DNA from: Nonomuraea gerenzanensis
GTDB taxonomy: Bacteria > Actinomycetota > Actinomycetes > Streptosporangiales > Streptosporangiaceae
DNA: 64,000 nt
Assembly: GCF_020215645.1 (NCBI RefSeq)
Contig: NZ_CP084058.1
Span: 3,534,001 to 3,598,000, forward strand
Reading direction: 5' to 3'
Positions 1 through 64,000 of the stretch are shown here, piece after piece; positions within the stretch are counted from its first letter, which is position 1; each line of letters opens with the position of its first letter. The notes beneath the pieces were generated by a model. That model had not been told where the DNA came from. It did not search any database and saw only the letters and a list, made by a program, of their open reading frames with translations. A program made the position numbers and the translations under genes.

Positions 1-2
1 GT

Positions 3-179
3 CTCAAGCAGCGGTTCGACGATCCGCAGTTCCGGCAGACCGTACGACAGTACGTGCAGGAGAACCGGCCTGCTGCGAACCCCGGACAGGCCATCGAGCA
101 CTGGCGAAGCAAGGCCGCCGGGTACGGCCCCAGCGTGCCCGCTGGGCCGAAGAAGCGACCGCGCCGCCGGCGCAGATAG
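3..179 (+). CDS. 3' end of an unidentified protein (partial)
   Basis: The reading frame is open from the window edge to a TAG stop and gives 58 residues of a C-terminus. It is rich in Arg, Gln and Pro and ends in a very basic tail (KKRPRRRRR), which suggests nucleic-acid contact. It converges on tilS with only 10 bp between the two stops. I do not recognise the family, and the N-terminal domain lies outside the window. Codon use (C/G-ending) is normal for the region. Confidence 0.5.
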   Translation, partial: LKQRFDDPQFRQTVRQYVQENRPAANPGQAIEHWRSKAAGYGPSVPAGPKKRPRRRRR

Positions 180-189
180 GGCGCGAGGC

Positions 190-1191
190 TCACGCGGTGG
201 GATCGGAAGCGACCACCAGAACACCACGACGCCGGACGGCCGACCGGCCCCCGGGCAAGTTCACGGCCTTCTGCCCGTGCCAGTGCGTCACCAACCGGTC
301 CAGGGCCCGCACATGAGTGGCCGACAGCACGCCGGACGGGGAGCCCGCGGCGATGGCCGCCCGGCGCAGTACCCGTCGTCTTACCGCGTCGGGAAGCTTC
401 TCCAGCTCGGCCACGACCAGGGTCACCGACTCGCCAAGGTCGCCTCGTACAGAGTGTTGGTAAGCCGAGTCGGCCCACTCGTCGAGCGCGTCGGCGTCTT
501 CCCGCGCGAGCGCGGCGGTTCGAGCCAGCGCCTCGATCACCCCCGGCCCCAGCTCTTGCTCCAGGAGTGGAAGGATCTTGTGGCGCACTCGGACGCGGGT
601 GTAGCGCAGGTCGGCGTTGTGCGGGTCGTCCCACGGGGTGAGGTTCTGCGCCCGGCAGGCGGCCACGGTGGTAGCCCTGGGAAGATGCAGGAGGGGGCGC
701 CGGTAGCGCCCCGTCGTGGCCGCCATGCCGGACAGGGACCGGGGTCCGCTGCCCCTGGCCAGCCCGAGAAGCACGGTTTCGGCCTGGTCGTCGAGGGTGT
801 GTCCGAGCAGCACGGCCGATGCGCCATGCCGGTCGGCTGCCTCGCTGAGCGCGGCATACCGGACCTCTCGTGCTGCCGCCTCTGGGCCGCCCTCCCCGCC
901 CACGGTGACGGTGAGGACTTCCGCGGGGGTGAGGCCGAGGTCCGTGCCCAGGGCCGCCACGGTTTCCGCCCTCTGGCGCGAGCCCTCTTGGAGTTGGTGA
1001 TCCACGGTCAGCAGGCCGGCGCGCAAGCGGAGGCGTGGGGCGACGAAGGCCAGTGCTGCAGCCAGGGCCAGCGAGTCGGCCCCGCCGCTGCAGGCGGTGA
1101 GAATGAGCGCGTCCTTCTGGACGTCGGTCAGGGCTTCGCGGACGGCTCGGCGGACGTCGGCTACGGCTGGATGCGGACCCACATGTGTCAT
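190..1191 (-). CDS. tilS: tRNA(Ile)-lysidine synthase TilS
   Basis: ATP-dependent enzyme that converts C34 of the CAU anticodon of tRNA-Ile2 to lysidine, in the cytoplasm. The N-type PP-loop SGGADS is at residues 35-40, followed by VDHQLQEGS, the [10 protein letters not shown] segment and WDDPHNAD, in family order. At 333 aa it has the usual actinobacterial length, with the short C-terminal region typical of the phylum. In actinomycete chromosomes tilS normally sits beside hpt and ftsH. Here the neighbours are a convergent unknown gene and a ribbon-helix-helix gene, so this copy may have been displaced or be carried on a mobile element. No defect is visible. Confidence 0.93.
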
Positions 1192-1212
1192 TGTCGTGGA
1201 TCCGGGTGTCGA

Positions 1213-1746
1213 TCAGTGCGCCTGCGGCTGCTGGGCGTCGCTCTGCTCCAGGTCGAGCTCGTCCAGGTATGCCTCCATGGCGTCGTTGAGGACGGCCATG
1301 CCACCCATCTGCTCCTGGTGGCACGCGGCGACGAGCCGCGCTCGCGTGTTCCGCTTGAGCCGCACTACGGAGCCTGGCGCAACCGGACGGTCGCGGGGTG
1401 TGCCAGGCGGCGGCGGGTTGGGGTCACGGGGCACTTTGAGCTTGGCCTTGTCGATGGGCTCGGGGAACACGGCGGGGATGGGCGGCTGCAGCGCGTCGCA
1501 GTAGGTGTTGATCGCCAGTTCCCACGCTTCCTGCGGGCCCATGCCCATGTCGTCGAGGGCGGTGGTGAGGCGGTCGTCGATGTCGCTGTACAGGTAGATC
1601 GTGGTGGGGACGAGGTTTGTCCAGCGCACTGCGCGGAGGCGACGTGGCCCACCTCGGCGGGTCGATTGCGGTTCCGCTGGCGGCTGTTGTCCGGCTGCGG
1701 AGTCCTTGGATGGGTTGAGCTGAGGTGGCTTCGGGGCGCGCGTCAT
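1213..1746 (-). CDS. Putative double ribbon-helix-helix DNA-binding protein
   Basis: A 177-aa protein starting at an ATG preceded by GGAAG six bases upstream; upstream codons in frame look non-coding. After a basic, Pro-rich N-terminal tail come two stretches that each read as strand-helix-helix. One starts at TTIYLYSDIDDRL and ends in a helix AWELAINTYCDAL. The other starts at SVVRLKRNTRARLV and ends in AVLNDAMEAYLDEL. They are joined by a Pro-rich linker. RHH proteins bind DNA as dimers through the beta strand, so two in one chain would give an intramolecular dimer. It is co-directional with tilS, 21 bp upstream of it. The fold is inferred from pattern only. Confidence 0.55.
   Translation of the reverse strand: MTRAPKPPQLNPSKDSAAGQQPPAEPQSTRRGGPRRLRAVRWTNLVPTTIYLYSDIDDRLTTALDDMGMGPQEAWELAINTYCDALQPPIPAVFPEPIDKAKLKVPRDPNPPPPGTPRDRPVAPGSVVRLKRNTRARLVAACHQEQMGGMAVLNDAMEAYLDELDLEQSDAQQPQAH
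1661..1684 (+). promoter_or_regulatory. Dispersed 24-bp inverted-repeat site, copy 1
   Basis: Contains the core GCGGTTCCGC with the flank GATT on the left, matching the dispersed consensus (half-site GCTGATTGCGG, 2-bp spacer, inverted half-site). The right arm is degenerate. It lies inside the coding region of the ribbon-helix-helix gene, so this copy could be chance or a coding overlap. Confidence 0.45.
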
Positions 1747-1986
1747 GCGGGGCTTCCTGTGTGGTGTGTGGCGTGGTTCAACGGTACGGCGTTTCTGCCG
1801 CCGTGTCGTCTTCAACGTGCACCGTAGCGGTCCGATTACTGTATGTCATTATTGGTTTCCTGATTATCCTTATCGATCCCCCACATGTAATATCGAAGTG
1901 ATCGCAGAGCTTCACGATCAACCCCTTCGCCACCTGGTGGCATGCCGCTACCAGCACCAACACCACAACCCGGAGAGGCTCACCGC
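1747..1986. promoter_or_regulatory. Divergent promoter region
   Basis: 240 bp between the reverse-strand ribbon-helix-helix gene and the rightward gene at 1987. Positions 1830-1905 are much more AT-rich than the rest of the window (TTACTGTATGTCATTATTGG and following), as expected for promoters in both directions. I cannot assign -35 and -10 elements with confidence. Confidence 0.4.
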
Positions 1987-2475
1987 ATGGAAACCCGGCT
2001 CTACACCCGCACCAACCCCGACAACGGGCAGATCGAGATCAAGCACTACGAGATCACTCCCGACGCCCAGCCTGACGAGCCCGGTCCGGTCTTCATGACT
2101 CACTTCTGGGGCACCGAAGCTCCGGCCGACTTCTTTACCGCCCACAGCGACTACGACAACGATGACGTGCTGTGCCTCATGGACCTCTACGGGCGCGAAC
2201 TCGACGGACCGCTGGACGAATTCCTCACGGCCACCTGGAAAGAGCACGACGCCGAAGGCTGGGTCCTCCTGCCCTCGCTCCCCGAGTCGCACGAGTACAC
2301 CTGCGCAGGCTCGCCCGTCGCTGTCCTTCGTGCAGATGGCAGCAACCACATCGAGATCGCTGCCCTGCCCGGCAGCCGCACCGTCGAAGGCAGCCTCGAA
2401 AGGATCACTCTCGAAGAGGCCATGGGGCTCATCAACAGCCTCACCGACGCCATCGACGAGGAGAAATGGGCATGA
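1987..2475 (+). CDS. Hypothetical acidic protein
   Basis: A 162-aa protein starting at an ATG with GGAGAGG eight bases upstream. It is strongly acidic and soluble, with no membrane segment. I do not recognise the family. It begins a rightward run (1987-4720) of small, tightly packed genes, and its stop overlaps the next start (ATGA). Confidence 0.75.
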   Translation: METRLYTRTNPDNGQIEIKHYEITPDAQPDEPGPVFMTHFWGTEAPADFFTAHSDYDNDDVLCLMDLYGRELDGPLDEFLTATWKEHDAEGWVLLPSLPESHEYTCAGSPVAVLRADGSNHIEIAALPGSRTVEGSLERITLEEAMGLINSLTDAIDEEKWA

Positions 2476-2846
2476 CCGCCCAGCAGTCCGAGCTGGCCCG
2501 GCGCCCGCGCGAGGTCTTCCGCTTCGGCTTCTACGCGTGGAACATCACCGCCGCCCTGCGCATCGTCGAGGGTCGCGAACCTGACCGCGTCAACGTCAAG
2601 GAGGCCGCCACTCTGCTGTGGCTGATCTACGTGAACGAGTCCCACGCCGCCACCGTGGACCTCGCCCAGCCCGTGCTCCTCGCCCCCTTCGCGGGCGCCG
2701 GTCACATCCCCATCGACGGCTGGCACCGCATCTGGAAGGCAAGACGTGAGGGCGTCGAGACGCTTCCCGCGCTCGCCCTCACGCCCGAGGAGGAATTCCG
2801 GGTCCGGATGCACGGAGGCGATAAAGGCCCTGGTTATTACCGCTAA
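2472..2846 (+). CDS. Hypothetical protein
   Basis: A 124-aa protein translationally coupled to the upstream gene through an ATGA overlap; GAGGAG lies eight bases before the chosen ATG, and an in-frame ATG six bases earlier has a poor spacing. It contains one moderately hydrophobic stretch (AATLLWLIYV) that is too short to call a membrane helix. Family not recognised. Its stop codon lies within a copy of the dispersed 24-bp repeat. Confidence 0.7.
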   Translation: MTAQQSELARRPREVFRFGFYAWNITAALRIVEGREPDRVNVKEAATLLWLIYVNESHAATVDLAQPVLLAPFAGAGHIPIDGWHRIWKARREGVETLPALALTPEEEFRVRMHGGDKGPGYYR

Positions 2847-2865
2847 TAGCGGTACCGCCGTTTGC
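2842..2865 (+). promoter_or_regulatory. Dispersed 24-bp inverted-repeat site, copy 2
   Basis: Left half GCTAATAGCGG, spacer TA, right half CCGCCGTTTGC. It overlaps the TAA stop of the preceding gene and lies upstream of the exonuclease gene. The left flank extends the symmetry locally (TACCGCT AAT AGCGGTA). It is a candidate operator or stoperator-like site. Confidence 0.65.
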
Positions 2866-2914
2866 TTCCTTGCCCGCCCGGGCGGGGAAGCTTCCCCCTC
2901 ACCTGGAGAGGCAC

Positions 2915-3619
2915 ATGAAGAAGCTCGCCTTCCTCGACCTTGAGACGACCTCCCTCGACGAACGCCACGGCGACCTGTGGGAGATCGGCCTCATCATGCG
3001 CGACCTACGCCAGCCGGTCAGAACCGACGTCGAATACTGGTGGCAGGTCCGCCCGGACCTGACGCTCGCCGACCCCAACGCCCTGAAGGTCGGTCGCTAC
3101 TACGAGCGGTGCCGGGTCAGGCGCTCGTCCATCGGCGCCGGCCGGAAGCTCTCACCTGCCATCAACCTCGGCAGCCCGTGGATCCACGAGTACACCGGAG
3201 AGCCCCCGGCCGAGGGCGACTGGTACATGAACGCTACCGCCGGAAGCATCGCCGCCACGGTCGCCCGAGAGCTGGACGGTGCCACGATCGTCGCCAACAA
3301 CCCCACCCGCGACCGCAAGTTCCTGGCGAAATTCCTGCGGGTCCACGGGCAGCTTCTCACCGCCCACCACCGCATGATCGACATCCGCGCCCTGCTAATC
3401 GGCTACGTCGATGGGCGGCTGTCCGCCTACGACGGCAAGGTGGACGAGGCGTTCGAGGCTGAGGCCGTCCCGTACGTCGATGACTGGCTGGGCGGCTACA
3501 TGGACAGCCCGTCCTGGGAGATCGTCGGTGTCGCCCAGGACGCGGGCACCAAGCACACCGCGCTCGGCGACGCCCGCCTCGACCGTGACGTGTACGACGC
3601 TATCCGGAGCAGCCGGTGA
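2915..3619 (+). CDS. DnaQ-like 3'-5' exonuclease (DEDD family)
   Basis: A 234-aa predicted metal-dependent exonuclease. The three DEDD exonuclease motifs are present: FLDLETT with D8 and E10 (Exo I), NNPTRDRKF with N129 and D133 (Exo II), and HTALGDARLD with H214 and D219 (Exo III). The start ATG follows GGAGAGG. It has no polymerase domain, so it is a stand-alone nuclease. This kind of gene is common in actinophage early regions, where it may act in recombination or nucleotide recycling. The exact substrate cannot be read from the sequence. Confidence 0.85.
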   Translation: MKKLAFLDLETTSLDERHGDLWEIGLIMRDLRQPVRTDVEYWWQVRPDLTLADPNALKVGRYYERCRVRRSSIGAGRKLSPAINLGSPWIHEYTGEPPAEGDWYMNATAGSIAATVARELDGATIVANNPTRDRKFLAKFLRVHGQLLTAHHRMIDIRALLIGYVDGRLSAYDGKVDEAFEAEAVPYVDDWLGGYMDSPSWEIVGVAQDAGTKHTALGDARLDRDVYDAIRSSR

Positions 3620-3927
3620 CCGTCGCCACCGTGAGCAGCATCCTCGCCGGTGCTGCAAACCGCATCGAGAGCGGTGGATGGGCATCCCGCCACCAGCAGC
3701 CAGGCGTCCCCCTCAGCGATGCCATCGCGCTGGAGGTCCGGGACGCCCCGGGCACGAATGCGAAGAGGGCTGCGCTCCTCGCCGCGGCGTTCGCCGCACT
3801 CGAGCAGCATGTCAGCGCGGCGTGCTTCCCCGACTGGCTCCGCGACCCCGACCGCACCCAGGCCGAGATCGTCGCCGCTCTCCGTGGAGCCGCCGAGTCG
3901 GCTCACGAGGAGAGGCGATCTCTGTGA
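3616..3927 (+). CDS. Small actinophage-type protein, DUF6197-like
   Basis: A 103-aa protein starting with GTG inside the stop of the exonuclease gene (GTGA). The C-terminal segment WLRDPDRTQAEIVAALRGAA resembles the pattern seen in DUF6197 proteins of actinobacteria and their phages. That assignment is from memory of the family pattern and is tentative. Function unknown. Confidence 0.6.
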   Translation: MTVATVSSILAGAANRIESGGWASRHQQPGVPLSDAIALEVRDAPGTNAKRAALLAAAFAALEQHVSAACFPDWLRDPDRTQAEIVAALRGAAESAHEERRSL

Positions 3928-4253
3928 TCACCGGATGGGATGCACTGTCTTTGATCTGGGCCCTCGGAGTCGCCTACAACGCGCCGCGCATCCTCAAGCG
4001 GTGGTCGCTCATCACCACCTGCGACCCCATCGACCTGTGCCAGGGCTGCCGCGACGAGCGCAGACAGGTCATGCAGGACGCCATGGTCTACGACGCCATG
4101 GGGTCCGTGGGCGGCGCACTGCAGGTGCTGATCGAAGCGTTCATCTGGTACCTCAAGCCATTCGTCCCCGCCCTCCGCAAGCTCGCCGGGCGTGAGCCGC
4201 TTCCCACCTGCTCGAAGGGCCCATGCCTGGCCTACACCCGCAGGCGGGCGTAA
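3924..4253 (+). CDS. Hypothetical protein with paired cysteines
   Basis: A 109-aa protein with a GTG start overlapping the previous stop. It has an N-terminal hydrophobic stretch (ALSLIWALGVAY), a CDPIDLCQGC cluster at about residues 33-42 that could bind a metal, a second hydrophobic helix (LQVLIEAFIWYL), and a C-terminal CSKGPC. It is possibly membrane-associated. Family not recognised. Confidence 0.6.
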   Translation: MITGWDALSLIWALGVAYNAPRILKRWSLITTCDPIDLCQGCRDERRQVMQDAMVYDAMGSVGGALQVLIEAFIWYLKPFVPALRKLAGREPLPTCSKGPCLAYTRRRA

Positions 4254-4301
4254 GCCACAGCGTCACCCACTTCACCTCTCTCTACACCGAAAGGACTCAT
4301 C

Positions 4302-4517
4302 ATGAAGCCCACCATCCGCGTCGTCGTCTGCCTGATGGCGCTGCTCCTCATGCTGGCGATGTGGCTGACCTTCGCCTATCTGATGAAGGACACCGGCCTG
4401 ATCACCTGGATCCTTGGCCTCGGCCTGGTCGCGGTGCTCGTCATGGGCAACTGGATCACCGACCTGGCGGCCGACCAGCCGGCCGCGCGCGAGCCCGCGC
4501 AGGACGGTGAGAAGTGA
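4302..4517 (+). CDS. Small two-helix membrane protein
   Basis: A 71-aa protein with two hydrophobic segments (VVVCLMALLLMLAMWL and WILGLGLVAVLVMGNW) and short charged ends. GAAAGG precedes the ATG. It is followed by a GTGA overlap with the next gene. It may be an inner-membrane accessory protein of the prophage; no family is recognised. Confidence 0.65.
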   Translation: MKPTIRVVVCLMALLLMLAMWLTFAYLMKDTGLITWILGLGLVAVLVMGNWITDLAADQPAAREPAQDGEK

Positions 4518-4720
4518 CGGCTGTTGACTTCAGCCACCTCGGAGTCACTGACGACCAAGCGCGCGACCTCTTCAAGTTCGGCGCGGCGGCCTGCGCGGCC
4601 GCCGACCTCAAGTTCAACTCGCTGTGGTGGGCCCTCGACCACTTCGAGAACGAGGACGAGCTGGTTGAGACCGGCGCGCAGGTCTGGGAGCGGATCGATC
4701 AGCAGAACGGGAGCGTGTAG
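4514..4720 (+). CDS. Small hypothetical protein
   Basis: A 68-aa acidic protein with a GTG start overlapping the previous stop. It is the last gene of the 1987-4720 run, before a strong terminator. No domain is recognised. Confidence 0.6.
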   Translation: MTAVDFSHLGVTDDQARDLFKFGAAACAAADLKFNSLWWALDHFENEDELVETGAQVWERIDQQNGSV

Positions 4721-4815
4721 GGGCGGCTCACGCTACGTGTGGATGTGTCTTGACGCGGTAACGCCGAGAGATGGCGCGGCGTAGGCTGGTCCTGCGTATC
4801 TGCACACATACGCGG

Positions 4816-4850
4816 AAAGCCCCGGCGCCTGTTGGCGCCGGGGCTTTCTT
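4816..4850 (+). terminator. Rho-independent terminator
   Basis: A perfect 14-bp stem (AAAGCCCCGGCGCC paired with its complement at 4834-4847), a TGTT loop and a following TTTCTTCTCTT tract. It ends the 1987-4720 transcription unit just before the double-GntR gene. Confidence 0.88.
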
Positions 4851-4914
4851 CTCTTCGGGCGGCTCGTTGAGCCCCTATGTGTCTATAAAGGTTCCCAACA
4901 TGTATGCTTCGGCC

Positions 4915-5400
4915 ATGACGAAACGAGGCCCCCGCGGGCCGGTGCCGATCTACCAGGTGATCATCAAGGCCATCAAGGACGACATCGCCGCCGGCACGCT
5001 GAAGCCCGGTCAAGCCCTGCCCACAGAGGCCGAGATGTGCACCATTCACCAGGCGTCGCGACTGACGGTGCGCAGAGCCCTGGAGGTCCTGCGCGAGGAA
5101 GACGTCATCTACACCGTTCGCGCCGAAGGGTCCTATGTGGGGCCCCGCGACGCCCCGCAGATCCGCGAGCCGTGGGAGTTCGAGAAGATCGCGTCCGAGT
5201 TCGCCGACCGCATCAAGCGGGGCGACCTCAAGCCGGATGAGGTGCTGCCCTCGCAGTCGGAGCTAATCGAGCAGTACGGCGTGGCCAAGAAGACCGCCCG
5301 TGCCGCCATGGCCTTGCTGCGAGATCAGGGGTGGGTGTACACGGTGCCTACGATCGGAACGTTCGTTGCAAGCCGCGATAAATGGCCTACGGAGAGTTGA
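4915..5400 (+). CDS. Transcriptional regulator with two tandem GntR winged-helix domains
   Basis: A 161-aa protein (ATG at 4900 is an alternative start). Residues about 10-75 (PIYQVIIKAIKDDIAAGTLK and on, with LPTEAEM and SRLTVRRALEVL) form a GntR-type winged helix. Residues about 85-150 (EKIASEFADRIKRGDLKPDE, LPSQSELIEQYGVAKKTARA) form a second one. No effector-binding domain follows either, so the molecule could bind DNA as a monomer with pseudo-twofold symmetry. GntR repressors control transfer and kil genes in actinomycete plasmids; a similar role here is inference. A TATAAA box lies about 30 bp upstream. Confidence 0.82.
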   Translation: MTKRGPRGPVPIYQVIIKAIKDDIAAGTLKPGQALPTEAEMCTIHQASRLTVRRALEVLREEDVIYTVRAEGSYVGPRDAPQIREPWEFEKIASEFADRIKRGDLKPDEVLPSQSELIEQYGVAKKTARAAMALLRDQGWVYTVPTIGTFVASRDKWPTES

Positions 5401-5478
5401 CCTTAGCGATTGCTGAGAATGGCCTCGGCGCGCGATGTAGCCAATATGTAGACACGGCTGCGCCGCGTGTCTCTTTTG

Positions 5479-5727
5479 TCAGCGATCGGCGCTGACCTGC
5501 TGTAACTCTTCTGCGTAAATCTGCGCGGCGGTAGTGACGCCATTGATGCGCGGTCGCTGACGGCTGATCAGTGCCACCGTCGCACCCGCGAGCAGACAGG
5601 CCGCTCCCGCGCCGACGATGTCGATGCCGCCGACCTCGCCGGTCCAGGCGACGTGGACAACGGCTGCGACGAACGCCAAGCTGCCGACGACGAAGGCCGC
5701 CGTGAGGGCTGCCACCGCTCGGTTCAT
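5479..5727 (-). CDS. Small two-helix membrane protein
   Basis: An 82-aa reverse-strand protein with two hydrophobic segments (AVAALTAAFVVGSLAFVAAVV and VGAGAACLLAGATVALI), then a short cytoplasmic tail rich in Gln and Glu. GAAAGGCGG precedes the ATG. It converges with the double-GntR gene; a GACACG/CGTGTC inverted repeat lies between them. Function unknown. Confidence 0.6.
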   Translation of the reverse strand: MNRAVAALTAAFVVGSLAFVAAVVHVAWTGEVGGIDIVGAGAACLLAGATVALISRQRPRINGVTTAAQIYAEELQQVSADR

Positions 5728-6022
5728 TGATTCCGCCTTTCTCGTGAACGATTCCAGAGCGTTCTATCATCCACGTCCGACAAGTATGCACCTCACTGGG
5801 GGTCGTTCTTGTCAGGGGACCCCTGCGTGAGTCATTGGCAATCTCGCGCAAGCCCGTGTCATAGAAGTGCCATGTCGTCAACATGCTGTCCGAAATTGCT
5901 AGACAACGGACGGTCAAGCCACTTTTATGGTCACTCCATGGCGTGACGCCCCGAGTGCCTTTAATGCCGCCCGGCGTCCGCAATCTTCTGTTGCATCGAT
6001 CCAATCCTGAAGGAGTCCCACC

Positions 6023-6271
6023 ATGTCCATGGGAGCGCTTCCGCGTCTGACCAGGTACGTCATCGCCTTCGCCGCTGCGGGCCTGATCTTGTCAGCGTCC
6101 AGCATCGCTTACGCTGACGACGTCATCCCGGCCCCCGAGCCGACCGTTACCGTCACCGCGCCGACACCGGCTCAGGAGACGGACCCCGCGGCCGAGGCGC
6201 CGTCGCCAACCCCCGCCCTGATCGACACTCCGGTGGAGTCGGCGCCGAACTCGCACACGGGCGGCATGTAG
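6023..6271 (+). CDS. Small secreted Pro/Thr-rich protein
   Basis: An 82-aa protein with a clear Sec-type signal peptide: basic start, hydrophobic core (YVIAFAAAGLILSASSIA) and a likely cleavage after AYA. The mature part is short, acidic and rich in Pro, Thr and Ala, so probably unstructured outside the cell. GAAGGAG lies eight bases before the ATG. This strand was preferred over an overlapping reverse frame because of the ribosome-binding site and the signal peptide. Possibly a lysogenic-conversion gene. Confidence 0.65.
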   Translation: MSMGALPRLTRYVIAFAAAGLILSASSIAYADDVIPAPEPTVTVTAPTPAQETDPAAEAPSPTPALIDTPVESAPNSHTGGM

Positions 6272-6324
6272 TTGGGGCGTCGAGCCCAGAGGACGGCAAG
6301 AACCCCAGCGAGTCTCGGAGAATC

Positions 6325-6618
6325 ATGATCATCTGTCACGCCATCCGCATGTGGCTGCTCAGCCTGGCCGTGATGTCGGTCGCGGGCTGGGTGACGACCG
6401 CTCTTGCCTTCCTCGCCTTGTACGTCAACGAAGCTCTCACCGTGAGAGCCGCAGTCATGTTGGGTGTGTGGACGGCCGTGGCGCCCATGGCTGCCACGTT
6501 CCAGATCGTCTGGTGGCAGAAGAGGCTTCGTGTGGCTCGGCAGACGATCCTTCTCGGGCAGCATCACAAACGTTTGTTCGAGAACATGCGTGGGGAGATC
6601 AGCTCTATCGCGCGCTGA
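6325..6618 (+). CDS. Small membrane protein
   Basis: A 97-aa protein with two hydrophobic helices (WLLSLAVMSVAGWVTTALAF and AVMLGVWTAVAPMAATFQIVW) and a basic cytoplasmic tail. The upstream ribosome-binding site is weak. It precedes the TrmB/LuxR-like regulator. Family not recognised. Confidence 0.55.
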   Translation: MIICHAIRMWLLSLAVMSVAGWVTTALAFLALYVNEALTVRAAVMLGVWTAVAPMAATFQIVWWQKRLRVARQTILLGQHHKRLFENMRGEISSIAR

Positions 6619-6653
6619 CAGCGCAGTCACGCGCCATCGGGGAGGGAAACGAC

Positions 6654-7607
6654 GTGCCGCACCGGATCGCCGGCCTCAGCCATGAGCAGGAGCGCCTCTA
6701 TCGGCATCTCTTGGCCACCGGGCCCGCCAGCATCGGTGAGCTGGAGGGCCAGTTCGGTGAACAGGTCCACGATGACCTGTACGAGCTCACGGTCCGGGGG
6801 CTTGTGCACGGAGACCCCCCGATGGCGCGGCGTCCGTCCATCGCGCTGAATGGCGTCCTCACGGCGCACGAGGCGGAGCTTCGGCGGGTCCAGTCCTACG
6901 TCGAAGACCTGGACCGCATGTACGACAACGCCCACCAGCCCGAGGACGGCGACGCCACCACCGTGCTGCCCAGCCGCGAACAGGTCCTGCACTGGTACGA
7001 GGTCCTGAACGCTACGGCCGAGCACGAGATCATGCAGCTCGTCACGCACCCCTTCCTGCCCTTGAAGCGGCCCGAACGTACTGGCGAAACTTCGAGCCAA
7101 GATCGTGTAAACCACCCCGCGAAGTGCCGCGTCATCTTTGAGTGGCAAGCATTCCAGAGCCAGTCGGCGATCAACGGCCTGCATCACTCCCTCGATCGGG
7201 GGTGCGAAATCAGGCTCGCTGAAAGGCTGCCGCACAAGCTCCTGATCTCGGATCGGCGCATGGCCATGACACCTCGCTACCCTCGCGACCGCGAGCGCAG
7301 CCCCATGCTGCTCGTGCAGCCCGGCGCGTTGGTGGACTTCCTTGTCCACGCCTTCGAGTCCGAATGGGAACGGGCGCTGCCACTTCAGCCCGACCCAGGG
7401 CAGTTCACGAGCTCCAGCGGCTTGGACTCCGACGAGATGGCGGTCCTGGAGATGCTGGTGGGTGGCGCCCCTGTCGAGCGCATCGCCAGCGCGCTCAACG
7501 TGCACACGCGCACCGTGAACCGACGCCTCGAAGGCATCAAGCGCAAGGCCGGCGTGACCACTCTGTTCCAGCTCGGCGCATTCGCGTCGCGTCACTGGCT
7601 GAACTGA
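6654..7607 (+). CDS. TrmB/LuxR-type helix-turn-helix regulator
   Basis: A 317-aa regulator starting at a GTG preceded by GGAGGG; earlier codons in frame overlap the membrane gene and are rejected. Residues about 1-60 (LSHEQERLYRHLLATGPASI and on, DDLYELTVRGLVH) resemble a TrmB-like winged helix. Residues about 255-315 (LDSDEMAVLEMLVGGAPVER, VHTRTVNRRLEGIKRKAG) are a LuxR-type HTH. The middle part is likely a ligand-sensing domain. Actinomycetes have many such TrmB-LuxR proteins, and in phage genomes they are unusual, so this may be a host-derived cargo gene. Confidence 0.75.
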   Translation: MPHRIAGLSHEQERLYRHLLATGPASIGELEGQFGEQVHDDLYELTVRGLVHGDPPMARRPSIALNGVLTAHEAELRRVQSYVEDLDRMYDNAHQPEDGDATTVLPSREQVLHWYEVLNATAEHEIMQLVTHPFLPLKRPERTGETSSQDRVNHPAKCRVIFEWQAFQSQSAINGLHHSLDRGCEIRLAERLPHKLLISDRRMAMTPRYPRDRERSPMLLVQPGALVDFLVHAFESEWERALPLQPDPGQFTSSSGLDSDEMAVLEMLVGGAPVERIASALNVHTRTVNRRLEGIKRKAGVTTLFQLGAFASRHWLN

Positions 7608-7610
7608 GCA

Positions 7611-8135
7611 TCACTCCGGCCGGAGGATGCGCAGTTGGGCACCGTAGGTTTCCAAGGTCGTATTGATCTGGGCCAGCAGGATCGCTTCCATCTGGCTGCG
7701 CTGCTCCTTGGGGACGCCCTTCATGGTCCGTATCTCCTGGAGCATCGCCTGAAACCTCTGCTGAACATGCTCAGGCGTGACATCCGCGTCAATACTGGCC
7801 AGAGCGGAGTCCGTTCTCGTGCGCTCTCGGATCCACTCCTTGAACAGTTCGGCCGCCACCGGCCGGCCCCGCTCGTACAAGTCGTCCGGCGCGATGAGAG
7901 GATCGCCCGCCAAGTCGTTGATCGCGGCTGCCATCAGGACGAGTTCCCGATCCTCCGGAACCTTCTCGCCGGACTCAATGCGTCGCCATGTCGGCTCGGA
8001 GAGCGCGTCGCCGGCCAGGTCTTTCGCGCGCGCGGCGGCGGCGCGGGTGGAGATGCCTCGTTTAAGTCCTCCTGGGTTCTTGCGTCGATCAATGAGGAAT
8101 TGAACCACTTTTGAGGGCTGGCTGATGTCGGCCAC
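7611..8135 (-). CDS. XRE-like repressor, candidate immunity repressor
   Basis: A 174-aa protein with a GTG start. Residues about 25-80 (STRAAAARAKDLAGDALSEP, TWRRIESGEK) read as a helix-turn-helix of the XRE type in the style of actinobacterial regulators. The C-terminal half is helical and may dimerise. It is transcribed away from the early operon, and its own promoter (TTGATA, 17 bp, TATGAC) carries the TGACGC/GCGTCA motif that also overlaps the early promoter. This is the arrangement of a phage repressor controlling a switch. The repressor role is inferred from context. Confidence 0.7.
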   Translation of the reverse strand: MADISQPSKVVQFLIDRRKNPGGLKRGISTRAAAARAKDLAGDALSEPTWRRIESGEKVPEDRELVLMAAAINDLAGDPLIAPDDLYERGRPVAAELFKEWIRERTRTDSALASIDADVTPEHVQQRFQAMLQEIRTMKGVPKEQRSQMEAILLAQINTTLETYGAQLRILRPE

Positions 8136-8160
8136 GGCGAGTCGGGTGTCCCTTCAAGGC

Positions 8161-8324
8161 GTCTGATGCGTCATACGAGTCTGGCGCAACGGTATCAACT
8201 GACGCGTGCACGCGTGCTATGTCATCGCAAAGATAGTGATTACAGAGCGTGACATAGACGAGGTAGCTGCGATGACGCATGAGACGCGTCAGACGTTGCA
8301 CGATGCGTCAGGACGCGATAGTGT
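8161..8324. promoter_or_regulatory. Divergent switch promoters with TGACGC/GCGTCA operators
   Basis: Rightward promoter: TTGCAC at 8296-8301, 17 bp, TAGTGT at 8319-8324, with GATGCGTCAGGACGCG filling the spacer. Leftward promoter: TTGATA (complement of 8193-8198), 17 bp, TATGAC (complement of 8170-8175), overlapped by TGATGCGTCAT at 8164-8174. More copies are at 8271-8290 (GATGACGCAT, GACGCGTC). A palindrome ACGCGTGCACGCGT covers 8202-8215, and CTATGTCA/TGACATAG form a dyad at 8217-8257. It looks like a lambda-type operator region between the XRE-like repressor and the early operon. Confidence 0.72.
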
Positions 8325-8418
8325 CGGTTATGTCGGTGTGATCGTGTGCGACCGAAACGGAACGCGCAGATGAACGCCCGGCGACCCAAACCCCCAAGCC
8401 ACGGAGCGTCATATCGCC

Positions 8419-8718
8419 ATGCCCATCGGCATCCTTCGCTGGGAAGACCCGGCGCCCGTCAAAACCCACATCAACAAGGAGTACGAGCCGATCGCCGCCG
8501 AACTGCAGAAGAACCCCAACCGATGGGCTGTCGTCGCAGAAACTCCCGACACCCCTGAGGGCAGGCGTGACGCCAACCGCCTGTACAACGCCGTCAAGAA
8601 TGGCTACCGCGGCTTCCGCAACGACGACTGCGGAACATTCCAGGCGCGCACTCGCACCATCACCAAGGACGACGGCGGCAAGGCCGTCCTCGTCCACGTC
8701 CAGTACGTCCCCCGCTAA
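8419..8718 (+). CDS. Hypothetical early protein
   Basis: A 99-aa protein, the first gene of the rightward early operon behind the switch promoter. It is basic and soluble, with no domain recognised. Its TAA stop lies in a copy of the dispersed 24-bp repeat. By position it could be a Cro-like or other immediate-early protein, but no HTH is visible. Confidence 0.7.
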   Translation: MPIGILRWEDPAPVKTHINKEYEPIAAELQKNPNRWAVVAETPDTPEGRRDANRLYNAVKNGYRGFRNDDCGTFQARTRTITKDDGGKAVLVHVQYVPR

Positions 8719-8737
8719 CAGCGGTGCCGCAATCAGC
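8714..8737 (+). promoter_or_regulatory. Dispersed 24-bp inverted-repeat site, copy 3
   Basis: Left half GCTAACAGCGG, spacer TG, right half CCGCAATCAGC (a perfect consensus half-site). It covers the stop of the preceding gene and abuts the ATG of the next one at 8738. Confidence 0.75.
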
Positions 8738-9103
8738 ATGACCAACATCACGCAAGCGCCGCATCCCGACGACCTGGTGCAGCTCATCGCCACAAGAGCT
8801 GCCGAGCACTGGAACTACCACGCCAAGTCCGCGCTCACTCATCTGCTCGCCGACGTCCTCGGCGACTACGACGCCGCCTACCAGCTCGTCGAGGAGACCG
8901 GCCGAAAACTTCTGGCCGCCGAATACGAAGAGGACCTCCCAGTGACCCCACCGAGCACTGCGCTCCCGAGCGGAGCGGAGCCGCTGCATCACCAACCCAG
9001 CTACCGCGGCGGGCCCGCGCTCGACTCGATGACCGAGGACGAGTACCGGTTCGGCTGGTTCGGCCAGGCCGACTATGACGGGCACCTCGGCGGTGGCGCG
9101 TGA
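8738..9103 (+). CDS. Hypothetical early protein
   Basis: A 121-aa acidic protein, immediately after a copy of the 24-bp repeat and overlapping the nuclease gene by 4 bp (GTGA). The N-terminal half is helical and the C-terminus is Gly- and Tyr-rich. Family not recognised; by context part of the recombination module. Confidence 0.7.
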   Translation: MTNITQAPHPDDLVQLIATRAAEHWNYHAKSALTHLLADVLGDYDAAYQLVEETGRKLLAAEYEEDLPVTPPSTALPSGAEPLHHQPSYRGGPALDSMTEDEYRFGWFGQADYDGHLGGGA

Positions 9104-10077
9104 GCGTCCAGATCCGCGAGGACGAGCGCGACGAGCACGACCCGAGCCACGCCGTACCGACCAGCGCGGGCCGCTACTACTGCGACCCCATGCTGGGCCC
9201 GGACGACCCGCACCGGATGAAGATCTCCGTCACCAACGCCATCGACCAGCACATGATCGAGGCGCTGGCCCCGGCCGCCGCGCGGGACACCGCGATCTGG
9301 CTGATGGACAACCTCCCCAACGCGATCCGCGCGGCCGGTGACCCCGACGACATGGAAGCGTTCATCAAGCTGGCCAAGGCGCAGTACCGAGTCCAGTGGG
9401 ACAAGAAGGCCGACCTCGGGAGCCGGGTCCACAACATCGCGGAGGCGATCAACCTCGGCGCCCCGTACATCCCGGACGAGGAGGCCGCCCCGTTCGTGGA
9501 CTCCTACCTGGAATTCCTGCGTGACTTCGGGGTGGACATCCGCCGCGACATCAAGGCGGCCGAGTGCACGGTCATCAACCGCACCATCCCGTACGCCGGT
9601 ACGAGCGACATCTGGGCCGACCTGCGGTTCCCCGGCCCGACGTCGCCCATCATCCCGAAGTTCAAACCTCGCGCGGTCCCGGCCGACCCGCTCCCCACGC
9701 CGTCCGGGCTGTGGCTCGTGGACATCAAGACGAGCCTCACCAAGCCGGCCAGCGCCGTCTACGAGGACCACGTGATGCAGCTCGCCGCGCTGCGGCACGC
9801 AGAAGTCGCGCTCATCTGCCCGCCAGAGTGCAGGTACGGCGAGAGCGACAACCACGACGCCAGCCACGAGTTCGCCGTCCCGCCGTTCGTGGGGGCAGCG
9901 ATTCTCAACCTCCGGGAGACGGGCTACGGCTTCGTGCCGCTCCCGGCCGACCAGGACGCGTTCTCCGCGTTCTGCGGGCTGCTTCCGCTCGCGCGCTACG
10001 TCCACGGGCTCGAAATGCGCGGCTTCAAGCCGATTCAGCCCCCGAGCAAGACCACCACCAGGAAGGACGCCGCCTGA
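9100..10077 (+). CDS. PD-(D/E)XK-superfamily nuclease (Cas4/RecB-like phage exonuclease)
   Basis: A 325-aa predicted metal-dependent exonuclease. Visible RecB-type nuclease motifs are HNIAE (H111, E115), GTSDIWADL (D170), VDIKTS (D208, K210) and HVMQLAA (Q227), in the order and spacing of the PD-(D/E)XK fold of phage exonucleases. It has a GTG start and is directly followed by the gp3-like gene. In actinophages this pair sits at the head of the recombination/replication module. It probably resects double-strand ends. No iron-sulfur cysteine cluster of the Cas4 type is seen. Confidence 0.85.
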   Translation: MSVQIREDERDEHDPSHAVPTSAGRYYCDPMLGPDDPHRMKISVTNAIDQHMIEALAPAAARDTAIWLMDNLPNAIRAAGDPDDMEAFIKLAKAQYRVQWDKKADLGSRVHNIAEAINLGAPYIPDEEAAPFVDSYLEFLRDFGVDIRRDIKAAECTVINRTIPYAGTSDIWADLRFPGPTSPIIPKFKPRAVPADPLPTPSGLWLVDIKTSLTKPASAVYEDHVMQLAALRHAEVALICPPECRYGESDNHDASHEFAVPPFVGAAILNLRETGYGFVPLPADQDAFSAFCGLLPLARYVHGLEMRGFKPIQPPSKTTTRKDAA

Positions 10078-11783
10078 TGCCCATCGACCCCTCCGTACTG
10101 CAGCGCCGCCACTGGCAGGACGGCCGGATCCGTCTTGGCATCAAGAAGATGAGCCGGAACGGCAAGGAGTACCCCAGCAAGATTGACACGTTCCGGTTCA
10201 CGTCGCCGTCCGAGGACATGATCCGGGGCGTCGCCGAGAAGTACGGCGGCGAGGTCAAGCCGTGGAAGTCGCCGCAGGGCCCGCAGTTCGAGGTCATCAC
10301 CAACGCGCAGCGCATCCCCGTCATCGTCCCGCCCAACGGCCTGAGCCAGAACATGGAGCTCTGGGACGGCAAGCTGTGCATCCGTCGCTGCACCGGCGTC
10401 GCGATGCAGGCCCCGTTCGTCGGCCCGTGCCTGTGCGGGGCAGACGTCGAACTCAAGAGACGGCCGTGCAAGCCGCACACCCGGCTCGGTGTCTTCCTCA
10501 AGGAAGTGCCCAGCCTGGGCCTGTGGCGGCTGGACAGCAAGGGCGGCAACGCTGCGGCAGAGCTGCCGAATGCCGCCGAGTTCCTAGCCCACGCGGGAAC
10601 GTACGTGGACGCCTGGCTGTACGTGGCCGAGCGCACCGGCTCGTTCCTCGACCCGAAGGACAACGTGGTCAAGGCCACGACGTACATGGTGCCCGGCCTG
10701 ACGATCGAGGGCATCGGCTTTGACGAACTGATGTCGGGCGAGGTCGCACGCCGCGCCGAACTGGGCCGCGGTGGCGGTGGTCAGCGGGCGATCGAGGCCG
10801 CGCCCGCGACCGACTACCTCAAGATGATCGAGGCGGCCGCAGACCGAGACGCCGTCGAGGCGATCTGGAGGACGTCCAAGCTCGACCCCGCCTGGCAAGG
10901 TCGGGAGCAGGAAGTGGTGGCCGCTGCCAAGGCGCGCGTCGCCGCCTTCCCCCCGCAGCCGGAGAAGAACGCGCCGCAGGGGCAGCCCGCCCCCGCAGCC
11001 CCGCAGCCGGGCGAGGCCCCGCGCCGAGAGGAGCCTCCGCACAGTCCGCCGCAGGGGCCGGACGCGCCGCCGGCGGCGAGCGACCCCGAAGCCGACCGCA
11101 TCCGCCAGCACATCATGACCGCCTGGTCCGGCACGACGAGCCAGCTCCACACCGTATTCCGCGACCGCACCGGCACCACCATGAAGGCCGCCACCGTCCA
11201 GCAACTCCAGGAGTTCGCCGACAACCTCGGCCAGCCCGCTGCTGGTCCGATCGCGGACGAGCCCCGCAAGGCGTCTGAGCGAGCCGAAGCGCTCCTCGAG
11301 GCCGCCCGCGCGCAGAACACCGCGGCGGCCGACGACGGCGACGACATCGTAGACGCGGTGGTCGTCGAGGACGAGGAGCAGCCGAAGCCCACCGCCAAGG
11401 CGCTGCGCGACCTCGGGGTGTGGTTCGGCGAGGCCGGCGTCACCATCCACACCGGCAAGGGTTCGGCCGCGAAGAACGACGAGGCGCGGTTCGCCTGGAT
11501 CGTCGAGCACCTGGGCGTCGAGGTGACCTCGACGAAGGAGCTCAGCGCCGAGCGGGTGGACACCGGTGTCAAGCTGCTCATGCAGCAGGCCGCCGCCCGC
11601 CGGAAGGACCTGCAGCAGCGCATCGTCAACGTCTGGTCCGACCTGGACGGCAACAACCAGCAGCTTTCGGCCGCGTTCGAGCAGCACATGGAGAAGCCGG
11701 TCGGCGAGGCCACCAACGCCGACCTCGCCGCATTCCTGCAGAAGCTCAGCAACAGCGAAGTCACCCCCGGCGGCGGCCAGTGA
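10077..11783 (+). CDS. phiC31 gp3-like protein (recombination directionality factor family) with long C-terminal extension
   Basis: A 568-aa protein. The N-terminal 230 residues match the pattern of the gp3-like actinophage family: RIRLGIKKMSRNG, SKIDTFRFTSPS, YGGEVKPW, IPVIVPP, SQNMELWDG, a cysteine set (RRCTG, GPCLCGADVELKRRPC) likely to bind zinc, and TRLGVFLKEVP, LGLWRL. In phiC31, gp3 reverses the direction of the serine integrase. The rest (about 240-568) is Ala/Pro-rich linker plus two related helical segments around residues 345-385 and 520-565 (IMTAWSGTTSQLHTVF and IVNVWSDLDGNNQQLSAAF). This window has a tyrosine, not a serine, integrase, so the family's main role here may be recombination or replication. 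Confidence 0.8.
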   Translation: MPIDPSVLQRRHWQDGRIRLGIKKMSRNGKEYPSKIDTFRFTSPSEDMIRGVAEKYGGEVKPWKSPQGPQFEVITNAQRIPVIVPPNGLSQNMELWDGKLCIRRCTGVAMQAPFVGPCLCGADVELKRRPCKPHTRLGVFLKEVPSLGLWRLDSKGGNAAAELPNAAEFLAHAGTYVDAWLYVAERTGSFLDPKDNVVKATTYMVPGLTIEGIGFDELMSGEVARRAELGRGGGGQRAIEAAPATDYLKMIEAAADRDAVEAIWRTSKLDPAWQGREQEVVAAAKARVAAFPPQPEKNAPQGQPAPAAPQPGEAPRREEPPHSPPQGPDAPPAASDPEADRIRQHIMTAWSGTTSQLHTVFRDRTGTTMKAATVQQLQEFADNLGQPAAGPIADEPRKASERAEALLEAARAQNTAAADDGDDIVDAVVVEDEEQPKPTAKALRDLGVWFGEAGVTIHTGKGSAAKNDEARFAWIVEHLGVEVTSTKELSAERVDTGVKLLMQQAAARRKDLQQRIVNVWSDLDGNNQQLSAAFEQHMEKPVGEATNADLAAFLQKLSNSEVTPGGGQ

Positions 11784-12199
11784 TGGCCCTGACCAACGAC
11801 CAGCGAGCGGCGCTTCGCGCTGACCGACTGGCCCGAGACAAGCGCGAGCGTGAGCAGCGCGCCACCACCTTCGCCGAGGTCGCACGCCACGCGGGAACGT
11901 GCCCGGACCGCCGCCACTGTCTGCTCTGCAGGGCGTTCCGGCTGCTCGTCGAGTACATGCCCGAACCCACCGTCCGCGAGGACTACGCCAACGTCCGCTA
12001 CCAACTCGACGAGCTCCGGGAGCGCCTGGAGCGGATCCGGGACGTGCACAAGACCGTCGCCGACGCGGCCCGCATCGGCACACCGCTGGCCCGCACCCCC
12101 AGCGACGCCGCATGGGTCTTCGCGGTCCGTCTCGCCAACGCCTGGCACGGCGACGAGGTCGAAGACCCCTACGCCCCGCTTCCCCCCGACTACCTCTAA
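11783..12199 (+). CDS. Hypothetical Cys-containing early protein
   Basis: A 138-aa protein coupled to the gp3-like gene (TGATG). The N-terminus is a highly charged helix, and CPDRRHCLLC at about residues 40-49 is a possible zinc knuckle. A second charged helix follows (YQLDELRERLERIRDVHKTV). Typical of small zinc-binding proteins in actinophage early operons; function unknown. Confidence 0.7.
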   Translation: MALTNDQRAALRADRLARDKREREQRATTFAEVARHAGTCPDRRHCLLCRAFRLLVEYMPEPTVREDYANVRYQLDELRERLERIRDVHKTVADAARIGTPLARTPSDAAWVFAVRLANAWHGDEVEDPYAPLPPDYL

Positions 12200-12210
12200 C
12201 CGCCCGGTGC

Positions 12211-12235
12211 AGTGCCCGCGCAGCCCGCGGGCACT
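12211..12235 (+). other. GC-rich intercistronic hairpin
   Basis: A 10-bp perfect stem (AGTGCCCGCG with its complement) around a CAGCC loop, in the short gap between two early genes. There is no T-tract, so it is more likely an attenuator, mRNA-stability or processing element than a terminator. Similar hairpins occur at 22172 and 22868. Confidence 0.6.
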
Positions 12236-12259
12236 GGCCGCCCCCTCAAGGAGTGCCTC

Positions 12260-12514
12260 ATGAAGTCCATCACCGTCGAGTACGACGATGTCACCCCCGC
12301 CACGATTGAGCACCGGCTGGCCGCCGAGGAGACCGTCCTCGCGATGGGAAACCGCCGCTACCCCGCCGCCCTGAACGACCGGGCCGCCCTGCTGGAGGCC
12401 CTCCAGATCGCCGACCGGCTGTCCTCCGCAGTCGTCGGCTGGCGCGGAGACATCGTGGCCGCGCTGCAGAAGCTCGACAACGACCAGTACGCCCGCGAGA
12501 ACGCCACCACCTGA
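12260..12514 (+). CDS. Small hypothetical early protein
   Basis: An 84-aa acidic protein, mostly helical (LAAEETVLAMGNRRYPAALN, RAALLEALQIADRLSSAV). Start chosen at the ATG behind AAGGAG. No family recognised. Confidence 0.65.
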   Translation: MKSITVEYDDVTPATIEHRLAAEETVLAMGNRRYPAALNDRAALLEALQIADRLSSAVVGWRGDIVAALQKLDNDQYARENATT

Positions 12515-12557
12515 CTCCTCGCACCCCATGACCGGCACCACCGCCCCGGGAGTTCGC

Positions 12558-12800
12558 ATGCACAGCGACCCGCACATCACCCCGACGATCGCCGCTCACG
12601 TCCTGTTCCACCTCGGCCGGGGCGGCTGGCCCGGCTCCACGTTCGTGCAGAAGCTCCTCGCCGCGTTCGACGCCGCCGACGCACCCAACCGTCTCCAGCT
12701 CGCCGCGGGGTTCCCCGGCTACGCCGCCGCGTTCGAGCTTGCCAAGTCCACCGCTGACGGCGTCGGGTTCCTCCAGGCCCGCGTCGACGCCGACCACTAA
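12558..12800 (+). CDS. Small conserved-looking actinophage protein
   Basis: An 80-aa protein; the ATG at 12558 has GGGAG five bases upstream, whereas an in-frame ATG at 12528 has none. The composition and the HTHs-free compact helical pattern are typical of small early genes shared among actinophages. Function unknown. Confidence 0.65.
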   Translation: MHSDPHITPTIAAHVLFHLGRGGWPGSTFVQKLLAAFDAADAPNRLQLAAGFPGYAAAFELAKSTADGVGFLQARVDADH

Positions 12801-12807
12801 GGAAGTC

Positions 12808-13191
12808 ATGAGCCGCTACACCATCCCCAACGCCCCCGGCTCACCCGACACGCGGGTGACCACGGTCGGCTGGGACGCCCCCCTCAACACCTACTGGGCC
12901 ACAGCGTTCGACCCTCCCACCTCCATCGACGGGGAGGACGCCGAGGTCTTCTGGATCGGATACACCCCATGTGCGCTGCCCGACGTCGCATCCCTCGTCA
13001 CCGCGCTCCACGAGTACGGCGTCAAAATCCCGCCCTTCACCCTGGACGCCCTCGGCAGGGACAAGCCGACCGAGGGCGAGCAGTTCGCTGGCCGGCCAGC
13101 GACCAAGCTCATCGCCGAGATGACCCGGCCGCACGTCCCCGCCGACCAGCAGGCGCGCATCGACGCCGCGCTCCAGGACGGTGGCCGATGA
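12808..13191 (+). CDS. Hypothetical early protein
   Basis: A 127-aa soluble protein with AAGGAAG before the ATG. It begins with a beta-rich segment (TRVTTVGWDAPLNTYWATAF) and ends in helices. Overlaps the next gene by 4 bp. Family not recognised. Confidence 0.7.
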   Translation: MSRYTIPNAPGSPDTRVTTVGWDAPLNTYWATAFDPPTSIDGEDAEVFWIGYTPCALPDVASLVTALHEYGVKIPPFTLDALGRDKPTEGEQFAGRPATKLIAEMTRPHVPADQQARIDAALQDGGR

Positions 13192-13547
13192 ACCGCTACA
13201 ACGACAACACCGGACTGTGGGGCTGCGGCATCCTCGTCCTCGGCGCGCTCATCTTTCTCGCAGTCAGCCTGTTCAAGCTGTCCACCGCTCGCGTCGAGAC
13301 GATCACCGTCGAGGACAAGGAGCGGGTCTGCGACAGCTCCAAGTCGTGCCGCTACCTCATCTGGGACCGCAACGGTGACGTGTACGAGAACACCGACGCC
13401 TGGCTGTCGCTCAAGTTCGACAGCTCCACCCTGTACGGCGAGCTGAAGGAAGGCCGCACCTACCGCGTCAAGGTCAACGGCTGGCGCGTCCCCGCCACCT
13501 CGTCCTACCCCAACATCCTCAGCGTCGAAGGCGAGGTCACGAAGTGA
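13188..13547 (+). CDS. Membrane-anchored protein, DUF1523-like
   Basis: A 119-aa protein with one N-terminal membrane helix (CGILVLGALIFLAVSLF) and an extracytoplasmic beta-rich domain. The segment CDSSKSCRYLIWDRNGDVYE followed by NTDAW and LKFDSSTLYGEL is similar to the pattern of DUF1523-type small envelope proteins. Tentative. The two cysteines could form a disulfide outside the cell. Confidence 0.6.
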   Translation: MNRYNDNTGLWGCGILVLGALIFLAVSLFKLSTARVETITVEDKERVCDSSKSCRYLIWDRNGDVYENTDAWLSLKFDSSTLYGELKEGRTYRVKVNGWRVPATSSYPNILSVEGEVTK

Positions 13548-13912
13548 CAGTCGAGATCAAGGTCCAGCCGTACCAGAAGTACCTCATGCTCGGCGTGGCC
13601 ATCGCATTCTCCGGCGGCCTGATCGTCTTCGGCGGCGTGCTGGCGCTCATCCTCGTGCCCGCCGGTCTGCTCGCCGCGATCATGTTCGGCCTGATCGTCG
13701 GAGCCGAAGTGATGCGGCAGGACATCGAAGCCGAGATGAGCGCACTGCGCACCCAGTACGAGGCCGTGTCCGAGCTGGCGTACAAGCTGAACCTGGAGCT
13801 GAACGCTGCGGCGCAGCGCGCCGAGTCGGCCGAGCGCGACCTGCTCGCCACCGCCGCCGAGAAGACCTCGCTGCGCGCCCAGCTCGACGCCCGCCTGGAC
13901 GGCACCGCGTGA
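13544..13912 (+). CDS. Membrane protein with coiled coil
   Basis: A 122-aa protein with two hydrophobic helices at residues about 15-55 (YLMLGVAIAFSGGLIVFGGV, LALILVPAGLLAAIMFGLIV) and a C-terminal coiled coil (ALRTQYEAVSELAYKLNLEL and on). GTG start overlaps the previous stop. It forms a membrane-protein trio with its neighbours. Function unknown. Confidence 0.65.
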   Translation: MTVEIKVQPYQKYLMLGVAIAFSGGLIVFGGVLALILVPAGLLAAIMFGLIVGAEVMRQDIEAEMSALRTQYEAVSELAYKLNLELNAAAQRAESAERDLLATAAEKTSLRAQLDARLDGTA

Positions 13913-14142
13913 AAGACGTCCTGGCGGCGATCGGCGCACTCACAGTGCTGGCCGCCGCCGGGGTCGTCGCCCTCTCACTGCTCGCGCACCGCGCTGAGCA
14001 GCGACGCCTCCGAGGCAACCGCGACCAGCGAGCCGCCCGGCCGGCAGAGCAAGTCGCCGCCAATCCGGCCTTGTGGTCCGACTTCTTCGTTGACCACGAC
14101 CTGCACAAGGTCCTCAAGACCCCGAAGGAATGGAAACCGTGA
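13909..14142 (+). CDS. Small membrane-anchored protein
   Basis: A 77-aa protein: N-terminal hydrophobic helix (AIGALTVLAAAGVVALSLLA) and a basic cytoplasmic part. GTG start overlapping the previous stop. Third of three adjacent small membrane proteins (13188-14142); no family recognised. Confidence 0.6.
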   Translation: MKDVLAAIGALTVLAAAGVVALSLLAHRAEQRRLRGNRDQRAARPAEQVAANPALWSDFFVDHDLHKVLKTPKEWKP

Positions 14143-14690
14143 TCCCCTTCCACATCGTCGGCCTCGACATCTCCCTCACCAGCACCGGCATGGCGACCGG
14201 TCTCGGCTGGTGCGAGAAGACCGGACGCGACGGCATCACCAAGCTGCCCCTGCAGAGCAAGTACCGCGCGCTCAACCGGCTGGCCAGCGACATCATCGTG
14301 CTCACCAACGCTGAGAAGGCTCACCTCGTCCTGGTGGAGAAGCTGGTGTTCAACCGGCAGGACGGCGGCCGCGGCGGCGCCGGGGAACGCTCGTACCTCT
14401 ACTACCGGACGATGGGCATCATCGCGGACGCCGGGGTTCCCGTCGTCGAGGTGCCTCAGGCGACGTTGAAGACGTACGCGCTCGGCAAGGGCAGCGGTGA
14501 GAAGAACGAGATCGTCGATTCGGTCGCCCGCCGGCTCCCGATGTTCCACACCGGCGGCAAGCACGACATGGCGGACGCCGCAGTGCTCGCCGCGCTAGGA
14601 GCCGACTACCTCGGGCACCCGCTCGCGGACATGCCGAAGGCGCACCGCGCCGCGATCGACAAGCTGACATGGCCGGAGGTGGCCAGGTGA
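14139..14690 (+). CDS. RuvC-like Holliday-junction resolvase
   Basis: A 183-aa predicted junction endonuclease of the RNase H fold. Acidic residues fit RuvC: VGLDISLTSTG (D10), LVLVEKL (E67) and HDMADAAVLA (D143, D146), with the PQATLKTYALGKGSGEKNEI segment before the last motif. GTG chosen because it overlaps the previous stop and has GAAGGA nine bases upstream; an ATG nine bases earlier is possible. It would resolve recombination intermediates and branched DNA before packaging. Confidence 0.85.
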   Translation: MIPFHIVGLDISLTSTGMATGLGWCEKTGRDGITKLPLQSKYRALNRLASDIIVLTNAEKAHLVLVEKLVFNRQDGGRGGAGERSYLYYRTMGIIADAGVPVVEVPQATLKTYALGKGSGEKNEIVDSVARRLPMFHTGGKHDMADAAVLAALGADYLGHPLADMPKAHRAAIDKLTWPEVAR

Positions 14691-15613
14691 CGCGCGACCC
14701 CTACGCCGAAGCACGACGCCGCTACTGGCAGAAACGCGACAAGGAAAGAAGATCGGGCACCTGGCAGGGCCTCGTCGATGCCGAAGAAGCGCGCCAACAC
14801 GTGCGGGAGTTGCATCGAATCTGGCTGGTCAGCTACGAGGCAATCGCCGAACTCGCAGGAATCTCGCACACGACAGTCAGGCACCTCGCTGTAGGAAGTG
14901 CGACTCGGCAGCTACCGCCACCGGCTCGGATCGGGGCATACACAGCCGAAGCGCTTCTCACCGTCACCGTGGACGACCTGCCGAACAACTACCTGGTCAA
15001 CGCGACCGGGTCAATGCGGCGGATGCGCGCGCTATCGGTCGAGGGGTGGCCCGTGCGGTACATCGCCAACCAGATGGACGCCGCCTGGGACGGTCTCAAG
15101 CAGCTGCGGCGCGGCGAGAGAACCACGGTCGTCCTACGAACTGCCCGCCTGCTCCGGCGGACGTACGACGAACTGATCCTCCTCGACCCGTACGCGCACT
15201 GCCGCAAGACCGTCGTGACGACCCTGCGCAAGCAGGCCGCCGCCAGCGGCTGGTATCCAGCGGCAGCATGGGCCGACGCCATCGACGACCCCGCCGCCAA
15301 ACCATGGCAGGTCGTCCGCTGCTCCTACCAGACCTGCATCAACGGGTCCAAGGACGAGCGCCTGCTGTGCGACACCCACCTGAAGCTGCTCAAGAAGCGG
15401 GGCACCCTCGAAGGGGCCCGCCTGATGCGGAACACCCAGGCCCTGCTCGAAGACGCCCGGTTCATCCTCGCGACGGACCCGCCGATCAACCGGCGCACGC
15501 TGGAGATCGACAAGGAGCGGCTCGCCGAACGGCTCGGCACCACCTGGGAAGCGCTGGAGCGTGTCCTGCTCCGAGCGAACATCAACCTCGGCGAGCTACG
15601 CGAATCCGCATGA
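14687..15613 (+). CDS. Helix-turn-helix protein of the early operon
   Basis: A 308-aa protein starting at a GTG with GGAGG seven bases upstream. An HTH is visible at about residues 45-70 (SYEAIAELAGISHTTVRHLA), and a second HTH-like segment follows around 125 (PVRYIANQMDAAWDGLKQLR). A CSYQTC...C set lies in the C-terminal half. Such long two-HTH proteins between resolvase and WhiB genes are familiar from actinophages, role unknown; possibly a late-gene regulator. Confidence 0.7.
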   Translation: MTRDPYAEARRRYWQKRDKERRSGTWQGLVDAEEARQHVRELHRIWLVSYEAIAELAGISHTTVRHLAVGSATRQLPPPARIGAYTAEALLTVTVDDLPNNYLVNATGSMRRMRALSVEGWPVRYIANQMDAAWDGLKQLRRGERTTVVLRTARLLRRTYDELILLDPYAHCRKTVVTTLRKQAAASGWYPAAAWADAIDDPAAKPWQVVRCSYQTCINGSKDERLLCDTHLKLLKKRGTLEGARLMRNTQALLEDARFILATDPPINRRTLEIDKERLAERLGTTWEALERVLLRANINLGELRESA

Positions 15614-15637
15614 ACCAGAAGCGGAACCGCAATCAGG
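15614..15637 (+). promoter_or_regulatory. Dispersed 24-bp inverted-repeat site, copy 4
   Basis: Right half CCGCAATCAGG nearly perfect, core GCGGAACCGC intact, left arm degenerate. It lies in the 46-bp gap between two HTH genes. Confidence 0.55.
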
Positions 15638-15659
15638 CAGTCGAGCAGGAGCGACACCC

Positions 15660-15956
15660 ATGAGCAACACGGCGACCGAGGTCATCTCCGACGCCCTCAC
15701 GTCCACCTCACCCAGCGCCGACGACATCCTCGACGCCCTCGGCAACGCGGGCTACCACGTCATCCGACCCGAGGACGGACCGGCCTGGATCCCCGTCACG
15801 CCGAGAAGCCTCGCCAAGGCGCAACGCATCGCAGCGCTGATCAACGACGGCAAGACGCTGCAGCAGATCGCCGCTGAGACGCGGATGTCGCTGCGCCAAG
15901 TCGAACGGTACAGCGCCGCCGCCCGCGAAATGGAACTCATCGAGCGGAGGCGCTGA
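15660..15956 (+). CDS. Small helix-turn-helix protein
   Basis: A 98-aa protein starting at an ATG behind AGGAG. The C-terminal half is a clear HTH (AALINDGKTLQQIAAETRMS then LRQVERYSAAAREM). It immediately precedes and overlaps whiB, so the two regulators are co-expressed. Confidence 0.75.
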   Translation: MSNTATEVISDALTSTSPSADDILDALGNAGYHVIRPEDGPAWIPVTPRSLAKAQRIAALINDGKTLQQIAAETRMSLRQVERYSAAAREMELIERRR

Positions 15957-16249
15957 TGCCCGGCCGCAAGGGGTGGCGGAACCGTGCCGCCTGCCGAGGA
16001 CAGGACCTGGTCCTGTTCTTCGGCCCCGGTGAGGGCGAGCCCCGCGAGAGCCCCAAGCAGAAGGAGAACCGCATCGAGCGGGCCAAGCACTTCTGCCGCA
16101 CCTGCCCCGCCCAGGCCGACTGCCTGGACTTCCATCTGCAGGTCAGTGCGGCGCAGTACGGCGTCGCCGGAGGCCTCGACGAGGACGAGCGCACGGCCTA
16201 CCGGCGGCGCCTGCAACGCAAAGCAGCACGAGAAAGGAGAGCACCGTGA
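15956..16249 (+). CDS. whiB: WhiB-family iron-sulfur transcription factor
   Basis: A 97-aa WhiB-like protein. The four [4Fe-4S] cysteines are C13, C47, C50 and C56 (CRTCPAQADC), followed by the signature turn GVAGGLDEDER at 69-79 and a basic C-terminal tail. WhiB proteins bind sigma-A region 4 and are restricted to actinobacteria and their phages, which fixes the host phylum. Phage copies such as that of mycobacteriophage TM4 interfere with host WhiB2 and block septation and superinfection; that role here is inference. Confidence 0.93.
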   Translation: MPGRKGWRNRAACRGQDLVLFFGPGEGEPRESPKQKENRIERAKHFCRTCPAQADCLDFHLQVSAAQYGVAGGLDEDERTAYRRRLQRKAARERRAP

Positions 16250-16521
16250 CGACCGCTGCCCGAGAGAACGCGATCAAGGCGCTCGCGCACCGCGCGTACG
16301 ACCGCGACCACTCCGAGCCGGGGGAGCGGGCCAGCACGACGGACTTCGCGTTCGAGTTCATCACCTGGCTCATCGCCCAGGGATGGAGCGAGCCGCCGGA
16401 GGCTCAGCCCGCACCGGCGCCCGCACCTCCGAGACCTCCGCACGGGCTGCGCGGACCAGCCCTCGCTCGCCACGCCCTGGCCCAGCTCGCCCTTACGAAG
16501 GGGGACGACGGTGACCACTGA
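16246..16521 (+). CDS. Small hypothetical protein
   Basis: A 91-aa protein with GTG start overlapping whiB. The N-terminal half (ENAIKALAHRAYDRDHSEPG, EFITWLIAQGW) is compact and helical, then a Pro/Ala-rich linker and a short C-terminal helix. Overlaps the next gene by 11 bp in another frame. Family not recognised. Confidence 0.6.
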   Translation: MTTAARENAIKALAHRAYDRDHSEPGERASTTDFAFEFITWLIAQGWSEPPEAQPAPAPAPPRPPHGLRGPALARHALAQLALTKGDDGDH

Positions 16522-16876
16522 CCTCGACGACGACAAGGCGTTGGTGCCGTACGACGAGTACGGCAACCTCCTGCGCGCCGCATGGACCCCGGAAGGGGAG
16601 ATCGTTTGGCGCGCACCGGAGTCGTTCACCGCGCGACTCCAGCTCGGCCAGTTCGCCCGCGGCCGCGCCGCCGGCTACGTCGTGTGGCTCAACGACGAGA
16701 GTCGCATGTTCCCCATGTCGATGACGGAGTTCGTCGAGACCGTACGCACGGTCGGCGTCGAGCCCGGCGGCTACGTCGAAGCGGAGTGGATCGCGCACCG
16801 CCGCGGCGGCGCGTACGGCATTCAGCTGTACATGTCGCGGCGCGAGCGGCGCCAGGTACGGCGCGGCCATGGATGA
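16511..16876 (+). CDS. Hypothetical protein
   Basis: A 121-aa protein (GTG start) with a mixed alpha/beta pattern and a very basic C-terminus (RRERRQVRRGHG). No domain recognised. Embedded in an overlapping gene run, so translation is probably coupled. Confidence 0.65.
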   Translation: MTTDLDDDKALVPYDEYGNLLRAAWTPEGEIVWRAPESFTARLQLGQFARGRAAGYVVWLNDESRMFPMSMTEFVETVRTVGVEPGGYVEAEWIAHRRGGAYGIQLYMSRRERRQVRRGHG

Positions 16877-17372
16877 GCGGGTGCTGGCGCAGCCGTCCGG
16901 ATGCCGCTGGTGCGGCCTCGCGCAGCGCGACCACTTCCAGCGCTGGACGCGAGCGGCCGGCTGGCACGGCTGGACTCCACCGACCCCAGAGCAGATCAAG
17001 CAGCGCATGAAGGCGCGCCGGACCTTTCAGGGCCAGCGCGCCTCTCTCGTGATCACCGATGAGGCCGTGAACTGGCCCGTCACCATCGGAAGGACTGAAA
17101 TGCCCGCCACGGACGCCCCTCAGAACGGCGTTGACCTGCGCGCCGCGTTCGACCGGATCGACGCCCGCCACCAGCCCGCCACGACCGAGATGTGGGTCTC
17201 CTGCGACGCCCACTGCGGGCAGTGGGTGACCGGGGTCCTGATCATGTGCGCGATGTGCGCGCCCCGGCCCGTCACCGTCTGCACCAACGACGACTGCCCC
17301 ACCTGGCCCTGCCCCGATCACCTCGCCCTGCATGGCGAGACCGCCGACACCTGCACTCACAAGGACGGCTGA
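16869..17372 (+). CDS. Cys/His-rich putative zinc-binding protein
   Basis: A 167-aa protein with CRWCGLAQRDH at residues 12-22 and a dense C-terminal set (CDAHCGQW, CAMCAP, CTNDDCPTWPCPDH, CTH) that should bind two or more zinc ions. Starts inside the previous gene and ends on the next start codon (ATGCTC after GCTG). Function unknown. Confidence 0.7.
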   Translation: MDERVLAQPSGCRWCGLAQRDHFQRWTRAAGWHGWTPPTPEQIKQRMKARRTFQGQRASLVITDEAVNWPVTIGRTEMPATDAPQNGVDLRAAFDRIDARHQPATTEMWVSCDAHCGQWVTGVLIMCAMCAPRPVTVCTNDDCPTWPCPDHLALHGETADTCTHKDG

Positions 17373-17917
17373 TGCTCAACCACCTCACCGCGAGCGAGCG
17401 AGCCGTCCTGCTCATCATGCTCAACCGCAGTCTCGACAACCAACTCGTCCCACCCGCAGCTGCCGACCACGTCCGGCAGCACTTCCGGGACCAGCTCGAA
17501 GCCTTCGTCAGCCCGCGCCCCGCCACCCTGGTCTACACCGGGTGGCGGGGCGCCGCCCGTCACCGGGTCCGCGCCGACCTCGAGTCCATGCTGGCGCGAG
17601 CCCGCGGACGCCTCCACGTGATCGTCGGCTACAACCCCGACACCGACGAACCCTCGGGCGGGGATCGGTGGACGTACGAATGGGCGATCCACACGCCGGG
17701 CGTGACCGTCGAGACGCACCCCGCGCCGTGTCACATCCCCGCCCTGTCGAGGTCAGCGGGGCCGTACCGGAACGGATTCATGCTCGGCGTCGCCGCCAGC
17801 CGCAGGGGCGCCTTCGAGGTCCTGGCCCACCTGCACCCCTCCAGCAGAGGCGCAGCCGGTACCGCCGCGTACGCCGACCACCTCGGCCTACGCATCCGGA
17901 AGGAGCCCGCCATATGA
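17372..17917 (+). CDS. SLOG-like (DUF2493-type) nucleotide-binding protein
   Basis: A 181-aa protein. The pattern TGWRG (56-60), HVIVGYNPD (82-90), TYEWA (101-105), ETHPA (114-118) and AGPYRNGFML (129-138) follows the order of the DUF2493/YspA branch of SLOG Rossmann-like proteins, where the usual forms are GSR, HGGARGAD, WA, HPADW and AGPIRN. SLOG domains bind nucleotides or nucleotide-derived signals and occur in several defence systems. The glycine loop is less conserved than in typical members, so catalytic activity is uncertain. Confidence 0.65.
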   Translation: MLNHLTASERAVLLIMLNRSLDNQLVPPAAADHVRQHFRDQLEAFVSPRPATLVYTGWRGAARHRVRADLESMLARARGRLHVIVGYNPDTDEPSGGDRWTYEWAIHTPGVTVETHPAPCHIPALSRSAGPYRNGFMLGVAASRRGAFEVLAHLHPSSRGAAGTAAYADHLGLRIRKEPAI

Positions 17918-19065
17918 CAAACAAGTCCGACGTCAAGAAGCTCGTCGAGACCGAGACGGAACGCCTCGGCTTCACGATGCAGCTCGCCAACGGCAAGTTC
18001 CTCATCACCAACCCGGAGAACGGCCGCACCGGAGAGATCCCGCTCCAGGCCATGGGCCGCGGCCTCGACAACTACAAGACCAAGATCCGATCCCTGCTGA
18101 ACGACCACCCCACGAAACCCTCACCCATGGTCGCCGCCACCGACCCCGCCACACCCGAGAAAGCCGACACCATGCCCCGTGACACCTGGTGGAGCGTTGA
18201 CGAACTCGTCGGCGCAGCCCTCGCGAACGGCATCAAGCCGTACGTGTCAGGAGGACTCCTCCACACCCCCGGCCCCGTCGAGTCCAAGTCGTACACGGAC
18301 ATGCTGCACGCCCGCGAAGCCGAAGTCATCGCCTACCTCACCAAGAACACCACCACCGCCACCACCGAAGGAGACACCGAAGTGCCGAAGATCGGCGACA
18401 CCGCGACCGTCGTCCGGACCAAGCCCCGCGACATCTTCGCCGACGCAGAAGCGCTCTGGGGGCTGCTCCGCGACGCCGCCCGCGACCAGGGAGACAAGCC
18501 GCTGACCAACGGCAACGTCCCGGGCGTCCAGTGGGTCGGCGCCCTCGCCGACATCATCAAGGCCGCCTGCCCCGACTGGGACTCCGAGCACGAGAAGGAC
18601 GTCCGCCAGTACCTGAACCGGACCGAGCACACCCGCTGCCACCGGCCCCGCGCCAACCCGCCCGTCTGGTGGATCGCGCTGGAGTGGAACGACGGCGGAC
18701 TCACCGTCACCAAGACCACCCCGAAGCCCGATTTCAGGACCGTCGCAGCCGCCGCCGCGAAGGCCTCGACGAAGAAGACACCCACACCCGTCCCGGCCCC
18801 GGCTGACACCGCGCCGCCGGCCACAGCAGGCCCCGCGCTCCGGGCGCTCCTCGGGTTCGAGCAGGCCATCCAGCGGACCGAGGCCGAGCGGGACCAGGCC
18901 ATCCGCGAACGCGACGACGCCCGCACCGCGCTGGAGGAGATGCGCGCCGACCGGGACAACCTCCTCGTCGAGCTGGACGAGATGAAGACCGAACGCGACC
19001 AGGTGAAGACGGAGCTGGACGCCATCAACGCCGTGTTCGCCCGGTACAACGGAGGCACCGCGTGA
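17914..19065 (+). CDS. Hypothetical protein with C-terminal coiled coil
   Basis: A 383-aa protein. The N-terminal 75 residues are a small basic alpha/beta domain reminiscent of HicA-like or dsRNA-type folds (KKLVETETERLGFTMQLANG). A middle part follows, then a Pro/Ala linker, and residues about 310-375 form a strong coiled coil (QRTEAERDQAIRERDDARTA). It starts at an ATG behind AAGGAG, overlapping the SLOG-like gene by 4 bp. Function unknown. Confidence 0.65.
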   Translation: MTNKSDVKKLVETETERLGFTMQLANGKFLITNPENGRTGEIPLQAMGRGLDNYKTKIRSLLNDHPTKPSPMVAATDPATPEKADTMPRDTWWSVDELVGAALANGIKPYVSGGLLHTPGPVESKSYTDMLHAREAEVIAYLTKNTTTATTEGDTEVPKIGDTATVVRTKPRDIFADAEALWGLLRDAARDQGDKPLTNGNVPGVQWVGALADIIKAACPDWDSEHEKDVRQYLNRTEHTRCHRPRANPPVWWIALEWNDGGLTVTKTTPKPDFRTVAAAAAKASTKKTPTPVPAPADTAPPATAGPALRALLGFEQAIQRTEAERDQAIRERDDARTALEEMRADRDNLLVELDEMKTERDQVKTELDAINAVFARYNGGTA

Positions 19066-19098
19066 TCGAACTGTCCGGATCGGACACGGGGGAGTGGC

Positions 19099-19635
19099 GT
19101 GTTCTCTCGCGCTGACGTGAAGCCGTGCAAGGGCAGCAAGGACAAGATGCCGTGCGGGCGGTTCGTCCGCTGGACCCGCACCGTGGCCGGCGTCCCCTTC
19201 GCGGTTGACCTGGCCCCGCACGAGGACGGCAACACCGCCGTCTGGAGGGACGTCCACGGGATCCTCCGATCCCGCCGCATCACCGAGGACCTGCCGCTCG
19301 TTCCGCCGGAGAAGCGGATGATGCCGCACGCTGCGACCTGTCCCGGCAAACCGCGCGTCCAGACCCCGCCGCCACCACCACCGCGGCCGCCACGCAGACC
19401 CGCACCACCACCGGCCGGACGGCTGTACGACCTGCTCGGCGTCACCAGCACCGCGGACCCGGACGACATCAGGAAGGCGTACCGCAGGCTCGCCCGCCAG
19501 CTCCACCCCGACGTCAACCCTGACCCGAAGGTGGCGGCGCGGTTCCAGGAGATCGGGGAGGCGTACCACGTCCTGTCCGATCCCGGCCGGCGGCGGACGT
19601 ACGACCTGACGGGTCGGCCACCACGAGCCGGATGA
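19099..19635 (+). CDS. J-domain (DnaJ-like) protein
   Basis: A 178-aa protein with a C-terminal J domain at about residues 109-170 ([19 protein letters not shown] and on), with the essential HPD at 136-138. The N-terminal 85 residues contain a few Cys ([11 protein letters not shown]) and a beta-rich domain, then a Pro-rich linker. No Gly/Phe region or zinc centre, so it is a specialised (class III) J protein that could recruit host DnaK to one client. It lies directly upstream of the replication initiator, and a copy of the 24-bp repeat separates the two. Confidence 0.85.
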
Positions 19636-19637
19636 AC

Positions 19638-19661
19638 GCTAATAGCGGTACCGCTATCGTT
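19638..19661 (+). promoter_or_regulatory. Dispersed 24-bp inverted-repeat site, copy 5
   Basis: Left half GCTAATAGCGG, spacer TA, right half CCGCTATCGTT. Located 2 bp after the J-protein stop and about 20 bp before the initiator start, so a bound protein could control initiator expression. Confidence 0.72.
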
Positions 19662-19681
19662 GCGGGACGCCTCTTCCCTCG

Positions 19682-20698
19682 GTGGCTCCCTTGGAATACC
19701 AGCACGTAAGGGGCCTGATGGGTTACAAGTTGGCCGACGAGGTGGCGATCAACGCGCCTAAGAGCACGCCTCCGAGGGACCTGCTCGCGTTGATCGCCAT
19801 CGCTCGCAGGATCAACGACGCGACTCGCACCGGCTGGCTGACCCGCGAGGAGATCGCGCACTGGGCGAGGATCGACGTGCGGTCGGTGAAGGCGATGCGG
19901 GAGCGGCTGGTCGAGGCCGGTCTGCTCGTCGTGCTCGAATCGGGGGGCGGCCGCCGGAAGGCGACCGTGTTCTACATCCCGCCGATGCCCGGGTACCTGC
20001 CCGGGCAGCCGCCGCGTCCGCTGGACCTGGAGCTCGAAGCGGGCCCCTCGGACTTCCCCGTTTCGGGGCCGGACGGGTCCACGGGGGACCGGAAAGGGGG
20101 AAGTCCAGACTTCCCCGTTTCTCCTGTGGATGACGCTGTGGACAACCGGGAGACCGGTGGAAAAGGGGGAAGTCCAGGCTTCCCCGTTTCCGCGACCGAA
20201 AGGGGGAAGTCTGGACCGCAAAAGGGGAAGTTTGGGGTCAAAAGGGGGAAGTCTGGACTTCCCCCCAATCCTCTCTCCACTCCTCAACTTCAATCCTCTT
20301 CATCTCCGTACGGGGTCGAGGAGGAACCGGACCGGCCAGCCGCCGACCACCACCCAGAAGACGACAAGATCAGTAAGGGGGAGAAGAAGGACACCCCGGC
20401 GGTCAGCCGCGCCGCCCGGGTCATCACCAAGCGCATCGGAGTGCCGCTCGACGAAGCCGAGCGCATCGCCCAGACCATCGCCCACGAAAACCGCGTCCGC
20501 CGGGCCCTGCACGTGTACGTCGCGGGCATCCCCGCAGCGGACCTGCGCACCTGGCGCGAGACCGCCCGCAACCACGAAGCCCGCGAACAGGCCAAGGCCA
20601 CACGCACCAACCGCCCCGCCGGCCGGTGCAACCTGCACTGGCAGCCCATCCCCTGCATTGGGTGCGCGGCCGACGCCAAGGCCATGCCCGACGCGTGA
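19682..20698 (+). CDS. Replication initiator-like winged-helix protein (lambda O-like layout)
   Basis: A 338-aa protein. Residues about 1-105 form a winged helix (LLALIAIARRINDATRTGWL, TREEIAHWARIDVRSVKAMR, ERLVEAGLLVVLESG). A low-complexity linker at about 125-215 is encoded by DNA full of iterons. A C-terminal helical region ends with a possible zinc site (CNLHWQPIPCIGC). A wHTH N-terminus plus iterons in the middle of its own gene is the lambda O arrangement. GTG at 19682 is the longest start; ATG at 19718 is possible. No helicase loader gene follows. Confidence 0.75.
   Translation: MAPLEYQHVRGLMGYKLADEVAINAPKSTPPRDLLALIAIARRINDATRTGWLTREEIAHWARIDVRSVKAMRERLVEAGLLVVLESGGGRRKATVFYIPPMPGYLPGQPPRPLDLELEAGPSDFPVSGPDGSTGDRKGGSPDFPVSPVDDAVDNRETGGKGGSPGFPVSATERGKSGPQKGKFGVKRGKSGLPPNPLSTPQLQSSSSPYGVEEEPDRPAADHHPEDDKISKGEKKDTPAVSRAARVITKRIGVPLDEAERIAQTIAHENRVRRALHVYVAGIPAADLRTWRETARNHEAREQAKATRTNRPAGRCNLHWQPIPCIGCAADAKAMPDA
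20051..20308 (+). other. Candidate replication origin: iterons, DnaA boxes and pyrimidine-rich tract
   Basis: Forward iterons AAAGGGGGAAGTC start at 20093, 20162, 20199 and 20241, with a variant (AAAGGGGAAGTTT) at 20221. Inverted copies (GACTTCCCCGTTT or close) start at 20051, 20108, 20178 and 20256. Three forward/inverted pairs are dyads with 2-3 bp between arms, and the last three forward iterons are 20-22 bp apart (two helical turns). TGTGGACAA at 20137-20145 is the complement of the actinomycete DnaA box TTGTCCACA, and TGTGGATGA at 20125 is a near match. A strand-asymmetric pyrimidine tract follows at 20261-20305. All of it is inside the initiator gene. Confidence 0.8.
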
Positions 20699-20823
20699 CC
20701 CGCAGGTTGGCGGATAGAACGACACCCCGCAAGCCTGCTACCAGCACAAACGCGGAACGCACCCGCAAGGCAGGCCGCCGGAACCACGCGAAAACAGGTC
20801 AAAGAGCAGCCAAACCGAGCCGG

Positions 20824-20873
20824 AAACCCATCAGAACGAGGCTGAGCCACCTCCTCGTCGCTGATGGGTTTTC
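20824..20873 (+). terminator. Rho-independent terminator of the early operon
   Basis: Outer stem AAACCCATCAG with CTGATGGGTTT (11 bp), inner stem ACGAGG with CCTCGT, followed by TTTT. It closes the long early operon after the initiator gene. Confidence 0.85.
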
Positions 20874-20889
20874 GCATGCCCGGAGACGC

Positions 20890-20926
20890 TTCATGACGCA
20901 TCTGACGCACCATGAGATGCGCGACG
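20890..20926. promoter_or_regulatory. Second TGACGC/GCGTCA operator cluster
   Basis: TGACGCATCTGACGC at 20893-20907 followed by GATGCGCGACGC at 20915-20926. The same TGACGCATC motif occurs at the 8.2-kb switch region, 12.6 kb away. It lies just after the early terminator and may control the genes from 21268 onwards. Confidence 0.6.
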
Positions 20927-21267
20927 CACCCCACAGAACGCTCTGAGGTGGACGCAGAGGGACAAACACCGGTCCTCCGGTATCGAGGTGTACCTCCGGG
21001 ATGGGGGAGCGCTCTACGTCGATCTGAGAGCGTTCAATCAAGATTAAGAGTTGGGAATGCGAGCCGGGGCTGGATGGCGCGTCGGCGGTCGGCGGTCTAG
21101 GCGATTCTGTGCCAATGCAGACGATCAGCCGTACCGACTATCAGTAGAACGCCTGTTCGATTTGCCCTCCGGCCGGCCCATTTTGTGATCTAACCGTTAT
21201 AAAGCCGCCGGAAAACCGTTACAGAAATTGGGCCCCCCAAAATCCGCACTGGTCTACCGTTTGTCAT

Positions 21268-22164
21268 GTGCAGATACGAACAAGCGAACGGCTCGCGTGG
21301 CTCACCGCAGTTGCGGCGCTCGCGTTCCTAGTAGCGAACACGCAGGCAGGAGGGGATGTGACCACGGCAACGCTGGTAGCGGACGAACCAACCGCGACCG
21401 TCACTGTCAGCGGTCCCCCCGGCCCGCCCGGACCCCAGGGCCCCCAAGGCGACCCCGGGCCGATGGGCCCCCAGGGACCGCAGGGCGAACCCGGCGCGTC
21501 CGGCCCGCCCGGACCCCAGGGCGACGCCGGGCCGATGGGAACCCCCGGACCTTCCGGGCCGCCCGGACCCCAGGGCGACCCCGGCCCAACGGCGACCGTC
21601 ACCGCCGTACCGGTCCCCGGCCCCAAGGGCGACAAGGGCGACGCCGGACCCCAGGGCGAGCAAGGGCCCGCCGGACCGTCCGGCCCCCCGGGACCGTCCG
21701 GCCCGCCCGGCCCCCAGGGCGAGCAGGGCGACACCGGACCCAAGGGCGACCCCGGACCGACCGGACCCCAGGGCGACCCCGGACCCACCGGAAGCGCCGG
21801 ACCGTCCGGCCCGCCCGGCACCGGCGACCCCGGGCCGACCGGAGCCGCAGGGCCCGCCGGACGGGACGGCACCGCAGGGAGCCCCGGCCCTTCCGGCAAG
21901 CCCGGATCGCCCGAACCCAAGGGCGACCAGGGCGACCCCGGAACGGCGGACACGCCGGAACCCGGCAAGATCGACGCGGCGAACACGGCCAACGGCGACC
22001 CCGTGACCGTGTGGGCCGCGTGGCTTGCCGCCCTGCTGGCAGTCGGAGCCGCCACGCTCGGACTGCTGATCAGGCGGCGACGCCGCAACCGCAGAGCGGC
22101 CAGCGAAACCGCTGGTCAGCCTGCTAACAGCGGTTCCGCTATCGACGACACACGGCAGCTCTAG
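21268..22164 (+). CDS. Collagen-like protein with C-terminal membrane anchor
   Basis: A 298-aa protein. A short N-terminal hydrophobic helix ([15 protein letters not shown]) is followed by about 160 residues of Gly-X-Y repeats ([16 protein letters not shown] style) with one non-collagen interruption near 115-122. A C-terminal membrane helix follows ([21 protein letters not shown]), then RRRRRNRR. The layout predicts an extracellular triple helix anchored in the membrane with a cytoplasmic tail. It lies outside the virion genes, between replication and integration modules, so it may be expressed by the lysogen on the cell surface. GTG start, no clear ribosome-binding site. Confidence 0.8.
22123..22146 (+). 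promoter_or_regulatory. Dispersed 24-bp inverted-repeat site, copy 6
   Basis: Left half GCTAACAGCGG, spacer TT, right half CCGCTATCGAC. It lies in the last codons of the collagen-like gene (encoding ANSGSAID), so the operator is tolerated as coding sequence. Confidence 0.68.
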
Positions 22165-22171
22165 CCAACTC

Positions 22172-22196
22172 GCCCGCCCGGACCGTGCGGGCGGGC
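22172..22196 (+). other. GC-rich intercistronic hairpin
   Basis: A 9-bp stem GCCCGCCCG/CGGGCGGGC with a 7-base loop, 8 bp after the collagen-like stop. No T-tract. Confidence 0.6.
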
Positions 22197-22221
22197 ACCC
22201 ACACCACGAAAGGCACCACCC

Positions 22222-22860
22222 ATGCAGATCAGCATCAACCCCGCCGAGATCTTCGACGCCATCGAGCGCGTGACCGTCGCCCACAAGGCCACGTTCTCCC
22301 GTCAGGGCATCTCCCGCCCGACCGGCAACGTCGTGATCGGTCTGGCCGCTTCCGGCCGCCTTGACGAGCTGGCGAACGCCGACGCTGAGGGCAGCGTCGC
22401 CGACCGCATCATCACCGGCGATGAGCTGAAGGACCTGCCCGCCGAGTACATCGCCACTCTCGGCACCGGCAAGAACGCGCCCAAGTTCACGACGTACGCC
22501 CTGATCGGCATGCGCGTTGCCGCGCAGCTCGGTTTCGGACAGGCGACTCTCGCGGAGCTGGGCAAGGTGCCCGGCACCAGCGCCACCAAGGTGCAGAACT
22601 TCCTTGCTGAGCTTCCCGAGATGGCCGAGTACCGCAAGGAGATCGAGGCCCGGAAGAAGGCCGCCGCGAAGGTCGCCGCCGACACGGCCGCCGTCCGCCT
22701 CGTGTGGAAGTTCGCCGAGAAGTTCAAGGCCGACCACAGCGAAGAGACGTACGCGGAGGTCATGGAGGAGCGCGGCATGTCGTTCGACCGCGTGCAGGAG
22801 ATCATCCGGCTTCTGACCGCTGAGGCCGACGTCAAGGCCGCCGAGAAGGCCGACGCCTAA
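22222..22860 (+). CDS. Hypothetical helical protein
   Basis: A 212-aa protein starting at an ATG behind AAAGG. Mostly helical, charged at the C-terminus (EARKKAAAKVAADTAAVRLV). Codon use is similar to the early genes (C-ending). It stands as a monocistron between two GC-rich hairpins. I do not recognise the family. Confidence 0.7.
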   Translation: MQISINPAEIFDAIERVTVAHKATFSRQGISRPTGNVVIGLAASGRLDELANADAEGSVADRIITGDELKDLPAEYIATLGTGKNAPKFTTYALIGMRVAAQLGFGQATLAELGKVPGTSATKVQNFLAELPEMAEYRKEIEARKKAAAKVAADTAAVRLVWKFAEKFKADHSEETYAEVMEERGMSFDRVQEIIRLLTAEADVKAAEKADA

Positions 22861-22867
22861 CCCCCAC

Positions 22868-22902
22868 CGGGCGCGCCCGTGTCGCCACCACGGGCGCGCC
22901 CG
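22868..22902 (+). other. Long GC-rich hairpin
   Basis: A perfect 14-bp stem (CGGGCGCGCCCGTG with its complement) and a 7-base loop, 7 bp after the stop of the preceding gene. No T-tract follows; a terminator in a high-GC host is possible. Confidence 0.65.
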
Positions 22903-22949
22903 CCCACCCCTTACTCACCAACACCACAACGCCGCAGGAGGCCCCCAAC

Positions 22950-23636
22950 ATGATCCGCCGTGAGCAGGTAGAAGTGACCCGAGAGCACGCGCTGAACGCG
23001 CACCGGTCCGTCAGGGACCACATGAGCCGATGCCGCCCGTGCACCAAGGAGCCCATCCCGTGCGAGCTGGGCAGCATGTTGCAGCGCGGCGCGGGCAAGA
23101 TCTCCCGCGAGGCAGCCGACGCCCTAGCCGCCTACCTCCCGCCCGGCACCGAGGTCACCTACCAGGGCGACCGGCCCGAGTATCGGGGAAGAACGTTCGT
23201 TGTCGTGGGGCTTGCCCCCCGAACCCCGTGGATCGGCTACGTCCTTCGTGGGAGCGGCATTCGACCGTTCTTCGCGACGCTGCCGAACGTCCAGCCGAGC
23301 AGCCGCGAGGCTCAGCAGCGGAACCGGCTCGAAGCCGTCAAGCGCACGGTTGCCGTGTGCTGCGCCGTGCTGGCTCAGCACATGGTGTATCTCGACGTGA
23401 AGACGGAGCGGAGCGACACCGGCGTTATCTGTGTGACCTGGAGTAGCGCGGAGTTCGTAGGCGCGGAGAACCGCGCGACGAGCGAGAGCGGCAAGCAGTC
23501 CGGGCAGTACATCGCCGGAGCGCTGTACCTGTTGCAGGTGCTACGCGCGCACACGCAGCGCCGTTCGTGGGATGACGTGGCGCGCGTCGCCCACAACGCG
23601 CAGAAGCTTGCCGACCGTGCGGGCGTTCGCGTGTAG
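22950..23636 (+). CDS. Hypothetical protein
   Basis: A 228-aa protein starting at an ATG behind CAGGAGG. An N-terminal CRPCTKEPIPC could be a metal site. The middle has a beta-rich domain (GTEVTYQGDRPEYRGRTFVV, APRTPWIGYVL) and the C-terminus is helical. Family not recognised. Confidence 0.65.
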   Translation: MIRREQVEVTREHALNAHRSVRDHMSRCRPCTKEPIPCELGSMLQRGAGKISREAADALAAYLPPGTEVTYQGDRPEYRGRTFVVVGLAPRTPWIGYVLRGSGIRPFFATLPNVQPSSREAQQRNRLEAVKRTVAVCCAVLAQHMVYLDVKTERSDTGVICVTWSSAEFVGAENRATSESGKQSGQYIAGALYLLQVLRAHTQRRSWDDVARVAHNAQKLADRAGVRV

Positions 23637-23801
23637 CGCGACGCGCGACCAGCGCCGGACCGCATCGCGCGGTTCGGCGCTTCCGCATGCCCCCCGGGGG
23701 CCCCGGATCGGGGCCGGCCATGGCTGCATTCGGCTTGGTACCTGCGAAAAGAATTTGATCTTGTAGCCTTGTGGGCGTTTCGTCTCGGGGTCGGGGGTGC
23801 C

Positions 23802-24554
23802 GTGTCTGGTCTTGCTTCTGGGGTGTCGGTGGTGTCGGGCGCGTGTGTGGGTCCGTGTAACGCGAGGTCGCGGCGGGCGTGGGCTGCTTTCGAGGCGGCT
23901 CGTGATGAGCATGCGGACGCCGTGGATGAGTGGGTACGGGCGGGGGAGTCGGGGGAGCCGCCGGTGGAGCCGGAGGTTCCGGAGGTTCGGTGGCGGCCGG
24001 GGGAGCCGTTGGTGTGTGGTCGGTGTACGGCGTCGGTGCGGGCGGCGTTGTTGGAGGTGGACGCGTTCGCTGCGCAGCTCGCTCGGGAGGCGGATGGGTT
24101 CCGGCCGCCGTCGAAGTGGTCGAGGGTGTCGGGGTCGCGGCCGAAGCCTGCGGTGTCGCCGGTGGGGGAGCTGCTGGAGAAGCTGACGGGCGGGCTGCTG
24201 GAGTTCGAGGATCGAGCACGGGTGTGGTTGGGGGCTGGGTCGCGTCTGGGCGGCGCGAGGTCGGCGGTGGCTCGGTCGCGTGCGGTGGGCTGGCTGTCGG
24301 AGTCGGGTCGGCTGGAGAGCGTCTTGGTGCGGGAGGACCTGGTGGGCCTGGTGGACTTCGCTCTGTCGTGGCGGCTGGTGTTGGAGCGGCTGGTCGGGGA
24401 TGAGCCGCCTGCGTGGACGCCGGCGCGGTGCCGGTGTGGTGAGCGGTCGTTCCGCTGGGATGTGAAGGCGGGCTTCTACGTGTGTGCCGCGTGTGGGTCG
24501 CACGTTTCGGAGCGGGAGGCGTCGGCGAGGGTGGAGGAGGAAGCGGCTCGTTGA
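23802..24554 (+). CDS. Zinc-ribbon protein of actinophage type
   Basis: A 250-aa protein (GTG start chosen; upstream codons in frame look non-coding). Cysteines at the N-terminus (CVGPCNARSRRAW) and CGRCTAS, and a C-terminal zinc ribbon (CRCGERSFRWDVKAGFYVCA then CG). This Cys-frame with a long helical middle is familiar from integrative elements and phages of actinomycetes; function unknown. Codon choice is strongly G-ending (GTG, CGG, TCG, GGG) while neighbours prefer C, which suggests a separate origin. Confidence 0.7.
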   Translation: MSGLASGVSVVSGACVGPCNARSRRAWAAFEAARDEHADAVDEWVRAGESGEPPVEPEVPEVRWRPGEPLVCGRCTASVRAALLEVDAFAAQLAREADGFRPPSKWSRVSGSRPKPAVSPVGELLEKLTGGLLEFEDRARVWLGAGSRLGGARSAVARSRAVGWLSESGRLESVLVREDLVGLVDFALSWRLVLERLVGDEPPAWTPARCRCGERSFRWDVKAGFYVCAACGSHVSEREASARVEEEAAR

Positions 24555-24573
24555 TTGCGGTGCCGCTGTCGGC
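24550..24573 (+). promoter_or_regulatory. Dispersed 24-bp inverted-repeat site, copy 7
   Basis: Left half GTTGATTGCGG, spacer TG, right half CCGCTGTCGGC; overlaps the TGA stop of the zinc-ribbon gene. Confidence 0.6.
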
Positions 24574-24675
24574 TTGCGCTCGGTGGGTGGGTGTGTAACA
24601 CTTCCGGGCGACGGAGAGACGTGTGCCCTCGGACCGATCATGGTTCGGGGGCTTTCCGCTGTTCGGGGGGTGCTG

Positions 24676-24909
24676 ATGTCCCCTGCGACGGCGAAGACCG
24701 CTGCTGCCCGCCTTGACAGGTCTGCGGTGACGGTTCGGCAGTGGGCGCGACGCTACCGGGCGCGTGTCCTCGGCCGGGCCGGCCGTGAGGTCGTGTACGA
24801 CTTCGACGACTTGGCCACGATTGAGGGCTGCATCTGGCGCGGCGATCCTGTCCCCTCAACCCCGGAAGCTCGTGATGGGCTTCGAGCCCGTCTCGCTCGG
24901 GCGGCTTGA
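24676..24909 (+). CDS. MerR/excisionase-like small HTH protein
   Basis: A 77-aa protein, start at the ATG after a G-rich stretch. The pattern AAARLDRSAVTVRQWARRYR, then VVYDFDDLATIEG, is that of a winged-helix MerR/Xis-like DNA-binding protein. Its size and position 1.7 kb upstream of the integrase make an excisionase or integration regulator plausible, but not proven. Confidence 0.6.
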   Translation: MSPATAKTAAARLDRSAVTVRQWARRYRARVLGRAGREVVYDFDDLATIEGCIWRGDPVPSTPEARDGLRARLARAA

Positions 24910-24925
24910 CGAAGGAGTTCCCCTC

Positions 24926-25135
24926 ATGAAGATCGCGAAGAACAAGCGCATCGTCGGCCTGGAGCGGGCCCAGCTGGCGGCGGAGGTGGTCCGCCGGTAC
25001 GCCGTCGGCGACTCGGTCCGCGACATCGCGGAGTCGATCGGCCGTTCGTACGGGTTCGTGCACCGTCTCCTGGAGGAGGAGCAGGTGACGCTGCGGTCGC
25101 GGGGTGGCGTGCGGAAGGTGCGCGCCGCGGTTTAG
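24926..25135 (+). CDS. Small helix-turn-helix protein
   Basis: A 69-aa protein behind GAAGGAG. The HTH is clear: LAAEVVRRYAVGDSVRDIAE then SIGRSYGFVHRLLEEEQ, followed by a basic tail. Proteins of this size and pattern are very common in actinomycete genomes, where they act as small DNA-binding regulators. Its stop overlaps the convergent membrane gene. Confidence 0.75.
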   Translation: MKIAKNKRIVGLERAQLAAEVVRRYAVGDSVRDIAESIGRSYGFVHRLLEEEQVTLRSRGGVRKVRAAV

Positions 25136-25833
25136 CTGATGATGTTTACCCAGATGCCGATGGGGACAGACAACATGGCGGAGATGATGAGGCCGGCGCC
25201 GAACATCCGCCATTGCAGGAGTCGCTCCGCTCTGGCTTCTATCTTGAGGATTTCGCGAACACGTTCGGCGTTCTCGTCGCTGAGCTCGATGAGGTTTTGG
25301 TAGTGTTCGAGCTTTTCCAAGGCCTCTTGGGTCGCTGCCATCGTCTTTCGTAGCTCGGCTTTGCGTCTTCGCAGGTCGTAGTTGATTCGGTCGGTGCTAT
25401 GCCGGGCGTCTATCACGATCTTCGCCTGGAGGTTGTGAACTTTGTCCGCTTTGCGGAGGAGGCTCGCATGTCGTTGCGCTCGCCTGAACGTCTGGATGTG
25501 GTCCCAAAGACTAAAAACCACAAGCATCGGCACCACAAGGATCGCCCAGAACACCGCTTCCTCGCCTTTGGGCGTCAGAATGATCCGGAGGGTGTACTCG
25601 CCGCTCGCGCCTAACCAGTGAAGGCTGCCGAGCTCGTTCAACCATGTGAGGGCGGCGTCGATTATCCTTTCACGGTGTACCAGCAATGGGATCACGATGA
25701 TGGCGCAGATGGTGCAACCTAGCGCGGTGATGAGTCGCTGAGTGGTTGGATCTAGCTCGTCCTCGGGTTCATCCTCGTTGAGCTGGTCCAGAAGCTTCTG
25801 CTGATCCTGCAGGTCCGGTTCTTGAACCGTCAT
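25132..25833 (-). CDS. Membrane/coiled-coil protein with conserved C-terminal anchor (twin A)
   Basis: A 233-aa reverse-strand protein. Two hydrophobic segments near residues 30-55 (LITALGCTICAIIVIPLLV) and 90-115 (AVFWAILVVPMLVVFSLW), a long charged helical region (about 120-205), and a C-terminal hydrophobic anchor ending SAMLSVPIGIWVNIIS. The next reverse gene (25966-26490) ends with almost the same anchor. No catalytic motif is visible. Less GC-rich than the early genes. A membrane sensor or abortive-infection/exclusion role is a guess from context. Confidence 0.7.
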   Translation of the reverse strand: MTVQEPDLQDQQKLLDQLNEDEPEDELDPTTQRLITALGCTICAIIVIPLLVHRERIIDAALTWLNELGSLHWLGASGEYTLRIILTPKGEEAVFWAILVVPMLVVFSLWDHIQTFRRAQRHASLLRKADKVHNLQAKIVIDARHSTDRINYDLRRRKAELRKTMAATQEALEKLEHYQNLIELSDENAERVREILKIEARAERLLQWRMFGAGLIISAMLSVPIGIWVNIIS

Positions 25834-25965
25834 TCTTCCATTGGACCCAATGTGGCAGAGCTGTCCGAGGCTGAAGTACCCTGTGAGCTATTTGGTGCAA
25901 ATGAGTCGGAAATAGTGTCATGTGTGGTGGCGGCACATTGTGAATTCGAACGCTCTGGCGTCCCT

Positions 25966-26490
25966 CTAGCTGATGTTGTTCACCCAGATGCCGATGGGGA
26001 TAGACAGCGCGGCGGACAGGAGCACGCCGGCGAGGAAGATGACCAATTCGCGCCGACGCTCGGCGCGGATGGTCTTCTTGGTCTCGCCGAAGAGGATTTG
26101 TCGGATGTTCTCGGCCTCGTCCTTGTTTAGTTCGAGGAGCCGCTGCTGGTGTTTGGCTTCGGCGAGGAGTGCTTCGCGCGTCGCCTGTTGAGCTTCGAGG
26201 TCGCGCTGGAGTTCATCCATCAGAGTGGCGGCTTCCGCGAAGGCCTGGTTGACGGCTTGGACGCGACGGTGGAGTTTCTCGGCAGGGTCTTCTTTGGCTT
26301 GGCTCAGTCGTTCATACGCGCCGCCGAGCACCCTGGCGTAGAAGTATGCCAGGACCAGGTATGTCACGACCGCCGTGAGTACGCCGCTTGTGGTGGCCTT
26401 CGGGATGCTGTCCTCGATGAGCCACACCGCAGCTGCCATAGCGACGCCCCCTACGAGGGACATGGCTGCGGCAATGTATCGACGATCCAT
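25966..26490 (-). CDS. Membrane/coiled-coil protein with conserved C-terminal anchor (twin B)
   Basis: About 174 aa (an in-frame GTG at 26529 is an alternative start; neither has a well-placed ribosome-binding site). Two N-terminal membrane helices (AAAMSLVGGVAMAAAVWLI and LTAVVTYLVLAYFYARVL), a coiled coil at about 70-145, and the anchor SAALSIPIGIWVNNIS at the end. The layout parallels its neighbour: helices, coiled coil, same last 16 residues with few changes. It is divergent to the integrase gene. Confidence 0.68.
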   Translation of the reverse strand: MDRRYIAAAMSLVGGVAMAAAVWLIEDSIPKATTSGVLTAVVTYLVLAYFYARVLGGAYERLSQAKEDPAEKLHRRVQAVNQAFAEAATLMDELQRDLEAQQATREALLAEAKHQQRLLELNKDEAENIRQILFGETKKTIRAERRRELVIFLAGVLLSAALSIPIGIWVNNIS

Positions 26491-26576
26491 TCCTTCATTG
26501 CAGCGCAGTGAATTGCGAGGTGCTGGCACCGTGATCGGATTGCTACGTGACAGCTTGAAACAAGATCACTAAGACC

Positions 26577-26600
26577 GGAACATAATCCAAATTATGTTCC
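26577..26600. promoter_or_regulatory. Perfect AT-rich inverted repeat upstream of integrase
   Basis: Ten-bp arms GGAACATAAT and ATTATGTTCC separated by CCAA, 54 bp upstream of the integrase start. The only strongly AT-rich palindrome in the region; a regulator or integrase-associated binding site is likely. Confidence 0.7.
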
Positions 26601-26653
26601 GCTCTCTGTGCTACCGTCACGAGTGATCCACATCCCTCGTGAAAGGTGCTCTC

Positions 26654-27670
26654 ATGAGCAACCACGGAAGCGACCGGCTCCACCCGGCCGCTACCGGCCT
26701 ACCCGGTACTGAGCTGGCTGAGGCGCCACGCGCCGCCCTCGCGTTACCGCTCGATCTCCCGCCGATCATCCTCGACTTGACCCGCGCGTGGCTGTGGTCG
26801 TACGACTCGCCGAACACGCGCGAGGTGTACGAGCGGAACATCCGCCGGTGGTTCGAGTTCTGCGCGGAGACCGGCCTCGACCCGCTGGAGGCGCGCAAGC
26901 CGCACGGCGACGTGTTCTCCCGCTGGTACCAGGAGACGGCCCGCCGGCCGCCGAAGCCGAAAACGGTCGCTCAGGTGCTGTCGTCGGTGTCGTCCTGGTA
27001 CGAGTACCTGCACGCGACCGAAGCCCTCGACGCCAACCGGTTCAAGAAGACGCGGCGGCCGAAGATCCCGCGCAAGCACTCCGAGACGGTCGCGCTCACG
27101 AAGACGGAGGCGCAGGACTTCCTGCGGGCGGCCGACGCCGACCACGGCCGGGAACGGCTGCGCACCTCAGCGCTGCTCCGGCTGCTGCTGCAGACCGGCA
27201 TCCGCATCTCCGAGGCGATCAACGCGCAGATCGACGACCTCGGGTACGCCCGCGGCTATCGGACGCTGCGCATCACGGTGAAGGGCGGCGACACGATCAC
27301 CCGACGTCTGCCGGTGGAGACGACGCACGCCCTGGACGTCTACCTCGCCGAGCGGGCGCGCCGCGAAGGGGTCGAGCTGCAGGACCTGGCGGGCCCGCTG
27401 TTCGCGACCTCGACAGGCCAGCGCTGGAGCAGGTCGAAGGCGTTCGAGCTGGTCCAGCGCATCGCCAAGCAGGCGGGCATCACGTCGAAGGTGTCGCCGC
27501 ACTCCCTGCGGCACACCTACGCGTCGCTGGCGCAGGAGGCCGGCGTCGCGATGCGGCAGATCCAGCTCGACCTCAACCACGCCGACGTGTCCACGACGGA
27601 GATCTATTTGCACAGCCGGGATCGGCTGGAGAAGGACGCTTCTCAGGTGGTGGCGTCGCTGTTGGAGTAG
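26654..27670 (+). CDS. int: Tyrosine recombinase / phage integrase
   Basis: A 338-aa site-specific recombinase. N-terminal SAM-like core-binding domain (TRAWLWSYDSPNTREVYERN and on), then the catalytic domain with R184 (TGIRISE), K210 (VKGGDT), H283 and R286 (HSLRHTY), H309 (LNHAD) and nucleophile Y318 (TEIYLH). All six key residues are present, so it should be active. Size and pattern are XerC/XerD-like, without an arm-binding AP2-like N-domain. ATG chosen at 26654 behind AAAGG; an in-frame ATG five codons earlier is possible. Confidence 0.92.
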   Translation: MSNHGSDRLHPAATGLPGTELAEAPRAALALPLDLPPIILDLTRAWLWSYDSPNTREVYERNIRRWFEFCAETGLDPLEARKPHGDVFSRWYQETARRPPKPKTVAQVLSSVSSWYEYLHATEALDANRFKKTRRPKIPRKHSETVALTKTEAQDFLRAADADHGRERLRTSALLRLLLQTGIRISEAINAQIDDLGYARGYRTLRITVKGGDTITRRLPVETTHALDVYLAERARREGVELQDLAGPLFATSTGQRWSRSKAFELVQRIAKQAGITSKVSPHSLRHTYASLAQEAGVAMRQIQLDLNHADVSTTEIYLHSRDRLEKDASQVVASLLE

Positions 27671-27679
27671 GGGGATCAC

Positions 27680-27844
27680 GTGCCCAGGTCGAGGATGAGC
27701 GCGCTGGATAAGGCGGCATGGCTGCACCATTGCGGTGCGATCAACCTGGGCACGTGGACCGACCGTGCGGTGTGCGGCGGCTGCCGGTACTCGGTGGGGC
27801 ATGCCGAGGACGTAGAGCAGTTCCGGCTCGTGCGGGTCTGGTGA
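27680..27844 (+). CDS. Small putative zinc-finger protein
   Basis: A 54-aa frame with GTG start 10 bp after the integrase stop and a GGGG stretch upstream. It contains HHCG and CGGC, spaced as a possible small zinc finger, and uses codons typical of the phage. It is short, so its reality is moderately supported. Confidence 0.5.
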   Translation: MPRSRMSALDKAAWLHHCGAINLGTWTDRAVCGGCRYSVGHAEDVEQFRLVRVW

Positions 27845-27976
27845 TGCGGTGCACGAATCATCGTATTCGTTGTGCTCTGGAGCCTTTGGGACGCTGATCA
27901 GCGGGATGTGTATATCTCAGAGCAACATTCACGGGCGGCGCCTAGCTAAAGGGCCCACTGGCCGGAGTGTGGATGC

Positions 27977-28456
27977 TTAGGTGGAAGCCTGCGGGAAAGG
28001 GTTGAAGTCTACGGGCGCAAGGGCCAACTCTTCGCGCACCGCATTAACGAACTGTATGAATGCATCTTGCGAGTGCAGTCTTTCCCGGTGCCAGTCCTCT
28101 ACCAGGAATACACGTTCCTGGGCGTCGTAGAACAGCTTCGTTATGGATTTGTCCAGCGAGTTGGCTGCGGCGACGACGGCGGGTGATCCGTGAAGCCATA
28201 CCGCAGTGAGGGCGCAGTCCCAGGCGCGATCGCGCCGAGCCTCTTCGACCGCTTTCTGGAAGTTGTCAGTTCCGGGATCTGCCAAGGCGACGGAGCGAAT
28301 GCCTTCATAGACCGACTGAAATTGCTCGGCGAAACGCTGATAGCTAGCTACCTTCTGATCGCGACGCCAGCGTGTGGACTCTGATCGAGTATCCCAGAGT
28401 CTGCCGATGATGATCCCGAGAATTCCTGCTATGGCAGCTATCACCGCCGTACTCAT
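27977..28456 (-). CDS. N-terminally anchored helical protein (family member 1)
   Basis: A 159-aa reverse-strand protein. One N-terminal membrane helix (STAVIAAIAGILGIIIGRLW) is followed by RWRRDQKVASYQRFAEQFQS and a helical cytoplasmic domain. The gene at 28783 has the same plan (helix, then RWDEQRLDAYTHYLAAV). Proteins of this type are common singletons in actinomycete genomes with unknown role. Confidence 0.65.
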   Translation of the reverse strand: MSTAVIAAIAGILGIIIGRLWDTRSESTRWRRDQKVASYQRFAEQFQSVYEGIRSVALADPGTDNFQKAVEEARRDRAWDCALTAVWLHGSPAVVAAANSLDKSITKLFYDAQERVFLVEDWHRERLHSQDAFIQFVNAVREELALAPVDFNPFPQAST

Positions 28457-28527
28457 GCCTGCATTATCGCTTGCATCGCACATGTGGGCCAGGGATACCT
28501 GCTGTTGGCGGAGAGGAGATGATAGCC

Positions 28528-28770
28528 ATGGAGATCAAGGAGTACCGGCACGCGTCGGAGCTCATCGAGGCCGTGCAAGTTGTCGGCGCCGAGGTCGTAG
28601 GCTGTCGGGCCTGAATCGGCACGTTCTCGAATCAGCACTGCCTCGTCTGTGAACCGCCATCCGTGGCCGATCGGGTGAGTACGTCCTACACGACCGTGGA
28701 GGCCAGTTCTGGCCTGCTCGAAGCCGATCTTCGAGCAGGGGTACACCCGCTCGCTTGTCGGATGCCTAAG
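28528..28770 (+). pseudogene. Decayed phage gene remnant
   Basis: An ATG with an excellent ribosome-binding site (GGAGAGGAG) opens a frame of only 28 codons (MEIKEYRHASELIEAVQVVG...). About 65 bases later another frame reads IRGRSGEYVLHDRGGQFW, and a shift of one base continues it as CSKPIFEQGYT. Both parts fit the start and end of the common small phage proteins that begin with an EAVQVT-like motif and end in GDWIIRG...GEF..CKP.IFE.TYE. The central part is lost and at least one frameshift is present. An 11-bp hairpin (CCTGCTCGAAG and complement, 28713-28739) lies in it. Confidence 0.5.
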
Positions 28771-28782
28771 ATTGATCCCGCT

Positions 28783-29289
28783 TCACTCTGGTGTCGGGTG
28801 GGGGAAGGTTACCTGTAGCTCGTGGCGGACGCATGTGTAGAACGCGTCACGGGCGTGACTGAACTCTCTAGAAGCCTCCTTCCAGCTCCTCTCGGATGCT
28901 GGTGTGAGCTGTCGGGCTATCCATTCGAGTTGGAAAAGGCTTCGATTGAGACGGTGGCCAGCTTCGACCGTGGTGCTCTCTCCCAAGATGGCCACGGCCT
29001 GAAAGGCGAGGCCACGGTCTATCTCGCCGGAACTGAGCAGCTCAGCGGCCTGCTGCAGCTCGATGGTGGGGAGCTCGGGGCCGATGCCGATGGTAGCGGC
29101 AACTCGTCTAGAAATCGTGATCTGGTGGGTGACCGCCGCTAGGTAGTGGGTGTACGCGTCGAGTCGTTGTTCATCCCATCGGGTTAAGCGTTCCCGCCGA
29201 ACGCGTCTGCTCTCGGTGAGCGTAGTGGCAGCGAAGGAAAGCAACGCGCCGAGAACGACCGCTGCGAGAGTCCAAATGGGACTACTCAT
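28783..29289 (-). CDS. N-terminally anchored helical protein (family member 2)
   Basis: A 168-aa reverse-strand protein. N-terminal membrane helix (WTLAAVVLGALLSFAATTL), then ESRRVRRERLTRWDEQRLDA and an all-helical cytoplasmic domain with a heptad-like pattern. Same overall plan as the gene at 27977. Function unknown; it lies in the lysogeny block, where exclusion or phage-sensing genes are often found. Confidence 0.65.
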   Translation of the reverse strand: MSSPIWTLAAVVLGALLSFAATTLTESRRVRRERLTRWDEQRLDAYTHYLAAVTHQITISRRVAATIGIGPELPTIELQQAAELLSSGEIDRGLAFQAVAILGESTTVEAGHRLNRSLFQLEWIARQLTPASERSWKEASREFSHARDAFYTCVRHELQVTFPHPTPE

Positions 29290-29392
29290 GGCCGGGCCCT
29301 CCGTCTCCTTTTCGACAGTGCCTCTTGGGAAACCTGCGGGTCACCCCAAGCATTCGATGACATGCCCTCCCGAGGGCGTCAAGGGAGGGTTG

Positions 29393-30022
29393 ATGGCGAA
29401 GATCGCGCTGCAGGAGTACCGGATGGTCGCGGTCGGTGACCTGGAACCGCACCCGGACAACCCGCACCGGGGCGACGTGGATGTGATCGCAAAGTCGATC
29501 GAGAAGAACGGCTTCTACGGCACGATCTTGGTGCAGAAGTCGCGGATGCGGATCATCGCCGGTGAGCACCGTTGGCGGGGCGCGAAGGCTAAGGGCCTGG
29601 CCCAGGTGCCCGCCTTGATCCTCGACGTGGACGACGACGCCGCGCTGCGCATCCTCCTCGCCGACAACCGCACGGCAGAGATCGGCGGGTACGACGACCA
29701 GGCCCTTACCGAACTGCTGCGCAGCCTGAACCACCTCGACGGCACCGGCTGGACGGAGCAGGATCTCGACGACCTAGCCGACGCCATCGCCGCCGACAAC
29801 GCAGTGGCCCTCACCCCCGACCGCGCTCCGGCCTCGGGCGGTGGCCGCGCCGACCAAGCCGGCACCGACGACGAGGAGGAGCTGCCCGAACCGGGGGACG
29901 CCGAGACTTACACGCGGCCCGTCGTCTGGGGTGTTGTCGTCACCTGTGAAAATGAAGCCGAGCAGATAGAGCTGCTCGGACGCATGGTGGAGCAGGGCTA
30001 TAAAGTCCGTGCCCTCATGTAA
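29393..30022 (+). CDS. ParB-like nuclease-domain protein
   Basis: A 209-aa protein. The ParB/Srx-like N-terminal domain is clear: VGDLEPHPDNPHRGDVDVIA, SIEKNGFYGTILVQ, IIAGEHRWRGAKAKGLAQVP, then LLADNRTAEIGGYDDQAL. There is no HTH/KorB DNA-binding domain and no ParA gene next to it, so it is not a standard partition protein. The C-terminal 35 residues form a small alpha/beta unit (VVWGVVVTCENEAEQIELLG). Such short ParB-like proteins are frequent next to phage terminases and DNA-modification genes; some have nuclease or CTPase activity. Confidence 0.82.
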   Translation: MAKIALQEYRMVAVGDLEPHPDNPHRGDVDVIAKSIEKNGFYGTILVQKSRMRIIAGEHRWRGAKAKGLAQVPALILDVDDDAALRILLADNRTAEIGGYDDQALTELLRSLNHLDGTGWTEQDLDDLADAIAADNAVALTPDRAPASGGGRADQAGTDDEEELPEPGDAETYTRPVVWGVVVTCENEAEQIELLGRMVEQGYKVRALM

Positions 30023-30032
30023 GCTTGAGCTT

Positions 30033-30635
30033 CTAAGATTCGATTCGGCGCAGTGTGGCTAGTCCGGCTCCATCTCTGAATGAATACGAGAGCTGGTCAT
30101 GGTCGCGCCGGATAAGCGTTATTGTGGCCACAGCGCAGTTTAGGGTGTCAGGTTCTTCCTCCACTACTATCCGATTCCTGCTGAAGTCAATCAGCTTTAA
30201 AACGCCGTTACAGCCGAGCAAGCCATACGTTGTATGCCCGATCGGGTCCCCGAGCTCGCCACCCGTTATCGTCATGGTTACGGGATACTTCTTGTACGAC
30301 GGAGAATCGGGCTGGCTAACGATACCCTTGAAGCTGCCGATAAATGCGCCGGGAACGTCGCCTACTTCGCTGGGCGGTCGAACGGTCTTGGTTGGGATCG
30401 GGTCTGTTGATGATGGAACGATTGTGGATGGAAATGTGCGTGCTGTAGTAGGAGTGTAAGACTCTCCGGAAATGCTCGACTGAGGTTGTGCAGGGCTGGT
30501 GCTCGAGGGTGTGTCATTCTGAAGGACCTGCACAATAAGTGTTAGTACGCCCACCACGAAGGCGCCTATAGTTGTGATAGCAACGGCCTTTGGCCAGTAG
30601 GCCGTCCTAGGCGATCTTTGCTCTCGTCGATCCAC
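30033..30635 (-). CDS. Membrane-anchored Ser/Thr/Pro-rich exported protein
   Basis: A 200-aa reverse-strand protein. N-terminal membrane helix (VAITTIGAFVVGVLTLIVQVL), then a Ser/Thr/Pro-rich stalk (about 40-100), then a beta-rich extracellular domain (GAFIGSFKGIVSQ, PVTMTITGGELGDPIGHTTY, CNGVLKLIDF, CAVATITLIRRDHDQLSYSF). The fold resembles the C-terminal extracellular domain found on some Streptomyces Ser/Thr kinases. GC content is clearly lower than in its neighbours. Probably a lysogen-expressed surface protein. Confidence 0.68.
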   Translation of the reverse strand: MDRREQRSPRTAYWPKAVAITTIGAFVVGVLTLIVQVLQNDTPSSTSPAQPQSSISGESYTPTTARTFPSTIVPSSTDPIPTKTVRPPSEVGDVPGAFIGSFKGIVSQPDSPSYKKYPVTMTITGGELGDPIGHTTYGLLGCNGVLKLIDFSRNRIVVEEEPDTLNCAVATITLIRRDHDQLSYSFRDGAGLATLRRIES

Positions 30636-30779
30636 CTGATCCTCCCCTCGGTGAGTCGCTGACAGTCAATGAATATTGAAGCCCCGATTGGGCTGGCAGT
30701 CTTCGTTGTGACCTAACCGTGAGTGCGCAGATACCGACACAGGCACTCATAAACGTGCACGAGATCCGAAGGAGGCAAG

Positions 30780-31865
30780 GTGCGCGCTGACATCACTCTG
30801 TCGTCCCCCGTTCAGCTCTCGGCCCGGGTCCTCCAGCTCCAGGGCATGTTCGACGTCGCCATCGGAGAGAAGCTGAGCAACTCCTGGGCCATGAGCCTGC
30901 CCATCGAGGACCGGTCATGGAGCGTTGGCCTGATCGTCGGCCCCTCCGGGGCGGGTAAGACCAGCATTGCGCGGCACCTGTGGCCCGACCACATCGCCAG
31001 CCCGTATACCTGGTCTGGTGATCGATCGCTGGTGGACGACTTCCCGCCGGACATGTCCGTCAAGGACATCGTGGCGCTGCTGGGTGCGGTCGGGTTGTCC
31101 TCCCCGCCGGCGTGGTTGCGGCCCTTCCGAACACTGTCCAACGGAGAGGCGTTCCGGGCGACGATCGCGCGGGCCCTGGCCGAGTCTGGCGGCCTGGTCG
31201 TCATCGACGAGTTCACGAGCGTCGTGGACCGCCAGGTCGCGAAGGTGGCGAGCCACACGATCCAGAAGACCGTACGGCGCAGCGGCCGCCAATTCGTCGC
31301 GGTGACCTGCCATTACGACGTGCTGGAGTGGCTTCAGCCGGATTGGGTGCTTGACGTCTCAACGGGATCGTTCGAGTGGAGGTCGGTTCAACCCCGACCA
31401 GCGCTCCAACTCGAAATCCGGCCGGTCGATGGCCAGCTCTGGCCCGTCTTCGCACGTCATCACTATCTGAGCACGGAGCTGCACCGCTCCAGCAAGAAGT
31501 TCGCCGGGTTCATCGACGGCGAGCCGGTCGCGTTCCTGGCCTACCGGCACTTCCAGCACCCCGCGACGCGGAACTTGAAGATGGAGCACCGGCTGGTGGT
31601 TCTGCCGGACTATCAGGGGCTCGGCATCGGGAGCCGCTTCTCCGAATGGATGGGGCAGCGGCTCTACGAGCAGGGGTTCCGCTACCGGTCGGTGTCGTCA
31701 CATCCGGCGCTGATCGCCTACCGAAGCGCGTCGCCGCGGTGGCGGATGATCCAGGGCCAGAAGAAGCTCGGCACCCGCTCCAAGCACCAGTGGATGCACG
31801 CGCAGACGCTCGACCCGCGCCGTCTCGGTGTCGTGTCGTTCGAGTACGTGGCACCGCGAATCTAG
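30780..31865 (+). CDS. ABC-type ATPase fused to a GNAT domain (Mom-like candidate DNA-modification protein)
   Basis: A 361-aa two-domain protein with GTG start behind GAAGGAGG. Residues 30-200 are a complete ABC ATPase: Walker A GPSGAGKT (54-61), signature LSNGEA (119-124), Walker B LVVIDE (139-144), H-loop His178. No membrane domain is present or adjacent, so it is not a transporter. Residues 215-345 are a GNAT fold with the acetyl-CoA loop QGLGIGSR (279-286) and a conserved-looking ARHHYLS (225-231). Phage Mu Mom, which modifies adenine in DNA, is a GNAT protein; relationship to Mom is inferred from fold, the HHYL motif and context. Confidence 0.8.
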   Translation: MRADITLSSPVQLSARVLQLQGMFDVAIGEKLSNSWAMSLPIEDRSWSVGLIVGPSGAGKTSIARHLWPDHIASPYTWSGDRSLVDDFPPDMSVKDIVALLGAVGLSSPPAWLRPFRTLSNGEAFRATIARALAESGGLVVIDEFTSVVDRQVAKVASHTIQKTVRRSGRQFVAVTCHYDVLEWLQPDWVLDVSTGSFEWRSVQPRPALQLEIRPVDGQLWPVFARHHYLSTELHRSSKKFAGFIDGEPVAFLAYRHFQHPATRNLKMEHRLVVLPDYQGLGIGSRFSEWMGQRLYEQGFRYRSVSSHPALIAYRSASPRWRMIQGQKKLGTRSKHQWMHAQTLDPRRLGVVSFEYVAPRI

Positions 31866-32236
31866 GCAGCGAAGGCCTTCGTCCACCCGGCCGGAGCCGG
31901 CCGTAGCCCCAGCGCCCCAACCGCGGGCATCGGCGTGACGGCCGGTCGAGCGTCGGTGACCAGCCAGTGATTCACCCCGGCGCGGGCCCACAGCGAGCTG
32001 CTGTCCTGGCGGATGTCCACGAGGTTCACCGACCCGAGGATCATGCCGCGCAGCATCGGCCCGTCGAGGACGATCCCCAGTTCCTCCATGAGCTCGAACC
32101 CCTCAGCGTCGATCTTGAGGCCCGAATGGATCAGGAGCCTGCCCCGATACGGCGTGCCCCAGCTCCGGTTCTCCACGTCCTTGATGCCCGCGACGAGCAA
32201 CGCCGCCCATGGCTGCCGGACGGTCAGCATCCGCAT
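31862..32236 (-). CDS. ASCH-domain protein
   Basis: A 124-aa reverse-strand protein whose stop overlaps the stop of the ABC-GNAT gene. It begins LTVRQPWAALLVAGIKDVEN, RSWGTPYRGRLLIHSG, which is the ASCH signature (beta-barrel of the PUA superfamily), and it continues with a GMILGSVNLVDI strand. ASCH proteins bind RNA or modified bases; the E. coli member YqfB hydrolyses N4-acetylcytidine. Next to an acetyltransferase-like gene, a role in reading or removing a modified base is plausible but not shown. Start is uncertain (ATG at 32230 or GTG at 32242 are alternatives). Confidence 0.78.
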   Translation of the reverse strand: MRMLTVRQPWAALLVAGIKDVENRSWGTPYRGRLLIHSGLKIDAEGFELMEELGIVLDGPMLRGMILGSVNLVDIRQDSSSLWARAGVNHWLVTDARPAVTPMPAVGALGLRPAPAGWTKAFAA

Positions 32237-32274
32237 CCGCACCCGAGAAGCGTAGTAGTTCAGGAGCAGCCCTC

Positions 32275-32760
32275 ATGGTCGTCAGCAAGGCCCGTCAGGT
32301 CGAGATCTCCCAGCGGCGCTACCAGGCGGTCCAGATGCGGATCGCCGGAGTGTCGCCCACGGTCATCGCCGAGCGGCTGGGCTACTCGGGCGCGGCCTCG
32401 GTGTCGAAGGACATCGACAGGGCGCTGCAGAAGGCCGCCAAGCAGGAGCAGATGGCCAGCGAGCAGCTTCTCAAGCTGGAGATCGACCGGCTCGACCGCA
32501 TCATGGCCTCGCTGTGGCCGAAGGTCGTCAAGGGCGAGGTTCAGGCCTGCGAGACGGCGCTGAAGTGCATCAACCGGCGGTCGGCTCTGCTGGGCCTGGA
32601 CCTGATCAACCGGAACGGCATCGCGGACGGCGACATGGCGTCTCTGCTGGGCAACCTGCTGCTCCAGATACAGCAACGGCACACCATCCCCGACCCCGAC
32701 ACGGACACCATCCTCGAGGCCGAGGTGATCGGTGAGATCGAGTCGGGGGACGGCCTGTGA
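32275..32760 (+). CDS. terS: Terminase small subunit
   Basis: A 161-aa protein directly before terL, overlapping it by 4 bp. N-terminal HTH (QRRYQAVQMRIAGVSPTVIA then ERLGYSGAASVSKDIDR), then a helical oligomerisation region. This is the layout of small terminases, which recognise packaging sites in viral DNA and load the large subunit. AGGAG lies eight bases before the ATG. Confidence 0.85.
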   Translation: MVVSKARQVEISQRRYQAVQMRIAGVSPTVIAERLGYSGAASVSKDIDRALQKAAKQEQMASEQLLKLEIDRLDRIMASLWPKVVKGEVQACETALKCINRRSALLGLDLINRNGIADGDMASLLGNLLLQIQQRHTIPDPDTDTILEAEVIGEIESGDGL

Positions 32761-34043
32761 GCACGCCGGCGCCGACGCCGCTGAACCTGTCGCCTAAGCA
32801 GCTCCGGTCGATCGGCGAGTCCACAGCGCGCCTGAACATTTGGTCGGGCGCGATCCGGTCGGGAAAGACGATCGCGAGCCTGTTGCGCTGGGTCATGTAC
32901 GTCGCGAACGCGCCGCGCGGGGGCTCGCTGGTGATCGTGGGCAAGACATCGGACACGATCGCCCGGAACGTCTTTGACGTGCTGCAAGACCCGGCGATCA
33001 CCGGCCCGATCGCGCGGCGGATCATCTACACCCGAGGCGCTCCCACGGCGAACATCCTCGGGCGACGCATCGAGATCATCTCGTCGAACGACGCCCGGTC
33101 GGAGAACCGGCTGCGAGGCATGACCTGTGCCGGGGCTTACGTCGATGAGATCACGCTGATCGAGCGGGAGTTCTGGGACCAGCTCTTGGCCCGGCTCAGC
33201 GTCACGGGCGCCAAGCTGTTCGGGACGACGAATCCCGATGCTCCGAACCACTGGTTGAAGCGCCAGTTCCTTGACCGCAAGTACGAGCTTGACCTGCGGC
33301 ATTGGCACTTCAGGTTGGACGACAACACCGCGTTGGACCCGGCATACGTCAAGGCGCTCAAGGCCGAGTACACCGGGCTCTGGTACAAGAGATTCATCTT
33401 GGGCCAGTGGGTCATGGCCGAGGGCGCGATCTACGACATGTTCGACCCAGACCGGCACGTCGTGGACGTGCTGCCGCCCATGGAGCGGTGGCTGGCCTGC
33501 GGCGTTGACTATGGCACCGTCAATCCGTTCGACGCCGTCCTCATCGGCGTGTCCACTCCGGACAACGCCGGCCAGCGGCGCCTCTACCTCGCGTCGGAGT
33601 TCCGCTGGGACTCCCGCGCCGAGCGGCGGCAGCTCACCGACGCCGAGTACTCGCAGAAGCTCGCGACGTGGCTCGACAATATCCCCGACACCTACGGCCC
33701 CGGCACCCACGGGGTGCGGCCGCAGTGGGTCGTGGTGGACCCGTCCGCCGCGTCGTTCATCACGCAACTCCAGCGCGACGGCTTCACGCCGACCATGGGT
33801 GACAACTCCGTCAACGACGGCATCCGCACCGTCAGCAACCTGCTCGGCGCGGATCATCTGCGGGTGCATCGTTCGGTGTCCGGGTTCCTCGACGAGGTCG
33901 GGTCGTACGCGTGGGACGACAAGAAGGCCGAGCGCGGCGACGACGTTCCCGTGAAGGTTGATGACCACGCGTTGGACGCTGTCCGGTACGGCCTGCACAC
34001 CACGCAAGCGGCCTGGCTGCCACTGCTGCAGCCGGTCTACTGA
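32757..34043 (+). CDS. terL: Terminase large subunit
   Basis: A 428-aa packaging ATPase/nuclease. Walker A-like WSGAIRSGKTIA near residue 25, Walker B AYVDEITLIE near 125, the coupling motif FGTTNPD, and the RNase H-type nuclease acids in GVDYGTVNPFDAV, VVVDPSAASF and DDHALDAVRYGL. Length is normal for the P22/SPP1-type (Terminase_6) branch. It drives DNA into the procapsid through the portal encoded 3.5 kb downstream; a fibre-like gene and several small genes intervene. Confidence 0.95.
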   Translation: MSTPAPTPLNLSPKQLRSIGESTARLNIWSGAIRSGKTIASLLRWVMYVANAPRGGSLVIVGKTSDTIARNVFDVLQDPAITGPIARRIIYTRGAPTANILGRRIEIISSNDARSENRLRGMTCAGAYVDEITLIEREFWDQLLARLSVTGAKLFGTTNPDAPNHWLKRQFLDRKYELDLRHWHFRLDDNTALDPAYVKALKAEYTGLWYKRFILGQWVMAEGAIYDMFDPDRHVVDVLPPMERWLACGVDYGTVNPFDAVLIGVSTPDNAGQRRLYLASEFRWDSRAERRQLTDAEYSQKLATWLDNIPDTYGPGTHGVRPQWVVVDPSAASFITQLQRDGFTPTMGDNSVNDGIRTVSNLLGADHLRVHRSVSGFLDEVGSYAWDDKKAERGDDVPVKVDDHALDAVRYGLHTTQAAWLPLLQPVY

Positions 34044-34246
34044 CCATGAACGCGCACCCCCGTTCTGTGGCGGGCTGAGGGGTGCGTTGCTCCGCACGTC
34101 CACCCGCGTGCGTCGAGCACCGGGCGCGGTTCCGGCCCTGTAGTTGAGGGGCTACCAGGCCGGGGCCGCGCCTACGCCACATCGTGCATTCACAACGTCA
34201 GGGCCATCCGCGTCGGGTGGCCCTTCTGCATGTCCGGGAGGGCACC

Positions 34247-34798
34247 ATGCGGGAGACCGCGCGACTGACCGAGGGAAGCCACCTGGCGGCCGGCCTGGGC
34301 CGCCACGACGCCGCGCGGTGGCGCTGCACCTGGCGACTGGAGAAGTTCCACGGCGACGACACCGGCCCGGACGCGGTCCCGTTCGAGGTGATCGAGCGCG
34401 AGGGCAACGCGCTGATGTACGGCGGCGTGTCCGCGCTGTGGCACCGCCTCACCGGCGGCACCTCCGTAGCCGCGTTCGACGCGACCAACGCGAGGATCGG
34501 TGTGGGCGACGGCACCGCCGCGGCGGACCCGCTGCAGACCGACCTGCAGGGCACGAACAAGGTCCGCAAGGGCATGGACGCCGGGTACCCGCAGCACACG
34601 GACAGCACCGGCGCCGCCGCCAACACAGTCACCTTCAGGGCGACGTTCTCCACGGCCGAAGCGAACTTCGCTTGGGCCGAGTGGGGCGTGTTCAACGGCG
34701 CGTCCGGCGGGCGGATGCTCAACCGCAAGGTGGAAGCCCTCGGCACGAAGACGGCCGCCGCGTCCTGGGTCTTCACGGTGCAGCTCTCCCTGACCTGA
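34247..34798 (+). CDS. Structural protein (virion accessory)
   Basis: A 183-aa protein starting at an ATG behind GGGAGGG. Beta-rich pattern (RWRCTWRLEKFHGDDTGPDA, VSALWHRLTGG, TNARIGVGDGTAAADPLQTD, NTVTFRATFSTAEANFAWAE, FNGASGGRMLNRKVE) typical of actinophage virion surface proteins; the ATFSTAEANFAWAEWGVFNG segment is characteristic of tail-fibre-type proteins. It precedes the large fibre-like gene. A 7-bp hairpin (AGGGCCA/TGGCCCT) lies just before its start. Confidence 0.72.
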   Translation: MRETARLTEGSHLAAGLGRHDAARWRCTWRLEKFHGDDTGPDAVPFEVIEREGNALMYGGVSALWHRLTGGTSVAAFDATNARIGVGDGTAAADPLQTDLQGTNKVRKGMDAGYPQHTDSTGAAANTVTFRATFSTAEANFAWAEWGVFNGASGGRMLNRKVEALGTKTAAASWVFTVQLSLT

Positions 34799-34830
34799 GC
34801 CACGCGACTGCCTGACGGGGAGGGGGCGCG

Positions 34831-36822
34831 GTGGCGACCATCCTGGAGGACTTCGAGGACGACACCTTCGCCCTCACCATCGAGGGCGACTGGGCGCGGG
34901 ACAACGAGTTCGCTGCCCTCGGCACGTCGTGGTCTTTGAAAAGCGCCGACATCGGCGGAGAAGCTACGACGGAGGTCGTGGTCATCGTCCCGGCTGGGGC
35001 GACATCCCTGAGCTTCTACTACAAGGTGTCGTCCGAGCTCGACTACGACGAGTTCCACGTCTTGATCGACGACGTGGAAGTGCTCCTCAACTCCGGCGAG
35101 GTGGACTGGACTGAGGCCACGTTCACCCTGACCGGCGCGTCGCAGGTGACCTTCCTCTACACCAAGGACGACTCGATAGACAGAGGGCGGGACGCTGCCT
35201 GGATCGACCAAATCCAGTTCACTGTCCCCGGCGAGACCAAGAGCGCCACCGACATCGGCGCGGTGCTGACCGAGACGGCTGCAGTCGCCCACGTGCCGGA
35301 GATCGCCAAGGCCAGCAGTGACAGCGGGCGTTTGGTCGAGGCACGCTGGGTGGGCGAGCCGCCAGCGGCCGGTACACCGCCGACGATCCGCTCAACCTCA
35401 ACGGGCACGTCGGGCTCGTCGAGCTACAACGTCACTGCGCCGGCCGGGGTCGCAGCGAATGATGTGCTGATCGGGATCCAAGCGGCGGACCGGGGGTCCA
35501 CCGCAAACATGACGACCCCGAGTGGCGGCAGCGCGTGGCAACCGCTGGACTCGCTGGACGGGAGCAGCGAACTCGGCGTCATTCAGGCGATCCGAGTGTG
35601 GTGGAAGCGTGCGGGGTCATCCGAACCGACCGCGTACGTCTTCGCCCAGGGCAGCGGCTCGGACGGCACCTGTCTGATCGTGGCCATCAAGGACGCATCG
35701 CTGACGGCGACACCCAAGATCGTCCGCTCGACGGACGGCACCGGCCTGAACATCACAACGCCAGGCATCACCCCGGACTCGGGAAGCAACGTTGAGGTCC
35801 GGCTGGTCGCGGCCTACGCGCTCGGCACTGCCATGACCTTTACAACGCCGGATGGGCTGACACCGCTGACTCGTGTCCAGTCGCGGACCTACACCGTCTT
35901 GGCAGCGGCGGCTCGTGCGCTGCAGTCGAACGCGGCCACGTCGCCCGCTGACTTCGTGGCTTCGGTTGATGCGGTGGAGTGGCGGGCCGGCTACACCTTG
36001 GCCATCGCCCCGGCTGTCAGCGGGCCTCCGCAGGTGACCAAGTCAGCGGCCGATGCGGGAGCTGTGGCGGAGTCGTCTGCGGTCACCGTCCTGCCGGACG
36101 GCATCCCCAAGGCGGGCAGCGACACCGGAACCCTGACCGAGATGGCAGCGGCTACGGCCGGCATCACGTCGTTGGACGCGGCGACGCTGGCAGAAGCCGC
36201 CGTCCTCGCCGCCGAGCAGGCCGGTGCCGATCAAGCGTCGCTGGTCGAGACGTCGATGCTGACGGTCGGCTGGTCCGGCACGGACCAAGCAGTATCAGCT
36301 GAAGCTGCCCAGGTGGACGTCCAGGTGACGACCAGCGACAGCGGCACGCTGGCCGAGTCGGTGGCCATCGCCGAGACGATCGGCCCGATCTCCAGCGACC
36401 ACGCAGTGCTGAACGAAGCTGCCGCGCTGGCGGTAGGGACGACAGCCGAGGACCTCGGCGCGCTGACCGAGGTCTCAGACGTTGCCGTCCTCAAGCAGGC
36501 CAGCGACTTCGCGCAGCTCGTCGAGTCGGTCGAGGTGGGCCTGACATCGGCCGACACCGCAACGCTCGTCGAGACGATGCAGGGCGCAGCGGGCATCGCT
36601 GCCAGCGACAGCGCCGTGATCGACGACGAGGCCGTGGTCGAGGCGCCGCGTGCCGCGACGGACTCGGCGGTTCTGGTCGAGACGGCCACGGTGGCAAGCC
36701 TGGGCCGGGACATCACCGGGCTTGGCCCGATTTACCGCCGCTGGTCGGCGGGTTCCCCGTACCGCAGGTACTCCGCTGGTGAGCCGCGCCGCGACTGGGG
36801 CGCTGGCTCACCGCGAACGTAG
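34831..36822 (+). CDS. Large fibre-like virion protein with degenerate repeats
   Basis: A 663-aa protein (GTG start). Residues about 1-130 form a jelly-roll/lectin-like domain (FEDDTFALTIEGDWARDNE, SLSFYYKVSSELDYDEFHV, WIDQIQF). About 180-395 is a second beta domain (NDVLIGIQAADRG, VWWKRAGSSEPTAYVFAQG). From about 400 come at least ten degenerate 20-25-residue repeats of the form DxAxLxExxxV. The last residues repeat RRxSAGxP three times. Likely a capsid or tail decoration/fibre. Its place between terminase and portal is unusual for a tail fibre. Confidence 0.72.
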   Translation: MATILEDFEDDTFALTIEGDWARDNEFAALGTSWSLKSADIGGEATTEVVVIVPAGATSLSFYYKVSSELDYDEFHVLIDDVEVLLNSGEVDWTEATFTLTGASQVTFLYTKDDSIDRGRDAAWIDQIQFTVPGETKSATDIGAVLTETAAVAHVPEIAKASSDSGRLVEARWVGEPPAAGTPPTIRSTSTGTSGSSSYNVTAPAGVAANDVLIGIQAADRGSTANMTTPSGGSAWQPLDSLDGSSELGVIQAIRVWWKRAGSSEPTAYVFAQGSGSDGTCLIVAIKDASLTATPKIVRSTDGTGLNITTPGITPDSGSNVEVRLVAAYALGTAMTFTTPDGLTPLTRVQSRTYTVLAAAARALQSNAATSPADFVASVDAVEWRAGYTLAIAPAVSGPPQVTKSAADAGAVAESSAVTVLPDGIPKAGSDTGTLTEMAAATAGITSLDAATLAEAAVLAAEQAGADQASLVETSMLTVGWSGTDQAVSAEAAQVDVQVTTSDSGTLAESVAIAETIGPISSDHAVLNEAAALAVGTTAEDLGALTEVSDVAVLKQASDFAQLVESVEVGLTSADTATLVETMQGAAGIAASDSAVIDDEAVVEAPRAATDSAVLVETATVASLGRDITGLGPIYRRWSAGSPYRRYSAGEPRRDWGAGSPRT

Positions 36823-36835
36823 GGAGGACCGTCCC

Positions 36836-37132
36836 ATGGAACCAATTTCCTCCCTTAGTCGGGAGTTCCTGTACATCCCCGTCAAGGGCCCGTCCGGCGG
36901 TGAAGGCGTCGAAGTCGCCTTCACCAACGAGGACGGCAAGCCGGCCGAGACGGACTGGCACGCCGCGATGTGGGACAACCACAGCGCCGCCGGGGCTGAC
37001 GCGAAGATCCTCGTCGGCCCTGGCGGTGACGGCGCGGTCGAGCTGCCTGAAGGCACCTACCGGGCGTGGGTCCGGGTGTCCGCCCTCGTCGAACAGCCAG
37101 TCCTACCCGGCGGCCTTGTCCCTGTCATCTGA
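36836..37132 (+). CDS. Small structural-region protein
   Basis: A 98-aa protein behind GGGAGGA. Beta-rich and acidic (SREFLYIPVKGPSGGEGVEV, GTYRAWVRVSAL). In actinophages such small beta proteins next to fibre genes are usually virion accessory proteins. No enzyme motif is visible. Confidence 0.65.
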   Translation: MEPISSLSREFLYIPVKGPSGGEGVEVAFTNEDGKPAETDWHAAMWDNHSAAGADAKILVGPGGDGAVELPEGTYRAWVRVSALVEQPVLPGGLVPVI

Positions 37133-37141
37133 GGAGACCCC

Positions 37142-37405
37142 ATGCTTCGCAACCCAGCCACCGGCGACATCGTCCGCTACCGAGGCAAGCAGGGCCTCCA
37201 CGCCGTGCGCGCCGCGATCGTCACGGCGGACACGATGACGCTCGACCCCGAGGGCGTCAGGGTCGGCGCGGTGCCCCCGCTGGACGACGCATCCCACGTC
37301 CACCTGTGGGTGTTCACGCCCGGTCAGGTGGGCGGGTTCCACGAGTACAACGTCGCGCCGGGCGACGAGCCAGGCACCTGGCACTGGCCGGTGACGGCCG
37401 GATGA
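37142..37405 (+). CDS. Small beta-barrel (SH3-like) phage protein, copy A
   Basis: An 87-aa protein. The frame GDIVRYRGKQG, HAVRAAIVTA, VHLWVFTPG, GFHEYNV, GTWHWP follows a well-known pattern of small actinophage proteins ending in a GxWxWP motif. A divergent relative lies at 58759 (GRIVRYKLSG ... HGQWSWPPRA). Function unknown; possibly a virion component. Confidence 0.7.
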   Translation: MLRNPATGDIVRYRGKQGLHAVRAAIVTADTMTLDPEGVRVGAVPPLDDASHVHLWVFTPGQVGGFHEYNVAPGDEPGTWHWPVTAG

Positions 37406-37566
37406 CCCAGCAGACGATCACCTGGCGACAAGCCGCGGCCCACGCCGCCGCTGTCCTGGAGCGCGCGGACTGCGAGCCCAACCCGGACATGGTCGAGGCC
37501 AAGGTCTCCATCGCCGACGGCTGGACCAGCCTGGCCGTCGCCCTGTCGGAGATCGAGAAGACATGA
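37402..37566 (+). CDS. Small hypothetical protein
   Basis: A 54-aa helical protein coupled to the previous gene by ATGA overlap. No domain; ends 12 bp before the portal gene start. Confidence 0.6.
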   Translation: MTQQTITWRQAAAHAAAVLERADCEPNPDMVEAKVSIADGWTSLAVALSEIEKT

Positions 37567-37578
37567 GGAGGGTGGCCG

Positions 37579-39153
37579 ATGCCGCTTCCCGAGACTAATC
37601 AGGAGTGGCCGCCGCCAGCGATCCGACAGGAGATGCGGCTCTACGACACTCACGGCGCCTGGTACGCCGGCGACCCGGACAAGCTGGCGCAGGTGTACGG
37701 CGGCAACCGGGCAGCGCCGATGGTGGGGATGGACCCGAAGGGCTGGGACCGTCCGATCAGCCGCATGGGCGGCTACCTCGGGCGAGCTATCCGCTACTTC
37801 TGGGGAACGCCCACACCGGCCGCGCAGTCACGAGCGACCAAGCTGCATATCCCGCTCGCCGCCGACATCGCCGCCACCAGCGCCGACCTGCTGTTCTCGG
37901 AGCCTCCGACTCTGAAGCTGAAGGGCAAGAAGGGGCAGCAGCGGCTCGACAGCGTGCTGCACGAGGCTGGCGTGTACGGCAGCTTGCTGGAGGCGGCCGA
38001 GCTGGCCGCCGCGTACGGGGGCGTCTACCTGCGGGTCGGCTGGGACACGACGATGGCTGACCACCCGGTCGTGGACGCGCTGCCGCCGGACGCCGCCGTG
38101 CCCGAGTTCCACAACGGCCGGCTCAAGGCGGTGACGTTCTGGCGGGTCGTCTACGAGGACGACCGGTCGGGCGAGGTGTGGCGGCACTTGGAGAAGCACG
38201 AGAAGGGCCGCGTCTTCCACGGCCTGTACCTGGGCGATGAGGATCACCTGGGCAGGCAGATGCCGTTGGAGGATCACCCGGCGACCGCCGAGTTCGCGGA
38301 TCTGGTGGACGAGGATGGGGGGTTCGACAGCGGGTTCGATCGGGGCCTGCTGGTCGAGTACATCCCGAACATGCGGCCGCACAGGACGATCCGGGGAACG
38401 GCGATCGGCCGCAGCGACTATGCGGGCGTCGAACCGCTCATGGATGCGCTGGATGAGACGTGGACGAGCTGGATGCGGGACCTGCGGCTCGGTAAGGCGA
38501 GGATCATCGTGCCGGAGATCTACCTGACGACGGCTGGTCGTGGCCAGGCCGCGTCTTGGGATCCGGACCGGGAGATCTACAGCCCGCTGGGCGGCATGCT
38601 GCCGTCGCCGCAGAACCCGGGCAGCATGATCACGCTGAGCCAGTTCAAGATCCGCGTGCAAGAGCACGCGGAGACGTCGAAGAACCTGGTGGAGCAGATC
38701 GTGCGCGGTGCCGGGTATGCGCTGCAGTCGTTCGCTGAGGGCGGCGGTGGTCAGGCGAAGACAGCGACCGAGATTCACATGGAGAAGCACCGCTCGTACT
38801 CGACGCGCGGTCGGAAGATCGGCTACTGGACGCCGCGGCTCGCGTGGTTGTCGGAGGCGATGCTGGCAGTCGATCATGCGGTGTTCGGGACGAAGGTCGT
38901 GGCCGAACGCGCCGTCGTCGAGTGGCCGGATGGCGTCATGCCGGACCCTGAGTCGATGGGCCGCACCCTCGACATGCTGAACCGGGCGCAAGCCGTCAGC
39001 CTGGACACCAAGATCCGTTGGGTGCATCCCGACTGGGACGACGTCCAGGTCCAGGCTGAGAAGGAGCGGCTTCGCGACGAGCTCGGGCTTAACGTGCCGG
39101 ACCCGGCGGCCCTGGGCGAGACGTGGATCCCTGACGCGAGCGGCGACGACTGA
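37579..39153 (+). CDS. Portal protein
   Basis: A 524-aa portal of the SPP1-type family: forms the dodecameric ring for DNA entry and tail attachment. Visible family features are the early AADIAATSADLLFSEPPTLK segment, the central beta region and the late KTATEIHMEKHRS helix followed by a C-terminal crown. It sits between terminase/fibre genes and a MuF-like gene, as expected. GAGGAGG precedes the ATG. Confidence 0.9.
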   Translation: MPLPETNQEWPPPAIRQEMRLYDTHGAWYAGDPDKLAQVYGGNRAAPMVGMDPKGWDRPISRMGGYLGRAIRYFWGTPTPAAQSRATKLHIPLAADIAATSADLLFSEPPTLKLKGKKGQQRLDSVLHEAGVYGSLLEAAELAAAYGGVYLRVGWDTTMADHPVVDALPPDAAVPEFHNGRLKAVTFWRVVYEDDRSGEVWRHLEKHEKGRVFHGLYLGDEDHLGRQMPLEDHPATAEFADLVDEDGGFDSGFDRGLLVEYIPNMRPHRTIRGTAIGRSDYAGVEPLMDALDETWTSWMRDLRLGKARIIVPEIYLTTAGRGQAASWDPDREIYSPLGGMLPSPQNPGSMITLSQFKIRVQEHAETSKNLVEQIVRGAGYALQSFAEGGGGQAKTATEIHMEKHRSYSTRGRKIGYWTPRLAWLSEAMLAVDHAVFGTKVVAERAVVEWPDGVMPDPESMGRTLDMLNRAQAVSLDTKIRWVHPDWDDVQVQAEKERLRDELGLNVPDPAALGETWIPDASGDD

Positions 39154-40472
39154 TGACCATCACTCCAGCCGCTGCCATCGAGGAGGGCCTGGAGCAGGCG
39201 CGCAAGGTCGCCGCCATGTACGCCGACGCGGAGACGGCGCTGCTGGAGCGCATCGCCGCGCGGGTCGGCAAGGACCTCGACAACGACGATGGCGACGACT
39301 GGGCGGACAAGCGGCTCTCCGAGGTGACGCAGCTCCGGAAGGAAGCCGAAGCGATCGTCCGCCGGTTGCAGGCCGCGTCGAGAGCTGCCGCTGAGGCGGC
39401 GGTGCTGGAAACGTGGGCTGAAGGCATGGACGCCGCGGTGCGTGGTGCCGTGTTGCAGGTCCACGACCGGAAGGTCCGCAAGCGGCTGGCCAAGGTGCTG
39501 GAGGACGCGAAGAACCTCGGCGCGAGCCGGGGCATCAACGCCGGCCAGGGCGTTGCCGAGCTGGCCGCGCACACCGTTCGTATGGTCACGTCCGTCCATG
39601 AGGGCGCGCTGCGGGCGGTGGACGACATCTTCCGCAACGTCGTCGCCGAGACTGCCAGCCGAGCGCTGATCGGCGCGGAGACTCGGCGGGAGGCGGCGCA
39701 GCGTGCGCTCGACCGGTTCACGGCCGAGGGCATCAAGGGGTTCACTGACTCGGCCAACCCGCCCCGGACCTGGAGCATGGCCAGCTACGCCGAGATGGCC
39801 ATGCGGACGGCCGTCGCTCGGGCGGCGGTGGACGGGCACCTAGCGACGCTGCGTGACGCCGGGATCAACCTGGTCAGCGTGTCGCGGCTGCCGTACACGT
39901 GCGACCGGTGCGCCCGCTGGGAGGGCGAAGTGCTGGCCCTGTCCGGGACGGCGGGGACGCGCGTGGAGGAGAACCCGGCGACGGGCGTGCAGGTGTTCGT
40001 GCAGGTCGCGGGGACGGTTGCGGAGGCGCGGCTGGCGGGCCTGCTGCATCCGAACTGCGGCCACAGCCTGAACGCCTACTTGCCGGGCGTGTCGAGGCCG
40101 GCGGCCGCGGTGCAGTCGAAGACCACCTACAAGGAGTCGCAGCGGCAGCGCTACCTGGAGCGGAAGGTCCGGGAGAACAAGCGGCGCGCGGCGGTCGCGC
40201 TCGACGACGACGCTCGCGCGAAGGCGGACGCCAATACGGCCGCCTACCAGCGGCAGCTCAAGGACCTGACGAAGGCGACAGGGCTGCGGCGCAAGACCGA
40301 CCGGGAGAAGGTCGACGCACCCCCCGCAGACCTGGGGAAGCTGACCGACAAACAGCTCGCCGACCTGGCCAGCAAGTTCGGCCATGACGAGCAGGTGTTG
40401 GCCCGGCTTGAGCAGGAGACGAAGCGCCGCGACGAGGCCGCAGCCAAGCAGGAGACCATCTCGGGCGCATAG
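39153..40472 (+). CDS. MuF-like minor head protein
   Basis: A 439-aa protein following the portal. It has long helices in the N-terminal half and a MuF-like domain at about 225-320 with CDRCARWEGEVLALSG and HPNCGHSLNAYLPG (Cys/His pairs typical of phage minor head protein 2). The C-terminal 110 residues are a highly charged helix. Such proteins attach to the portal and may be ejected with DNA. No extra toxin domain is seen at the C-terminus. Confidence 0.87.
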   Translation: MTITPAAAIEEGLEQARKVAAMYADAETALLERIAARVGKDLDNDDGDDWADKRLSEVTQLRKEAEAIVRRLQAASRAAAEAAVLETWAEGMDAAVRGAVLQVHDRKVRKRLAKVLEDAKNLGASRGINAGQGVAELAAHTVRMVTSVHEGALRAVDDIFRNVVAETASRALIGAETRREAAQRALDRFTAEGIKGFTDSANPPRTWSMASYAEMAMRTAVARAAVDGHLATLRDAGINLVSVSRLPYTCDRCARWEGEVLALSGTAGTRVEENPATGVQVFVQVAGTVAEARLAGLLHPNCGHSLNAYLPGVSRPAAAVQSKTTYKESQRQRYLERKVRENKRRAAVALDDDARAKADANTAAYQRQLKDLTKATGLRRKTDREKVDAPPADLGKLTDKQLADLASKFGHDEQVLARLEQETKRRDEAAAKQETISGA

Positions 40473-40548
40473 ACGCGCCATTCACGGGTCCGCCAGGCGC
40501 GGGCCTTACCCATGTTCCGACGACACGCTCCAGGAGGGCGATCTCGTC

Positions 40549-41313
40549 ATGCCTGAAAACACTGTGCCGACCACCGATGGCAGCAGCGAAGGCCAGCCGC
40601 AGCAGGGGGAGCAGCGTCCTCCCGCGCAGGCCGAGGTCACGCCGCCCGAGCCGCCGGCGGCCGACGACTCGGCGGTCAACCCCGACGCCAAGCGAGTGGA
40701 CGAGCTCCCCACGTGGGCGCAGAAGCTCATCAAAGACACTCGCGCTGAGGCGGCCGACTGGCGGTCCAAGCTTAAGGACGCGCAGAAGTCCGCCGACGAG
40801 GCGACCGCCAAGCAGGGGCCGTCCCCGGAGGAGATCACCGAGAAGGTCAAGACGGACTTCGCTCAGCAGATCGCTAAGGCTCTGGGCCTGGCGGCTGAGG
40901 AGGAGAAGCCGCTCGACCCGCAGCAGGTGATCGAGACGCTGACAGCCGAGCGGGACAGCACGGCCCAGGAGCGCGACAAGGAGCGCGAGCGCCACCGCCG
41001 CGCCCTGATCGAGCTTGCGGTCCACCGCGCCAGCCAGAAGGTCGGCGCGGACCCGGACGCCCTGCTCGATTCCCGGTCGTTCCTGAAGGCGGTCCGGGAC
41101 ATGGACCCGGACGCCGACGACTTCTCCACCAGTCTGGCCGAGACCATCCAGACGGCGGTGGAGAACAACCCGAAGTTCAAGTCGGCCACCCAGGCGGGGC
41201 CGCCAGCCAGGAGCGGAGGCGAGTTCACCGGCGGGCCTGGTGAGCGAGCGCCGAGTTCCGAGCCCTCCATCGACGAGTTCCGCGCCAGGCGTAAGAAGCG
41301 CGCCTTGTCCTAG
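40549..41313 (+). CDS. Capsid scaffolding protein
   Basis: A 254-aa acidic protein behind AGGAGGG. Disordered N-terminus, then a long coiled coil (KLKDAQKSADEATAKQG, QQVIETLTAERDSTAQERDK) and a small C-terminal basic helix (EFRARRKKRALS), which is the capsid-binding end in scaffolds. It lies directly before the major capsid gene. No protease is visible, in line with a P22-like capsid. Confidence 0.85.
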   Translation: MPENTVPTTDGSSEGQPQQGEQRPPAQAEVTPPEPPAADDSAVNPDAKRVDELPTWAQKLIKDTRAEAADWRSKLKDAQKSADEATAKQGPSPEEITEKVKTDFAQQIAKALGLAAEEEKPLDPQQVIETLTAERDSTAQERDKERERHRRALIELAVHRASQKVGADPDALLDSRSFLKAVRDMDPDADDFSTSLAETIQTAVENNPKFKSATQAGPPARSGGEFTGGPGERAPSSEPSIDEFRARRKKRALS

Positions 41314-41315
41314 CC

Positions 41316-41339
41316 GCTGATTGCGGGACCGCAATTAGC
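41316..41339 (+). promoter_or_regulatory. Dispersed 24-bp inverted-repeat site, copy 8
   Basis: Left half GCTGATTGCGG (perfect), spacer GA, right half CCGCAATTAGC (one change). It lies in the 50-bp gap before the major capsid gene, so a bound protein could silence the most expressed late gene in the lysogen. Confidence 0.78.
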
Positions 41340-41363
41340 TTTCTGAAGAGGTGAAAGGCCCGA

Positions 41364-42311
41364 ATGGCTAACACTTTCCTGACTCCGAGCATCATCGCCA
41401 AGGCGGCGCTTGCCACGCTGTACGAGACCTGTGTCATGGCTCAGCTCGTGCACCGTGACTATGAGCAGGAGTTCGTGTCGCGTGTCGGTGACACGATCTC
41501 GGTGCGGAAGCCCGCTGTGTTTCAGGCGAACGAGTTCGACCGTGCGACGGGCATCCAGATCCAGAACGCGTCCGAGGGCAGCGTGCCGATCACGCTGAAC
41601 CACTTCGCCGACGTGAGCTTCGCCGTCACCGCCGAAGAGCTCACGTTGGAGATCGAGGATTTTGGCACGCAGCTCCTCAACCCGGCGATGGAGGCGATCT
41701 CTCAGAAGATCGACCGGGACATCCTGAGCCTGCGCAACGACATCGTGCAGCGTGTGGGCGTGACCGACGCGACGGTGCCGGGCGTCCCCGGCAAGGTGAT
41801 CCACGAGTACTCCGACCCTAAGACGGCGATCGACGCCAGGCGCGTGCTGAACCAGAGGAACGTCCCGGCTGCGGACCGGTACTTGGTCGTCGGCCCGGAG
41901 ATCGAGGCGCTCTGGCTGTCGGACCCGCTGTTCCACCAGGCTGACGTGAGAGGCGACACGGACGGCCTTCGCGAGGCTTCTCTGGGTAGGCGCGTATTCG
42001 GTCATGATGCCTTCCAGACGCAGAACATTGTGGCTCCGCCGACCACGCCCCCGCCGGCGACCGGCGCGCCCAACACCGAGATCGGTGTGGCGTTCCACAA
42101 GACGGCCTTTGCCTTGGTCACCAGGCCCTTGGTCCTCCCGCAGGGCGCGGCCAACGCGGCCGTAGAGAGCTATAAGGGCTTTGGCGTGCGCGTGGTGATG
42201 GACTACGACATCAAGGCCAAGCAGGACGTGGTCTCGGTGGACTGCCTGTACGGCGTCAAGACCCTGGACCCGAACAGGGCCGTGCTGATCCACGGGGTGC
42301 AGGCCCCGTGA
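41364..42311 (+). CDS. Major capsid protein (P22 coat-like)
   Basis: A 315-aa protein. The N-terminal pattern MANTFLTPSIIAKAALATLY, then FVSRVGDTISVRKPAVFQAN, then an alpha/beta core with PITLNHFADVSFAVTAEELT and VVMDYDIKAKQDVVSVDCLY is that of the P22-type HK97-fold coat proteins. GAAGAGG precedes the ATG. It is followed by small connector genes. The 4-bp overlap with the next gene is GTGA. Confidence 0.9.
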   Translation: MANTFLTPSIIAKAALATLYETCVMAQLVHRDYEQEFVSRVGDTISVRKPAVFQANEFDRATGIQIQNASEGSVPITLNHFADVSFAVTAEELTLEIEDFGTQLLNPAMEAISQKIDRDILSLRNDIVQRVGVTDATVPGVPGKVIHEYSDPKTAIDARRVLNQRNVPAADRYLVVGPEIEALWLSDPLFHQADVRGDTDGLREASLGRRVFGHDAFQTQNIVAPPTTPPPATGAPNTEIGVAFHKTAFALVTRPLVLPQGAANAAVESYKGFGVRVVMDYDIKAKQDVVSVDCLYGVKTLDPNRAVLIHGVQAP

Positions 42312-42532
42312 GCTGGGTCAAGATCGGTTTGATTATCCGGCCGACCTCCGCGATCACGAAGATCGTTCTAGTGCAGCAGAACGGCGGAGGATGGGCCTTG
42401 CAGGTTCATTTCGCTGATCCGGCCGCCACGAGCGGATCCACATACGCGCAAACGCCGTCCGTCGCAACTAAGGACGAAGTCCTCGAAACAGCGCGGCAGG
42501 TGATGGTGGGCGCCTACTGGGACGGTACCTGA
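42308..42532 (+). CDS. Small head-region protein
   Basis: A 74-aa protein overlapping the capsid gene by 4 bp. Beta-rich, neutral, no recognised domain. Possibly capsid decoration. Confidence 0.6.
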   Translation: MSWVKIGLIIRPTSAITKIVLVQQNGGGWALQVHFADPAATSGSTYAQTPSVATKDEVLETARQVMVGAYWDGT

Positions 42533-42813
42533 TGTACGTCTACCGCAACTCCAACACCGGGCAGGTGGTCTCGCTCGAACAGCTAGACCCCTGCCTGGAC
42601 ATGTTGGACAACTGGCGGATCATCGGCGGGCCCGAGCCCGCCGACGCGTCCGGCCCGGCTTCTGCCGGGCCGGACCGCCCATCCGAGCACGACAACAAGG
42701 CCGCGTGGATCGAGTACGCGGTCGCGCGCGGCATGTCCGAGAGCGACGCCAAGGCGCTGTCGAAGGCCGCGCTGATCGAGGAATTCGGGGAGGACGACGA
42801 TGGCGAGGACTGA
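42532..42813 (+). CDS. Small protein with HeH/SAP-like C-terminus
   Basis: A 93-aa protein. The C-terminal 35 residues (NKAAWIEYAVARGMSESDAK, ALSKAALIEEFG) fit the short helix-extended-helix motif frequent in phage head-completion proteins; the N-terminus starts YVYRNSNTGQVV. Role in head-tail joining is inferred from position. Confidence 0.65.
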   Translation: MYVYRNSNTGQVVSLEQLDPCLDMLDNWRIIGGPEPADASGPASAGPDRPSEHDNKAAWIEYAVARGMSESDAKALSKAALIEEFGEDDDGED

Positions 42814-43141
42814 TCTGGCCGTCCGGCCCATGTCGCGAGCCGGCGTCGCGCTTGGCGTCGGCCTGGTTGCGGCCAACGTGGACGGCAACGCCTTCGACCA
42901 CACCGACCGGCGCATGCTGCTGATCAAGAACAGCAACGGCGCGCCCGCGACGGTGACCGTGCAGATCCCGGCGACGGTCGAGGGCCAGGACGTGGAGGAC
43001 CTGCCGGTCACCATCCCGGCCAACGACAGCGTGCTGCTGCCGCCGTTCAGAGCGGTGTACCGGCAGGAGAACGGCAAGGTGTACATCGACTACGCGGCCC
43101 CGGCCGGCCTCTCGGTCGGCGTGCTCGAACAGCCGGTGTAG
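42800..43141 (+). CDS. Small structural-region beta protein
   Basis: A 113-aa protein overlapping the previous gene by 14 bp in another frame. Beta-sandwich-like pattern (RRMLLIKNSNGAPATVTVQI, VLLPPFRAVYRQENGKVYID). Likely a head decoration or fibre-related virion protein; by position it lies between capsid and connector genes. Confidence 0.68.
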   Translation: MARTDLAVRPMSRAGVALGVGLVAANVDGNAFDHTDRRMLLIKNSNGAPATVTVQIPATVEGQDVEDLPVTIPANDSVLLPPFRAVYRQENGKVYIDYAAPAGLSVGVLEQPV

Positions 43142-43143
43142 CC

Positions 43144-43536
43144 ATGGCGTACGCAACCGCTGCCGACTACACGGCATACAGCGGCCAGGCCGCGCCGCCC
43201 GACGACATCGACCGGAGGTTGGAGCGCGCGTCCGAACGCATCGACGAGATGCTGTTCGCCTCGATCTACCCGACCGACGACGCTGGCCTGCCCACCCGGC
43301 CGGAAGACGTCGAGGCGATGAAGCGGGCGACGTGCGCGCAGGTCGCGTGGACGATCGCCACAGGCGATGAGTTCGGCGTGGCTGCGGCGTTCAAGTCGGT
43401 GTCGATCGGCTCCGTCCGGCTGGACCGTGGAGGCTCCGGAGACGCGCCGCCCCCGCGGTACTCACCGGACGCCTCCTCGATCCTGCAGCGGGCCGGCCTG
43501 CTGCCCGGCTACATCCTCGACGGGAGCGTGTGGTGA
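43144..43536 (+). CDS. Head-tail connector (adaptor) protein
   Basis: A 130-aa protein with the helical pattern of gp6/gp15-like adaptors (YATAADYTAYSG, IDRRLERASERIDEMLF, MKRATCAQVAWTIATGDEFG, a late SIGSVRL strand). It binds below the portal ring. The gene order adaptor, stopper, HK97 gp10-like, tail terminator is the standard siphovirus order. Confidence 0.82.
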   Translation: MAYATAADYTAYSGQAAPPDDIDRRLERASERIDEMLFASIYPTDDAGLPTRPEDVEAMKRATCAQVAWTIATGDEFGVAAAFKSVSIGSVRLDRGGSGDAPPPRYSPDASSILQRAGLLPGYILDGSVW

Positions 43537-43844
43537 TGCTGCCCGAGTGGCTGCTGCGTCACACGGCGACCATCGAGCCCTTCCAGGGTGATGGTGCATA
43601 CGGTCCCGTGTTCGGGGAGCCGGTCGAGTCCCGCTGCCTGGTGGATGACGAGCGGCGCCTGGTGCGCGACGCCCAGGGGGCCGAGGTCGTCAGTGATACG
43701 ACCGTGTTCTTCCCTCCGGGCACTACTTGCCCGGAGGGGAGCAGGGTCACCGTCAACGGGCGGCAGACCACCGTCATCACGTCCTTTTCCCGCGATGGCG
43801 GTGGCCTGCCGACGCCTGATCATGTCGAGGTGGTGTGCCGCTGA
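43536..43844 (+). CDS. Head-tail stopper-like protein
   Basis: A 102-aa small beta protein (HTATIEPFQGDGAYGPVFGE, CLVDDERRLVRDAQGAEVVS, SRVTVNGRQTTVITSF) fitting head-closure proteins. ATG overlaps the previous TGA. It plugs the connector after packaging, by position. Confidence 0.78.
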   Translation: MLPEWLLRHTATIEPFQGDGAYGPVFGEPVESRCLVDDERRLVRDAQGAEVVSDTTVFFPPGTTCPEGSRVTVNGRQTTVITSFSRDGGGLPTPDHVEVVCR

Positions 43845-44197
43845 TGGCCAAGGCCAGGTTCAGGGCGAAGATCAACGGCGAGGAAATCACCGCTGAGACC
43901 CGCCGCGCGGCGGCGCGCGGTCTGCGTCTGGGCACTGAGCACGTGCTGTCGGTGTCCAACCAGAAGGTGCCGCACGACGTGGGCGACCTGGAGCGGTCGG
44001 GCGCGACGGTGGTTGACCGTGAGGACCTGGTTGGCGTGATCTCGTACGACACCCCATACGCGCGCATTCAGCATGAGAACTTGGACTACCAGCACAAGCC
44101 GGGGCGGACGGCGAAGTTCTTGGAGCTCGCGCTGCGCGAGGAAGCCGAGACGGTCAAGCTGCTCATCGCCCGGCAGCTCCAGCAGGTGTTCAAATGA
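43844..44197 (+). CDS. HK97 gp10-like minor tail protein
   Basis: A 117-aa protein of the HK97 gp10 family: helical basic N-terminus, then NQKVPHDVGDLERSGATVVD and YDTPYARIQHENLDYQHKPG, the characteristic block, with the C-terminal helix. Starts within the stop of the previous gene and overlaps the next one by 4 bp. Confidence 0.85.
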   Translation: MAKARFRAKINGEEITAETRRAAARGLRLGTEHVLSVSNQKVPHDVGDLERSGATVVDREDLVGVISYDTPYARIQHENLDYQHKPGRTAKFLELALREEAETVKLLIARQLQQVFK

Positions 44198-44637
44198 GCT
44201 GGACGCGCGACTTACTGACCGGGTTCGCGGTTCTGCTGAGCGAGGCCGGCGTGGCGACGTGGAGCCCGAACGGGATCTACACCGACACCCAGACGGCCAT
44301 CACGATCGGTGGTCTCCCGGCTAAGCCGGACACCGCGATTGCGCTCGCCGTGTACGGCGTGGGCCAGGCTGGCGACGACGTCGAGCAGCCGGACTCCAGC
44401 GTGCAGATGCAAGCTCGGTTCCGCGCCAAGACGGACCCTCGGGTTGTGGACGACCTGGCGGACGGCGTGTTCGACGCGATCCACGGCCTGGCCAATCACC
44501 CGCTCTCGACAGGCGTGCTTGTGCTGCTCTCGCGCCGCACGCTGATCGCCCCGCTTGGCCGCGACTCCAGCGGCCGGTGGGAGCGGGCCGACTCCTTCGA
44601 CCTGATGGTTCACCGGCCGTCGCCGCACCGCGACTAG
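44194..44637 (+). CDS. Tail terminator (minor capsid) protein
   Basis: A 147-aa protein with the fold pattern of tail-completion proteins (LLTGFAVLLSEAGVATWSPN, SVQMQARFRAKTDPRVVDDL, ADGVFDAIHGL). In actinophages this gene lies directly before the major tail protein and caps the tail tube; assignment rests on order plus pattern. Confidence 0.78.
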   Translation: MSWTRDLLTGFAVLLSEAGVATWSPNGIYTDTQTAITIGGLPAKPDTAIALAVYGVGQAGDDVEQPDSSVQMQARFRAKTDPRVVDDLADGVFDAIHGLANHPLSTGVLVLLSRRTLIAPLGRDSSGRWERADSFDLMVHRPSPHRD

Positions 44638-44653
44638 TGACCTCACTTTCTCC

Positions 44654-44677
44654 GCTGATTGCGCTGCCGCAATCAGC
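44654..44677 (+). promoter_or_regulatory. Dispersed 24-bp inverted-repeat site, copy 9
   Basis: Arms GCTGATTGCG and CGCAATCAGC are perfectly symmetric (10 bp each) around CTGC. It lies in the gap before the major tail gene. Best-symmetry copy in the window. Confidence 0.8.
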
Positions 44678-44707
44678 GCTTTGACGTGCCCATTTATAGG
44701 AGTGATC

Positions 44708-45184
44708 ATGGCGCTGCGAAGCCTGCTCGCTAAGGACTGGAAGCTCGACGTCGCGACCGGTTCCGACCCGGAGAACCCGACCTGGCTCCCCGTGCGGGGC
44801 CTCACCAGCTTCCAGGAGACGACCGACGACAACACCGAGGAGGACTCGGACTTCGACGACGAGGAGGGCTGGGGCAGCTCCGTCGTGACCGGCCGGACCT
44901 GGCAGATCGAGGCCGAGGGCCGCCGCAAGCGGACCGACGCCGCGGTGTTCACCGCCGACCCCGGCCAGGAGGCGATCCGGAAGGCGGCCCGCAAGGTCGG
45001 CTTCGAGGCGAACATCCGCGCCCGCTGGTACCGCCGGGACGGCGCGAACGACGCCTACGAGGGCACCTGCACCGTCTCCGAGTTCACCAAGGGTGGCTCG
45101 GTGACCGACCTGGAGCCGTTCAACTTCACCCTGCTGGGCCAGGGCGCCCCGGTCGAGATCGAGAACCCGGTGGCCGCCCCGTGA
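44708..45184 (+). CDS. Major tail (tube) protein
   Basis: A 158-aa protein starting at an ATG behind AGGAG. Tube-protein pattern: WKLDVATGSDPENPTWLPVR, a variable acidic loop (TDDNTEEDSDFDDEEGWG), TGRTWQIEAEGRRKR, and the late YEGTCTVSEFTKGG. It is followed by the two-frame tail chaperone gene, as always in siphoviruses. Confidence 0.9.
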   Translation: MALRSLLAKDWKLDVATGSDPENPTWLPVRGLTSFQETTDDNTEEDSDFDDEEGWGSSVVTGRTWQIEAEGRRKRTDAAVFTADPGQEAIRKAARKVGFEANIRARWYRRDGANDAYEGTCTVSEFTKGGSVTDLEPFNFTLLGQGAPVEIENPVAAP

Positions 45185-45699
45185 CCGAATTCCGGGATCT
45201 CGACGAGTTCTTCGACGACAGCCTCCGGCTCCCGGTGGGCGGGAAGGTCTACGTCATCCCCGCCCCCGACGCCGAGGTCGGGCTGCTGTGTCAGCGGCTC
45301 ATGCACGCCAGCCTGCAGGCCGAGCAGGGCGAGACGGTGGACGACCCTAAGCTCAACGAGCTGGCCGAGGTCGTGCTCAACGACGATGAGGAGCGCGACC
45401 TGTACCAGCGCATCCTCGGGCCGGTCTGGGACGAGCTGCACGCCGACAAGGTGAAGTGGCCCCGCATCCAGCACGTCGGCGCAACCGCGCTGGTGTGGGT
45501 CGCAGCCGGCAAGGAGGCCGCCGCGAAGATCTGGGCCTCGGGCGGCACGGGGGAAGCCCCGGCCCCGAACCGGGCGACGCGCCGGGCGACGGCCGCGGCG
45601 GCGACCTCGACCCGGTCACGGGGCTCCGGGACTACTACGACCCGGACGACGGCCTCTCGATCTCGAAAGGCCGCACCGTCTCGTGGCAAGACATCCTGA
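45181..45699 (+). CDS. Tail assembly chaperone, upstream frame (gpG-like)
   Basis: A 172-aa protein in the position of lambda gpG. The N-terminal 115 residues form the structured domain; beyond about residue 125 the frame becomes a repetitive Thr/Ser/Arg-rich stretch (TRSRGSGTTTTRTTASRSRK) encoded by the shadow of the downstream frame. It binds the tape measure during tail assembly. Confidence 0.85.
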   Translation: MTEFRDLDEFFDDSLRLPVGGKVYVIPAPDAEVGLLCQRLMHASLQAEQGETVDDPKLNELAEVVLNDDEERDLYQRILGPVWDELHADKVKWPRIQHVGATALVWVAAGKEAAAKIWASGGTGEAPAPNRATRRATAAAATSTRSRGSGTTTTRTTASRSRKAAPSRGKTS

Positions 45700-45869
45700 C
45701 ACGCTGGGCGCTCGTCGAGCCGGACCTGCACGAGGTGTACGGCATCGACCTCGGCGAGCCCGGCGCTCTGCGCGCCCGGTCGTGGCGCTGGTTGCGGACA
45801 CGGGTCCACGGGCTGCTGACGTGTGACTCGCGGCTGGCCCGCGTGCTGGATCCAGGCGAGGAGCGGTGA
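45181..45869 (+). CDS. Tail assembly chaperone, -1 frameshift product (gpGT-like)
   Basis: The second frame (up to the TGA at 45867-45869) lacks its own start with a ribosome-binding site, and reads as folded protein (GLRDYYDPDDGLSISKGRTV, SWQDILTRWALVEPDLHEVY, WRWLRTRVHGLLTCDSRLAR). A -1 shift would join it to the first frame and give about 229 aa. The candidate slippery heptamer is GGGGGAA at 45549-45555 (read as G GGG GAA). The arrangement matches siphovirus tail chaperones in general. Confidence 0.8.
45549..45555 (+). other. Candidate -1 frameshift slippery sequence
   Basis: GGGGGAA read as G GGG GAA in the zero frame, inside the overlap where the downstream frame is open. Slippage here continues into SPGPEPGDAPGDG and then the conserved part. 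It is the only homopolymer run that fits in the overlap. Confidence 0.65.
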
Positions 45870-46567
45870 GGCGGGTCCTCGACGCGTTCTGCGGCGTGGG
45901 CGGGGCGGCCCGCGGCTACCAGCGCGCGGGGTTTCACGTCGTGGGCGTGGACCTCCGGCCTATGCGGCGGTACTGCGGGGACGAGTTCGTTCGCGGCGAC
46001 GCGATCGAGTTCATCGCCCGGCACGGTCACGAGTTCGATCTCATCCACGCGTCCCCGCCATGCCAGGCGCACACCGCGCTGACACTCGGCACGAACCAGG
46101 GCCGCTCCTACCCGGAACTGATCCCGGTGACGCGGCGCGTGCTGCGCGGGACCGGCCAGCCGTGGGTCATCGAGAACGTCCCGACCGCGCCCATCCGCCG
46201 GGACCTGATGCTTTGCGGCGCCATGTTCCCTGAGCTGGCGGTGCTGCGGCACCGCTGGTTCGAGTTCGGCGGCGTCCGCGTCGCCCAGCCCGAGCATCCG
46301 CAGCACCGCGGCCGCGTCGCAGGGTTCCGCCACGGCGAGTGGCACGAGGGCCCATACGTCGCGGTGTACGGCAAGGGCGGTGGCAAAGGCGCGCTGTCGC
46401 TGTGGCAGCAGGCCATGGGCATCGACTGGCCCGCCGCCCGCCGCGAGATCCGGCAGACGATCCCCCCGGCGTACACGGAGCTGATCGGGCTTGCTGTCCG
46501 CGATCAGCTTCCGGCCGCTGGCTTCACCCCATTCGACACCCCAGGAGGTGAGATCCGGTGGCGCTGA
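45866..46567 (+). CDS. C5-cytosine DNA methyltransferase
   Basis: A 233-aa methyltransferase, shorter than typical ones (about 330 aa or more). Motif I LDAFCGVGGAARG (4-16), motif II-like VVGVDLRP, motif IV with the catalytic Cys ASPPCQAHTA (about 70-79), motif VI WVIENVP, motif VIII-like RHRWFEFGG and motif X-like IPPAYTELIG. The target-recognition region is short. It has a GTG start that overlaps the chaperone stop (GTGA), and its end overlaps the tape-measure start by 10 bp, so it is translated as part of the tail operon. No restriction gene is nearby. Confidence 0.87.
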   Translation: MRRVLDAFCGVGGAARGYQRAGFHVVGVDLRPMRRYCGDEFVRGDAIEFIARHGHEFDLIHASPPCQAHTALTLGTNQGRSYPELIPVTRRVLRGTGQPWVIENVPTAPIRRDLMLCGAMFPELAVLRHRWFEFGGVRVAQPEHPQHRGRVAGFRHGEWHEGPYVAVYGKGGGKGALSLWQQAMGIDWPAARREIRQTIPPAYTELIGLAVRDQLPAAGFTPFDTPGGEIRWR

Positions 46568-48930
46568 ACGTGGGCGAACTCTTCGCGACCATCGACGTGA
46601 AGGACCGGGGCACGAGCAAGGTCAGCCGCTTCATGGCCTTCATGCGCGACGCCGCGAAGAAGCTCGACATCGACGTGGGCAAGCTCGGCAAGTCGGCCGC
46701 CGCGACGGGCGCCAAGTTCACTGCCACGGCGCTCCAGATGTCCTCCATGGCGGCCTCAATGGCTGCGGCCGCGCAGGGCGCGGTCGGTCTGGTCGCGGCC
46801 CTGGCCCCGGCGGGAGGCATCGTCGCTGCCCTGCCGGGCGTGATCGCACTCGGTGTCGGCGCGATGGCCACCCTCAAGGTTGCCCTGCTCGGCGTCGGGG
46901 ACGCCTTCGGCGCAGCCCTGGGCGACGACCCGAAGAAGTTCGAGGAGAGCTTGGCCGGGCTCTCACCTGCGGCGCAGGCCGCCGCGCGTGAGCTGCGCTC
47001 GGTCAAGCCCGCGATCGACGGGCTGCGGTCCGCCGTCCAGGACGACTTCTTCGCGCCGCTGGCCGGCCAGATCCGAGCTGTAGCGGACGCCGTGGTCGGG
47101 CCGCTGCGCAGCGGAATGCAGGGCGTGGCGCGGGAGTTCGGTCTCGCTGGCGCGGAGGCGGCGCGGTTCGCCTCCTCCTCGGCGACGGTGGCGGCGATCT
47201 CGTCCATCTTCGGATCGCTGCGTTCGGCGGTCGCTGCACTGCAGCCCGCCATCCAGCCCGTGCTGGCTGGCTTCCGCGACATCGCTGTGGTGGGCGCGTC
47301 CTTCTCCTCCGGGCTGGCTCCCGGCATCGCTTCAGCGGCTCAGCGGTTCGGAGAGTTCCTATCGAACGCTGCTAACAGCGGTACCGCACTTAGCTGGATG
47401 CAGGGTGCGCTGGACGTGTTCAAGCAACTCGGCCAGGTCGGTGGCGACGTGATCGGCATCTTCAAGTCGATCTTCTCGGCGATGTCCTCCGGCGCGTCGG
47501 GGGCGCTGGGCGCGATCGGCCAGCTCCTTGATCAGCTCAACGCGTTCCTGGCCAGCGCGCAGGGTCAGCAGGCCCTCGTCGCGATCTTCGGCGCGTTGTC
47601 GCAGGTCGGAAGCGCCTTGATGCCGATCTTCCGAGCGCTCGGAGGCTCGCTCGCGCAGGTCGCACCGCACATCGGCGCCATCGCGACGGCGCTCGGTCCG
47701 GGGCTCGCTGCTGCGGTCTCCGCGCTCGGGCCAGCCCTGGCGGCCTTGGGTCCGGGGCTGACCATGGTCGCCCAGATGCTCGCACAAGCGTTCGCGAGCC
47801 CTGAGCTGCAGTCCGGCCTGCTCATGCTGGGGCAAGGGCTCTCCGCGGCTCTGGCTGCGGTGGCTCCTCTGCTGCCAGTGGTAGCGCAATTAGCGGGGAT
47901 CTTGGGCCAAGTACTCGGCATTGCGCTGAGTAATCTCTCGGCTGCGCTCGGTCCGGTGATCAGTGCCTTGTCGAGCGCCCTACAACCGGCCCTGGCGTCC
48001 ATTTCGTCCGCTTTTGCCCAACTAGGGCCCGCGATGCAGCCCATTTATGCAGCTTTTGGGCAGATTGCAGGCGCAATCGTGCAGTCTGTGCTGCCGCCGA
48101 TCTTGCAGCTCGTCCCGTCGCTGCTGGATGGGCTAGTTCCTGCCTTTGTCGAACTGATCAATGCTGTTAATCCGCTTATTCCGCTCTTGACCGATTTGCT
48201 GGTCATGGCGATCAAGGACATCCTGCCAGCGGTCGTCCCCGTCATCCCGATCGTGACCCAACTCGGAGTCGCCTTCGTGCAGATGGGCGCCAAGGTGGCC
48301 CAGATCGTCGCGCAGATCAAGCCCGCCATCGAGGCCGGAGTCGCGATCTTCCGCTGGATGTACAACGTCCTTGTCGGTCACAGCGTGATTCCAGACATGG
48401 TCAACGCCATCGGCACGTGGATCGGGACGAAGTTGGTCGGCTGGTTCACCGCGCTGCCCGGCAAGATCAAAAACGCGATGTCGTCCATAGGCCCGACCAT
48501 GGCAGGCATCGCCTCGGACGTCGTTTCCGGCTTCTGGAACAAACTCCAGTCGCTGGCCAGCGGCCTGTACAACAACGTCCGCAACTTCTTCTCCAACATC
48601 GTCAAGAGCGCCAAGGACGCCCTCGGCATCAAGTCGCCGTCGAAGGTGTTCGCCCAAATCGGAGCCTTCATGATGCAAGGCATGTCGATCGGCGTGGACA
48701 AGGGCCGCGGAGTCGTCGTGTCCTCGCTGAAGAAGGTGGCCACGCTCGCGACGCGGACCGCGATGCCAGACCTGTCGGTGCCCGGCGTAACCGTCCCGGA
48801 CGGTCTCGGCGGGGGTCGCGCCTCGTCGCGGACGGTAGTGAACGTGACGAACCACTACCCGCAGGCCGAACCGACCTCCGTGACCGTGAACCGGTCGCTC
48901 CAGTACGTCGGCGCAATGGGGGTGATCTGA
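46558..48930 (+). CDS. Tape measure protein
   Basis: A 790-aa protein setting tail length. N-terminal charged segment, then long hydrophobic helices (LVAALAPAGGIVAALPGVIA), many Ala/Leu/Gln-rich repeats through residues 230-520 and a C-terminal region with an aggregate of short hydrophobic helices. At the usual 0.15 nm per residue the tail would be near 120 nm (inference). GTG start with GGAGGTGAG upstream. Copy 10 of the 24-bp repeat is inside it. Confidence 0.92.
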   Translation: MALNVGELFATIDVKDRGTSKVSRFMAFMRDAAKKLDIDVGKLGKSAAATGAKFTATALQMSSMAASMAAAAQGAVGLVAALAPAGGIVAALPGVIALGVGAMATLKVALLGVGDAFGAALGDDPKKFEESLAGLSPAAQAAARELRSVKPAIDGLRSAVQDDFFAPLAGQIRAVADAVVGPLRSGMQGVAREFGLAGAEAARFASSSATVAAISSIFGSLRSAVAALQPAIQPVLAGFRDIAVVGASFSSGLAPGIASAAQRFGEFLSNAANSGTALSWMQGALDVFKQLGQVGGDVIGIFKSIFSAMSSGASGALGAIGQLLDQLNAFLASAQGQQALVAIFGALSQVGSALMPIFRALGGSLAQVAPHIGAIATALGPGLAAAVSALGPALAALGPGLTMVAQMLAQAFASPELQSGLLMLGQGLSAALAAVAPLLPVVAQLAGILGQVLGIALSNLSAALGPVISALSSALQPALASISSAFAQLGPAMQPIYAAFGQIAGAIVQSVLPPILQLVPSLLDGLVPAFVELINAVNPLIPLLTDLLVMAIKDILPAVVPVIPIVTQLGVAFVQMGAKVAQIVAQIKPAIEAGVAIFRWMYNVLVGHSVIPDMVNAIGTWIGTKLVGWFTALPGKIKNAMSSIGPTMAGIASDVVSGFWNKLQSLASGLYNNVRNFFSNIVKSAKDALGIKSPSKVFAQIGAFMMQGMSIGVDKGRGVVVSSLKKVATLATRTAMPDLSVPGVTVPDGLGGGRASSRTVVNVTNHYPQAEPTSVTVNRSLQYVGAMGVI
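47371..47394 (+). promoter_or_regulatory. Dispersed 24-bp inverted-repeat site, copy 10
   Basis: Left half GCTAACAGCGG, spacer TA, right half CCGCACTTAGC. It is inside the tape measure gene, coding for ANSGTALS, the same peptide start (ANSG) as in copy 6. As a roadblock it would stop late transcription mid-gene. Confidence 0.7.
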
Positions 48931-48931
48931 C

Positions 48932-49801
48932 ATGCCGAGCTACCAACTCGACGGCGTGCCGCTGGACCACCCGGCCGGCTGCTGGCGAACCAAGAAGGGG
49001 ACGCAGAGGCGGCCATTGCCCGGCGCGAGGGCCGTGAAGGTCTCCGTGCCGGGCCGGCATGGGGACATCCCGGTTGCGGGCCTCGACCTGGAGGCCACGA
49101 CGTTCGGCCTGACGTTCAAGGTGACGTCAGCCACCCCCTCGGGGGCGGACGGCGGCTACGAGCAGATGGAGCGCAACCTGGAAGCGCTGTCGGCGCTCCT
49201 TGGGACGCGCCACCGGCTGATGAAGCTGCGCTACCAGGCCGGGTCGCTGGTCCGCGTCGCCGACGTGCAGATCACGGCCGCCAGCGAACCGGACGTCAAC
49301 ACCGGCGCCGCGACCGCCCGGCTCACAGCTGTGGTCGAGGTGCCCGGCGCGCTGTGGCGGGACGAATCCGAGTCCACCTGGGCAGGCGAGCCCAACCAGC
49401 TCGCCCAGGCGGTGACCACGCTCGCGGGTGCGACCGGGCCCATCACGGATGCGCTGTTGCGGTTTACCGGCCCGGCCGTGCAGCCGTCGATCGGGGACGT
49501 CGCCACCGGCGGATGGGTGCTGCGTCCGGGCGGTCTGCTGGCGGGGGAGAGGCTGCTGATCGACTGCGGGCGCATGCAGGCAGCGGTCGTCACCGACGAT
49601 ACGTGGGACTTGGCCGCTGGGGACGACGTGACGGGGGAGATCGACGCGATCGGCCCCGGCTCGCAGTTCCGGTGGTTACACCTGACGCCGTCCGTCGCAG
49701 TAGCCGATCCCTTCTCGCGCGCGGTGCTCGTCTCCACCTCGGCGACGAGCACTGACGCCTTATCCACGGTGGAGATCAGAGCCCGCCGCGCTTACCTATA
49801 G
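48932..49801 (+). CDS. Distal tail protein
   Basis: A 289-aa protein after the tape measure. The N-terminal domain (YQLDGVPLDHPAGCWRTKKG, TFGLTFKVTSATP, LLGTRHRLMKLRYQAG) matches the Dit/SPP1 gp19.1-like ring protein of siphovirus baseplates, with a C-terminal beta domain. Its stop is followed by the long palindrome-rich gap. Confidence 0.82.
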   Translation: MPSYQLDGVPLDHPAGCWRTKKGTQRRPLPGARAVKVSVPGRHGDIPVAGLDLEATTFGLTFKVTSATPSGADGGYEQMERNLEALSALLGTRHRLMKLRYQAGSLVRVADVQITAASEPDVNTGAATARLTAVVEVPGALWRDESESTWAGEPNQLAQAVTTLAGATGPITDALLRFTGPAVQPSIGDVATGGWVLRPGGLLAGERLLIDCGRMQAAVVTDDTWDLAAGDDVTGEIDAIGPGSQFRWLHLTPSVAVADPFSRAVLVSTSATSTDALSTVEIRARRAYL

Positions 49802-50574
49802 ACCGCAAGGGCAGGCACAGTCAGCAGAACGATGGAGTGCGCAGAGGATTGGCAGGGGCCATCTAATTCATTTCATTCCATCCATGGATGAAATGAAATG
49901 AATCCCCGGATGGAAAGAAAGTTAGATGAAAAGAATCCATCCATGGATGGATTCTCGGCGGACGGCGGAGTGAACCGCAGAGGAGGGGTTGCCCTGACTG
50001 GGACGCGTAGTTGCTAGACTGTGTCTGCTCGGACGGGCGGCTAGTACCGCCGCCACGTCGAGAGATCTGGGGTGACCCCGCTCCTGGCCGCCTAAACCGT
50101 AGAGCGGGGCCTGACGGACCAGCTAGCGCTACTACTAGCTAGGCCCGATCCCCTTCAGTAGGTCAAGCAGGGCGATCAGGAGTTGGATCATCACTAACCA
50201 CTCCTGATCGTCCGGCTCGCCGGAGCCTACTGCTTGCATTCGTTCCTCCATCCGGACCGATGTGCCTTGAGGGGCGGCCGCGGTCCGTTCAGCCGCTCCG
50301 CGAGACACCCACGTGGACTGGGCCAGTTGGATCTCTCGCGGCACGGCCGAGCGAAATGTGGAGCGAAGGCGAAGCGTGGGCTACGAGCCGTAAGTCTAGC
50401 GTGACTAAAGCCTACGTACGCCATTCTCTGTGGATGTCTGTGCAGCGAAAGGAAGCAATCGTCATTGACGAAGACCTTGACTTCTCCATAATTCTGAAGT
50501 CAGGAGCCTGTAAGGCGAGTTCATGGCAGGTTTTCTGGGCGAAGTTGCTTTCTCTTGCAGCTTGAGTCAAGGCG
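49802..50574. other. Palindrome-rich non-coding region with candidate structured RNAs
   Basis: 773 bp with no rightward gene. In order: a 38-bp near-perfect palindrome (49866-49903, one mismatch pair, centre CCATGG), a 24-bp perfect palindrome (49932-49955, same centre), a TAGACT -10-like box (50015-50020) downstream of TTGCCC, then hairpins GGCGG/CCGCC (50036-50051), CCCCGCTC/GAGCGGGG (50076-50109), AGCTAG/CTAGCT (50121-50140) and CGATCAGGAGT/ACTCCTGATCG (50173-50210). A reverse TAGACT box lies at 50393-50398. A small reverse ORF lies between the boxes. The two tail modules start right after it. Confidence 0.7.
50135..50239 (-). CDS. Tiny reverse-strand hydrophobic peptide
   Basis: A 34-aa frame with GGAGG five bases before its ATG. 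It ends in an amphipathic or membrane-like helix (WLVMIQLLIALLDLLKGI). A TAGACT box 154 bp upstream on the same strand could drive it. It runs against the whole late operon. Size, hydrophobicity and adjacent hairpins resemble small prophage toxins, but a longer in-frame start (50344) exists and coding is not certain. Confidence 0.45.
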   Translation of the reverse strand: MQAVGSGEPDDQEWLVMIQLLIALLDLLKGIGPS

Positions 50575-53301
50575 GTGCGTGGCGTGACTTATGATCTTCG
50601 TCTCGTCGTCTTCGCCCCGACTGGCCCTCGTCGAGGAGTGCTTTCACATCCATCGAGCCTTGAGGTCGCCTTTCCTCTCAATGACGTGCCATCGCTCAAG
50701 CTCAGCTACACCACCATGGCGACCGGCGCTGCCTTGCTCGACCAGCCGTGCGAGATCGCCGTCGAGTGGAGCACGGATGGAACCGTGTGGACCGAAGCGC
50801 CGGACTCGCGCTTCCTGCGTATCAAGCGCCGTGGCGACGACTGCGACACAACCGGGCTGGCCCAGTTCGAGCTGCCGGGTTTCGTGTGGATGCTCCGCAA
50901 GATCGTGCTCCATCCCGGTATGGCGCCGCTGGCGGACGGCAAGAGGGCGTTCCTCAGCGCGACCGCCGGGGAGATCCTGCAGACGTTCATCGGGGAGGCC
51001 AAAGGCCGGGGCGCGGTGCCGGGCCTGCAATGGGACTTCACACCGGACGAGGACAGCGCGGGCCAGGCGTGGGACAAGGTCATCACGATCTACTACCAGC
51101 CGGGCATGGACGCGCTCACGGCGCTGCAGAACCTTGCCGAGCAGGGCGTGTGCGACTTCCGCACGTCCGGCCGTACCGTCCAGGTGTTCAACGCCGACAC
51201 TGCGATCGGCCGCGACCTGGCGTCCGGGCCCAGCCCGGTGGACTTGCGGTACGGGCGCGACGTCGCCGAAGCGCCCGACGAGGGCACGCTGGAGGACACG
51301 GCGTCATCCGTGCTCATCGTCGGAGACAACGGGCTCGTCAAGACGTTCACCAACCCCGCCGCTGTCCAGCCGTGGGGCCCCTGGGAGCAATACGTCGGCG
51401 CGGGCGGCGTCTCCGACGAGGGGACCGCGACGATTCTCGCGCAGTCCGCGCTCGAACGCGCCGGAGGCGAGCGGGTGCAGCGGACACGCGGCGTCGTTTT
51501 GTACGGCGCGCGCTGGCTGCCGCTGAAGGACTACCGGCCCGGTGACCGGGTGCTCGCGCCGGGAGACGGCGGGACGCTGGAGCCGCTGCGGATCCGGCAG
51601 GTGACGTTGGCGCGCAATTCGACAGGCGTGCTCGGTGGGTCGCTGGTGCTGCATGACCGGTTCCTGGAGCGGGACATCCGGCTGGCCAGGCGGACGGCTG
51701 GGATCGTCGGTGGTTCGACGGCGGACGGAGGGTCCGGGGCGCAACCGAGCCCGGAAGCGCCCGAGCCGCGCACGCCGACGGCCCCTGCCGGGCTGATCGT
51801 GAACCCGCTCCCGTACATCGACGAGCACGGCCTGCCGCACGGGCAGGTGACGGTCTCGTGGGGCGCGGTCACCTCCGACGTCGGCGGGGTCGCGTTGAAC
51901 GTGGGCGGCTACGAGCTGTTCATGCGGCTCAACGAGACTGGCGCGCCGTGGTTCTTCGTCACCTCGACGGAGGCGGGCGACACCACGGCGACGTACTCGC
52001 CGCTCGTCATCGGCGAGTCGTACGTCTTCAAGGTCCGGGCGGTGAACCTCGGCAAGGTCGGAGCGTTTTCGCCCGAGGTGGCAGTTACGATTCCCGACGA
52101 CGACGAAGCGCCGCCGGTCCCGACCGTGCCGCAGCTCTCCACGCGTCTGGGCGTGGTCCGGGCCACGTGGAACGGGCTCGGGGTCGGCTCGGTGCCGATG
52201 CCGCCGGACTTCCTGCACGTCCGCGCATGGATGCAGGACCCGCTTGCGCCCGGCTGGTCGGAGATCGGCATGCTGGGCGAGGCCGGGGCGATCCTCGTCC
52301 CGAACCTGCCGTACGGCGCGGACAGGCAGTTCCGGTTCACGTCCATCGACCGGTCCGGCAACGAGTCGGCCCCGTCCGCGTCGGCGACGATCGCCGCGGT
52401 GCAGCTCGTCCAGGGCGACGCCGCGAACGAGAGCATCACGACGGGCGCGCTGGTCGCGAACGCGGTCACCGCCGACAAGCTGGCCGCCGGGGCGGTCGAG
52501 GCCGAGCACATCACCGCTGGCGCGGTGGTGGCCGACAAGCTCGCCGCGGTCCTGACGCTGTCCACGCGGGTCGTCGCGGGCGGCGCGTCCGGGGCTCGGG
52601 TCGAGCTCAACAGCTCGGGCCTGGTGGCGTTCAACGGCTCCGGCCAGCAGACCGCCAGCATCTCGGCTGCCACCGGCGCGGTAAGCATCGTGGGCCAGCT
52701 CGCGTCCGGGGTGACCGGCGCGCGGATCGTGGTCAACCCCGCGGGTGCGGCGAATCCGGAGATCCGTTTCATCCCGGGCAGCGGCGTCAACCAGTCGCGC
52801 ATCTACAGCGACGGCTCCCGCTTTACCGGGGAGGCGACGCTGGTCATGGAGTCGGGCACCAACCAGGCGAGCACCGCGATGTGCCGTCTGACCCACGCGG
52901 CCGGGTTCTGGCAGGCGGCCATCTTGAATCCGTCGAACGGGGAGCAGCGCGGCGGCGCGGTGTCGGCGGTTGAGGGGCAGGCGTCGATCGGGTGGGTGCA
53001 CCCGAGCCAGCAGGACCAGCTCCTCGTGTTCGATCAGTCCGGGACGTTCCACCGGGGGACGTGGCTGTATGCCAACGACTCCGGCTTGATCATGCTGTCG
53101 GTCTCGGTGTCCAGGGGTGCCACCTACTACCAGGTGGCTCTCGGCTTCTCCTTCCCGACCGTGCCGAAGGTGACGTTCACGGCTGAGCAGGTGACCACGA
53201 TGCAGTTGTTCTCCCGGACCAACAGCGACTTGTTCTTCTTCGACCCGTCCGCCGGGACCTCGCCGCCGGTGCGGACCTTCCATATCTGGGCCTGGAGGTG
53301 A
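50575..53301 (+). CDS. Large tail protein, module 1 (tail hub/spike with FN3-like domain)
   Basis: A 908-aa protein (GTG start). Residues about 1-360 form a baseplate-hub-like domain (LVVFAPTGPRRGVL, FPLNDVPSLKLSYT, RFLRIKRRGDDCD, GPSPVDLRYGRDVAEAPDEG). A Gly/Ser linker leads to a fibronectin-like domain (about 400-620), then the repeat ANAVTADKLAAGAVEAEHIT typical of trimeric phage spikes, and a C-terminal beta-rich tip (TMQLFSRTNSDLFFFD). It is a paralogue of the protein at 53921. Confidence 0.82.
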   Translation: MRGVTYDLRLVVFAPTGPRRGVLSHPSSLEVAFPLNDVPSLKLSYTTMATGAALLDQPCEIAVEWSTDGTVWTEAPDSRFLRIKRRGDDCDTTGLAQFELPGFVWMLRKIVLHPGMAPLADGKRAFLSATAGEILQTFIGEAKGRGAVPGLQWDFTPDEDSAGQAWDKVITIYYQPGMDALTALQNLAEQGVCDFRTSGRTVQVFNADTAIGRDLASGPSPVDLRYGRDVAEAPDEGTLEDTASSVLIVGDNGLVKTFTNPAAVQPWGPWEQYVGAGGVSDEGTATILAQSALERAGGERVQRTRGVVLYGARWLPLKDYRPGDRVLAPGDGGTLEPLRIRQVTLARNSTGVLGGSLVLHDRFLERDIRLARRTAGIVGGSTADGGSGAQPSPEAPEPRTPTAPAGLIVNPLPYIDEHGLPHGQVTVSWGAVTSDVGGVALNVGGYELFMRLNETGAPWFFVTSTEAGDTTATYSPLVIGESYVFKVRAVNLGKVGAFSPEVAVTIPDDDEAPPVPTVPQLSTRLGVVRATWNGLGVGSVPMPPDFLHVRAWMQDPLAPGWSEIGMLGEAGAILVPNLPYGADRQFRFTSIDRSGNESAPSASATIAAVQLVQGDAANESITTGALVANAVTADKLAAGAVEAEHITAGAVVADKLAAVLTLSTRVVAGGASGARVELNSSGLVAFNGSGQQTASISAATGAVSIVGQLASGVTGARIVVNPAGAANPEIRFIPGSGVNQSRIYSDGSRFTGEATLVMESGTNQASTAMCRLTHAAGFWQAAILNPSNGEQRGGAVSAVEGQASIGWVHPSQQDQLLVFDQSGTFHRGTWLYANDSGLIMLSVSVSRGATYYQVALGFSFPTVPKVTFTAEQVTTMQLFSRTNSDLFFFDPSAGTSPPVRTFHIWAWR

Positions 53302-53305
53302 CGCG

Positions 53306-53779
53306 GTGCCGGACGACTGGCAGGTCACGGAGGTGACCGACACGGCCGATGAGTCGGGGCGGGTTGAAGCGTGGGAGATCACGCTGACCCGGGCGGCCGA
53401 TGGCGTCACGGTCGGGGTGTTCCTGCCGAAGGTGGCGATCGAGTCCACCGCCGTGGCGTGCGCGCTGGCCTCGACGGATGAGGCGATCGACGTGCTGATG
53501 CACCGCGCGGTCCATCCAATCTACGAGCCGAACCTGCCCGAGACGAACCCGTGGCAGCTCAGCGGCGAGCAGGCCCGCGCCGCCGTGCTTGAGCGGGTCG
53601 AGCGATGCAAGCGCGACCATGCGATCGTCACGACAGCCGTGCCGAGGGCTCCTACTGCGGCCGCGCGGAAGGCAGCCGACGTGCTCGCCCCGGTGAGGTC
53701 GCACGTGCGGATCGACCCGGTGAAGGCCGCCGCCACGCGACTGGAGCACCAGCGGGCTCTCCTGCAGACGAGGGCGTGA
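53306..53779 (+). CDS. Small tail-module protein, module 1
   Basis: A 157-aa protein (GTG start, 4 bp after the first large tail gene). N-terminal beta part and C-terminal helices (QARAAVLERVERCKRDHAIV). In position it corresponds to the 220-aa protein at 56734 in module 2, but the two sequences are not obviously similar. Function unknown, possibly a tail-tip chaperone. Confidence 0.65.
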   Translation: MPDDWQVTEVTDTADESGRVEAWEITLTRAADGVTVGVFLPKVAIESTAVACALASTDEAIDVLMHRAVHPIYEPNLPETNPWQLSGEQARAAVLERVERCKRDHAIVTTAVPRAPTAAARKAADVLAPVRSHVRIDPVKAAATRLEHQRALLQTRA

Positions 53780-53943
53780 TGGAAGACCTGGTGGTCGAGC
53801 CGGGCCGGATCATCGCCGTGCTGCGCCGCCGCATCGAGGACCTGACGTACGAGAACGCTGTGCTGTCGGCGGCTGTCGATCAGCAGCGCGATGAGATCAA
53901 CGAACTGAGGGGGAGCAGCGGTGCAGGTGATCATCCCGGGTGA
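53779..53943 (+). CDS. Short coiled-coil protein, module 1
   Basis: A 54-aa coiled coil (VEPGRIIAVLRRRIEDLTYE, NAVLSAAVDQQRDEINEL). ATG overlaps the previous TGA, and its end overlaps the next large tail gene by 23 bp. It corresponds in order to the coiled-coil membrane protein at 57393 in module 2. Confidence 0.65.
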   Translation: MEDLVVEPGRIIAVLRRRIEDLTYENAVLSAAVDQQRDEINELRGSSGAGDHPG

Positions 53944-56734
53944 GCCCACGAAGTTCGCGCTACGGCTGGTGGCGTACGAGCCGAACCGTGATCGGCTGGG
54001 TGTGCTGCCACAGCACAACGGCTTCGAGCTGGGCGACCCGCTCAACGACGTGCCCAGCCTCAAGGTGACCTACCCGGACGGCGGCCTGAACGCGAACCTC
54101 ATCGCTGGGCACTGCGAGGTCGCGGTGGAGTACGCGGCGAACGGCGGCCCGTGGGTCGAGCCGCCCAACGCGCGGTTCCTCCGCATCAAGAGGAGCGGCG
54201 ACAGCATCGACCGGGCCGGTTCCCGGTCCTACGATCTGCCGGGCTGGGCGTGGCTGTTGAGGAAAGTCGTGCTGTACCCCAACGGCGCGATGGTGGACGG
54301 CAAGCGCCAGTTCAACGCGGTCAGCGCCGGGGCGATCCTCCTGACGTTCATCCAGGAGGGCAAGGCGCGCGGCGCGCTGTCCGGTCTGACCTACAACTTC
54401 TCCGACACCCGCGATAGCGACAACAAGGAGTGGGACAGCGCGCGGCGGCTGACGCTGGCCATCGAGCCGGGCAAGGACCTGCTCAGCGTCCTGATCAACC
54501 TCAGTGAGCAGGGCGTCCTCGACTGGCGGATGCAGGGCCGCGAGTTGCAGGTGTTCAACCCAGACACGGTGCTCGGCACGGACCGCGCATCCGGGCCCTC
54601 CCCGGTTGACCTGCGGCTTGGCCGTGACATCACCGAAGCTCCGGACACGGGGACGCTGGAGGACGCCGTGTCCGCCATCCTCATCGGTGGCGAAGCCGGC
54701 CTCTCGGTGGAGGTGACCAACCCGGCCGCCGTCGCGCCGTGGGGCAGGTGGGAGACCTACCAGTCGCAGAGCGGCGTCTCTGACGCCGGCACGGCGAGGC
54801 TGCTGGGCCAGAACGCGCTGGAGCGTGTCGGCAGGGAGCGGGTCCAGGTCACCCGCGGCCTGATGCTCGACCTCGCGCGGTGGCTGCCGTTCGAGCACTA
54901 CCAACCGGGGGACTACTTGCTCGCGCCGGGCGACGGCGGGGCGATGGAGTCGCTCCGTCTGCGGCAGATCACTCTGTCAGTGGGTACGGACGGCCAGGTC
55001 GGCGGCAACGTCGTCTTGAATGATCGTTTCCTGGAACGCGAGATCCGGTTGGCCAGGCAGGCCGCAGGGATCCTCGGCGGCGGGGTGGGATCGGGCGGCT
55101 CCGGTGGCGAGCCGGCGCCGGAGACGAACAACCGGATCCCGGCCGCGCCGCAGGGCCTCGTCGTGGCGGCGGACGCCTATCTGGATGAGCACGGATACGC
55201 GCGCGGGCAGGCGACGGTGACGTGGAACGCGGTGGCCGCCGATGTGAACGGGGTCGCGCTCAGCATCGACTCGTACGAGGTGTATGCCCGCCGCGACCTG
55301 CCGGGTGAGCTGTGGCTGATGGTCGCGCAGACGGCCTCGGGCGACACGAAGGCGACGGTCTCGCCATTGGTGGTGGGCTGGGAGTACGCGTGGAAGGTGC
55401 GCGCCGTCTCGGCCGGTGTCAAGGGCGACTTCTCCGGCCAGGTGGTCGAACTCGTGCCCGACGACACGACACCACCACCGGTGCCGACCGCTCCGCAGCT
55501 CTCAACTCGGTTGGGCGTGATCCACGCTGCATGGGACGGAAGGGGCGTCGGCGGGGCGGTAATGCCTACCGACTTCGACCGGCTGCGCATCTGGATGGAC
55601 GACCCGCTCACGCCCGAGCCAGCGATCGAGGTCGGGTACCTCGACGCTGCCGGGTCGATCGTCGTGCCCGGCGAGCCGTACGGCGCGGACCGGACGTTCT
55701 GGTTCACTTCTGTGGACCGGTCGGCCAATGAGTCGGGCCCTTCTGCCTCGGCGACGATCGCGACGCAGCCGCTCGTGGACGCGGACCTGATCGGTCAGAT
55801 CATCGACGGCGCTGAGCACATCATCGACGGCACGATCCCCGGTGACGCGAAGATCACCGCCGACTCCATCACAGGCCGCCTGATCCGGGCACTGGCGATC
55901 GAGGCCGACAAGATCGCCGCGAACGCCATCACAGCCGACAAGATCGCGGCAGGGTCGATCCAAGCGGGTCACATCAGCGCGAACGCCATCACAGCCGAGA
56001 AGATCGCCGCGAATGCCATCACGGCCGCGAAGATCGCTGCCGACGCGATCAACGGTAAGACGATCACCGGTAGCGTGATCCGGACAGGCGCAACAGGGCA
56101 GCGGATCGTGATCGATCCAAGCACACTGGACATCCGCTTCTACCCGGACGGCAACACCAACTACAGCCGGTTGTGGACGTCCGACGACGACTTCGCCGGT
56201 GAGGCGACCTTCCGCATCACGTCCGGCACAAACCCGGGCATGACGGCCAGGACGTACTTCACCCTCGCCGCAGGCTGGACGAAGCTCGAAGTCCTGAACC
56301 CGAACAACTCCAACGCCAACGGCGGGTTCCTGGAGAGCGCGGAGGACTACAGCCGGATCGGCTACGAGAACGACACCTCCGACAACCAGTACATGTGGTT
56401 CGACGCGTCTGGCATGACGACCCACTACGGCAAGTGGTGGGACAACAGCTTCGCCTCGAACACCTGGGGCGTTCATGCCGGATCGCGGATCGCGAGCGAC
56501 GGCTGGACCGGTATGGAGATCAAATACGGGCCCACCATGCAGGGGAACATGGGGCCTGTCGCGGTGCTCAGGGACGGCGCGATGCTCAACAACCCGAACC
56601 TGCGGCCGAACTTCTACTGGTGCATCGAGTTCTCCACGCAGACGTCATTCATGATCTCGTGGTCGGACGGCGGCGGCGTCCGGTCCGGCAAAGGGATCTA
56701 TTGGTGGGCCCATCGACACAACGGGAGCGCATGA
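53921..56734 (+). CDS. Large tail protein, module 2 (paralogue of module 1)
   Basis: A 937-aa protein (GTG start). Same domain order as the 908-aa protein: hub-like domain (LRLVAYEPNRDRLGVL, GDPLNDVPSLKVTY, RFLRIKRSGDSID, GPSPVDLRLGRDITEAPDTG), linker, fibronectin-like domain (TRLGVIHAAWDGRG), repeat NAITADKIAAGSIQAGHISA several times, and a C-terminal tip that differs fully from module 1. The conserved front and divergent tip fit two receptor-binding spikes with different targets. Confidence 0.82.
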   Translation: MQVIIPGEPTKFALRLVAYEPNRDRLGVLPQHNGFELGDPLNDVPSLKVTYPDGGLNANLIAGHCEVAVEYAANGGPWVEPPNARFLRIKRSGDSIDRAGSRSYDLPGWAWLLRKVVLYPNGAMVDGKRQFNAVSAGAILLTFIQEGKARGALSGLTYNFSDTRDSDNKEWDSARRLTLAIEPGKDLLSVLINLSEQGVLDWRMQGRELQVFNPDTVLGTDRASGPSPVDLRLGRDITEAPDTGTLEDAVSAILIGGEAGLSVEVTNPAAVAPWGRWETYQSQSGVSDAGTARLLGQNALERVGRERVQVTRGLMLDLARWLPFEHYQPGDYLLAPGDGGAMESLRLRQITLSVGTDGQVGGNVVLNDRFLEREIRLARQAAGILGGGVGSGGSGGEPAPETNNRIPAAPQGLVVAADAYLDEHGYARGQATVTWNAVAADVNGVALSIDSYEVYARRDLPGELWLMVAQTASGDTKATVSPLVVGWEYAWKVRAVSAGVKGDFSGQVVELVPDDTTPPPVPTAPQLSTRLGVIHAAWDGRGVGGAVMPTDFDRLRIWMDDPLTPEPAIEVGYLDAAGSIVVPGEPYGADRTFWFTSVDRSANESGPSASATIATQPLVDADLIGQIIDGAEHIIDGTIPGDAKITADSITGRLIRALAIEADKIAANAITADKIAAGSIQAGHISANAITAEKIAANAITAAKIAADAINGKTITGSVIRTGATGQRIVIDPSTLDIRFYPDGNTNYSRLWTSDDDFAGEATFRITSGTNPGMTARTYFTLAAGWTKLEVLNPNNSNANGGFLESAEDYSRIGYENDTSDNQYMWFDASGMTTHYGKWWDNSFASNTWGVHAGSRIASDGWTGMEIKYGPTMQGNMGPVAVLRDGAMLNNPNLRPNFYWCIEFSTQTSFMISWSDGGGVRSGKGIYWWAHRHNGSA

Positions 56735-57396
56735 TGCCTTTGACCTGGACCCTGTGGGATGCCGAGCTGTCGTACGGTCCCGTCTACTACTCACAAAGGG
56801 ACGCGGCCCGCGCTAACCCGCTGGGCGCTGAGCCGCTGTGGGGCGTCGCGGTCGTCAAGGAAGACGGCAGCAGGTTCCTCAAGACGTTCCCGCACAGCAC
56901 GCTGGAGTGGCGGTCCGCCGAGTACGGTATCGACCCGGACGACAAGGACACCCTGCTCGACGTCATCCTGCACGAGAGCTACATCCCGCGCGAGGACGAC
57001 CCGCTCGCCCTCATAGACCCGGCCTCGGCGAAGATCCTGACCGAGACGCGGGACATGCCGACCTGCTGGACGCCCGGCGTCTCGGACAAGGACCGGCTGG
57101 ACGCCCACCTGGCCCGGATCGCCGCGGTGAAGAAGCACCGTGTGCGGCTGGACCCGGCCAGCATGGATGACCGACAGGGCGCTCTCGCGTTCGTGGGGTC
57201 GCGTCGGATCGCGCCGGCTGACCCGCTGGACCTGATCCGTGCGGCACAGCTCGACCCGATCCGGGTGGAGTCGCGGCGCCTGGCAGTGAAGTGGGCCCGC
57301 TCGACAGGCGGTATGGCTCAGGAGCCGAACTTCCTGTTGAAGCCGCCGGACGCGTTTCTGGGCATGCCGACCGAGATGGGCGCTGCGTCGGTATGA
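56734..57396 (+). CDS. Tail-module protein, module 2
   Basis: A 220-aa protein; ATG doublet at 56731 and 56734, second preferred for ribosome-binding-site spacing (GGGAG). Starts LTWTLWDAELSYGPVYYSQR. Mostly helical at the end. No recognised domain; by position a tail-tip or receptor-binding accessory. Confidence 0.65.
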   Translation: MPLTWTLWDAELSYGPVYYSQRDAARANPLGAEPLWGVAVVKEDGSRFLKTFPHSTLEWRSAEYGIDPDDKDTLLDVILHESYIPREDDPLALIDPASAKILTETRDMPTCWTPGVSDKDRLDAHLARIAAVKKHRVRLDPASMDDRQGALAFVGSRRIAPADPLDLIRAAQLDPIRVESRRLAVKWARSTGGMAQEPNFLLKPPDAFLGMPTEMGAASV

Positions 57397-57731
57397 CCGA
57401 GGAGACGCCCAACCTCGCGCTCGCCCTCGCGGAACTGCGCAGCGCGGTTGAGCTGGGGTTCGAGCGCACCAACGGCAGCACGGCGTTGATCCTGCAGCGC
57501 CTCGAATGGGTGGACGATCGGCACGCCGAGCTGGTCAAGCGCGTCGAGGAGGACCGCGCGGCGGCCGAGCTCCGGTACGTCGCGATGGAGGGGCGCCTGG
57601 ACGCGGTGGAGCGGGAGGCCGTGACTCGCACGCAGTTGGCCGAGCGGACGCGGCAGATCATCGCCGTCGTCACCGTCCTGGTTGCCGTGGCGGGCGCGGT
57701 GATCGCGCTGATCCAGCTCACGCGCGGCTGA
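57393..57731 (+). CDS. Coiled-coil protein with C-terminal membrane helix
   Basis: A 112-aa protein, coupled to the previous gene by ATGA overlap. Coiled coil (ALILQRLEWVDDRHAELVKR, YVAMEGRLDAVEREAVTRTQ) then one membrane helix (IIAVVTVLVAVAGAVIALIQL). This is the XhlA/holin-accessory plan, and the amidase gene follows 32 bp later, so it may help lysis. Confidence 0.72.
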   Translation: MTEETPNLALALAELRSAVELGFERTNGSTALILQRLEWVDDRHAELVKRVEEDRAAAELRYVAMEGRLDAVEREAVTRTQLAERTRQIIAVVTVLVAVAGAVIALIQLTRG

Positions 57732-57763
57732 CCAGCCGCGACGACACCAAGGAGGACATCGCC

Positions 57764-58726
57764 ATGCCATGGCTGACGCAGCTCGCCGACATCGCCCGCC
57801 GGACGGGCTTCCCAGTGACGGAGGTGGGAGGCTGGCAGAGTCGCGGGCACGGACCGCAGCCCTCCGTGGAGGGGGTGGTCTGCCACCACACCGCCGGGTG
57901 GAATGACCGGCACATCGTTGTCCACGGCCGCCCCGGACTCGATGGGCCACTGTCGCATATATGGCTGCAGCACACCGGCCGAATCTGGGTCGTCGCCGCA
58001 GGCCGGTGCTGGCACAACGCGCCGAGCACCAGTCCGCACCACATGAACTCGACGAGCATCGGCATCGAGGCCGAGAACGACGGTCGCACGCCATGGCCCG
58101 ACGTGCAGATCGACGCCTACGAAGCGCTGTGCGCGGAGCTCTGCCGAGAGTTCGGCCTGCCGCCCTCGCGGGTGAAGGCCCACAGGGAGGTCAACACCGG
58201 CAAGCCGGACCCTCACTCCATCAACATGACCCACTTCCGGGAGCGCGTGGCCGCACTGATCAAGAGTCCCGGAGCCCCGACCAAGCAGGAGGAAGACGTG
58301 CCCGAGGTCATCTCTCTGGGTGCCGGTGAGGACCAGGAGGCCCCGGCCGGCGGCGAGCTGGCGGTGCGCTGGCACACCGAGTACACCGACGACCCGCCCG
58401 GCCACAACGCGGACGGAGTCGCCGTCATGGCCAAGGCCGCGCGTTGGTGCATCGTGGACGGCCTGGTGAAGATCCGCGGGCTGAAGCCCGGTACGGAGAT
58501 CGACGTGGCCTGGTCTCGCTACTCGCGCGACGGCAAGACGTTCGAGGACGACGCCTGGCGGCTGTCCTTCCGCGCCGACGCCAACGGGCGGGTGGAGGAG
58601 TCCGTGGGCGGCCAGTTCGCGCTCAACACCAAGAACCAGCTCCGGCTCCGGATCATTAACCCGACCGACGCTGCGGCGGTAGTCGAGAAGGTGACCATGG
58701 CCAAGCTCGCGATGTTCAACCGCTGA
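57764..58726 (+). CDS. Endolysin: N-acetylmuramoyl-L-alanine amidase
   Basis: A 320-aa lysin cleaving the amide bond between N-acetylmuramic acid and the stem peptide. The N-terminal amidase_2 domain (about 10-165) has the zinc ligands in VVCHHTAGW, WVVAAGRCWHNA and the later AHREVNTGKPDPHSIN, plus SIGIEAEND. The C-terminal 140 residues form a beta-rich part (YTDDPPGHNADGVAVMA, LRLRIINPTDAAAV) that may bind wall polymer. ATG behind AAGGAGG. No signal peptide, so it depends on the holin. Confidence 0.92.
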   Translation: MPWLTQLADIARRTGFPVTEVGGWQSRGHGPQPSVEGVVCHHTAGWNDRHIVVHGRPGLDGPLSHIWLQHTGRIWVVAAGRCWHNAPSTSPHHMNSTSIGIEAENDGRTPWPDVQIDAYEALCAELCREFGLPPSRVKAHREVNTGKPDPHSINMTHFRERVAALIKSPGAPTKQEEDVPEVISLGAGEDQEAPAGGELAVRWHTEYTDDPPGHNADGVAVMAKAARWCIVDGLVKIRGLKPGTEIDVAWSRYSRDGKTFEDDAWRLSFRADANGRVEESVGGQFALNTKNQLRLRIINPTDAAAVVEKVTMAKLAMFNR

Positions 58727-58745
58727 TAGCGGTTCCGCTTTCGAC
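58722..58745 (+). promoter_or_regulatory. Dispersed 24-bp inverted-repeat site, copy 11
   Basis: Left half GCTGATAGCGG, spacer TT, right half CCGCTTTCGAC. It overlaps the TGA stop of the endolysin and precedes the last two late genes. Confidence 0.72.
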
Positions 58746-58758
58746 AGGAGGCACTTCC

Positions 58759-59055
58759 ATGTCCACCCCCACCGAGACCGCGCCGACGATCGGCCGGATC
58801 GTTCGCTACAAGCTGTCCGGCCACGACGTCAGCATGATCAACCTGGAGAGCATGCAGTCGTTCGGCGGCCAGGGCGTAATCCGCTCTCCGGCCAAGCTCG
58901 GCGACGTCCTCCCGGCGATCATCACGCGCACGTACGAGGGTTCCGGGACCGCCGTGAACCTTCAGGTGTTCCTCGACGGCAACCACTCCTACTGGGCGAC
59001 GTCGCGCTCGCAGGGCACCGACCACGGCCAATGGTCGTGGCCGCCCCGAGCCTGA
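58759..59055 (+). CDS. Small beta-barrel (SH3-like) phage protein, copy B
   Basis: A 98-aa protein behind AGGAGG. GRIVRYKLSG near the start and HGQWSWPPRA at the end match the small-protein family also seen at 37142. Lies between endolysin and holin genes. Function unknown. Confidence 0.72.
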   Translation: MSTPTETAPTIGRIVRYKLSGHDVSMINLESMQSFGGQGVIRSPAKLGDVLPAIITRTYEGSGTAVNLQVFLDGNHSYWATSRSQGTDHGQWSWPPRA

Positions 59056-59111
59056 TCTTCAACCCCCGAACCCTCCCGCCATGGTGGCGGGCTGTCCCGA
59101 AGGAGGGGCAT

Positions 59112-59372
59112 ATGCACGCAGATCCCCAGATCAGCTACTCCAAGCCGCCCGTCGAGACCAAGGTCAAGGCCATGGGCCTGACCGCCTACCTCGCTGGTGT
59201 CGCCGGTATGGCGGTGCTTCAGGCGGTCGCTGACGACCCCAGCATGATCGCGGTCCTGCCCGACTGGATCGAGGCGATCACGCTGCCGCTCGTGCCGACC
59301 GCGCTGGCGGCCGTGGCCGGCTTCAAGTCCAAGCACACCCCGCGGCCGGACCTTCCGGCCGACCAGCGATAG
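59112..59372 (+). CDS. Putative holin
   Basis: An 86-aa protein behind GGAGGGG. Two hydrophobic segments (GLTAYLAGVAGMAVLQAVA and ITLPLVPTALAAVAGF) flank a short polar turn, and the C-terminus is charged (KSKHTPRPDLPADQR). Size, topology and position after the endolysin fit a class II holin that opens the membrane for the amidase. Confidence 0.8.
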   Translation: MHADPQISYSKPPVETKVKAMGLTAYLAGVAGMAVLQAVADDPSMIAVLPDWIEAITLPLVPTALAAVAGFKSKHTPRPDLPADQR

Positions 59373-59391
59373 TTTTCGCCGTTCACCTGGA

Positions 59392-59430
59392 CGCCCCGCT
59401 CCTCCCCTGGTGGGAGGAGCGGGGCGTTTT
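59392..59430 (+). terminator. Strong Rho-independent terminator of the late operon
   Basis: A perfect 15-bp stem (CGCCCCGCTCCTCCC with its complement at 59412-59426), loop CTGGT, then TTTTCGGTTT. It ends the late operon just before the convergent glyA-like gene. Confidence 0.92.
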
Positions 59431-59438
59431 CGGTTTCC

Positions 59439-60884
59439 TCAGCTGATGCTGATGGCCGGGTAGAGCGGATATCCGGCCATCAGGTCGGCTGCCTCCTCGC
59501 TGACTTGGTCGCGGATCTTCGCATCCAGGGTGTACTTGGCTGGCGAAGTCTTGCCGTCGGGCGTGGTGGCGGGCTGCGTGCTGGCCAACACCGTGTGGAT
59601 CAGGTGGGCGATGCGGTCCATGTCGGCCTGGTTGAGGCCGCGGGTGGTCAGGGCGGGAGTGCCGAGACGGATGCCGGAGGTGTACCAGGCGCCGGCGGGG
59701 TCGCGCGGGATGGCGTTGCGGTTGGTGACCACGCCCGCGTCGAGCAGGGCGGCTTCGGCCTGCCGTCCGGTCAGCCCGAAGGGGGAGACGTCGAGCAGCA
59801 CGAGGTGGTTGTCGGTACCGCCGGTGACCAGGGTGACGTCCCTTCGCCGCAGGCCCTCGGCAAGCGCCTGGGCGTTGGCGACGACGGCCTCGGCGTAGCG
59901 GGCGAAGTCGGGCGTGCGTGCTTCGGCCAAGGCGACCGCCTTGGCGGCCATGACGTGCGGGAGCGGCCCGCCGAGCACCATCGGGCAGCCGCGATCAACC
60001 TGGTCGGCCAGCTCGGACTGGCACAGCACCATCCCGCCGCGGGGGCCGCGCAGGGTCTTGTGCGTCGTGGTCGTGACGATGTGGGCGTGCGGGATCGGGT
60101 CGAAGTCGCCGGTGAAGACCTTCCCGGCGACCAGGCCGGCGAAGTGCGCCATGTCCACCATGAGGGTGGCTCCGACCTCGTCGGCGATCTCCCTCATGAT
60201 TCGGAAGTTAATCTTCCTGGGGTAGGCGGAATAGCCTGCGATGAGGATGAGCGGCCGGAACTCGCGGGCCTTGGCGCGCACCTGGTCGTAGTCGAGCAGG
60301 CCGGTGGCGGGGTCGGTGCCGTAGCTGGCCTGGTGGAACATCTTGCCGCTGATGTTGGGCCGGAACCCGTGGGTCAGGTGGCCGCCGGCGTCGAGGCTCA
60401 TGCCGAGCATCCGCTGATTGCCGAGGTCGCGGCGCAGTTCTTCCCAGTCGCTGTCGGACAGGTCGTTGACGTGACGGGCTTGGGCGCGGGCCAGGGCCGG
60501 CGCTTCGACGCGCTGGGCGAGCACGGCCCAGAACGCGACCAGGTTGGCGTCGATGCCAGAGTGCGGCTGCACGTAGGCGTGAGCGGCGCCGAACAGGGCG
60601 GTGGCGTGTTCGGCGGCGATCTGCTCGACGGTATCGACGTTGCGGCATCCGGCGTAGAAGCGGCGGCCGATGGTGCCTTCGGCGTACTTGTCGCTCAGCC
60701 AGTTGCCCATCGCGGCCAGGACGGCGGGTGAGGCGTAGTTCTCGCTGGCGATCAGCTTGAGGCTTTCACGCTGGTCCTGGAGTTCTTGCCGGATTGCTTC
60801 GGCGACGCGCGGTTCGACCTTCGTGATGAGGTCCAGCGCGGCGGTGAAGGCGAGCGAGTCGGCGGGCTCAGCAGGCAGGGCCAT
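59439..60884 (-). CDS. glyA: Serine hydroxymethyltransferase-like PLP enzyme
   Basis: A 481-aa reverse-strand enzyme of the SHMT family, which interconverts serine and glycine with tetrahydrofolate. PLP lysine K276 in [14 protein letters not shown], the [14 protein letters not shown] segment, D244 and H247 in [10 protein letters not shown] are conserved. It is longer than typical bacterial GlyA (about 420 aa) owing to an insert near residues 120-160 ([20 protein letters not shown]), a form seen as second copies in actinomycetes. It is the last gene of a five-gene reverse operon with oxygenase- and methyltransferase-like genes, so it may serve a secondary pathway rather than housekeeping. Confidence 0.88.
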
Positions 60885-60986
60885 GATCGTGTCTCCGAAG
60901 TATGGGCGAGGAACGGCAGCACGCTAGGGCGCAAGGCTTTCACACTCCGTGCTCGTTGCGCTGCCATGCGGGCGGGGCGGCGGCTG

Positions 60987-61289
60987 CTACGGCCACGGCT
61001 CACTGGCCAGCACGACGAACCTCGTTCCCTTCGGCCCGATGATCAGCAGCGTCTGGAAGGCGTCCATCACTGCTTGGAGCTGCGGCAGCTTGCCCTGACG
61101 TTCTACCGCGTCTTCGTCGGCGTAGACCTCGATCGACACGAAGCGGTGGGGATCGGCAGGGTCTTGCAGGATGTCGAAGTCGATCACTCCTGGCACTTGG
61201 CGGCTGGCATCGACCAACTCGGCGAATAGCCGATGAGCGCGCTGCAGGTGGCCAGGGTCCACCGTGACGGCCACGCGGTACAGGATCAT
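60987..61289 (-). CDS. ABM-domain protein (antibiotic biosynthesis monooxygenase fold)
   Basis: A 100-aa ferredoxin-like protein: YRVAVTVDPGHLQRAHRLFA, VDFDILQDPADPHRFVSIEV, YADEDAVERQ. This is the dimeric ABM/YgiN-type fold; members include cofactor-free quinone-forming monooxygenases and proteins without known activity. It lies in the operon between the 2OG oxygenase and SHMT genes. Substrate unknown. Confidence 0.82.
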   Translation of the reverse strand: MILYRVAVTVDPGHLQRAHRLFAELVDASRQVPGVIDFDILQDPADPHRFVSIEVYADEDAVERQGKLPQLQAVMDAFQTLLIIGPKGTRFVVLASEPWP

Positions 61290-61307
61290 CCGTCCTCCTG
61301 GCGGGAA

Positions 61308-62150
61308 TCAGTAGCGGGCGCTGAGCGGATTGAGCCCGCCGTGGCCGAGCAGTTCCAGCAGCGGCTCGTCCTCGCGCGTGCGCGCCTGTTCGAGCACCCG
61401 TTGATAGGCGGCCGAGGGGAGACTGGGCTCGAAGTTGAACTCCGGCATGAAGATCGACGACAGTTGCAGAGTGAGCAGGCGGCGCGTCTGCTCACTGTGG
61501 TTGGCGCCGCCGCGGTGCCACAGGGCGGCGTTCATCAGCACGATCTGGCCAGGCTCGATGCGGATCATGACCTGGTCGTCGAAGGTGTCGTCCGTCGCCG
61601 GTGGCTGGTCGTGACGGTGGTGGCTGCTCGGCACCACCAGCAGCGGGCCGGTCTGGTCATCCGCCGCGTCGAGGTAGATCAGGCAGGTGATCACGGTGGG
61701 TGCGGACACCAGGCGTGACGGTGGTGAGGTGTGGGGCCGGTAGTCGGTGTGCCACACGGTTCCGTCCCCGGTCCGGGGGCGGGTGACGCGCACGTTCGAG
61801 TTGCGCAGCACGATCCGGGGGCCGAGCAGGCAGCGGACGGTGTCGGCCAGGCCGAAGGACTGCAGCGGGATCATGGCGATCCGCGGGTCCTGCTTGTGCG
61901 GGTCACGGACGTACTGCCCGGCGAACTCCTTGTCGTACGTCTTGTCGCCGGGTGAGGGGAAGTGGGCGGCCACCTGCTGGTCGATCGCCTCGCGCAGCAG
62001 GTCGAGCAGGCCGTCAGGAATGCGGTTGTCGGGGACGACGACACCTTGACGGACGAAGGTGTCTTCCTCCTGCTGGGTGAGCATCGTGGTGCAGGTCCGG
62101 TCGGGCCGGGTGACGTCGGCGTTGTGGATGACGAACGTGGTGGTGGGCAT
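61308..62150 (-). CDS. PhyH-family Fe(II)/2-oxoglutarate dioxygenase
   Basis: A 280-aa oxygenase. Iron ligands fit the HxD...H triad: VWHTDYRPH (H and D) and ALWHRGGANH (distal H), with the 2OG-binding Arg in TRRLLTLQL. The double-stranded beta-helix strands between (TVITCLIYLDAADDQTGPLL, VVPSSHH) are typical of phytanoyl-CoA-dioxygenase-like hydroxylases of secondary metabolism. AGAGGTGACC precedes the ATG, the same leader as in the methyltransferase gene of this operon. Confidence 0.85.
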   Translation of the reverse strand: MPTTTFVIHNADVTRPDRTCTTMLTQQEEDTFVRQGVVVPDNRIPDGLLDLLREAIDQQVAAHFPSPGDKTYDKEFAGQYVRDPHKQDPRIAMIPLQSFGLADTVRCLLGPRIVLRNSNVRVTRPRTGDGTVWHTDYRPHTSPPSRLVSAPTVITCLIYLDAADDQTGPLLVVPSSHHRHDQPPATDDTFDDQVMIRIEPGQIVLMNAALWHRGGANHSEQTRRLLTLQLSSIFMPEFNFEPSLPSAAYQRVLEQARTREDEPLLELLGHGGLNPLSARY

Positions 62151-62159
62151 GGTCACCTC

Positions 62160-63116
62160 TCACTGGGGGCTTTGCAGCAGGCAGGTGCGCTGCAGGATGT
62201 GATCGGGGAAGGTGTGCCTCTTGAACTCGTACAGCGGCCTGGTTTCTGAACCGCCGAGGTTCAGCGCCGAGGCACCGGCGCGGCGCTGCTGCAGGTAGAT
62301 CAGCCACAGGAAGTAGGTGACCAGACGGGGCTCGCTGCGGGCGGCCAGGTAGTAGCCGTGGGCGATGCCGGTGATGTCGGCGGTGATGGCAAAGGCGGCC
62401 AGCCGGTCCCGCCGGGTCAGATAGTGGTAGGTGAGCCGATCATGGTGCAGGGAGATGAGGCTGGCCGTGACGGCGTCGTTGAACCCGAGCTCGTGCAAAT
62501 CGTAGTCGTTGGCCCGCGCTGCGTCGGCGTGGATGAGCGTGGTCTCGCCGATGCCAAGCGGCGTGGGCCGGGCGGTGTAGTGGTAGCTGGAGGCGTGCCG
62601 GAACACCGCCTCCCGCAGCGGCTTGTACTTGCGGCCGCCGGGCAGCTCGACGGCGGGAGCGGTGACGATCACTTCAGGGTGGGTTTCGTCGTCGGCCGGC
62701 GCGTCGGCGTGCCAGGGCCCGCTCATCTCCGTCCATCCCTGGTCGCGTAGGTAGTCGGCGACGGCTGGTGAGCAGTACCGGACGACCAGGGGCTGCTCTG
62801 CCCGGTCATGGGCCACCCGGGCGACATCGTCGAGGAGCCGCACCACGGCGTCAAGAGGGCCGACCGGGCGGATGGCGATCAACCGTTCAACGTCGTCGCG
62901 CCAGGACAGGCCCATCGCGGCGTTGTCGCGGCTCACGACGTGCCCCCGGCCGCGGGCACGCAGCCAGTAGAACAGGCTGTGGCTGCCGTGCACGTCGGCA
63001 CCGGCCTGCAGATAGGTGGGCAGCAGATCGACACGGTTGAGGGTCGCCAGGGTGATCGGGCGTATGTCCGTGCCGAAGTGGTGATGCAGCTCGCGGGACA
63101 TGGTGGCCAGGGGCAT
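62160..63116 (-). CDS. GNAT-superfamily protein, DUF2156/aminoacyltransferase-like
   Basis: A 318-aa protein starting 2 bp after the methyltransferase stop. Two tandem GNAT-like halves: N-terminal YLQAGADVHGSHSLFYWLRA and C-terminal RLAAFAITADITGIAHGYYL, FLWLIYLQQRRAGASALNLG, YEFKRHTF. The C-terminal half recalls the phosphatidylglycerol lysyltransferase C-terminal (DUF2156) fold, but no membrane part is present. A role as aminoacyl or acyl transferase is inferred. Longer start codons upstream overlap the methyltransferase in another frame and are rejected. Confidence 0.68.
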   Translation of the reverse strand: MPLATMSRELHHHFGTDIRPITLATLNRVDLLPTYLQAGADVHGSHSLFYWLRARGRGHVVSRDNAAMGLSWRDDVERLIAIRPVGPLDAVVRLLDDVARVAHDRAEQPLVVRYCSPAVADYLRDQGWTEMSGPWHADAPADDETHPEVIVTAPAVELPGGRKYKPLREAVFRHASSYHYTARPTPLGIGETTLIHADAARANDYDLHELGFNDAVTASLISLHHDRLTYHYLTRRDRLAAFAITADITGIAHGYYLAARSEPRLVTYFLWLIYLQQRRAGASALNLGGSETRPLYEFKRHTFPDHILQRTCLLQSPQ

Positions 63117-63118
63117 GT

Positions 63119-63856
63119 CTACCTCGCCTTCTTCCGCAGAGTCCACACGTGGGTGAACGTGGCAGGGTTGTAGCGGTCGCTCTCCAGGTCGCGGACGCGT
63201 TCCACGTGCATGCCTGCTGCGTCGGCCAGGTCGTGTAGCTGGTCGGCGTCCACCGCGTACTGGGTGTGGGTCTCGCGCCAGCAGGTCGCGTGGGCAGCGT
63301 CGCGGCGTTCGACGACGCTGACGCACCGGTCGCGCTCGGGGTCGTAGCGGTGGTGCCAGTGCACGGTGCCGTCTCTGAATTCCTGCACGTCGTTGTGGTC
63401 GCGCCAGTGGCAGCGCAGCAGGTGCGGAGAGGACAAGTCGGCGATGAGCCGGCCGCCCGGCCGCAGGCAGCGTGCCACCTCGCGTAGGCACTGGCCGAGT
63501 GCCGGGATGGGCAGGTAGTTGAGGGTGTCGAATCCGGACACCATCAGGTCGGCTGACTCGTCGCTCAGCGGCAGGACGTCGATGGAGGAGAGCAGGGTGT
63601 GCTCGTAGGCATCAGCGGCCTGGGCGAGCATCGCCGCCGAGCGGTCCACGCCGATGCGCGTGAGTTGGGGCAGGTGGGTGGCGAGGAGCCGGCCACCGAT
63701 GCCGGTCCCCGCCCCGAGATCGACGACCACCGCGGACGGGCGCGGCCGGGTGCTTACGGCCTCGGGCAGGATGCCGACGCGCCAGGTGTGTTCGGCCAGG
63801 TCACCGAGCAGTGTGTGATAGTCGTCGGCGAGCCCTCTGTAGGGCTCTGCCCCCAT
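63119..63856 (-). CDS. SAM-dependent class I methyltransferase
   Basis: A 245-aa methyltransferase. Motif I VVVDLGAGTGIGGRLLA, then IGVDRSAAMLAQA, the DVLPLSDESADLMVSGFDTL segment and CLRPGGRLIADLS are in the order of Methyltransf_11/25 proteins. The chosen ATG is preceded by AGAGGTGACC; an in-frame start at 63955 adds 33 non-typical residues. First gene of the visible reverse operon, with its promoter beyond or near the right edge. Substrate unknown. Confidence 0.85.
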   Translation of the reverse strand: MGAEPYRGLADDYHTLLGDLAEHTWRVGILPEAVSTRPRPSAVVVDLGAGTGIGGRLLATHLPQLTRIGVDRSAAMLAQAADAYEHTLLSSIDVLPLSDESADLMVSGFDTLNYLPIPALGQCLREVARCLRPGGRLIADLSSPHLLRCHWRDHNDVQEFRDGTVHWHHRYDPERDRCVSVVERRDAAHATCWRETHTQYAVDADQLHDLADAAGMHVERVRDLESDRYNPATFTHVWTLRKKAR

Positions 63857-64000
63857 GGTCACCTCTCTCCAGCCGATCCAGCGCATCAGCGTTCGGACCC
63901 ATGGCCGTGGCGGGCCGCTGGGGATGTAGTAGGGGTGGGCGATGAACGGGTCCAAGGGGTTTCCTTCGTGAGGGAGGGCAACCGTGGGACGGCATGAGCG

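Follow-up and report, generated by a model that had tools for sequence, protein, structure and literature searches.

The Streptomyces phage phiC31 carries scattered intergenic palindromes that are bound by its repressor and include the repressor's own operator; neither their sequence nor their repressor family is known to match those of the prophage studied here. The F plasmid protein TraY, a tandem ribbon-helix-helix (RHH) protein, acts at oriT and at one promoter and is not known to act at a genome-wide array. Cluster A phages (L5-like mycobacteriophages and Gordonia phages) have 20-30 stoperators per genome, mostly off promoters and many in short gaps, with one stoperator near the repressor gene and a motif divergence that tracks the divergence of the repressor (PMC6550527, PMC9283540, PMC5559632). 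The L5 stoperators are 13 bp long and asymmetric, follow the direction of transcription and are recognised by a helix-turn-helix repressor that acts as a monomer (PMC9283540, PMC6550527). Cluster O mycobacteriophages (Corndog) have a 17-bp palindrome (TGTTCGGNNNCCGAACA) in 34 copies, about one third of them intragenic and most away from promoters, at positions mostly conserved in five phages that have no integrase (PMC4351075). SpdA2 of the Streptomyces plasmid pIJ101 recognises a palindrome located within the gene that encodes it, where the palindrome leaves its trace as an amino-acid signature (PMC4170104).

The prophage analysed here resembles L5 in having many sites, 16 over 91 kb, with no promoter coupling seen in scans that are weak at this GC content, but differs in that each site is a 24-bp palindrome that is probably bound by an RHH protein; the initial annotation, which likened the spacing to that of the L5 stoperators and the phiC31 repeats, had taken the sequence to be unlike either. 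With Cluster O the prophage shares dispersed palindromes at conserved positions, partly intragenic and mostly off promoters; it differs in the sequence of the palindrome, and a search of the phage collection with gene 40, the candidate binder described below, gives no match at E 0.1. Gene 40 also resembles the SpdA2 gene, in that the reading frame of a candidate or known DNA-binding protein holds a palindrome, whereas the SpdA2 sites are 12-bp sites in 2-3 repeats at one gene and not genome-wide, plasmid stability is affected, and the protein gives zinc-finger-like hits. The array is stoperator-like and palindromic and is probably RHH-bound.

The repeat array

The window, that is, the whole 64-kb stretch of DNA analysed, is the middle part of a 97.6-kb prophage, which is integrated and flanked by 14-bp repeats. 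We identified 16 copies of the 24-bp palindrome in the prophage, 12 inside the window and four outside it (contig positions 3516499, 3518086, 3522013 and 3607985), which are placed singly, without clusters, over about 91 kb. The initial annotation had reported 11 copies with the half-site GCTRATWGCGG; the repeat is present at all 11 coordinates in the inverted form described, the half-site is better written GYTRAYWGCGG, and the window total rises to 12 with an overlooked copy at 47871. The sites, none assigned to a strand, are given below with their scores (symmetric matrix derived from five phages with 77 sites in all), their occurrence in nine related phages and, for three coding sites, the p-value of the synonymous re-encoding test.

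1661..1684, 5' coding tail of gene 40; score 22.7; 8 of 9 phages; p = 1e-4
2842..2865, on the stop codon of gene 42, ahead of gene 43; score 26.9; 9 of 9 phages
8714..8737, on the stop codon of gene 54, ahead of gene 55; score 32.0; 9 of 9 phages
15614..15637, weak, gap between genes 66 and 67; score 16.4; 7 of 9 phages
19638..19661, gap between genes 74 (DnaJ domain) and 75; score 31.6; 6 of 6 testable phages
22123..22146, 5' of gene 76, on the stop codon of ORF 21228-22127; score 31.7; 8 of 8 testable phages
24550..24573, on the stop codon of gene 78; score 28.5; 8 of 9 phages
41316..41339, directly 5' of the major capsid gene (97); score 33.1; 9 of 9 phages
44654..44677, directly 5' of the major tail protein gene (105); score 31.1; 9 of 9 phages
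47371..47394, within the tape-measure gene, codon 271; score 31.2; 7 of 9 phages; p = 2.5e-5
47871..47894, within the tape-measure gene, codon 437; score 23.3; 5 of 9 phages have a site nearby, that of G003 at codon 401; p = 5e-6
58722..58745, on the endolysin (gene 116) stop codon, ahead of gene 117; score 32.3; 7 of 7 testable phages

Going by the gene calls and the ORF list, five of the 11 sites overlap the stop codon of an upstream frame (2842, 8714, 22123, 24550 and 58722) rather than the four first counted, and these share one register: positions 3-5 of each site read TRA. Gaps hold four sites (15614, 19638, 41316 and 44654), as had been stated. Instead of three intragenic sites, just two are found among the original 11 (1661 and 47371), and the added site at 47871 is also intragenic.

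The matrix scan separates the sites from background: 10 of the 11 sites score 22.7-33.1, the exception being 15614, and second-order Markov controls (five per sequence, five sequences) never scored above 16. With an earlier 14-site matrix, 15614 scored 14.4, and 30 first-order controls of the window reached 17.2 at most; this site would not stand on its score by itself, and is counted because seven of the nine phages have a site at that position. Across the 12.07-Mb genome, 13 of the 16 places with at most three mismatches fall between 3516499 and 3608008; the remaining three score 9.2-10.7, which is background, as are all matches outside the prophage, and the reversed-pattern control also gives three matches. 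In 345 genomes, matches to the real pattern occur in 20, vs. four for the reversed-pattern control, with one match each. The Markov controls and the reversed-pattern control over these genomes rule out chance or a GC artefact.

Conservation among related phages

Comparison of nine related phages, including the present one (G000), shows sites at 18 positions, with 126 of the 143 testable cells filled; the 18 positions were set after inspection of earlier site results, and two of the cells (41up in G003 and G203) recount the site in the gene 40 tail. Fixed-codon sites persist in the reading frames of the tape-measure gene, the FtsK-like gene and gene 23. Within the coding sites, third codon positions were not identical more often than expected; as the motif tolerates R, Y and W, this measure was replaced by synonymous re-encoding of the coding sites, in which the motif rarely arises by chance (sites scoring below 15 and frames with a stop codon were omitted, and gene 23 of G006 and G203 is absent from this test). 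Selection acts on the DNA sequence of the sites.

DNA sites and their relation to promoters

The left and right half-sites vary independently, and the observed pairing is that of independent halves, which indicates a DNA-binding site. That the repeats are RNA hairpins, acting as intrinsic terminators or processing sites, is therefore hardly credible: some sites could form near-perfect stems, but the stem is not maintained by compensatory change in the pairing test, and nothing in the window scores as high as the gathering threshold of an Rfam family.

The flanks of the sites contain no conserved base, and predicted promoters overlap a site in 1 of 18 cases, in promoter scans that are weak at this GC content. 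On these grounds a promoter-linked operator or activator site was rejected, and stoperators, i.e., elongation roadblocks, fit better than promoter operators. The stoperator-like reading of the initial annotation fits the distribution of the sites, which are conserved, extend along the entire element, at gene ends and within late genes, and are not tied to promoters.

The candidate binding protein

Three regulators had been proposed to bind the repeat, and the promoters of one of them were located:

1213..1746, minus strand, gene 40, tandem RHH protein of 177 aa; best candidate binder and repressor
1848..1891, minus strand, two overlapping sigma70-like promoters directed at gene 40 (consensus matches only)
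4900..5400, plus strand, gene 48, double GntR winged-helix protein (Pfam); not the first-choice binder
7611..8135, minus strand, gene 53, XRE-like protein whose HTH_31 match falls short of the Pfam cut-off; nearest site 8714; not the first-choice binder

Co-divergence with the site motif singles out the double-RHH protein and disfavours the XRE-like and double-GntR proteins. The gene 40 chain has two strand-helix-helix units, as in TraY-like tandem RHH proteins. Its sequence gives no Pfam hit at 0.01, no PHROG hit at 0.05, no significant PDB sequence hit and no match at E 0.1 in the phage or plasmid collections, whereas its structural model matches best to chains E-G in entries for the F relaxosome, which we take to be TraY, at about 15% identity. 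The site motif co-diverges with gene 40 across the phages, and variation at strand residues 49 and 51 of the protein goes with variation at positions 6 and 4 of the site, respectively. Transcription from the gene 40 promoters, by their inferred start, would reach site 1661 after 157-172 bp; among the relatives scanned, G036 has a similar consensus match and the other five have none.

Proposed mechanism and alternative explanations

We consider, with a probability of about 0.6, that the repeats are sites for one phage-encoded protein, most likely the gene 40 product, which blocks elongation in the lysogen. Gene 40 would there be driven by its own leftward promoter, and its product would occupy the 16 prophage sites. 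The two RHH units of a chain may form a single two-stranded sheet that reads one 11-bp half-site, so that two chains would bind each palindrome. The bound protein would mainly stop RNA polymerase elongating along the rightward lytic operons, like L5 stoperators, because the sites lie at gene ends or in long late genes and not at promoters. Through site 1661 the protein would restrain expression of gene 40 itself, and an autoregulatory role of this site is likely. Direct binding, elongation block and immunity by gene 40 are what we infer from these comparisons, and the conserved site set, the named candidate protein and the natural specificity variants make all three directly testable.

RHH proteins, TraY-like ones included, work at plasmid sites, and gene 40 could bind the array for maintenance of a circular form (segregation, partition or DNA architecture) and not for lytic silencing. 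The element is a circularly permuted contig in G003 and a separate 96.7-kb contig in G036, a 94-kb Microtetraspora plasmid has one annotated homologue, and SpdA2 binds a palindrome (sps) within its own coding region and influences segregation (PMC4170104). Nevertheless, we regard this explanation as rather unlikely, given that the sites stand singly over about 91 kb, at gene ends and ahead of capsid, tail and early genes, that no ParA family was found in a Pfam scan of 50 element proteins, and that G000 is integrated between its 14-bp repeats.

Regulation by another phage protein, such as those of genes 48 or 53, is decidedly unlikely. All nine phages have both genes, and divergence of each correlates with that of the motif (gene 48, r = 0.54, permutation p = 0.0002; gene 53, r = 0.50, p = 0.002), but they rank 13 and 19, respectively, of 61 in co-divergence, with partial r of 0.31 and 0.23. 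Moreover, G043 and G049 have nearly the same gene 48 (distance 0.01) and yet different motifs at position 6 (p = 0.008), and the sites closest to the two genes in G000 are 2842 and 8714, neither of them beside either gene. Boundary sequences maintained for recombination or gene-cassette exchange could account for the many gene-end sites, including the five in the window that hold a stop codon in one register; this is very improbable in view of the fixed-codon sites inside the tape-measure, FtsK-like and gene 23 frames and of the collinear gene order in the four relatives for which a gene-by-gene comparison was made.

If gene 40 does block elongation at the array, roadblock silencing of whole prophages would have evolved with unrelated DNA-binding folds, and the candidate binder belongs to a protein type not known for a silencing role; other actinophages (Cluster O) also have dispersed palindromes without known function. 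A broader proposal, which we put forward tentatively and consider somewhat doubtful, is that a whole family of actinomycete phages of about 95-100 kb, which also occur as circular elements, has as its immunity repressor a TraY-type tandem RHH protein that descends from plasmid transfer; this protein would silence the prophage mainly through palindromic elongation roadblocks at about 18 fixed positions, with specificity set by two strand residues. This would be the first RHH-based stoperator system; the literature searched, thin in subscription papers, yielded no paper with both 'ribbon-helix-helix' and 'stoperator'.

Single matches in other genomes

Lone matches to the pattern in G055, G057, G122, G214, G258 and G009 lie at loci without a phage gene (re-searched over 12.4 kb in G122 and 7.8 kb in G009) and may be chance events. 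The matches in G031 and G052 adjoin remnants of phage genes.

Palindrome sites of the prophage and their background

The whole window (contig positions 3534001–3598000) falls within a prophage of about 97.6 kb in the 12.07-Mb host genome, flanked on both sides by a 14-bp direct repeat (at 3512759 and 3610394), with a tyrosine integrase beside the left repeat and a small HTH_17 protein beside the right one. The identical 14 bp are carried by the int-xis junction of a circularly permuted contig (G003:C11) from a genome with a related phage. Terminase, portal, capsid, major tail, tape measure and endolysin genes were found. With a symmetric 24-position matrix, we identified 16 palindrome sites in the prophage, 12 within the window and 4 beyond it, of which 15 scored 22.7–36.8 and one (window 15614) scored 16.4; no score above 16 occurred in second-order Markov controls (five per sequence, five sequences). 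A whole-genome scan allowing up to 3 mismatches returned 16 places, 13 of them inside the prophage; the other three scored just 9.2–10.7, and the reversed-pattern control also yielded 3. Of 345 genomes of the same order, 20 contained a match with at most 1 mismatch, compared to 4 with the reversed pattern (one match each). The dispersed repeat described in the initial annotation from 11 copies is borne out.

Conservation of the sites and selection on their DNA sequence

Related stretches were taken from nine other genomes, eight of which are tabulated (G212, with 20 kb and 2 sites, was left out). At scores above 16, we identified 17 sites each in G036, G003 and G038 and 13 in G043; at scores above 15, there were 17 in G322, 15 in G049, 14 in G006 and 13 in G203, some of the related phages being incomplete because they are spread over several contigs. 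Gene order was collinear in all four relatives compared gene by gene. At 18 site positions, defined post hoc once the maps of all phages were known and with windows adding up to about 2.5 kb out of about 97 kb, a site was present in 126 of the 143 testable position-by-phage cells (score above 14, the source genome included), with one site counted twice in two of the cells (41up in G003 and G203). Conversely, 126 of the 142 sites above this score fall at one of these positions.

Inside genes, the place of the sites is mostly constant to the codon (tape measure codon 271, FtsK-like codon 35, gene 23 codon 78 or adjacent); in four phages the second tape-measure site lies at codon 437, in G003 at codon 401. 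Selection acts on the DNA sequence of the sites: when coding sites were synonymously re-encoded at random, the observed score was reached with p ≤ 7.5 × 10−4 for all 29 sites tested, and p ≤ 2.1 × 10−4 for 28 of them. Third-base identity at coding sites was not increased in a plain comparison, which we attribute to the degenerate motif positions (R, Y and W). The tape-measure peptide is similar in three relatives that lack the motif, which is therefore not imposed by the protein.

The palindrome is a DNA site rather than an RNA element. In a set of 75 distinct sites, mirror positions formed Watson-Crick pairs with a summed frequency of 8.04, compared to 8.25 expected from independent halves, and position 7 held A/T or T/A 35 times vs. 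A/A or T/T 36 times. An RNA stem, which would give the reverse, was rejected. A search of the window with Rfam gave no hit at or above a family's gathering score.

A candidate binding protein

The leading candidate carries a site in its own tail:

1213–1746, minus strand: gene 40, tandem ribbon-helix-helix (RHH) protein, with a site at 1661

As judged from sequence comparison, gene 40 co-diverges with the site motif. Correlating protein distance with motif distance for 61 genes, each present in at least 8 of nine phages, placed gene 40 first (r = 0.76), followed by gene 37 (r = 0.72, about 1.7 kb away) and then genes 111, 93 and 88. Once mean genome distance was controlled for, among the 35 genes shared by all nine phages, the partial correlation was 0.71 for gene 40 (0.72 without its tail) and 0.51 for the next-best gene. 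In bootstraps of the sites, gene 40 ranked first in 47% of runs, with a median rank of 2. The double GntR protein (gene 48) and the XRE-like protein (gene 53), also proposed as binders in the initial annotation, ranked thirteenth (r = 0.54) and nineteenth (r = 0.50). Label permutation gave 0 of 5000 for gene 40, p = 0.0002 for gene 48 and p = 0.002 for gene 53, values that ignore shared descent. The case for gene 48 is further weakened by its near identity in G043 and G049, despite motifs that differ at position 6 (p = 0.008, ignoring shared descent).

Half-sites vary with the first predicted DNA-contacting strand of gene 40. In phages whose first RHH strand reads xYLY, 72 of 156 half-sites have A at position 4, vs. 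7 of 126 elsewhere, a group that takes in G212, whose gene 40 was not recovered; A at position 6 occurs in 31 of 64 half-sites with this strand starting PTS vs. 8 of 92 with PTT or PTM. RHH proteins touch DNA at alternate strand positions. When the two RHH units are aligned, residues 49 and 51 match 127 and 129, which alternate along the second strand.

A prophage remnant in G046 (L122:9652-10421) retains gene 40 and its two sites, along with gene 37 and fragments of two further phage genes, nearly all other phage genes being gone within the 20 kb fetched. In a G031 remnant, gene 40 is broken and has one site, next to scraps of genes 33–35.

Site layout and possible mode of action

In 80 sites aligned along transcription, clear information is confined to the 24 bp, with no TANNNT box at a fixed distance. 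Seven phage stretches gave 18 promoter-like sequences on the lytic strand, and just one of them (in G049) overlaps a site. Gene 40 has two overlapping leftward promoter-like sequences, one of them also in G036, and site 1661 lies 157–172 bp downstream of the inferred start, in the coding region; no such sequence was found near a site in the five other relatives scanned. The layout is that of a roadblock rather than a classical operator; since a promoter scan has little power at 67% GC, operators may still be present among the sites.

We propose that gene 40 would be the lysogenic repressor: it would bind the palindromes, the bound sites would halt RNA polymerase within the rightward lytic operons, and immunity would follow from gene 40 on its sites. 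The sites, their positions, the selection on them, their nature as DNA sites and the co-divergence are the demonstrated steps of this mechanism. The main rival, by analogy with SpdA2/sps of plasmid pIJ101, a precedent for a stability role (PMC4170104), is that the array may serve stability of the circular form.

The likeness to the stoperators of mycobacteriophage L5 suggested in the initial annotation holds for the genome-wide layout but not for the sites, L5 stoperators being described as asymmetric 13-mers, unlike the 24-bp palindrome (PMC9283540, PMC6550527). We therefore do not file the palindromes as L5 stoperators; they probably work in the same way. The Cluster O palindrome, whose function is given as unknown in PMC4351075, is, like the prophage sites, symmetric, dispersed and in part located inside genes. 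In the literature collection searched, largely without subscription papers, no paper mentions both ribbon-helix-helix and stoperator.

The distant phage-plasmid NZ_CP109440.1 (88 kb, Streptomyces sp. NBC_01483; L115/L116) carries five dispersed copies of a palindrome of its own, TTSTATTRCGCGCGYAATAGAW, one directly preceding a WYL-domain gene, with none in five Markov controls. Streptomyces phage Hiyaa (L118/L119) has about 20 dispersed ACTTGCG..CGCAAG-like inverted repeats vs. 11–12 in controls, in a search that missed its positive control; a weighted palindrome search did not recover this repeat.

Other features

190–1182, minus strand: TilS-like tRNA-lysidine synthetase gene carried by the phage
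26654–27670 and 10077–11783: second tyrosine recombinase and Gp3-like recombination directionality factor, besides the left-end integrase
59439–63955, minus strand: leftward cargo block without any palindrome site (SHMT, PhyH-like, LPG-synthase-like (below cut-off), methyltransferase)
L020:12201-15332: C-5 cytosine DNA methylase, 1043 aa, with Hint / LAGLIDADG intein-like insert
L021:4324-12368, right end: GntR-UTRA regulator, WhiB-like protein, weak FtsK/SpoIIIE-like translocase, HTH_17 protein

Within the called frame of gene 75 (window 20093–20266), three AGGGGGAAGTC..GACTTCCCC-like palindromes in 180 bp could be origin iterons. The right-end gene set resembles transfer modules known from conjugative elements of actinomycetes. 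Its translocase shares 38% identity over 62% of its length with that of PhiNon1, a Nonomuraea plasmid-phage (PMC5431353).
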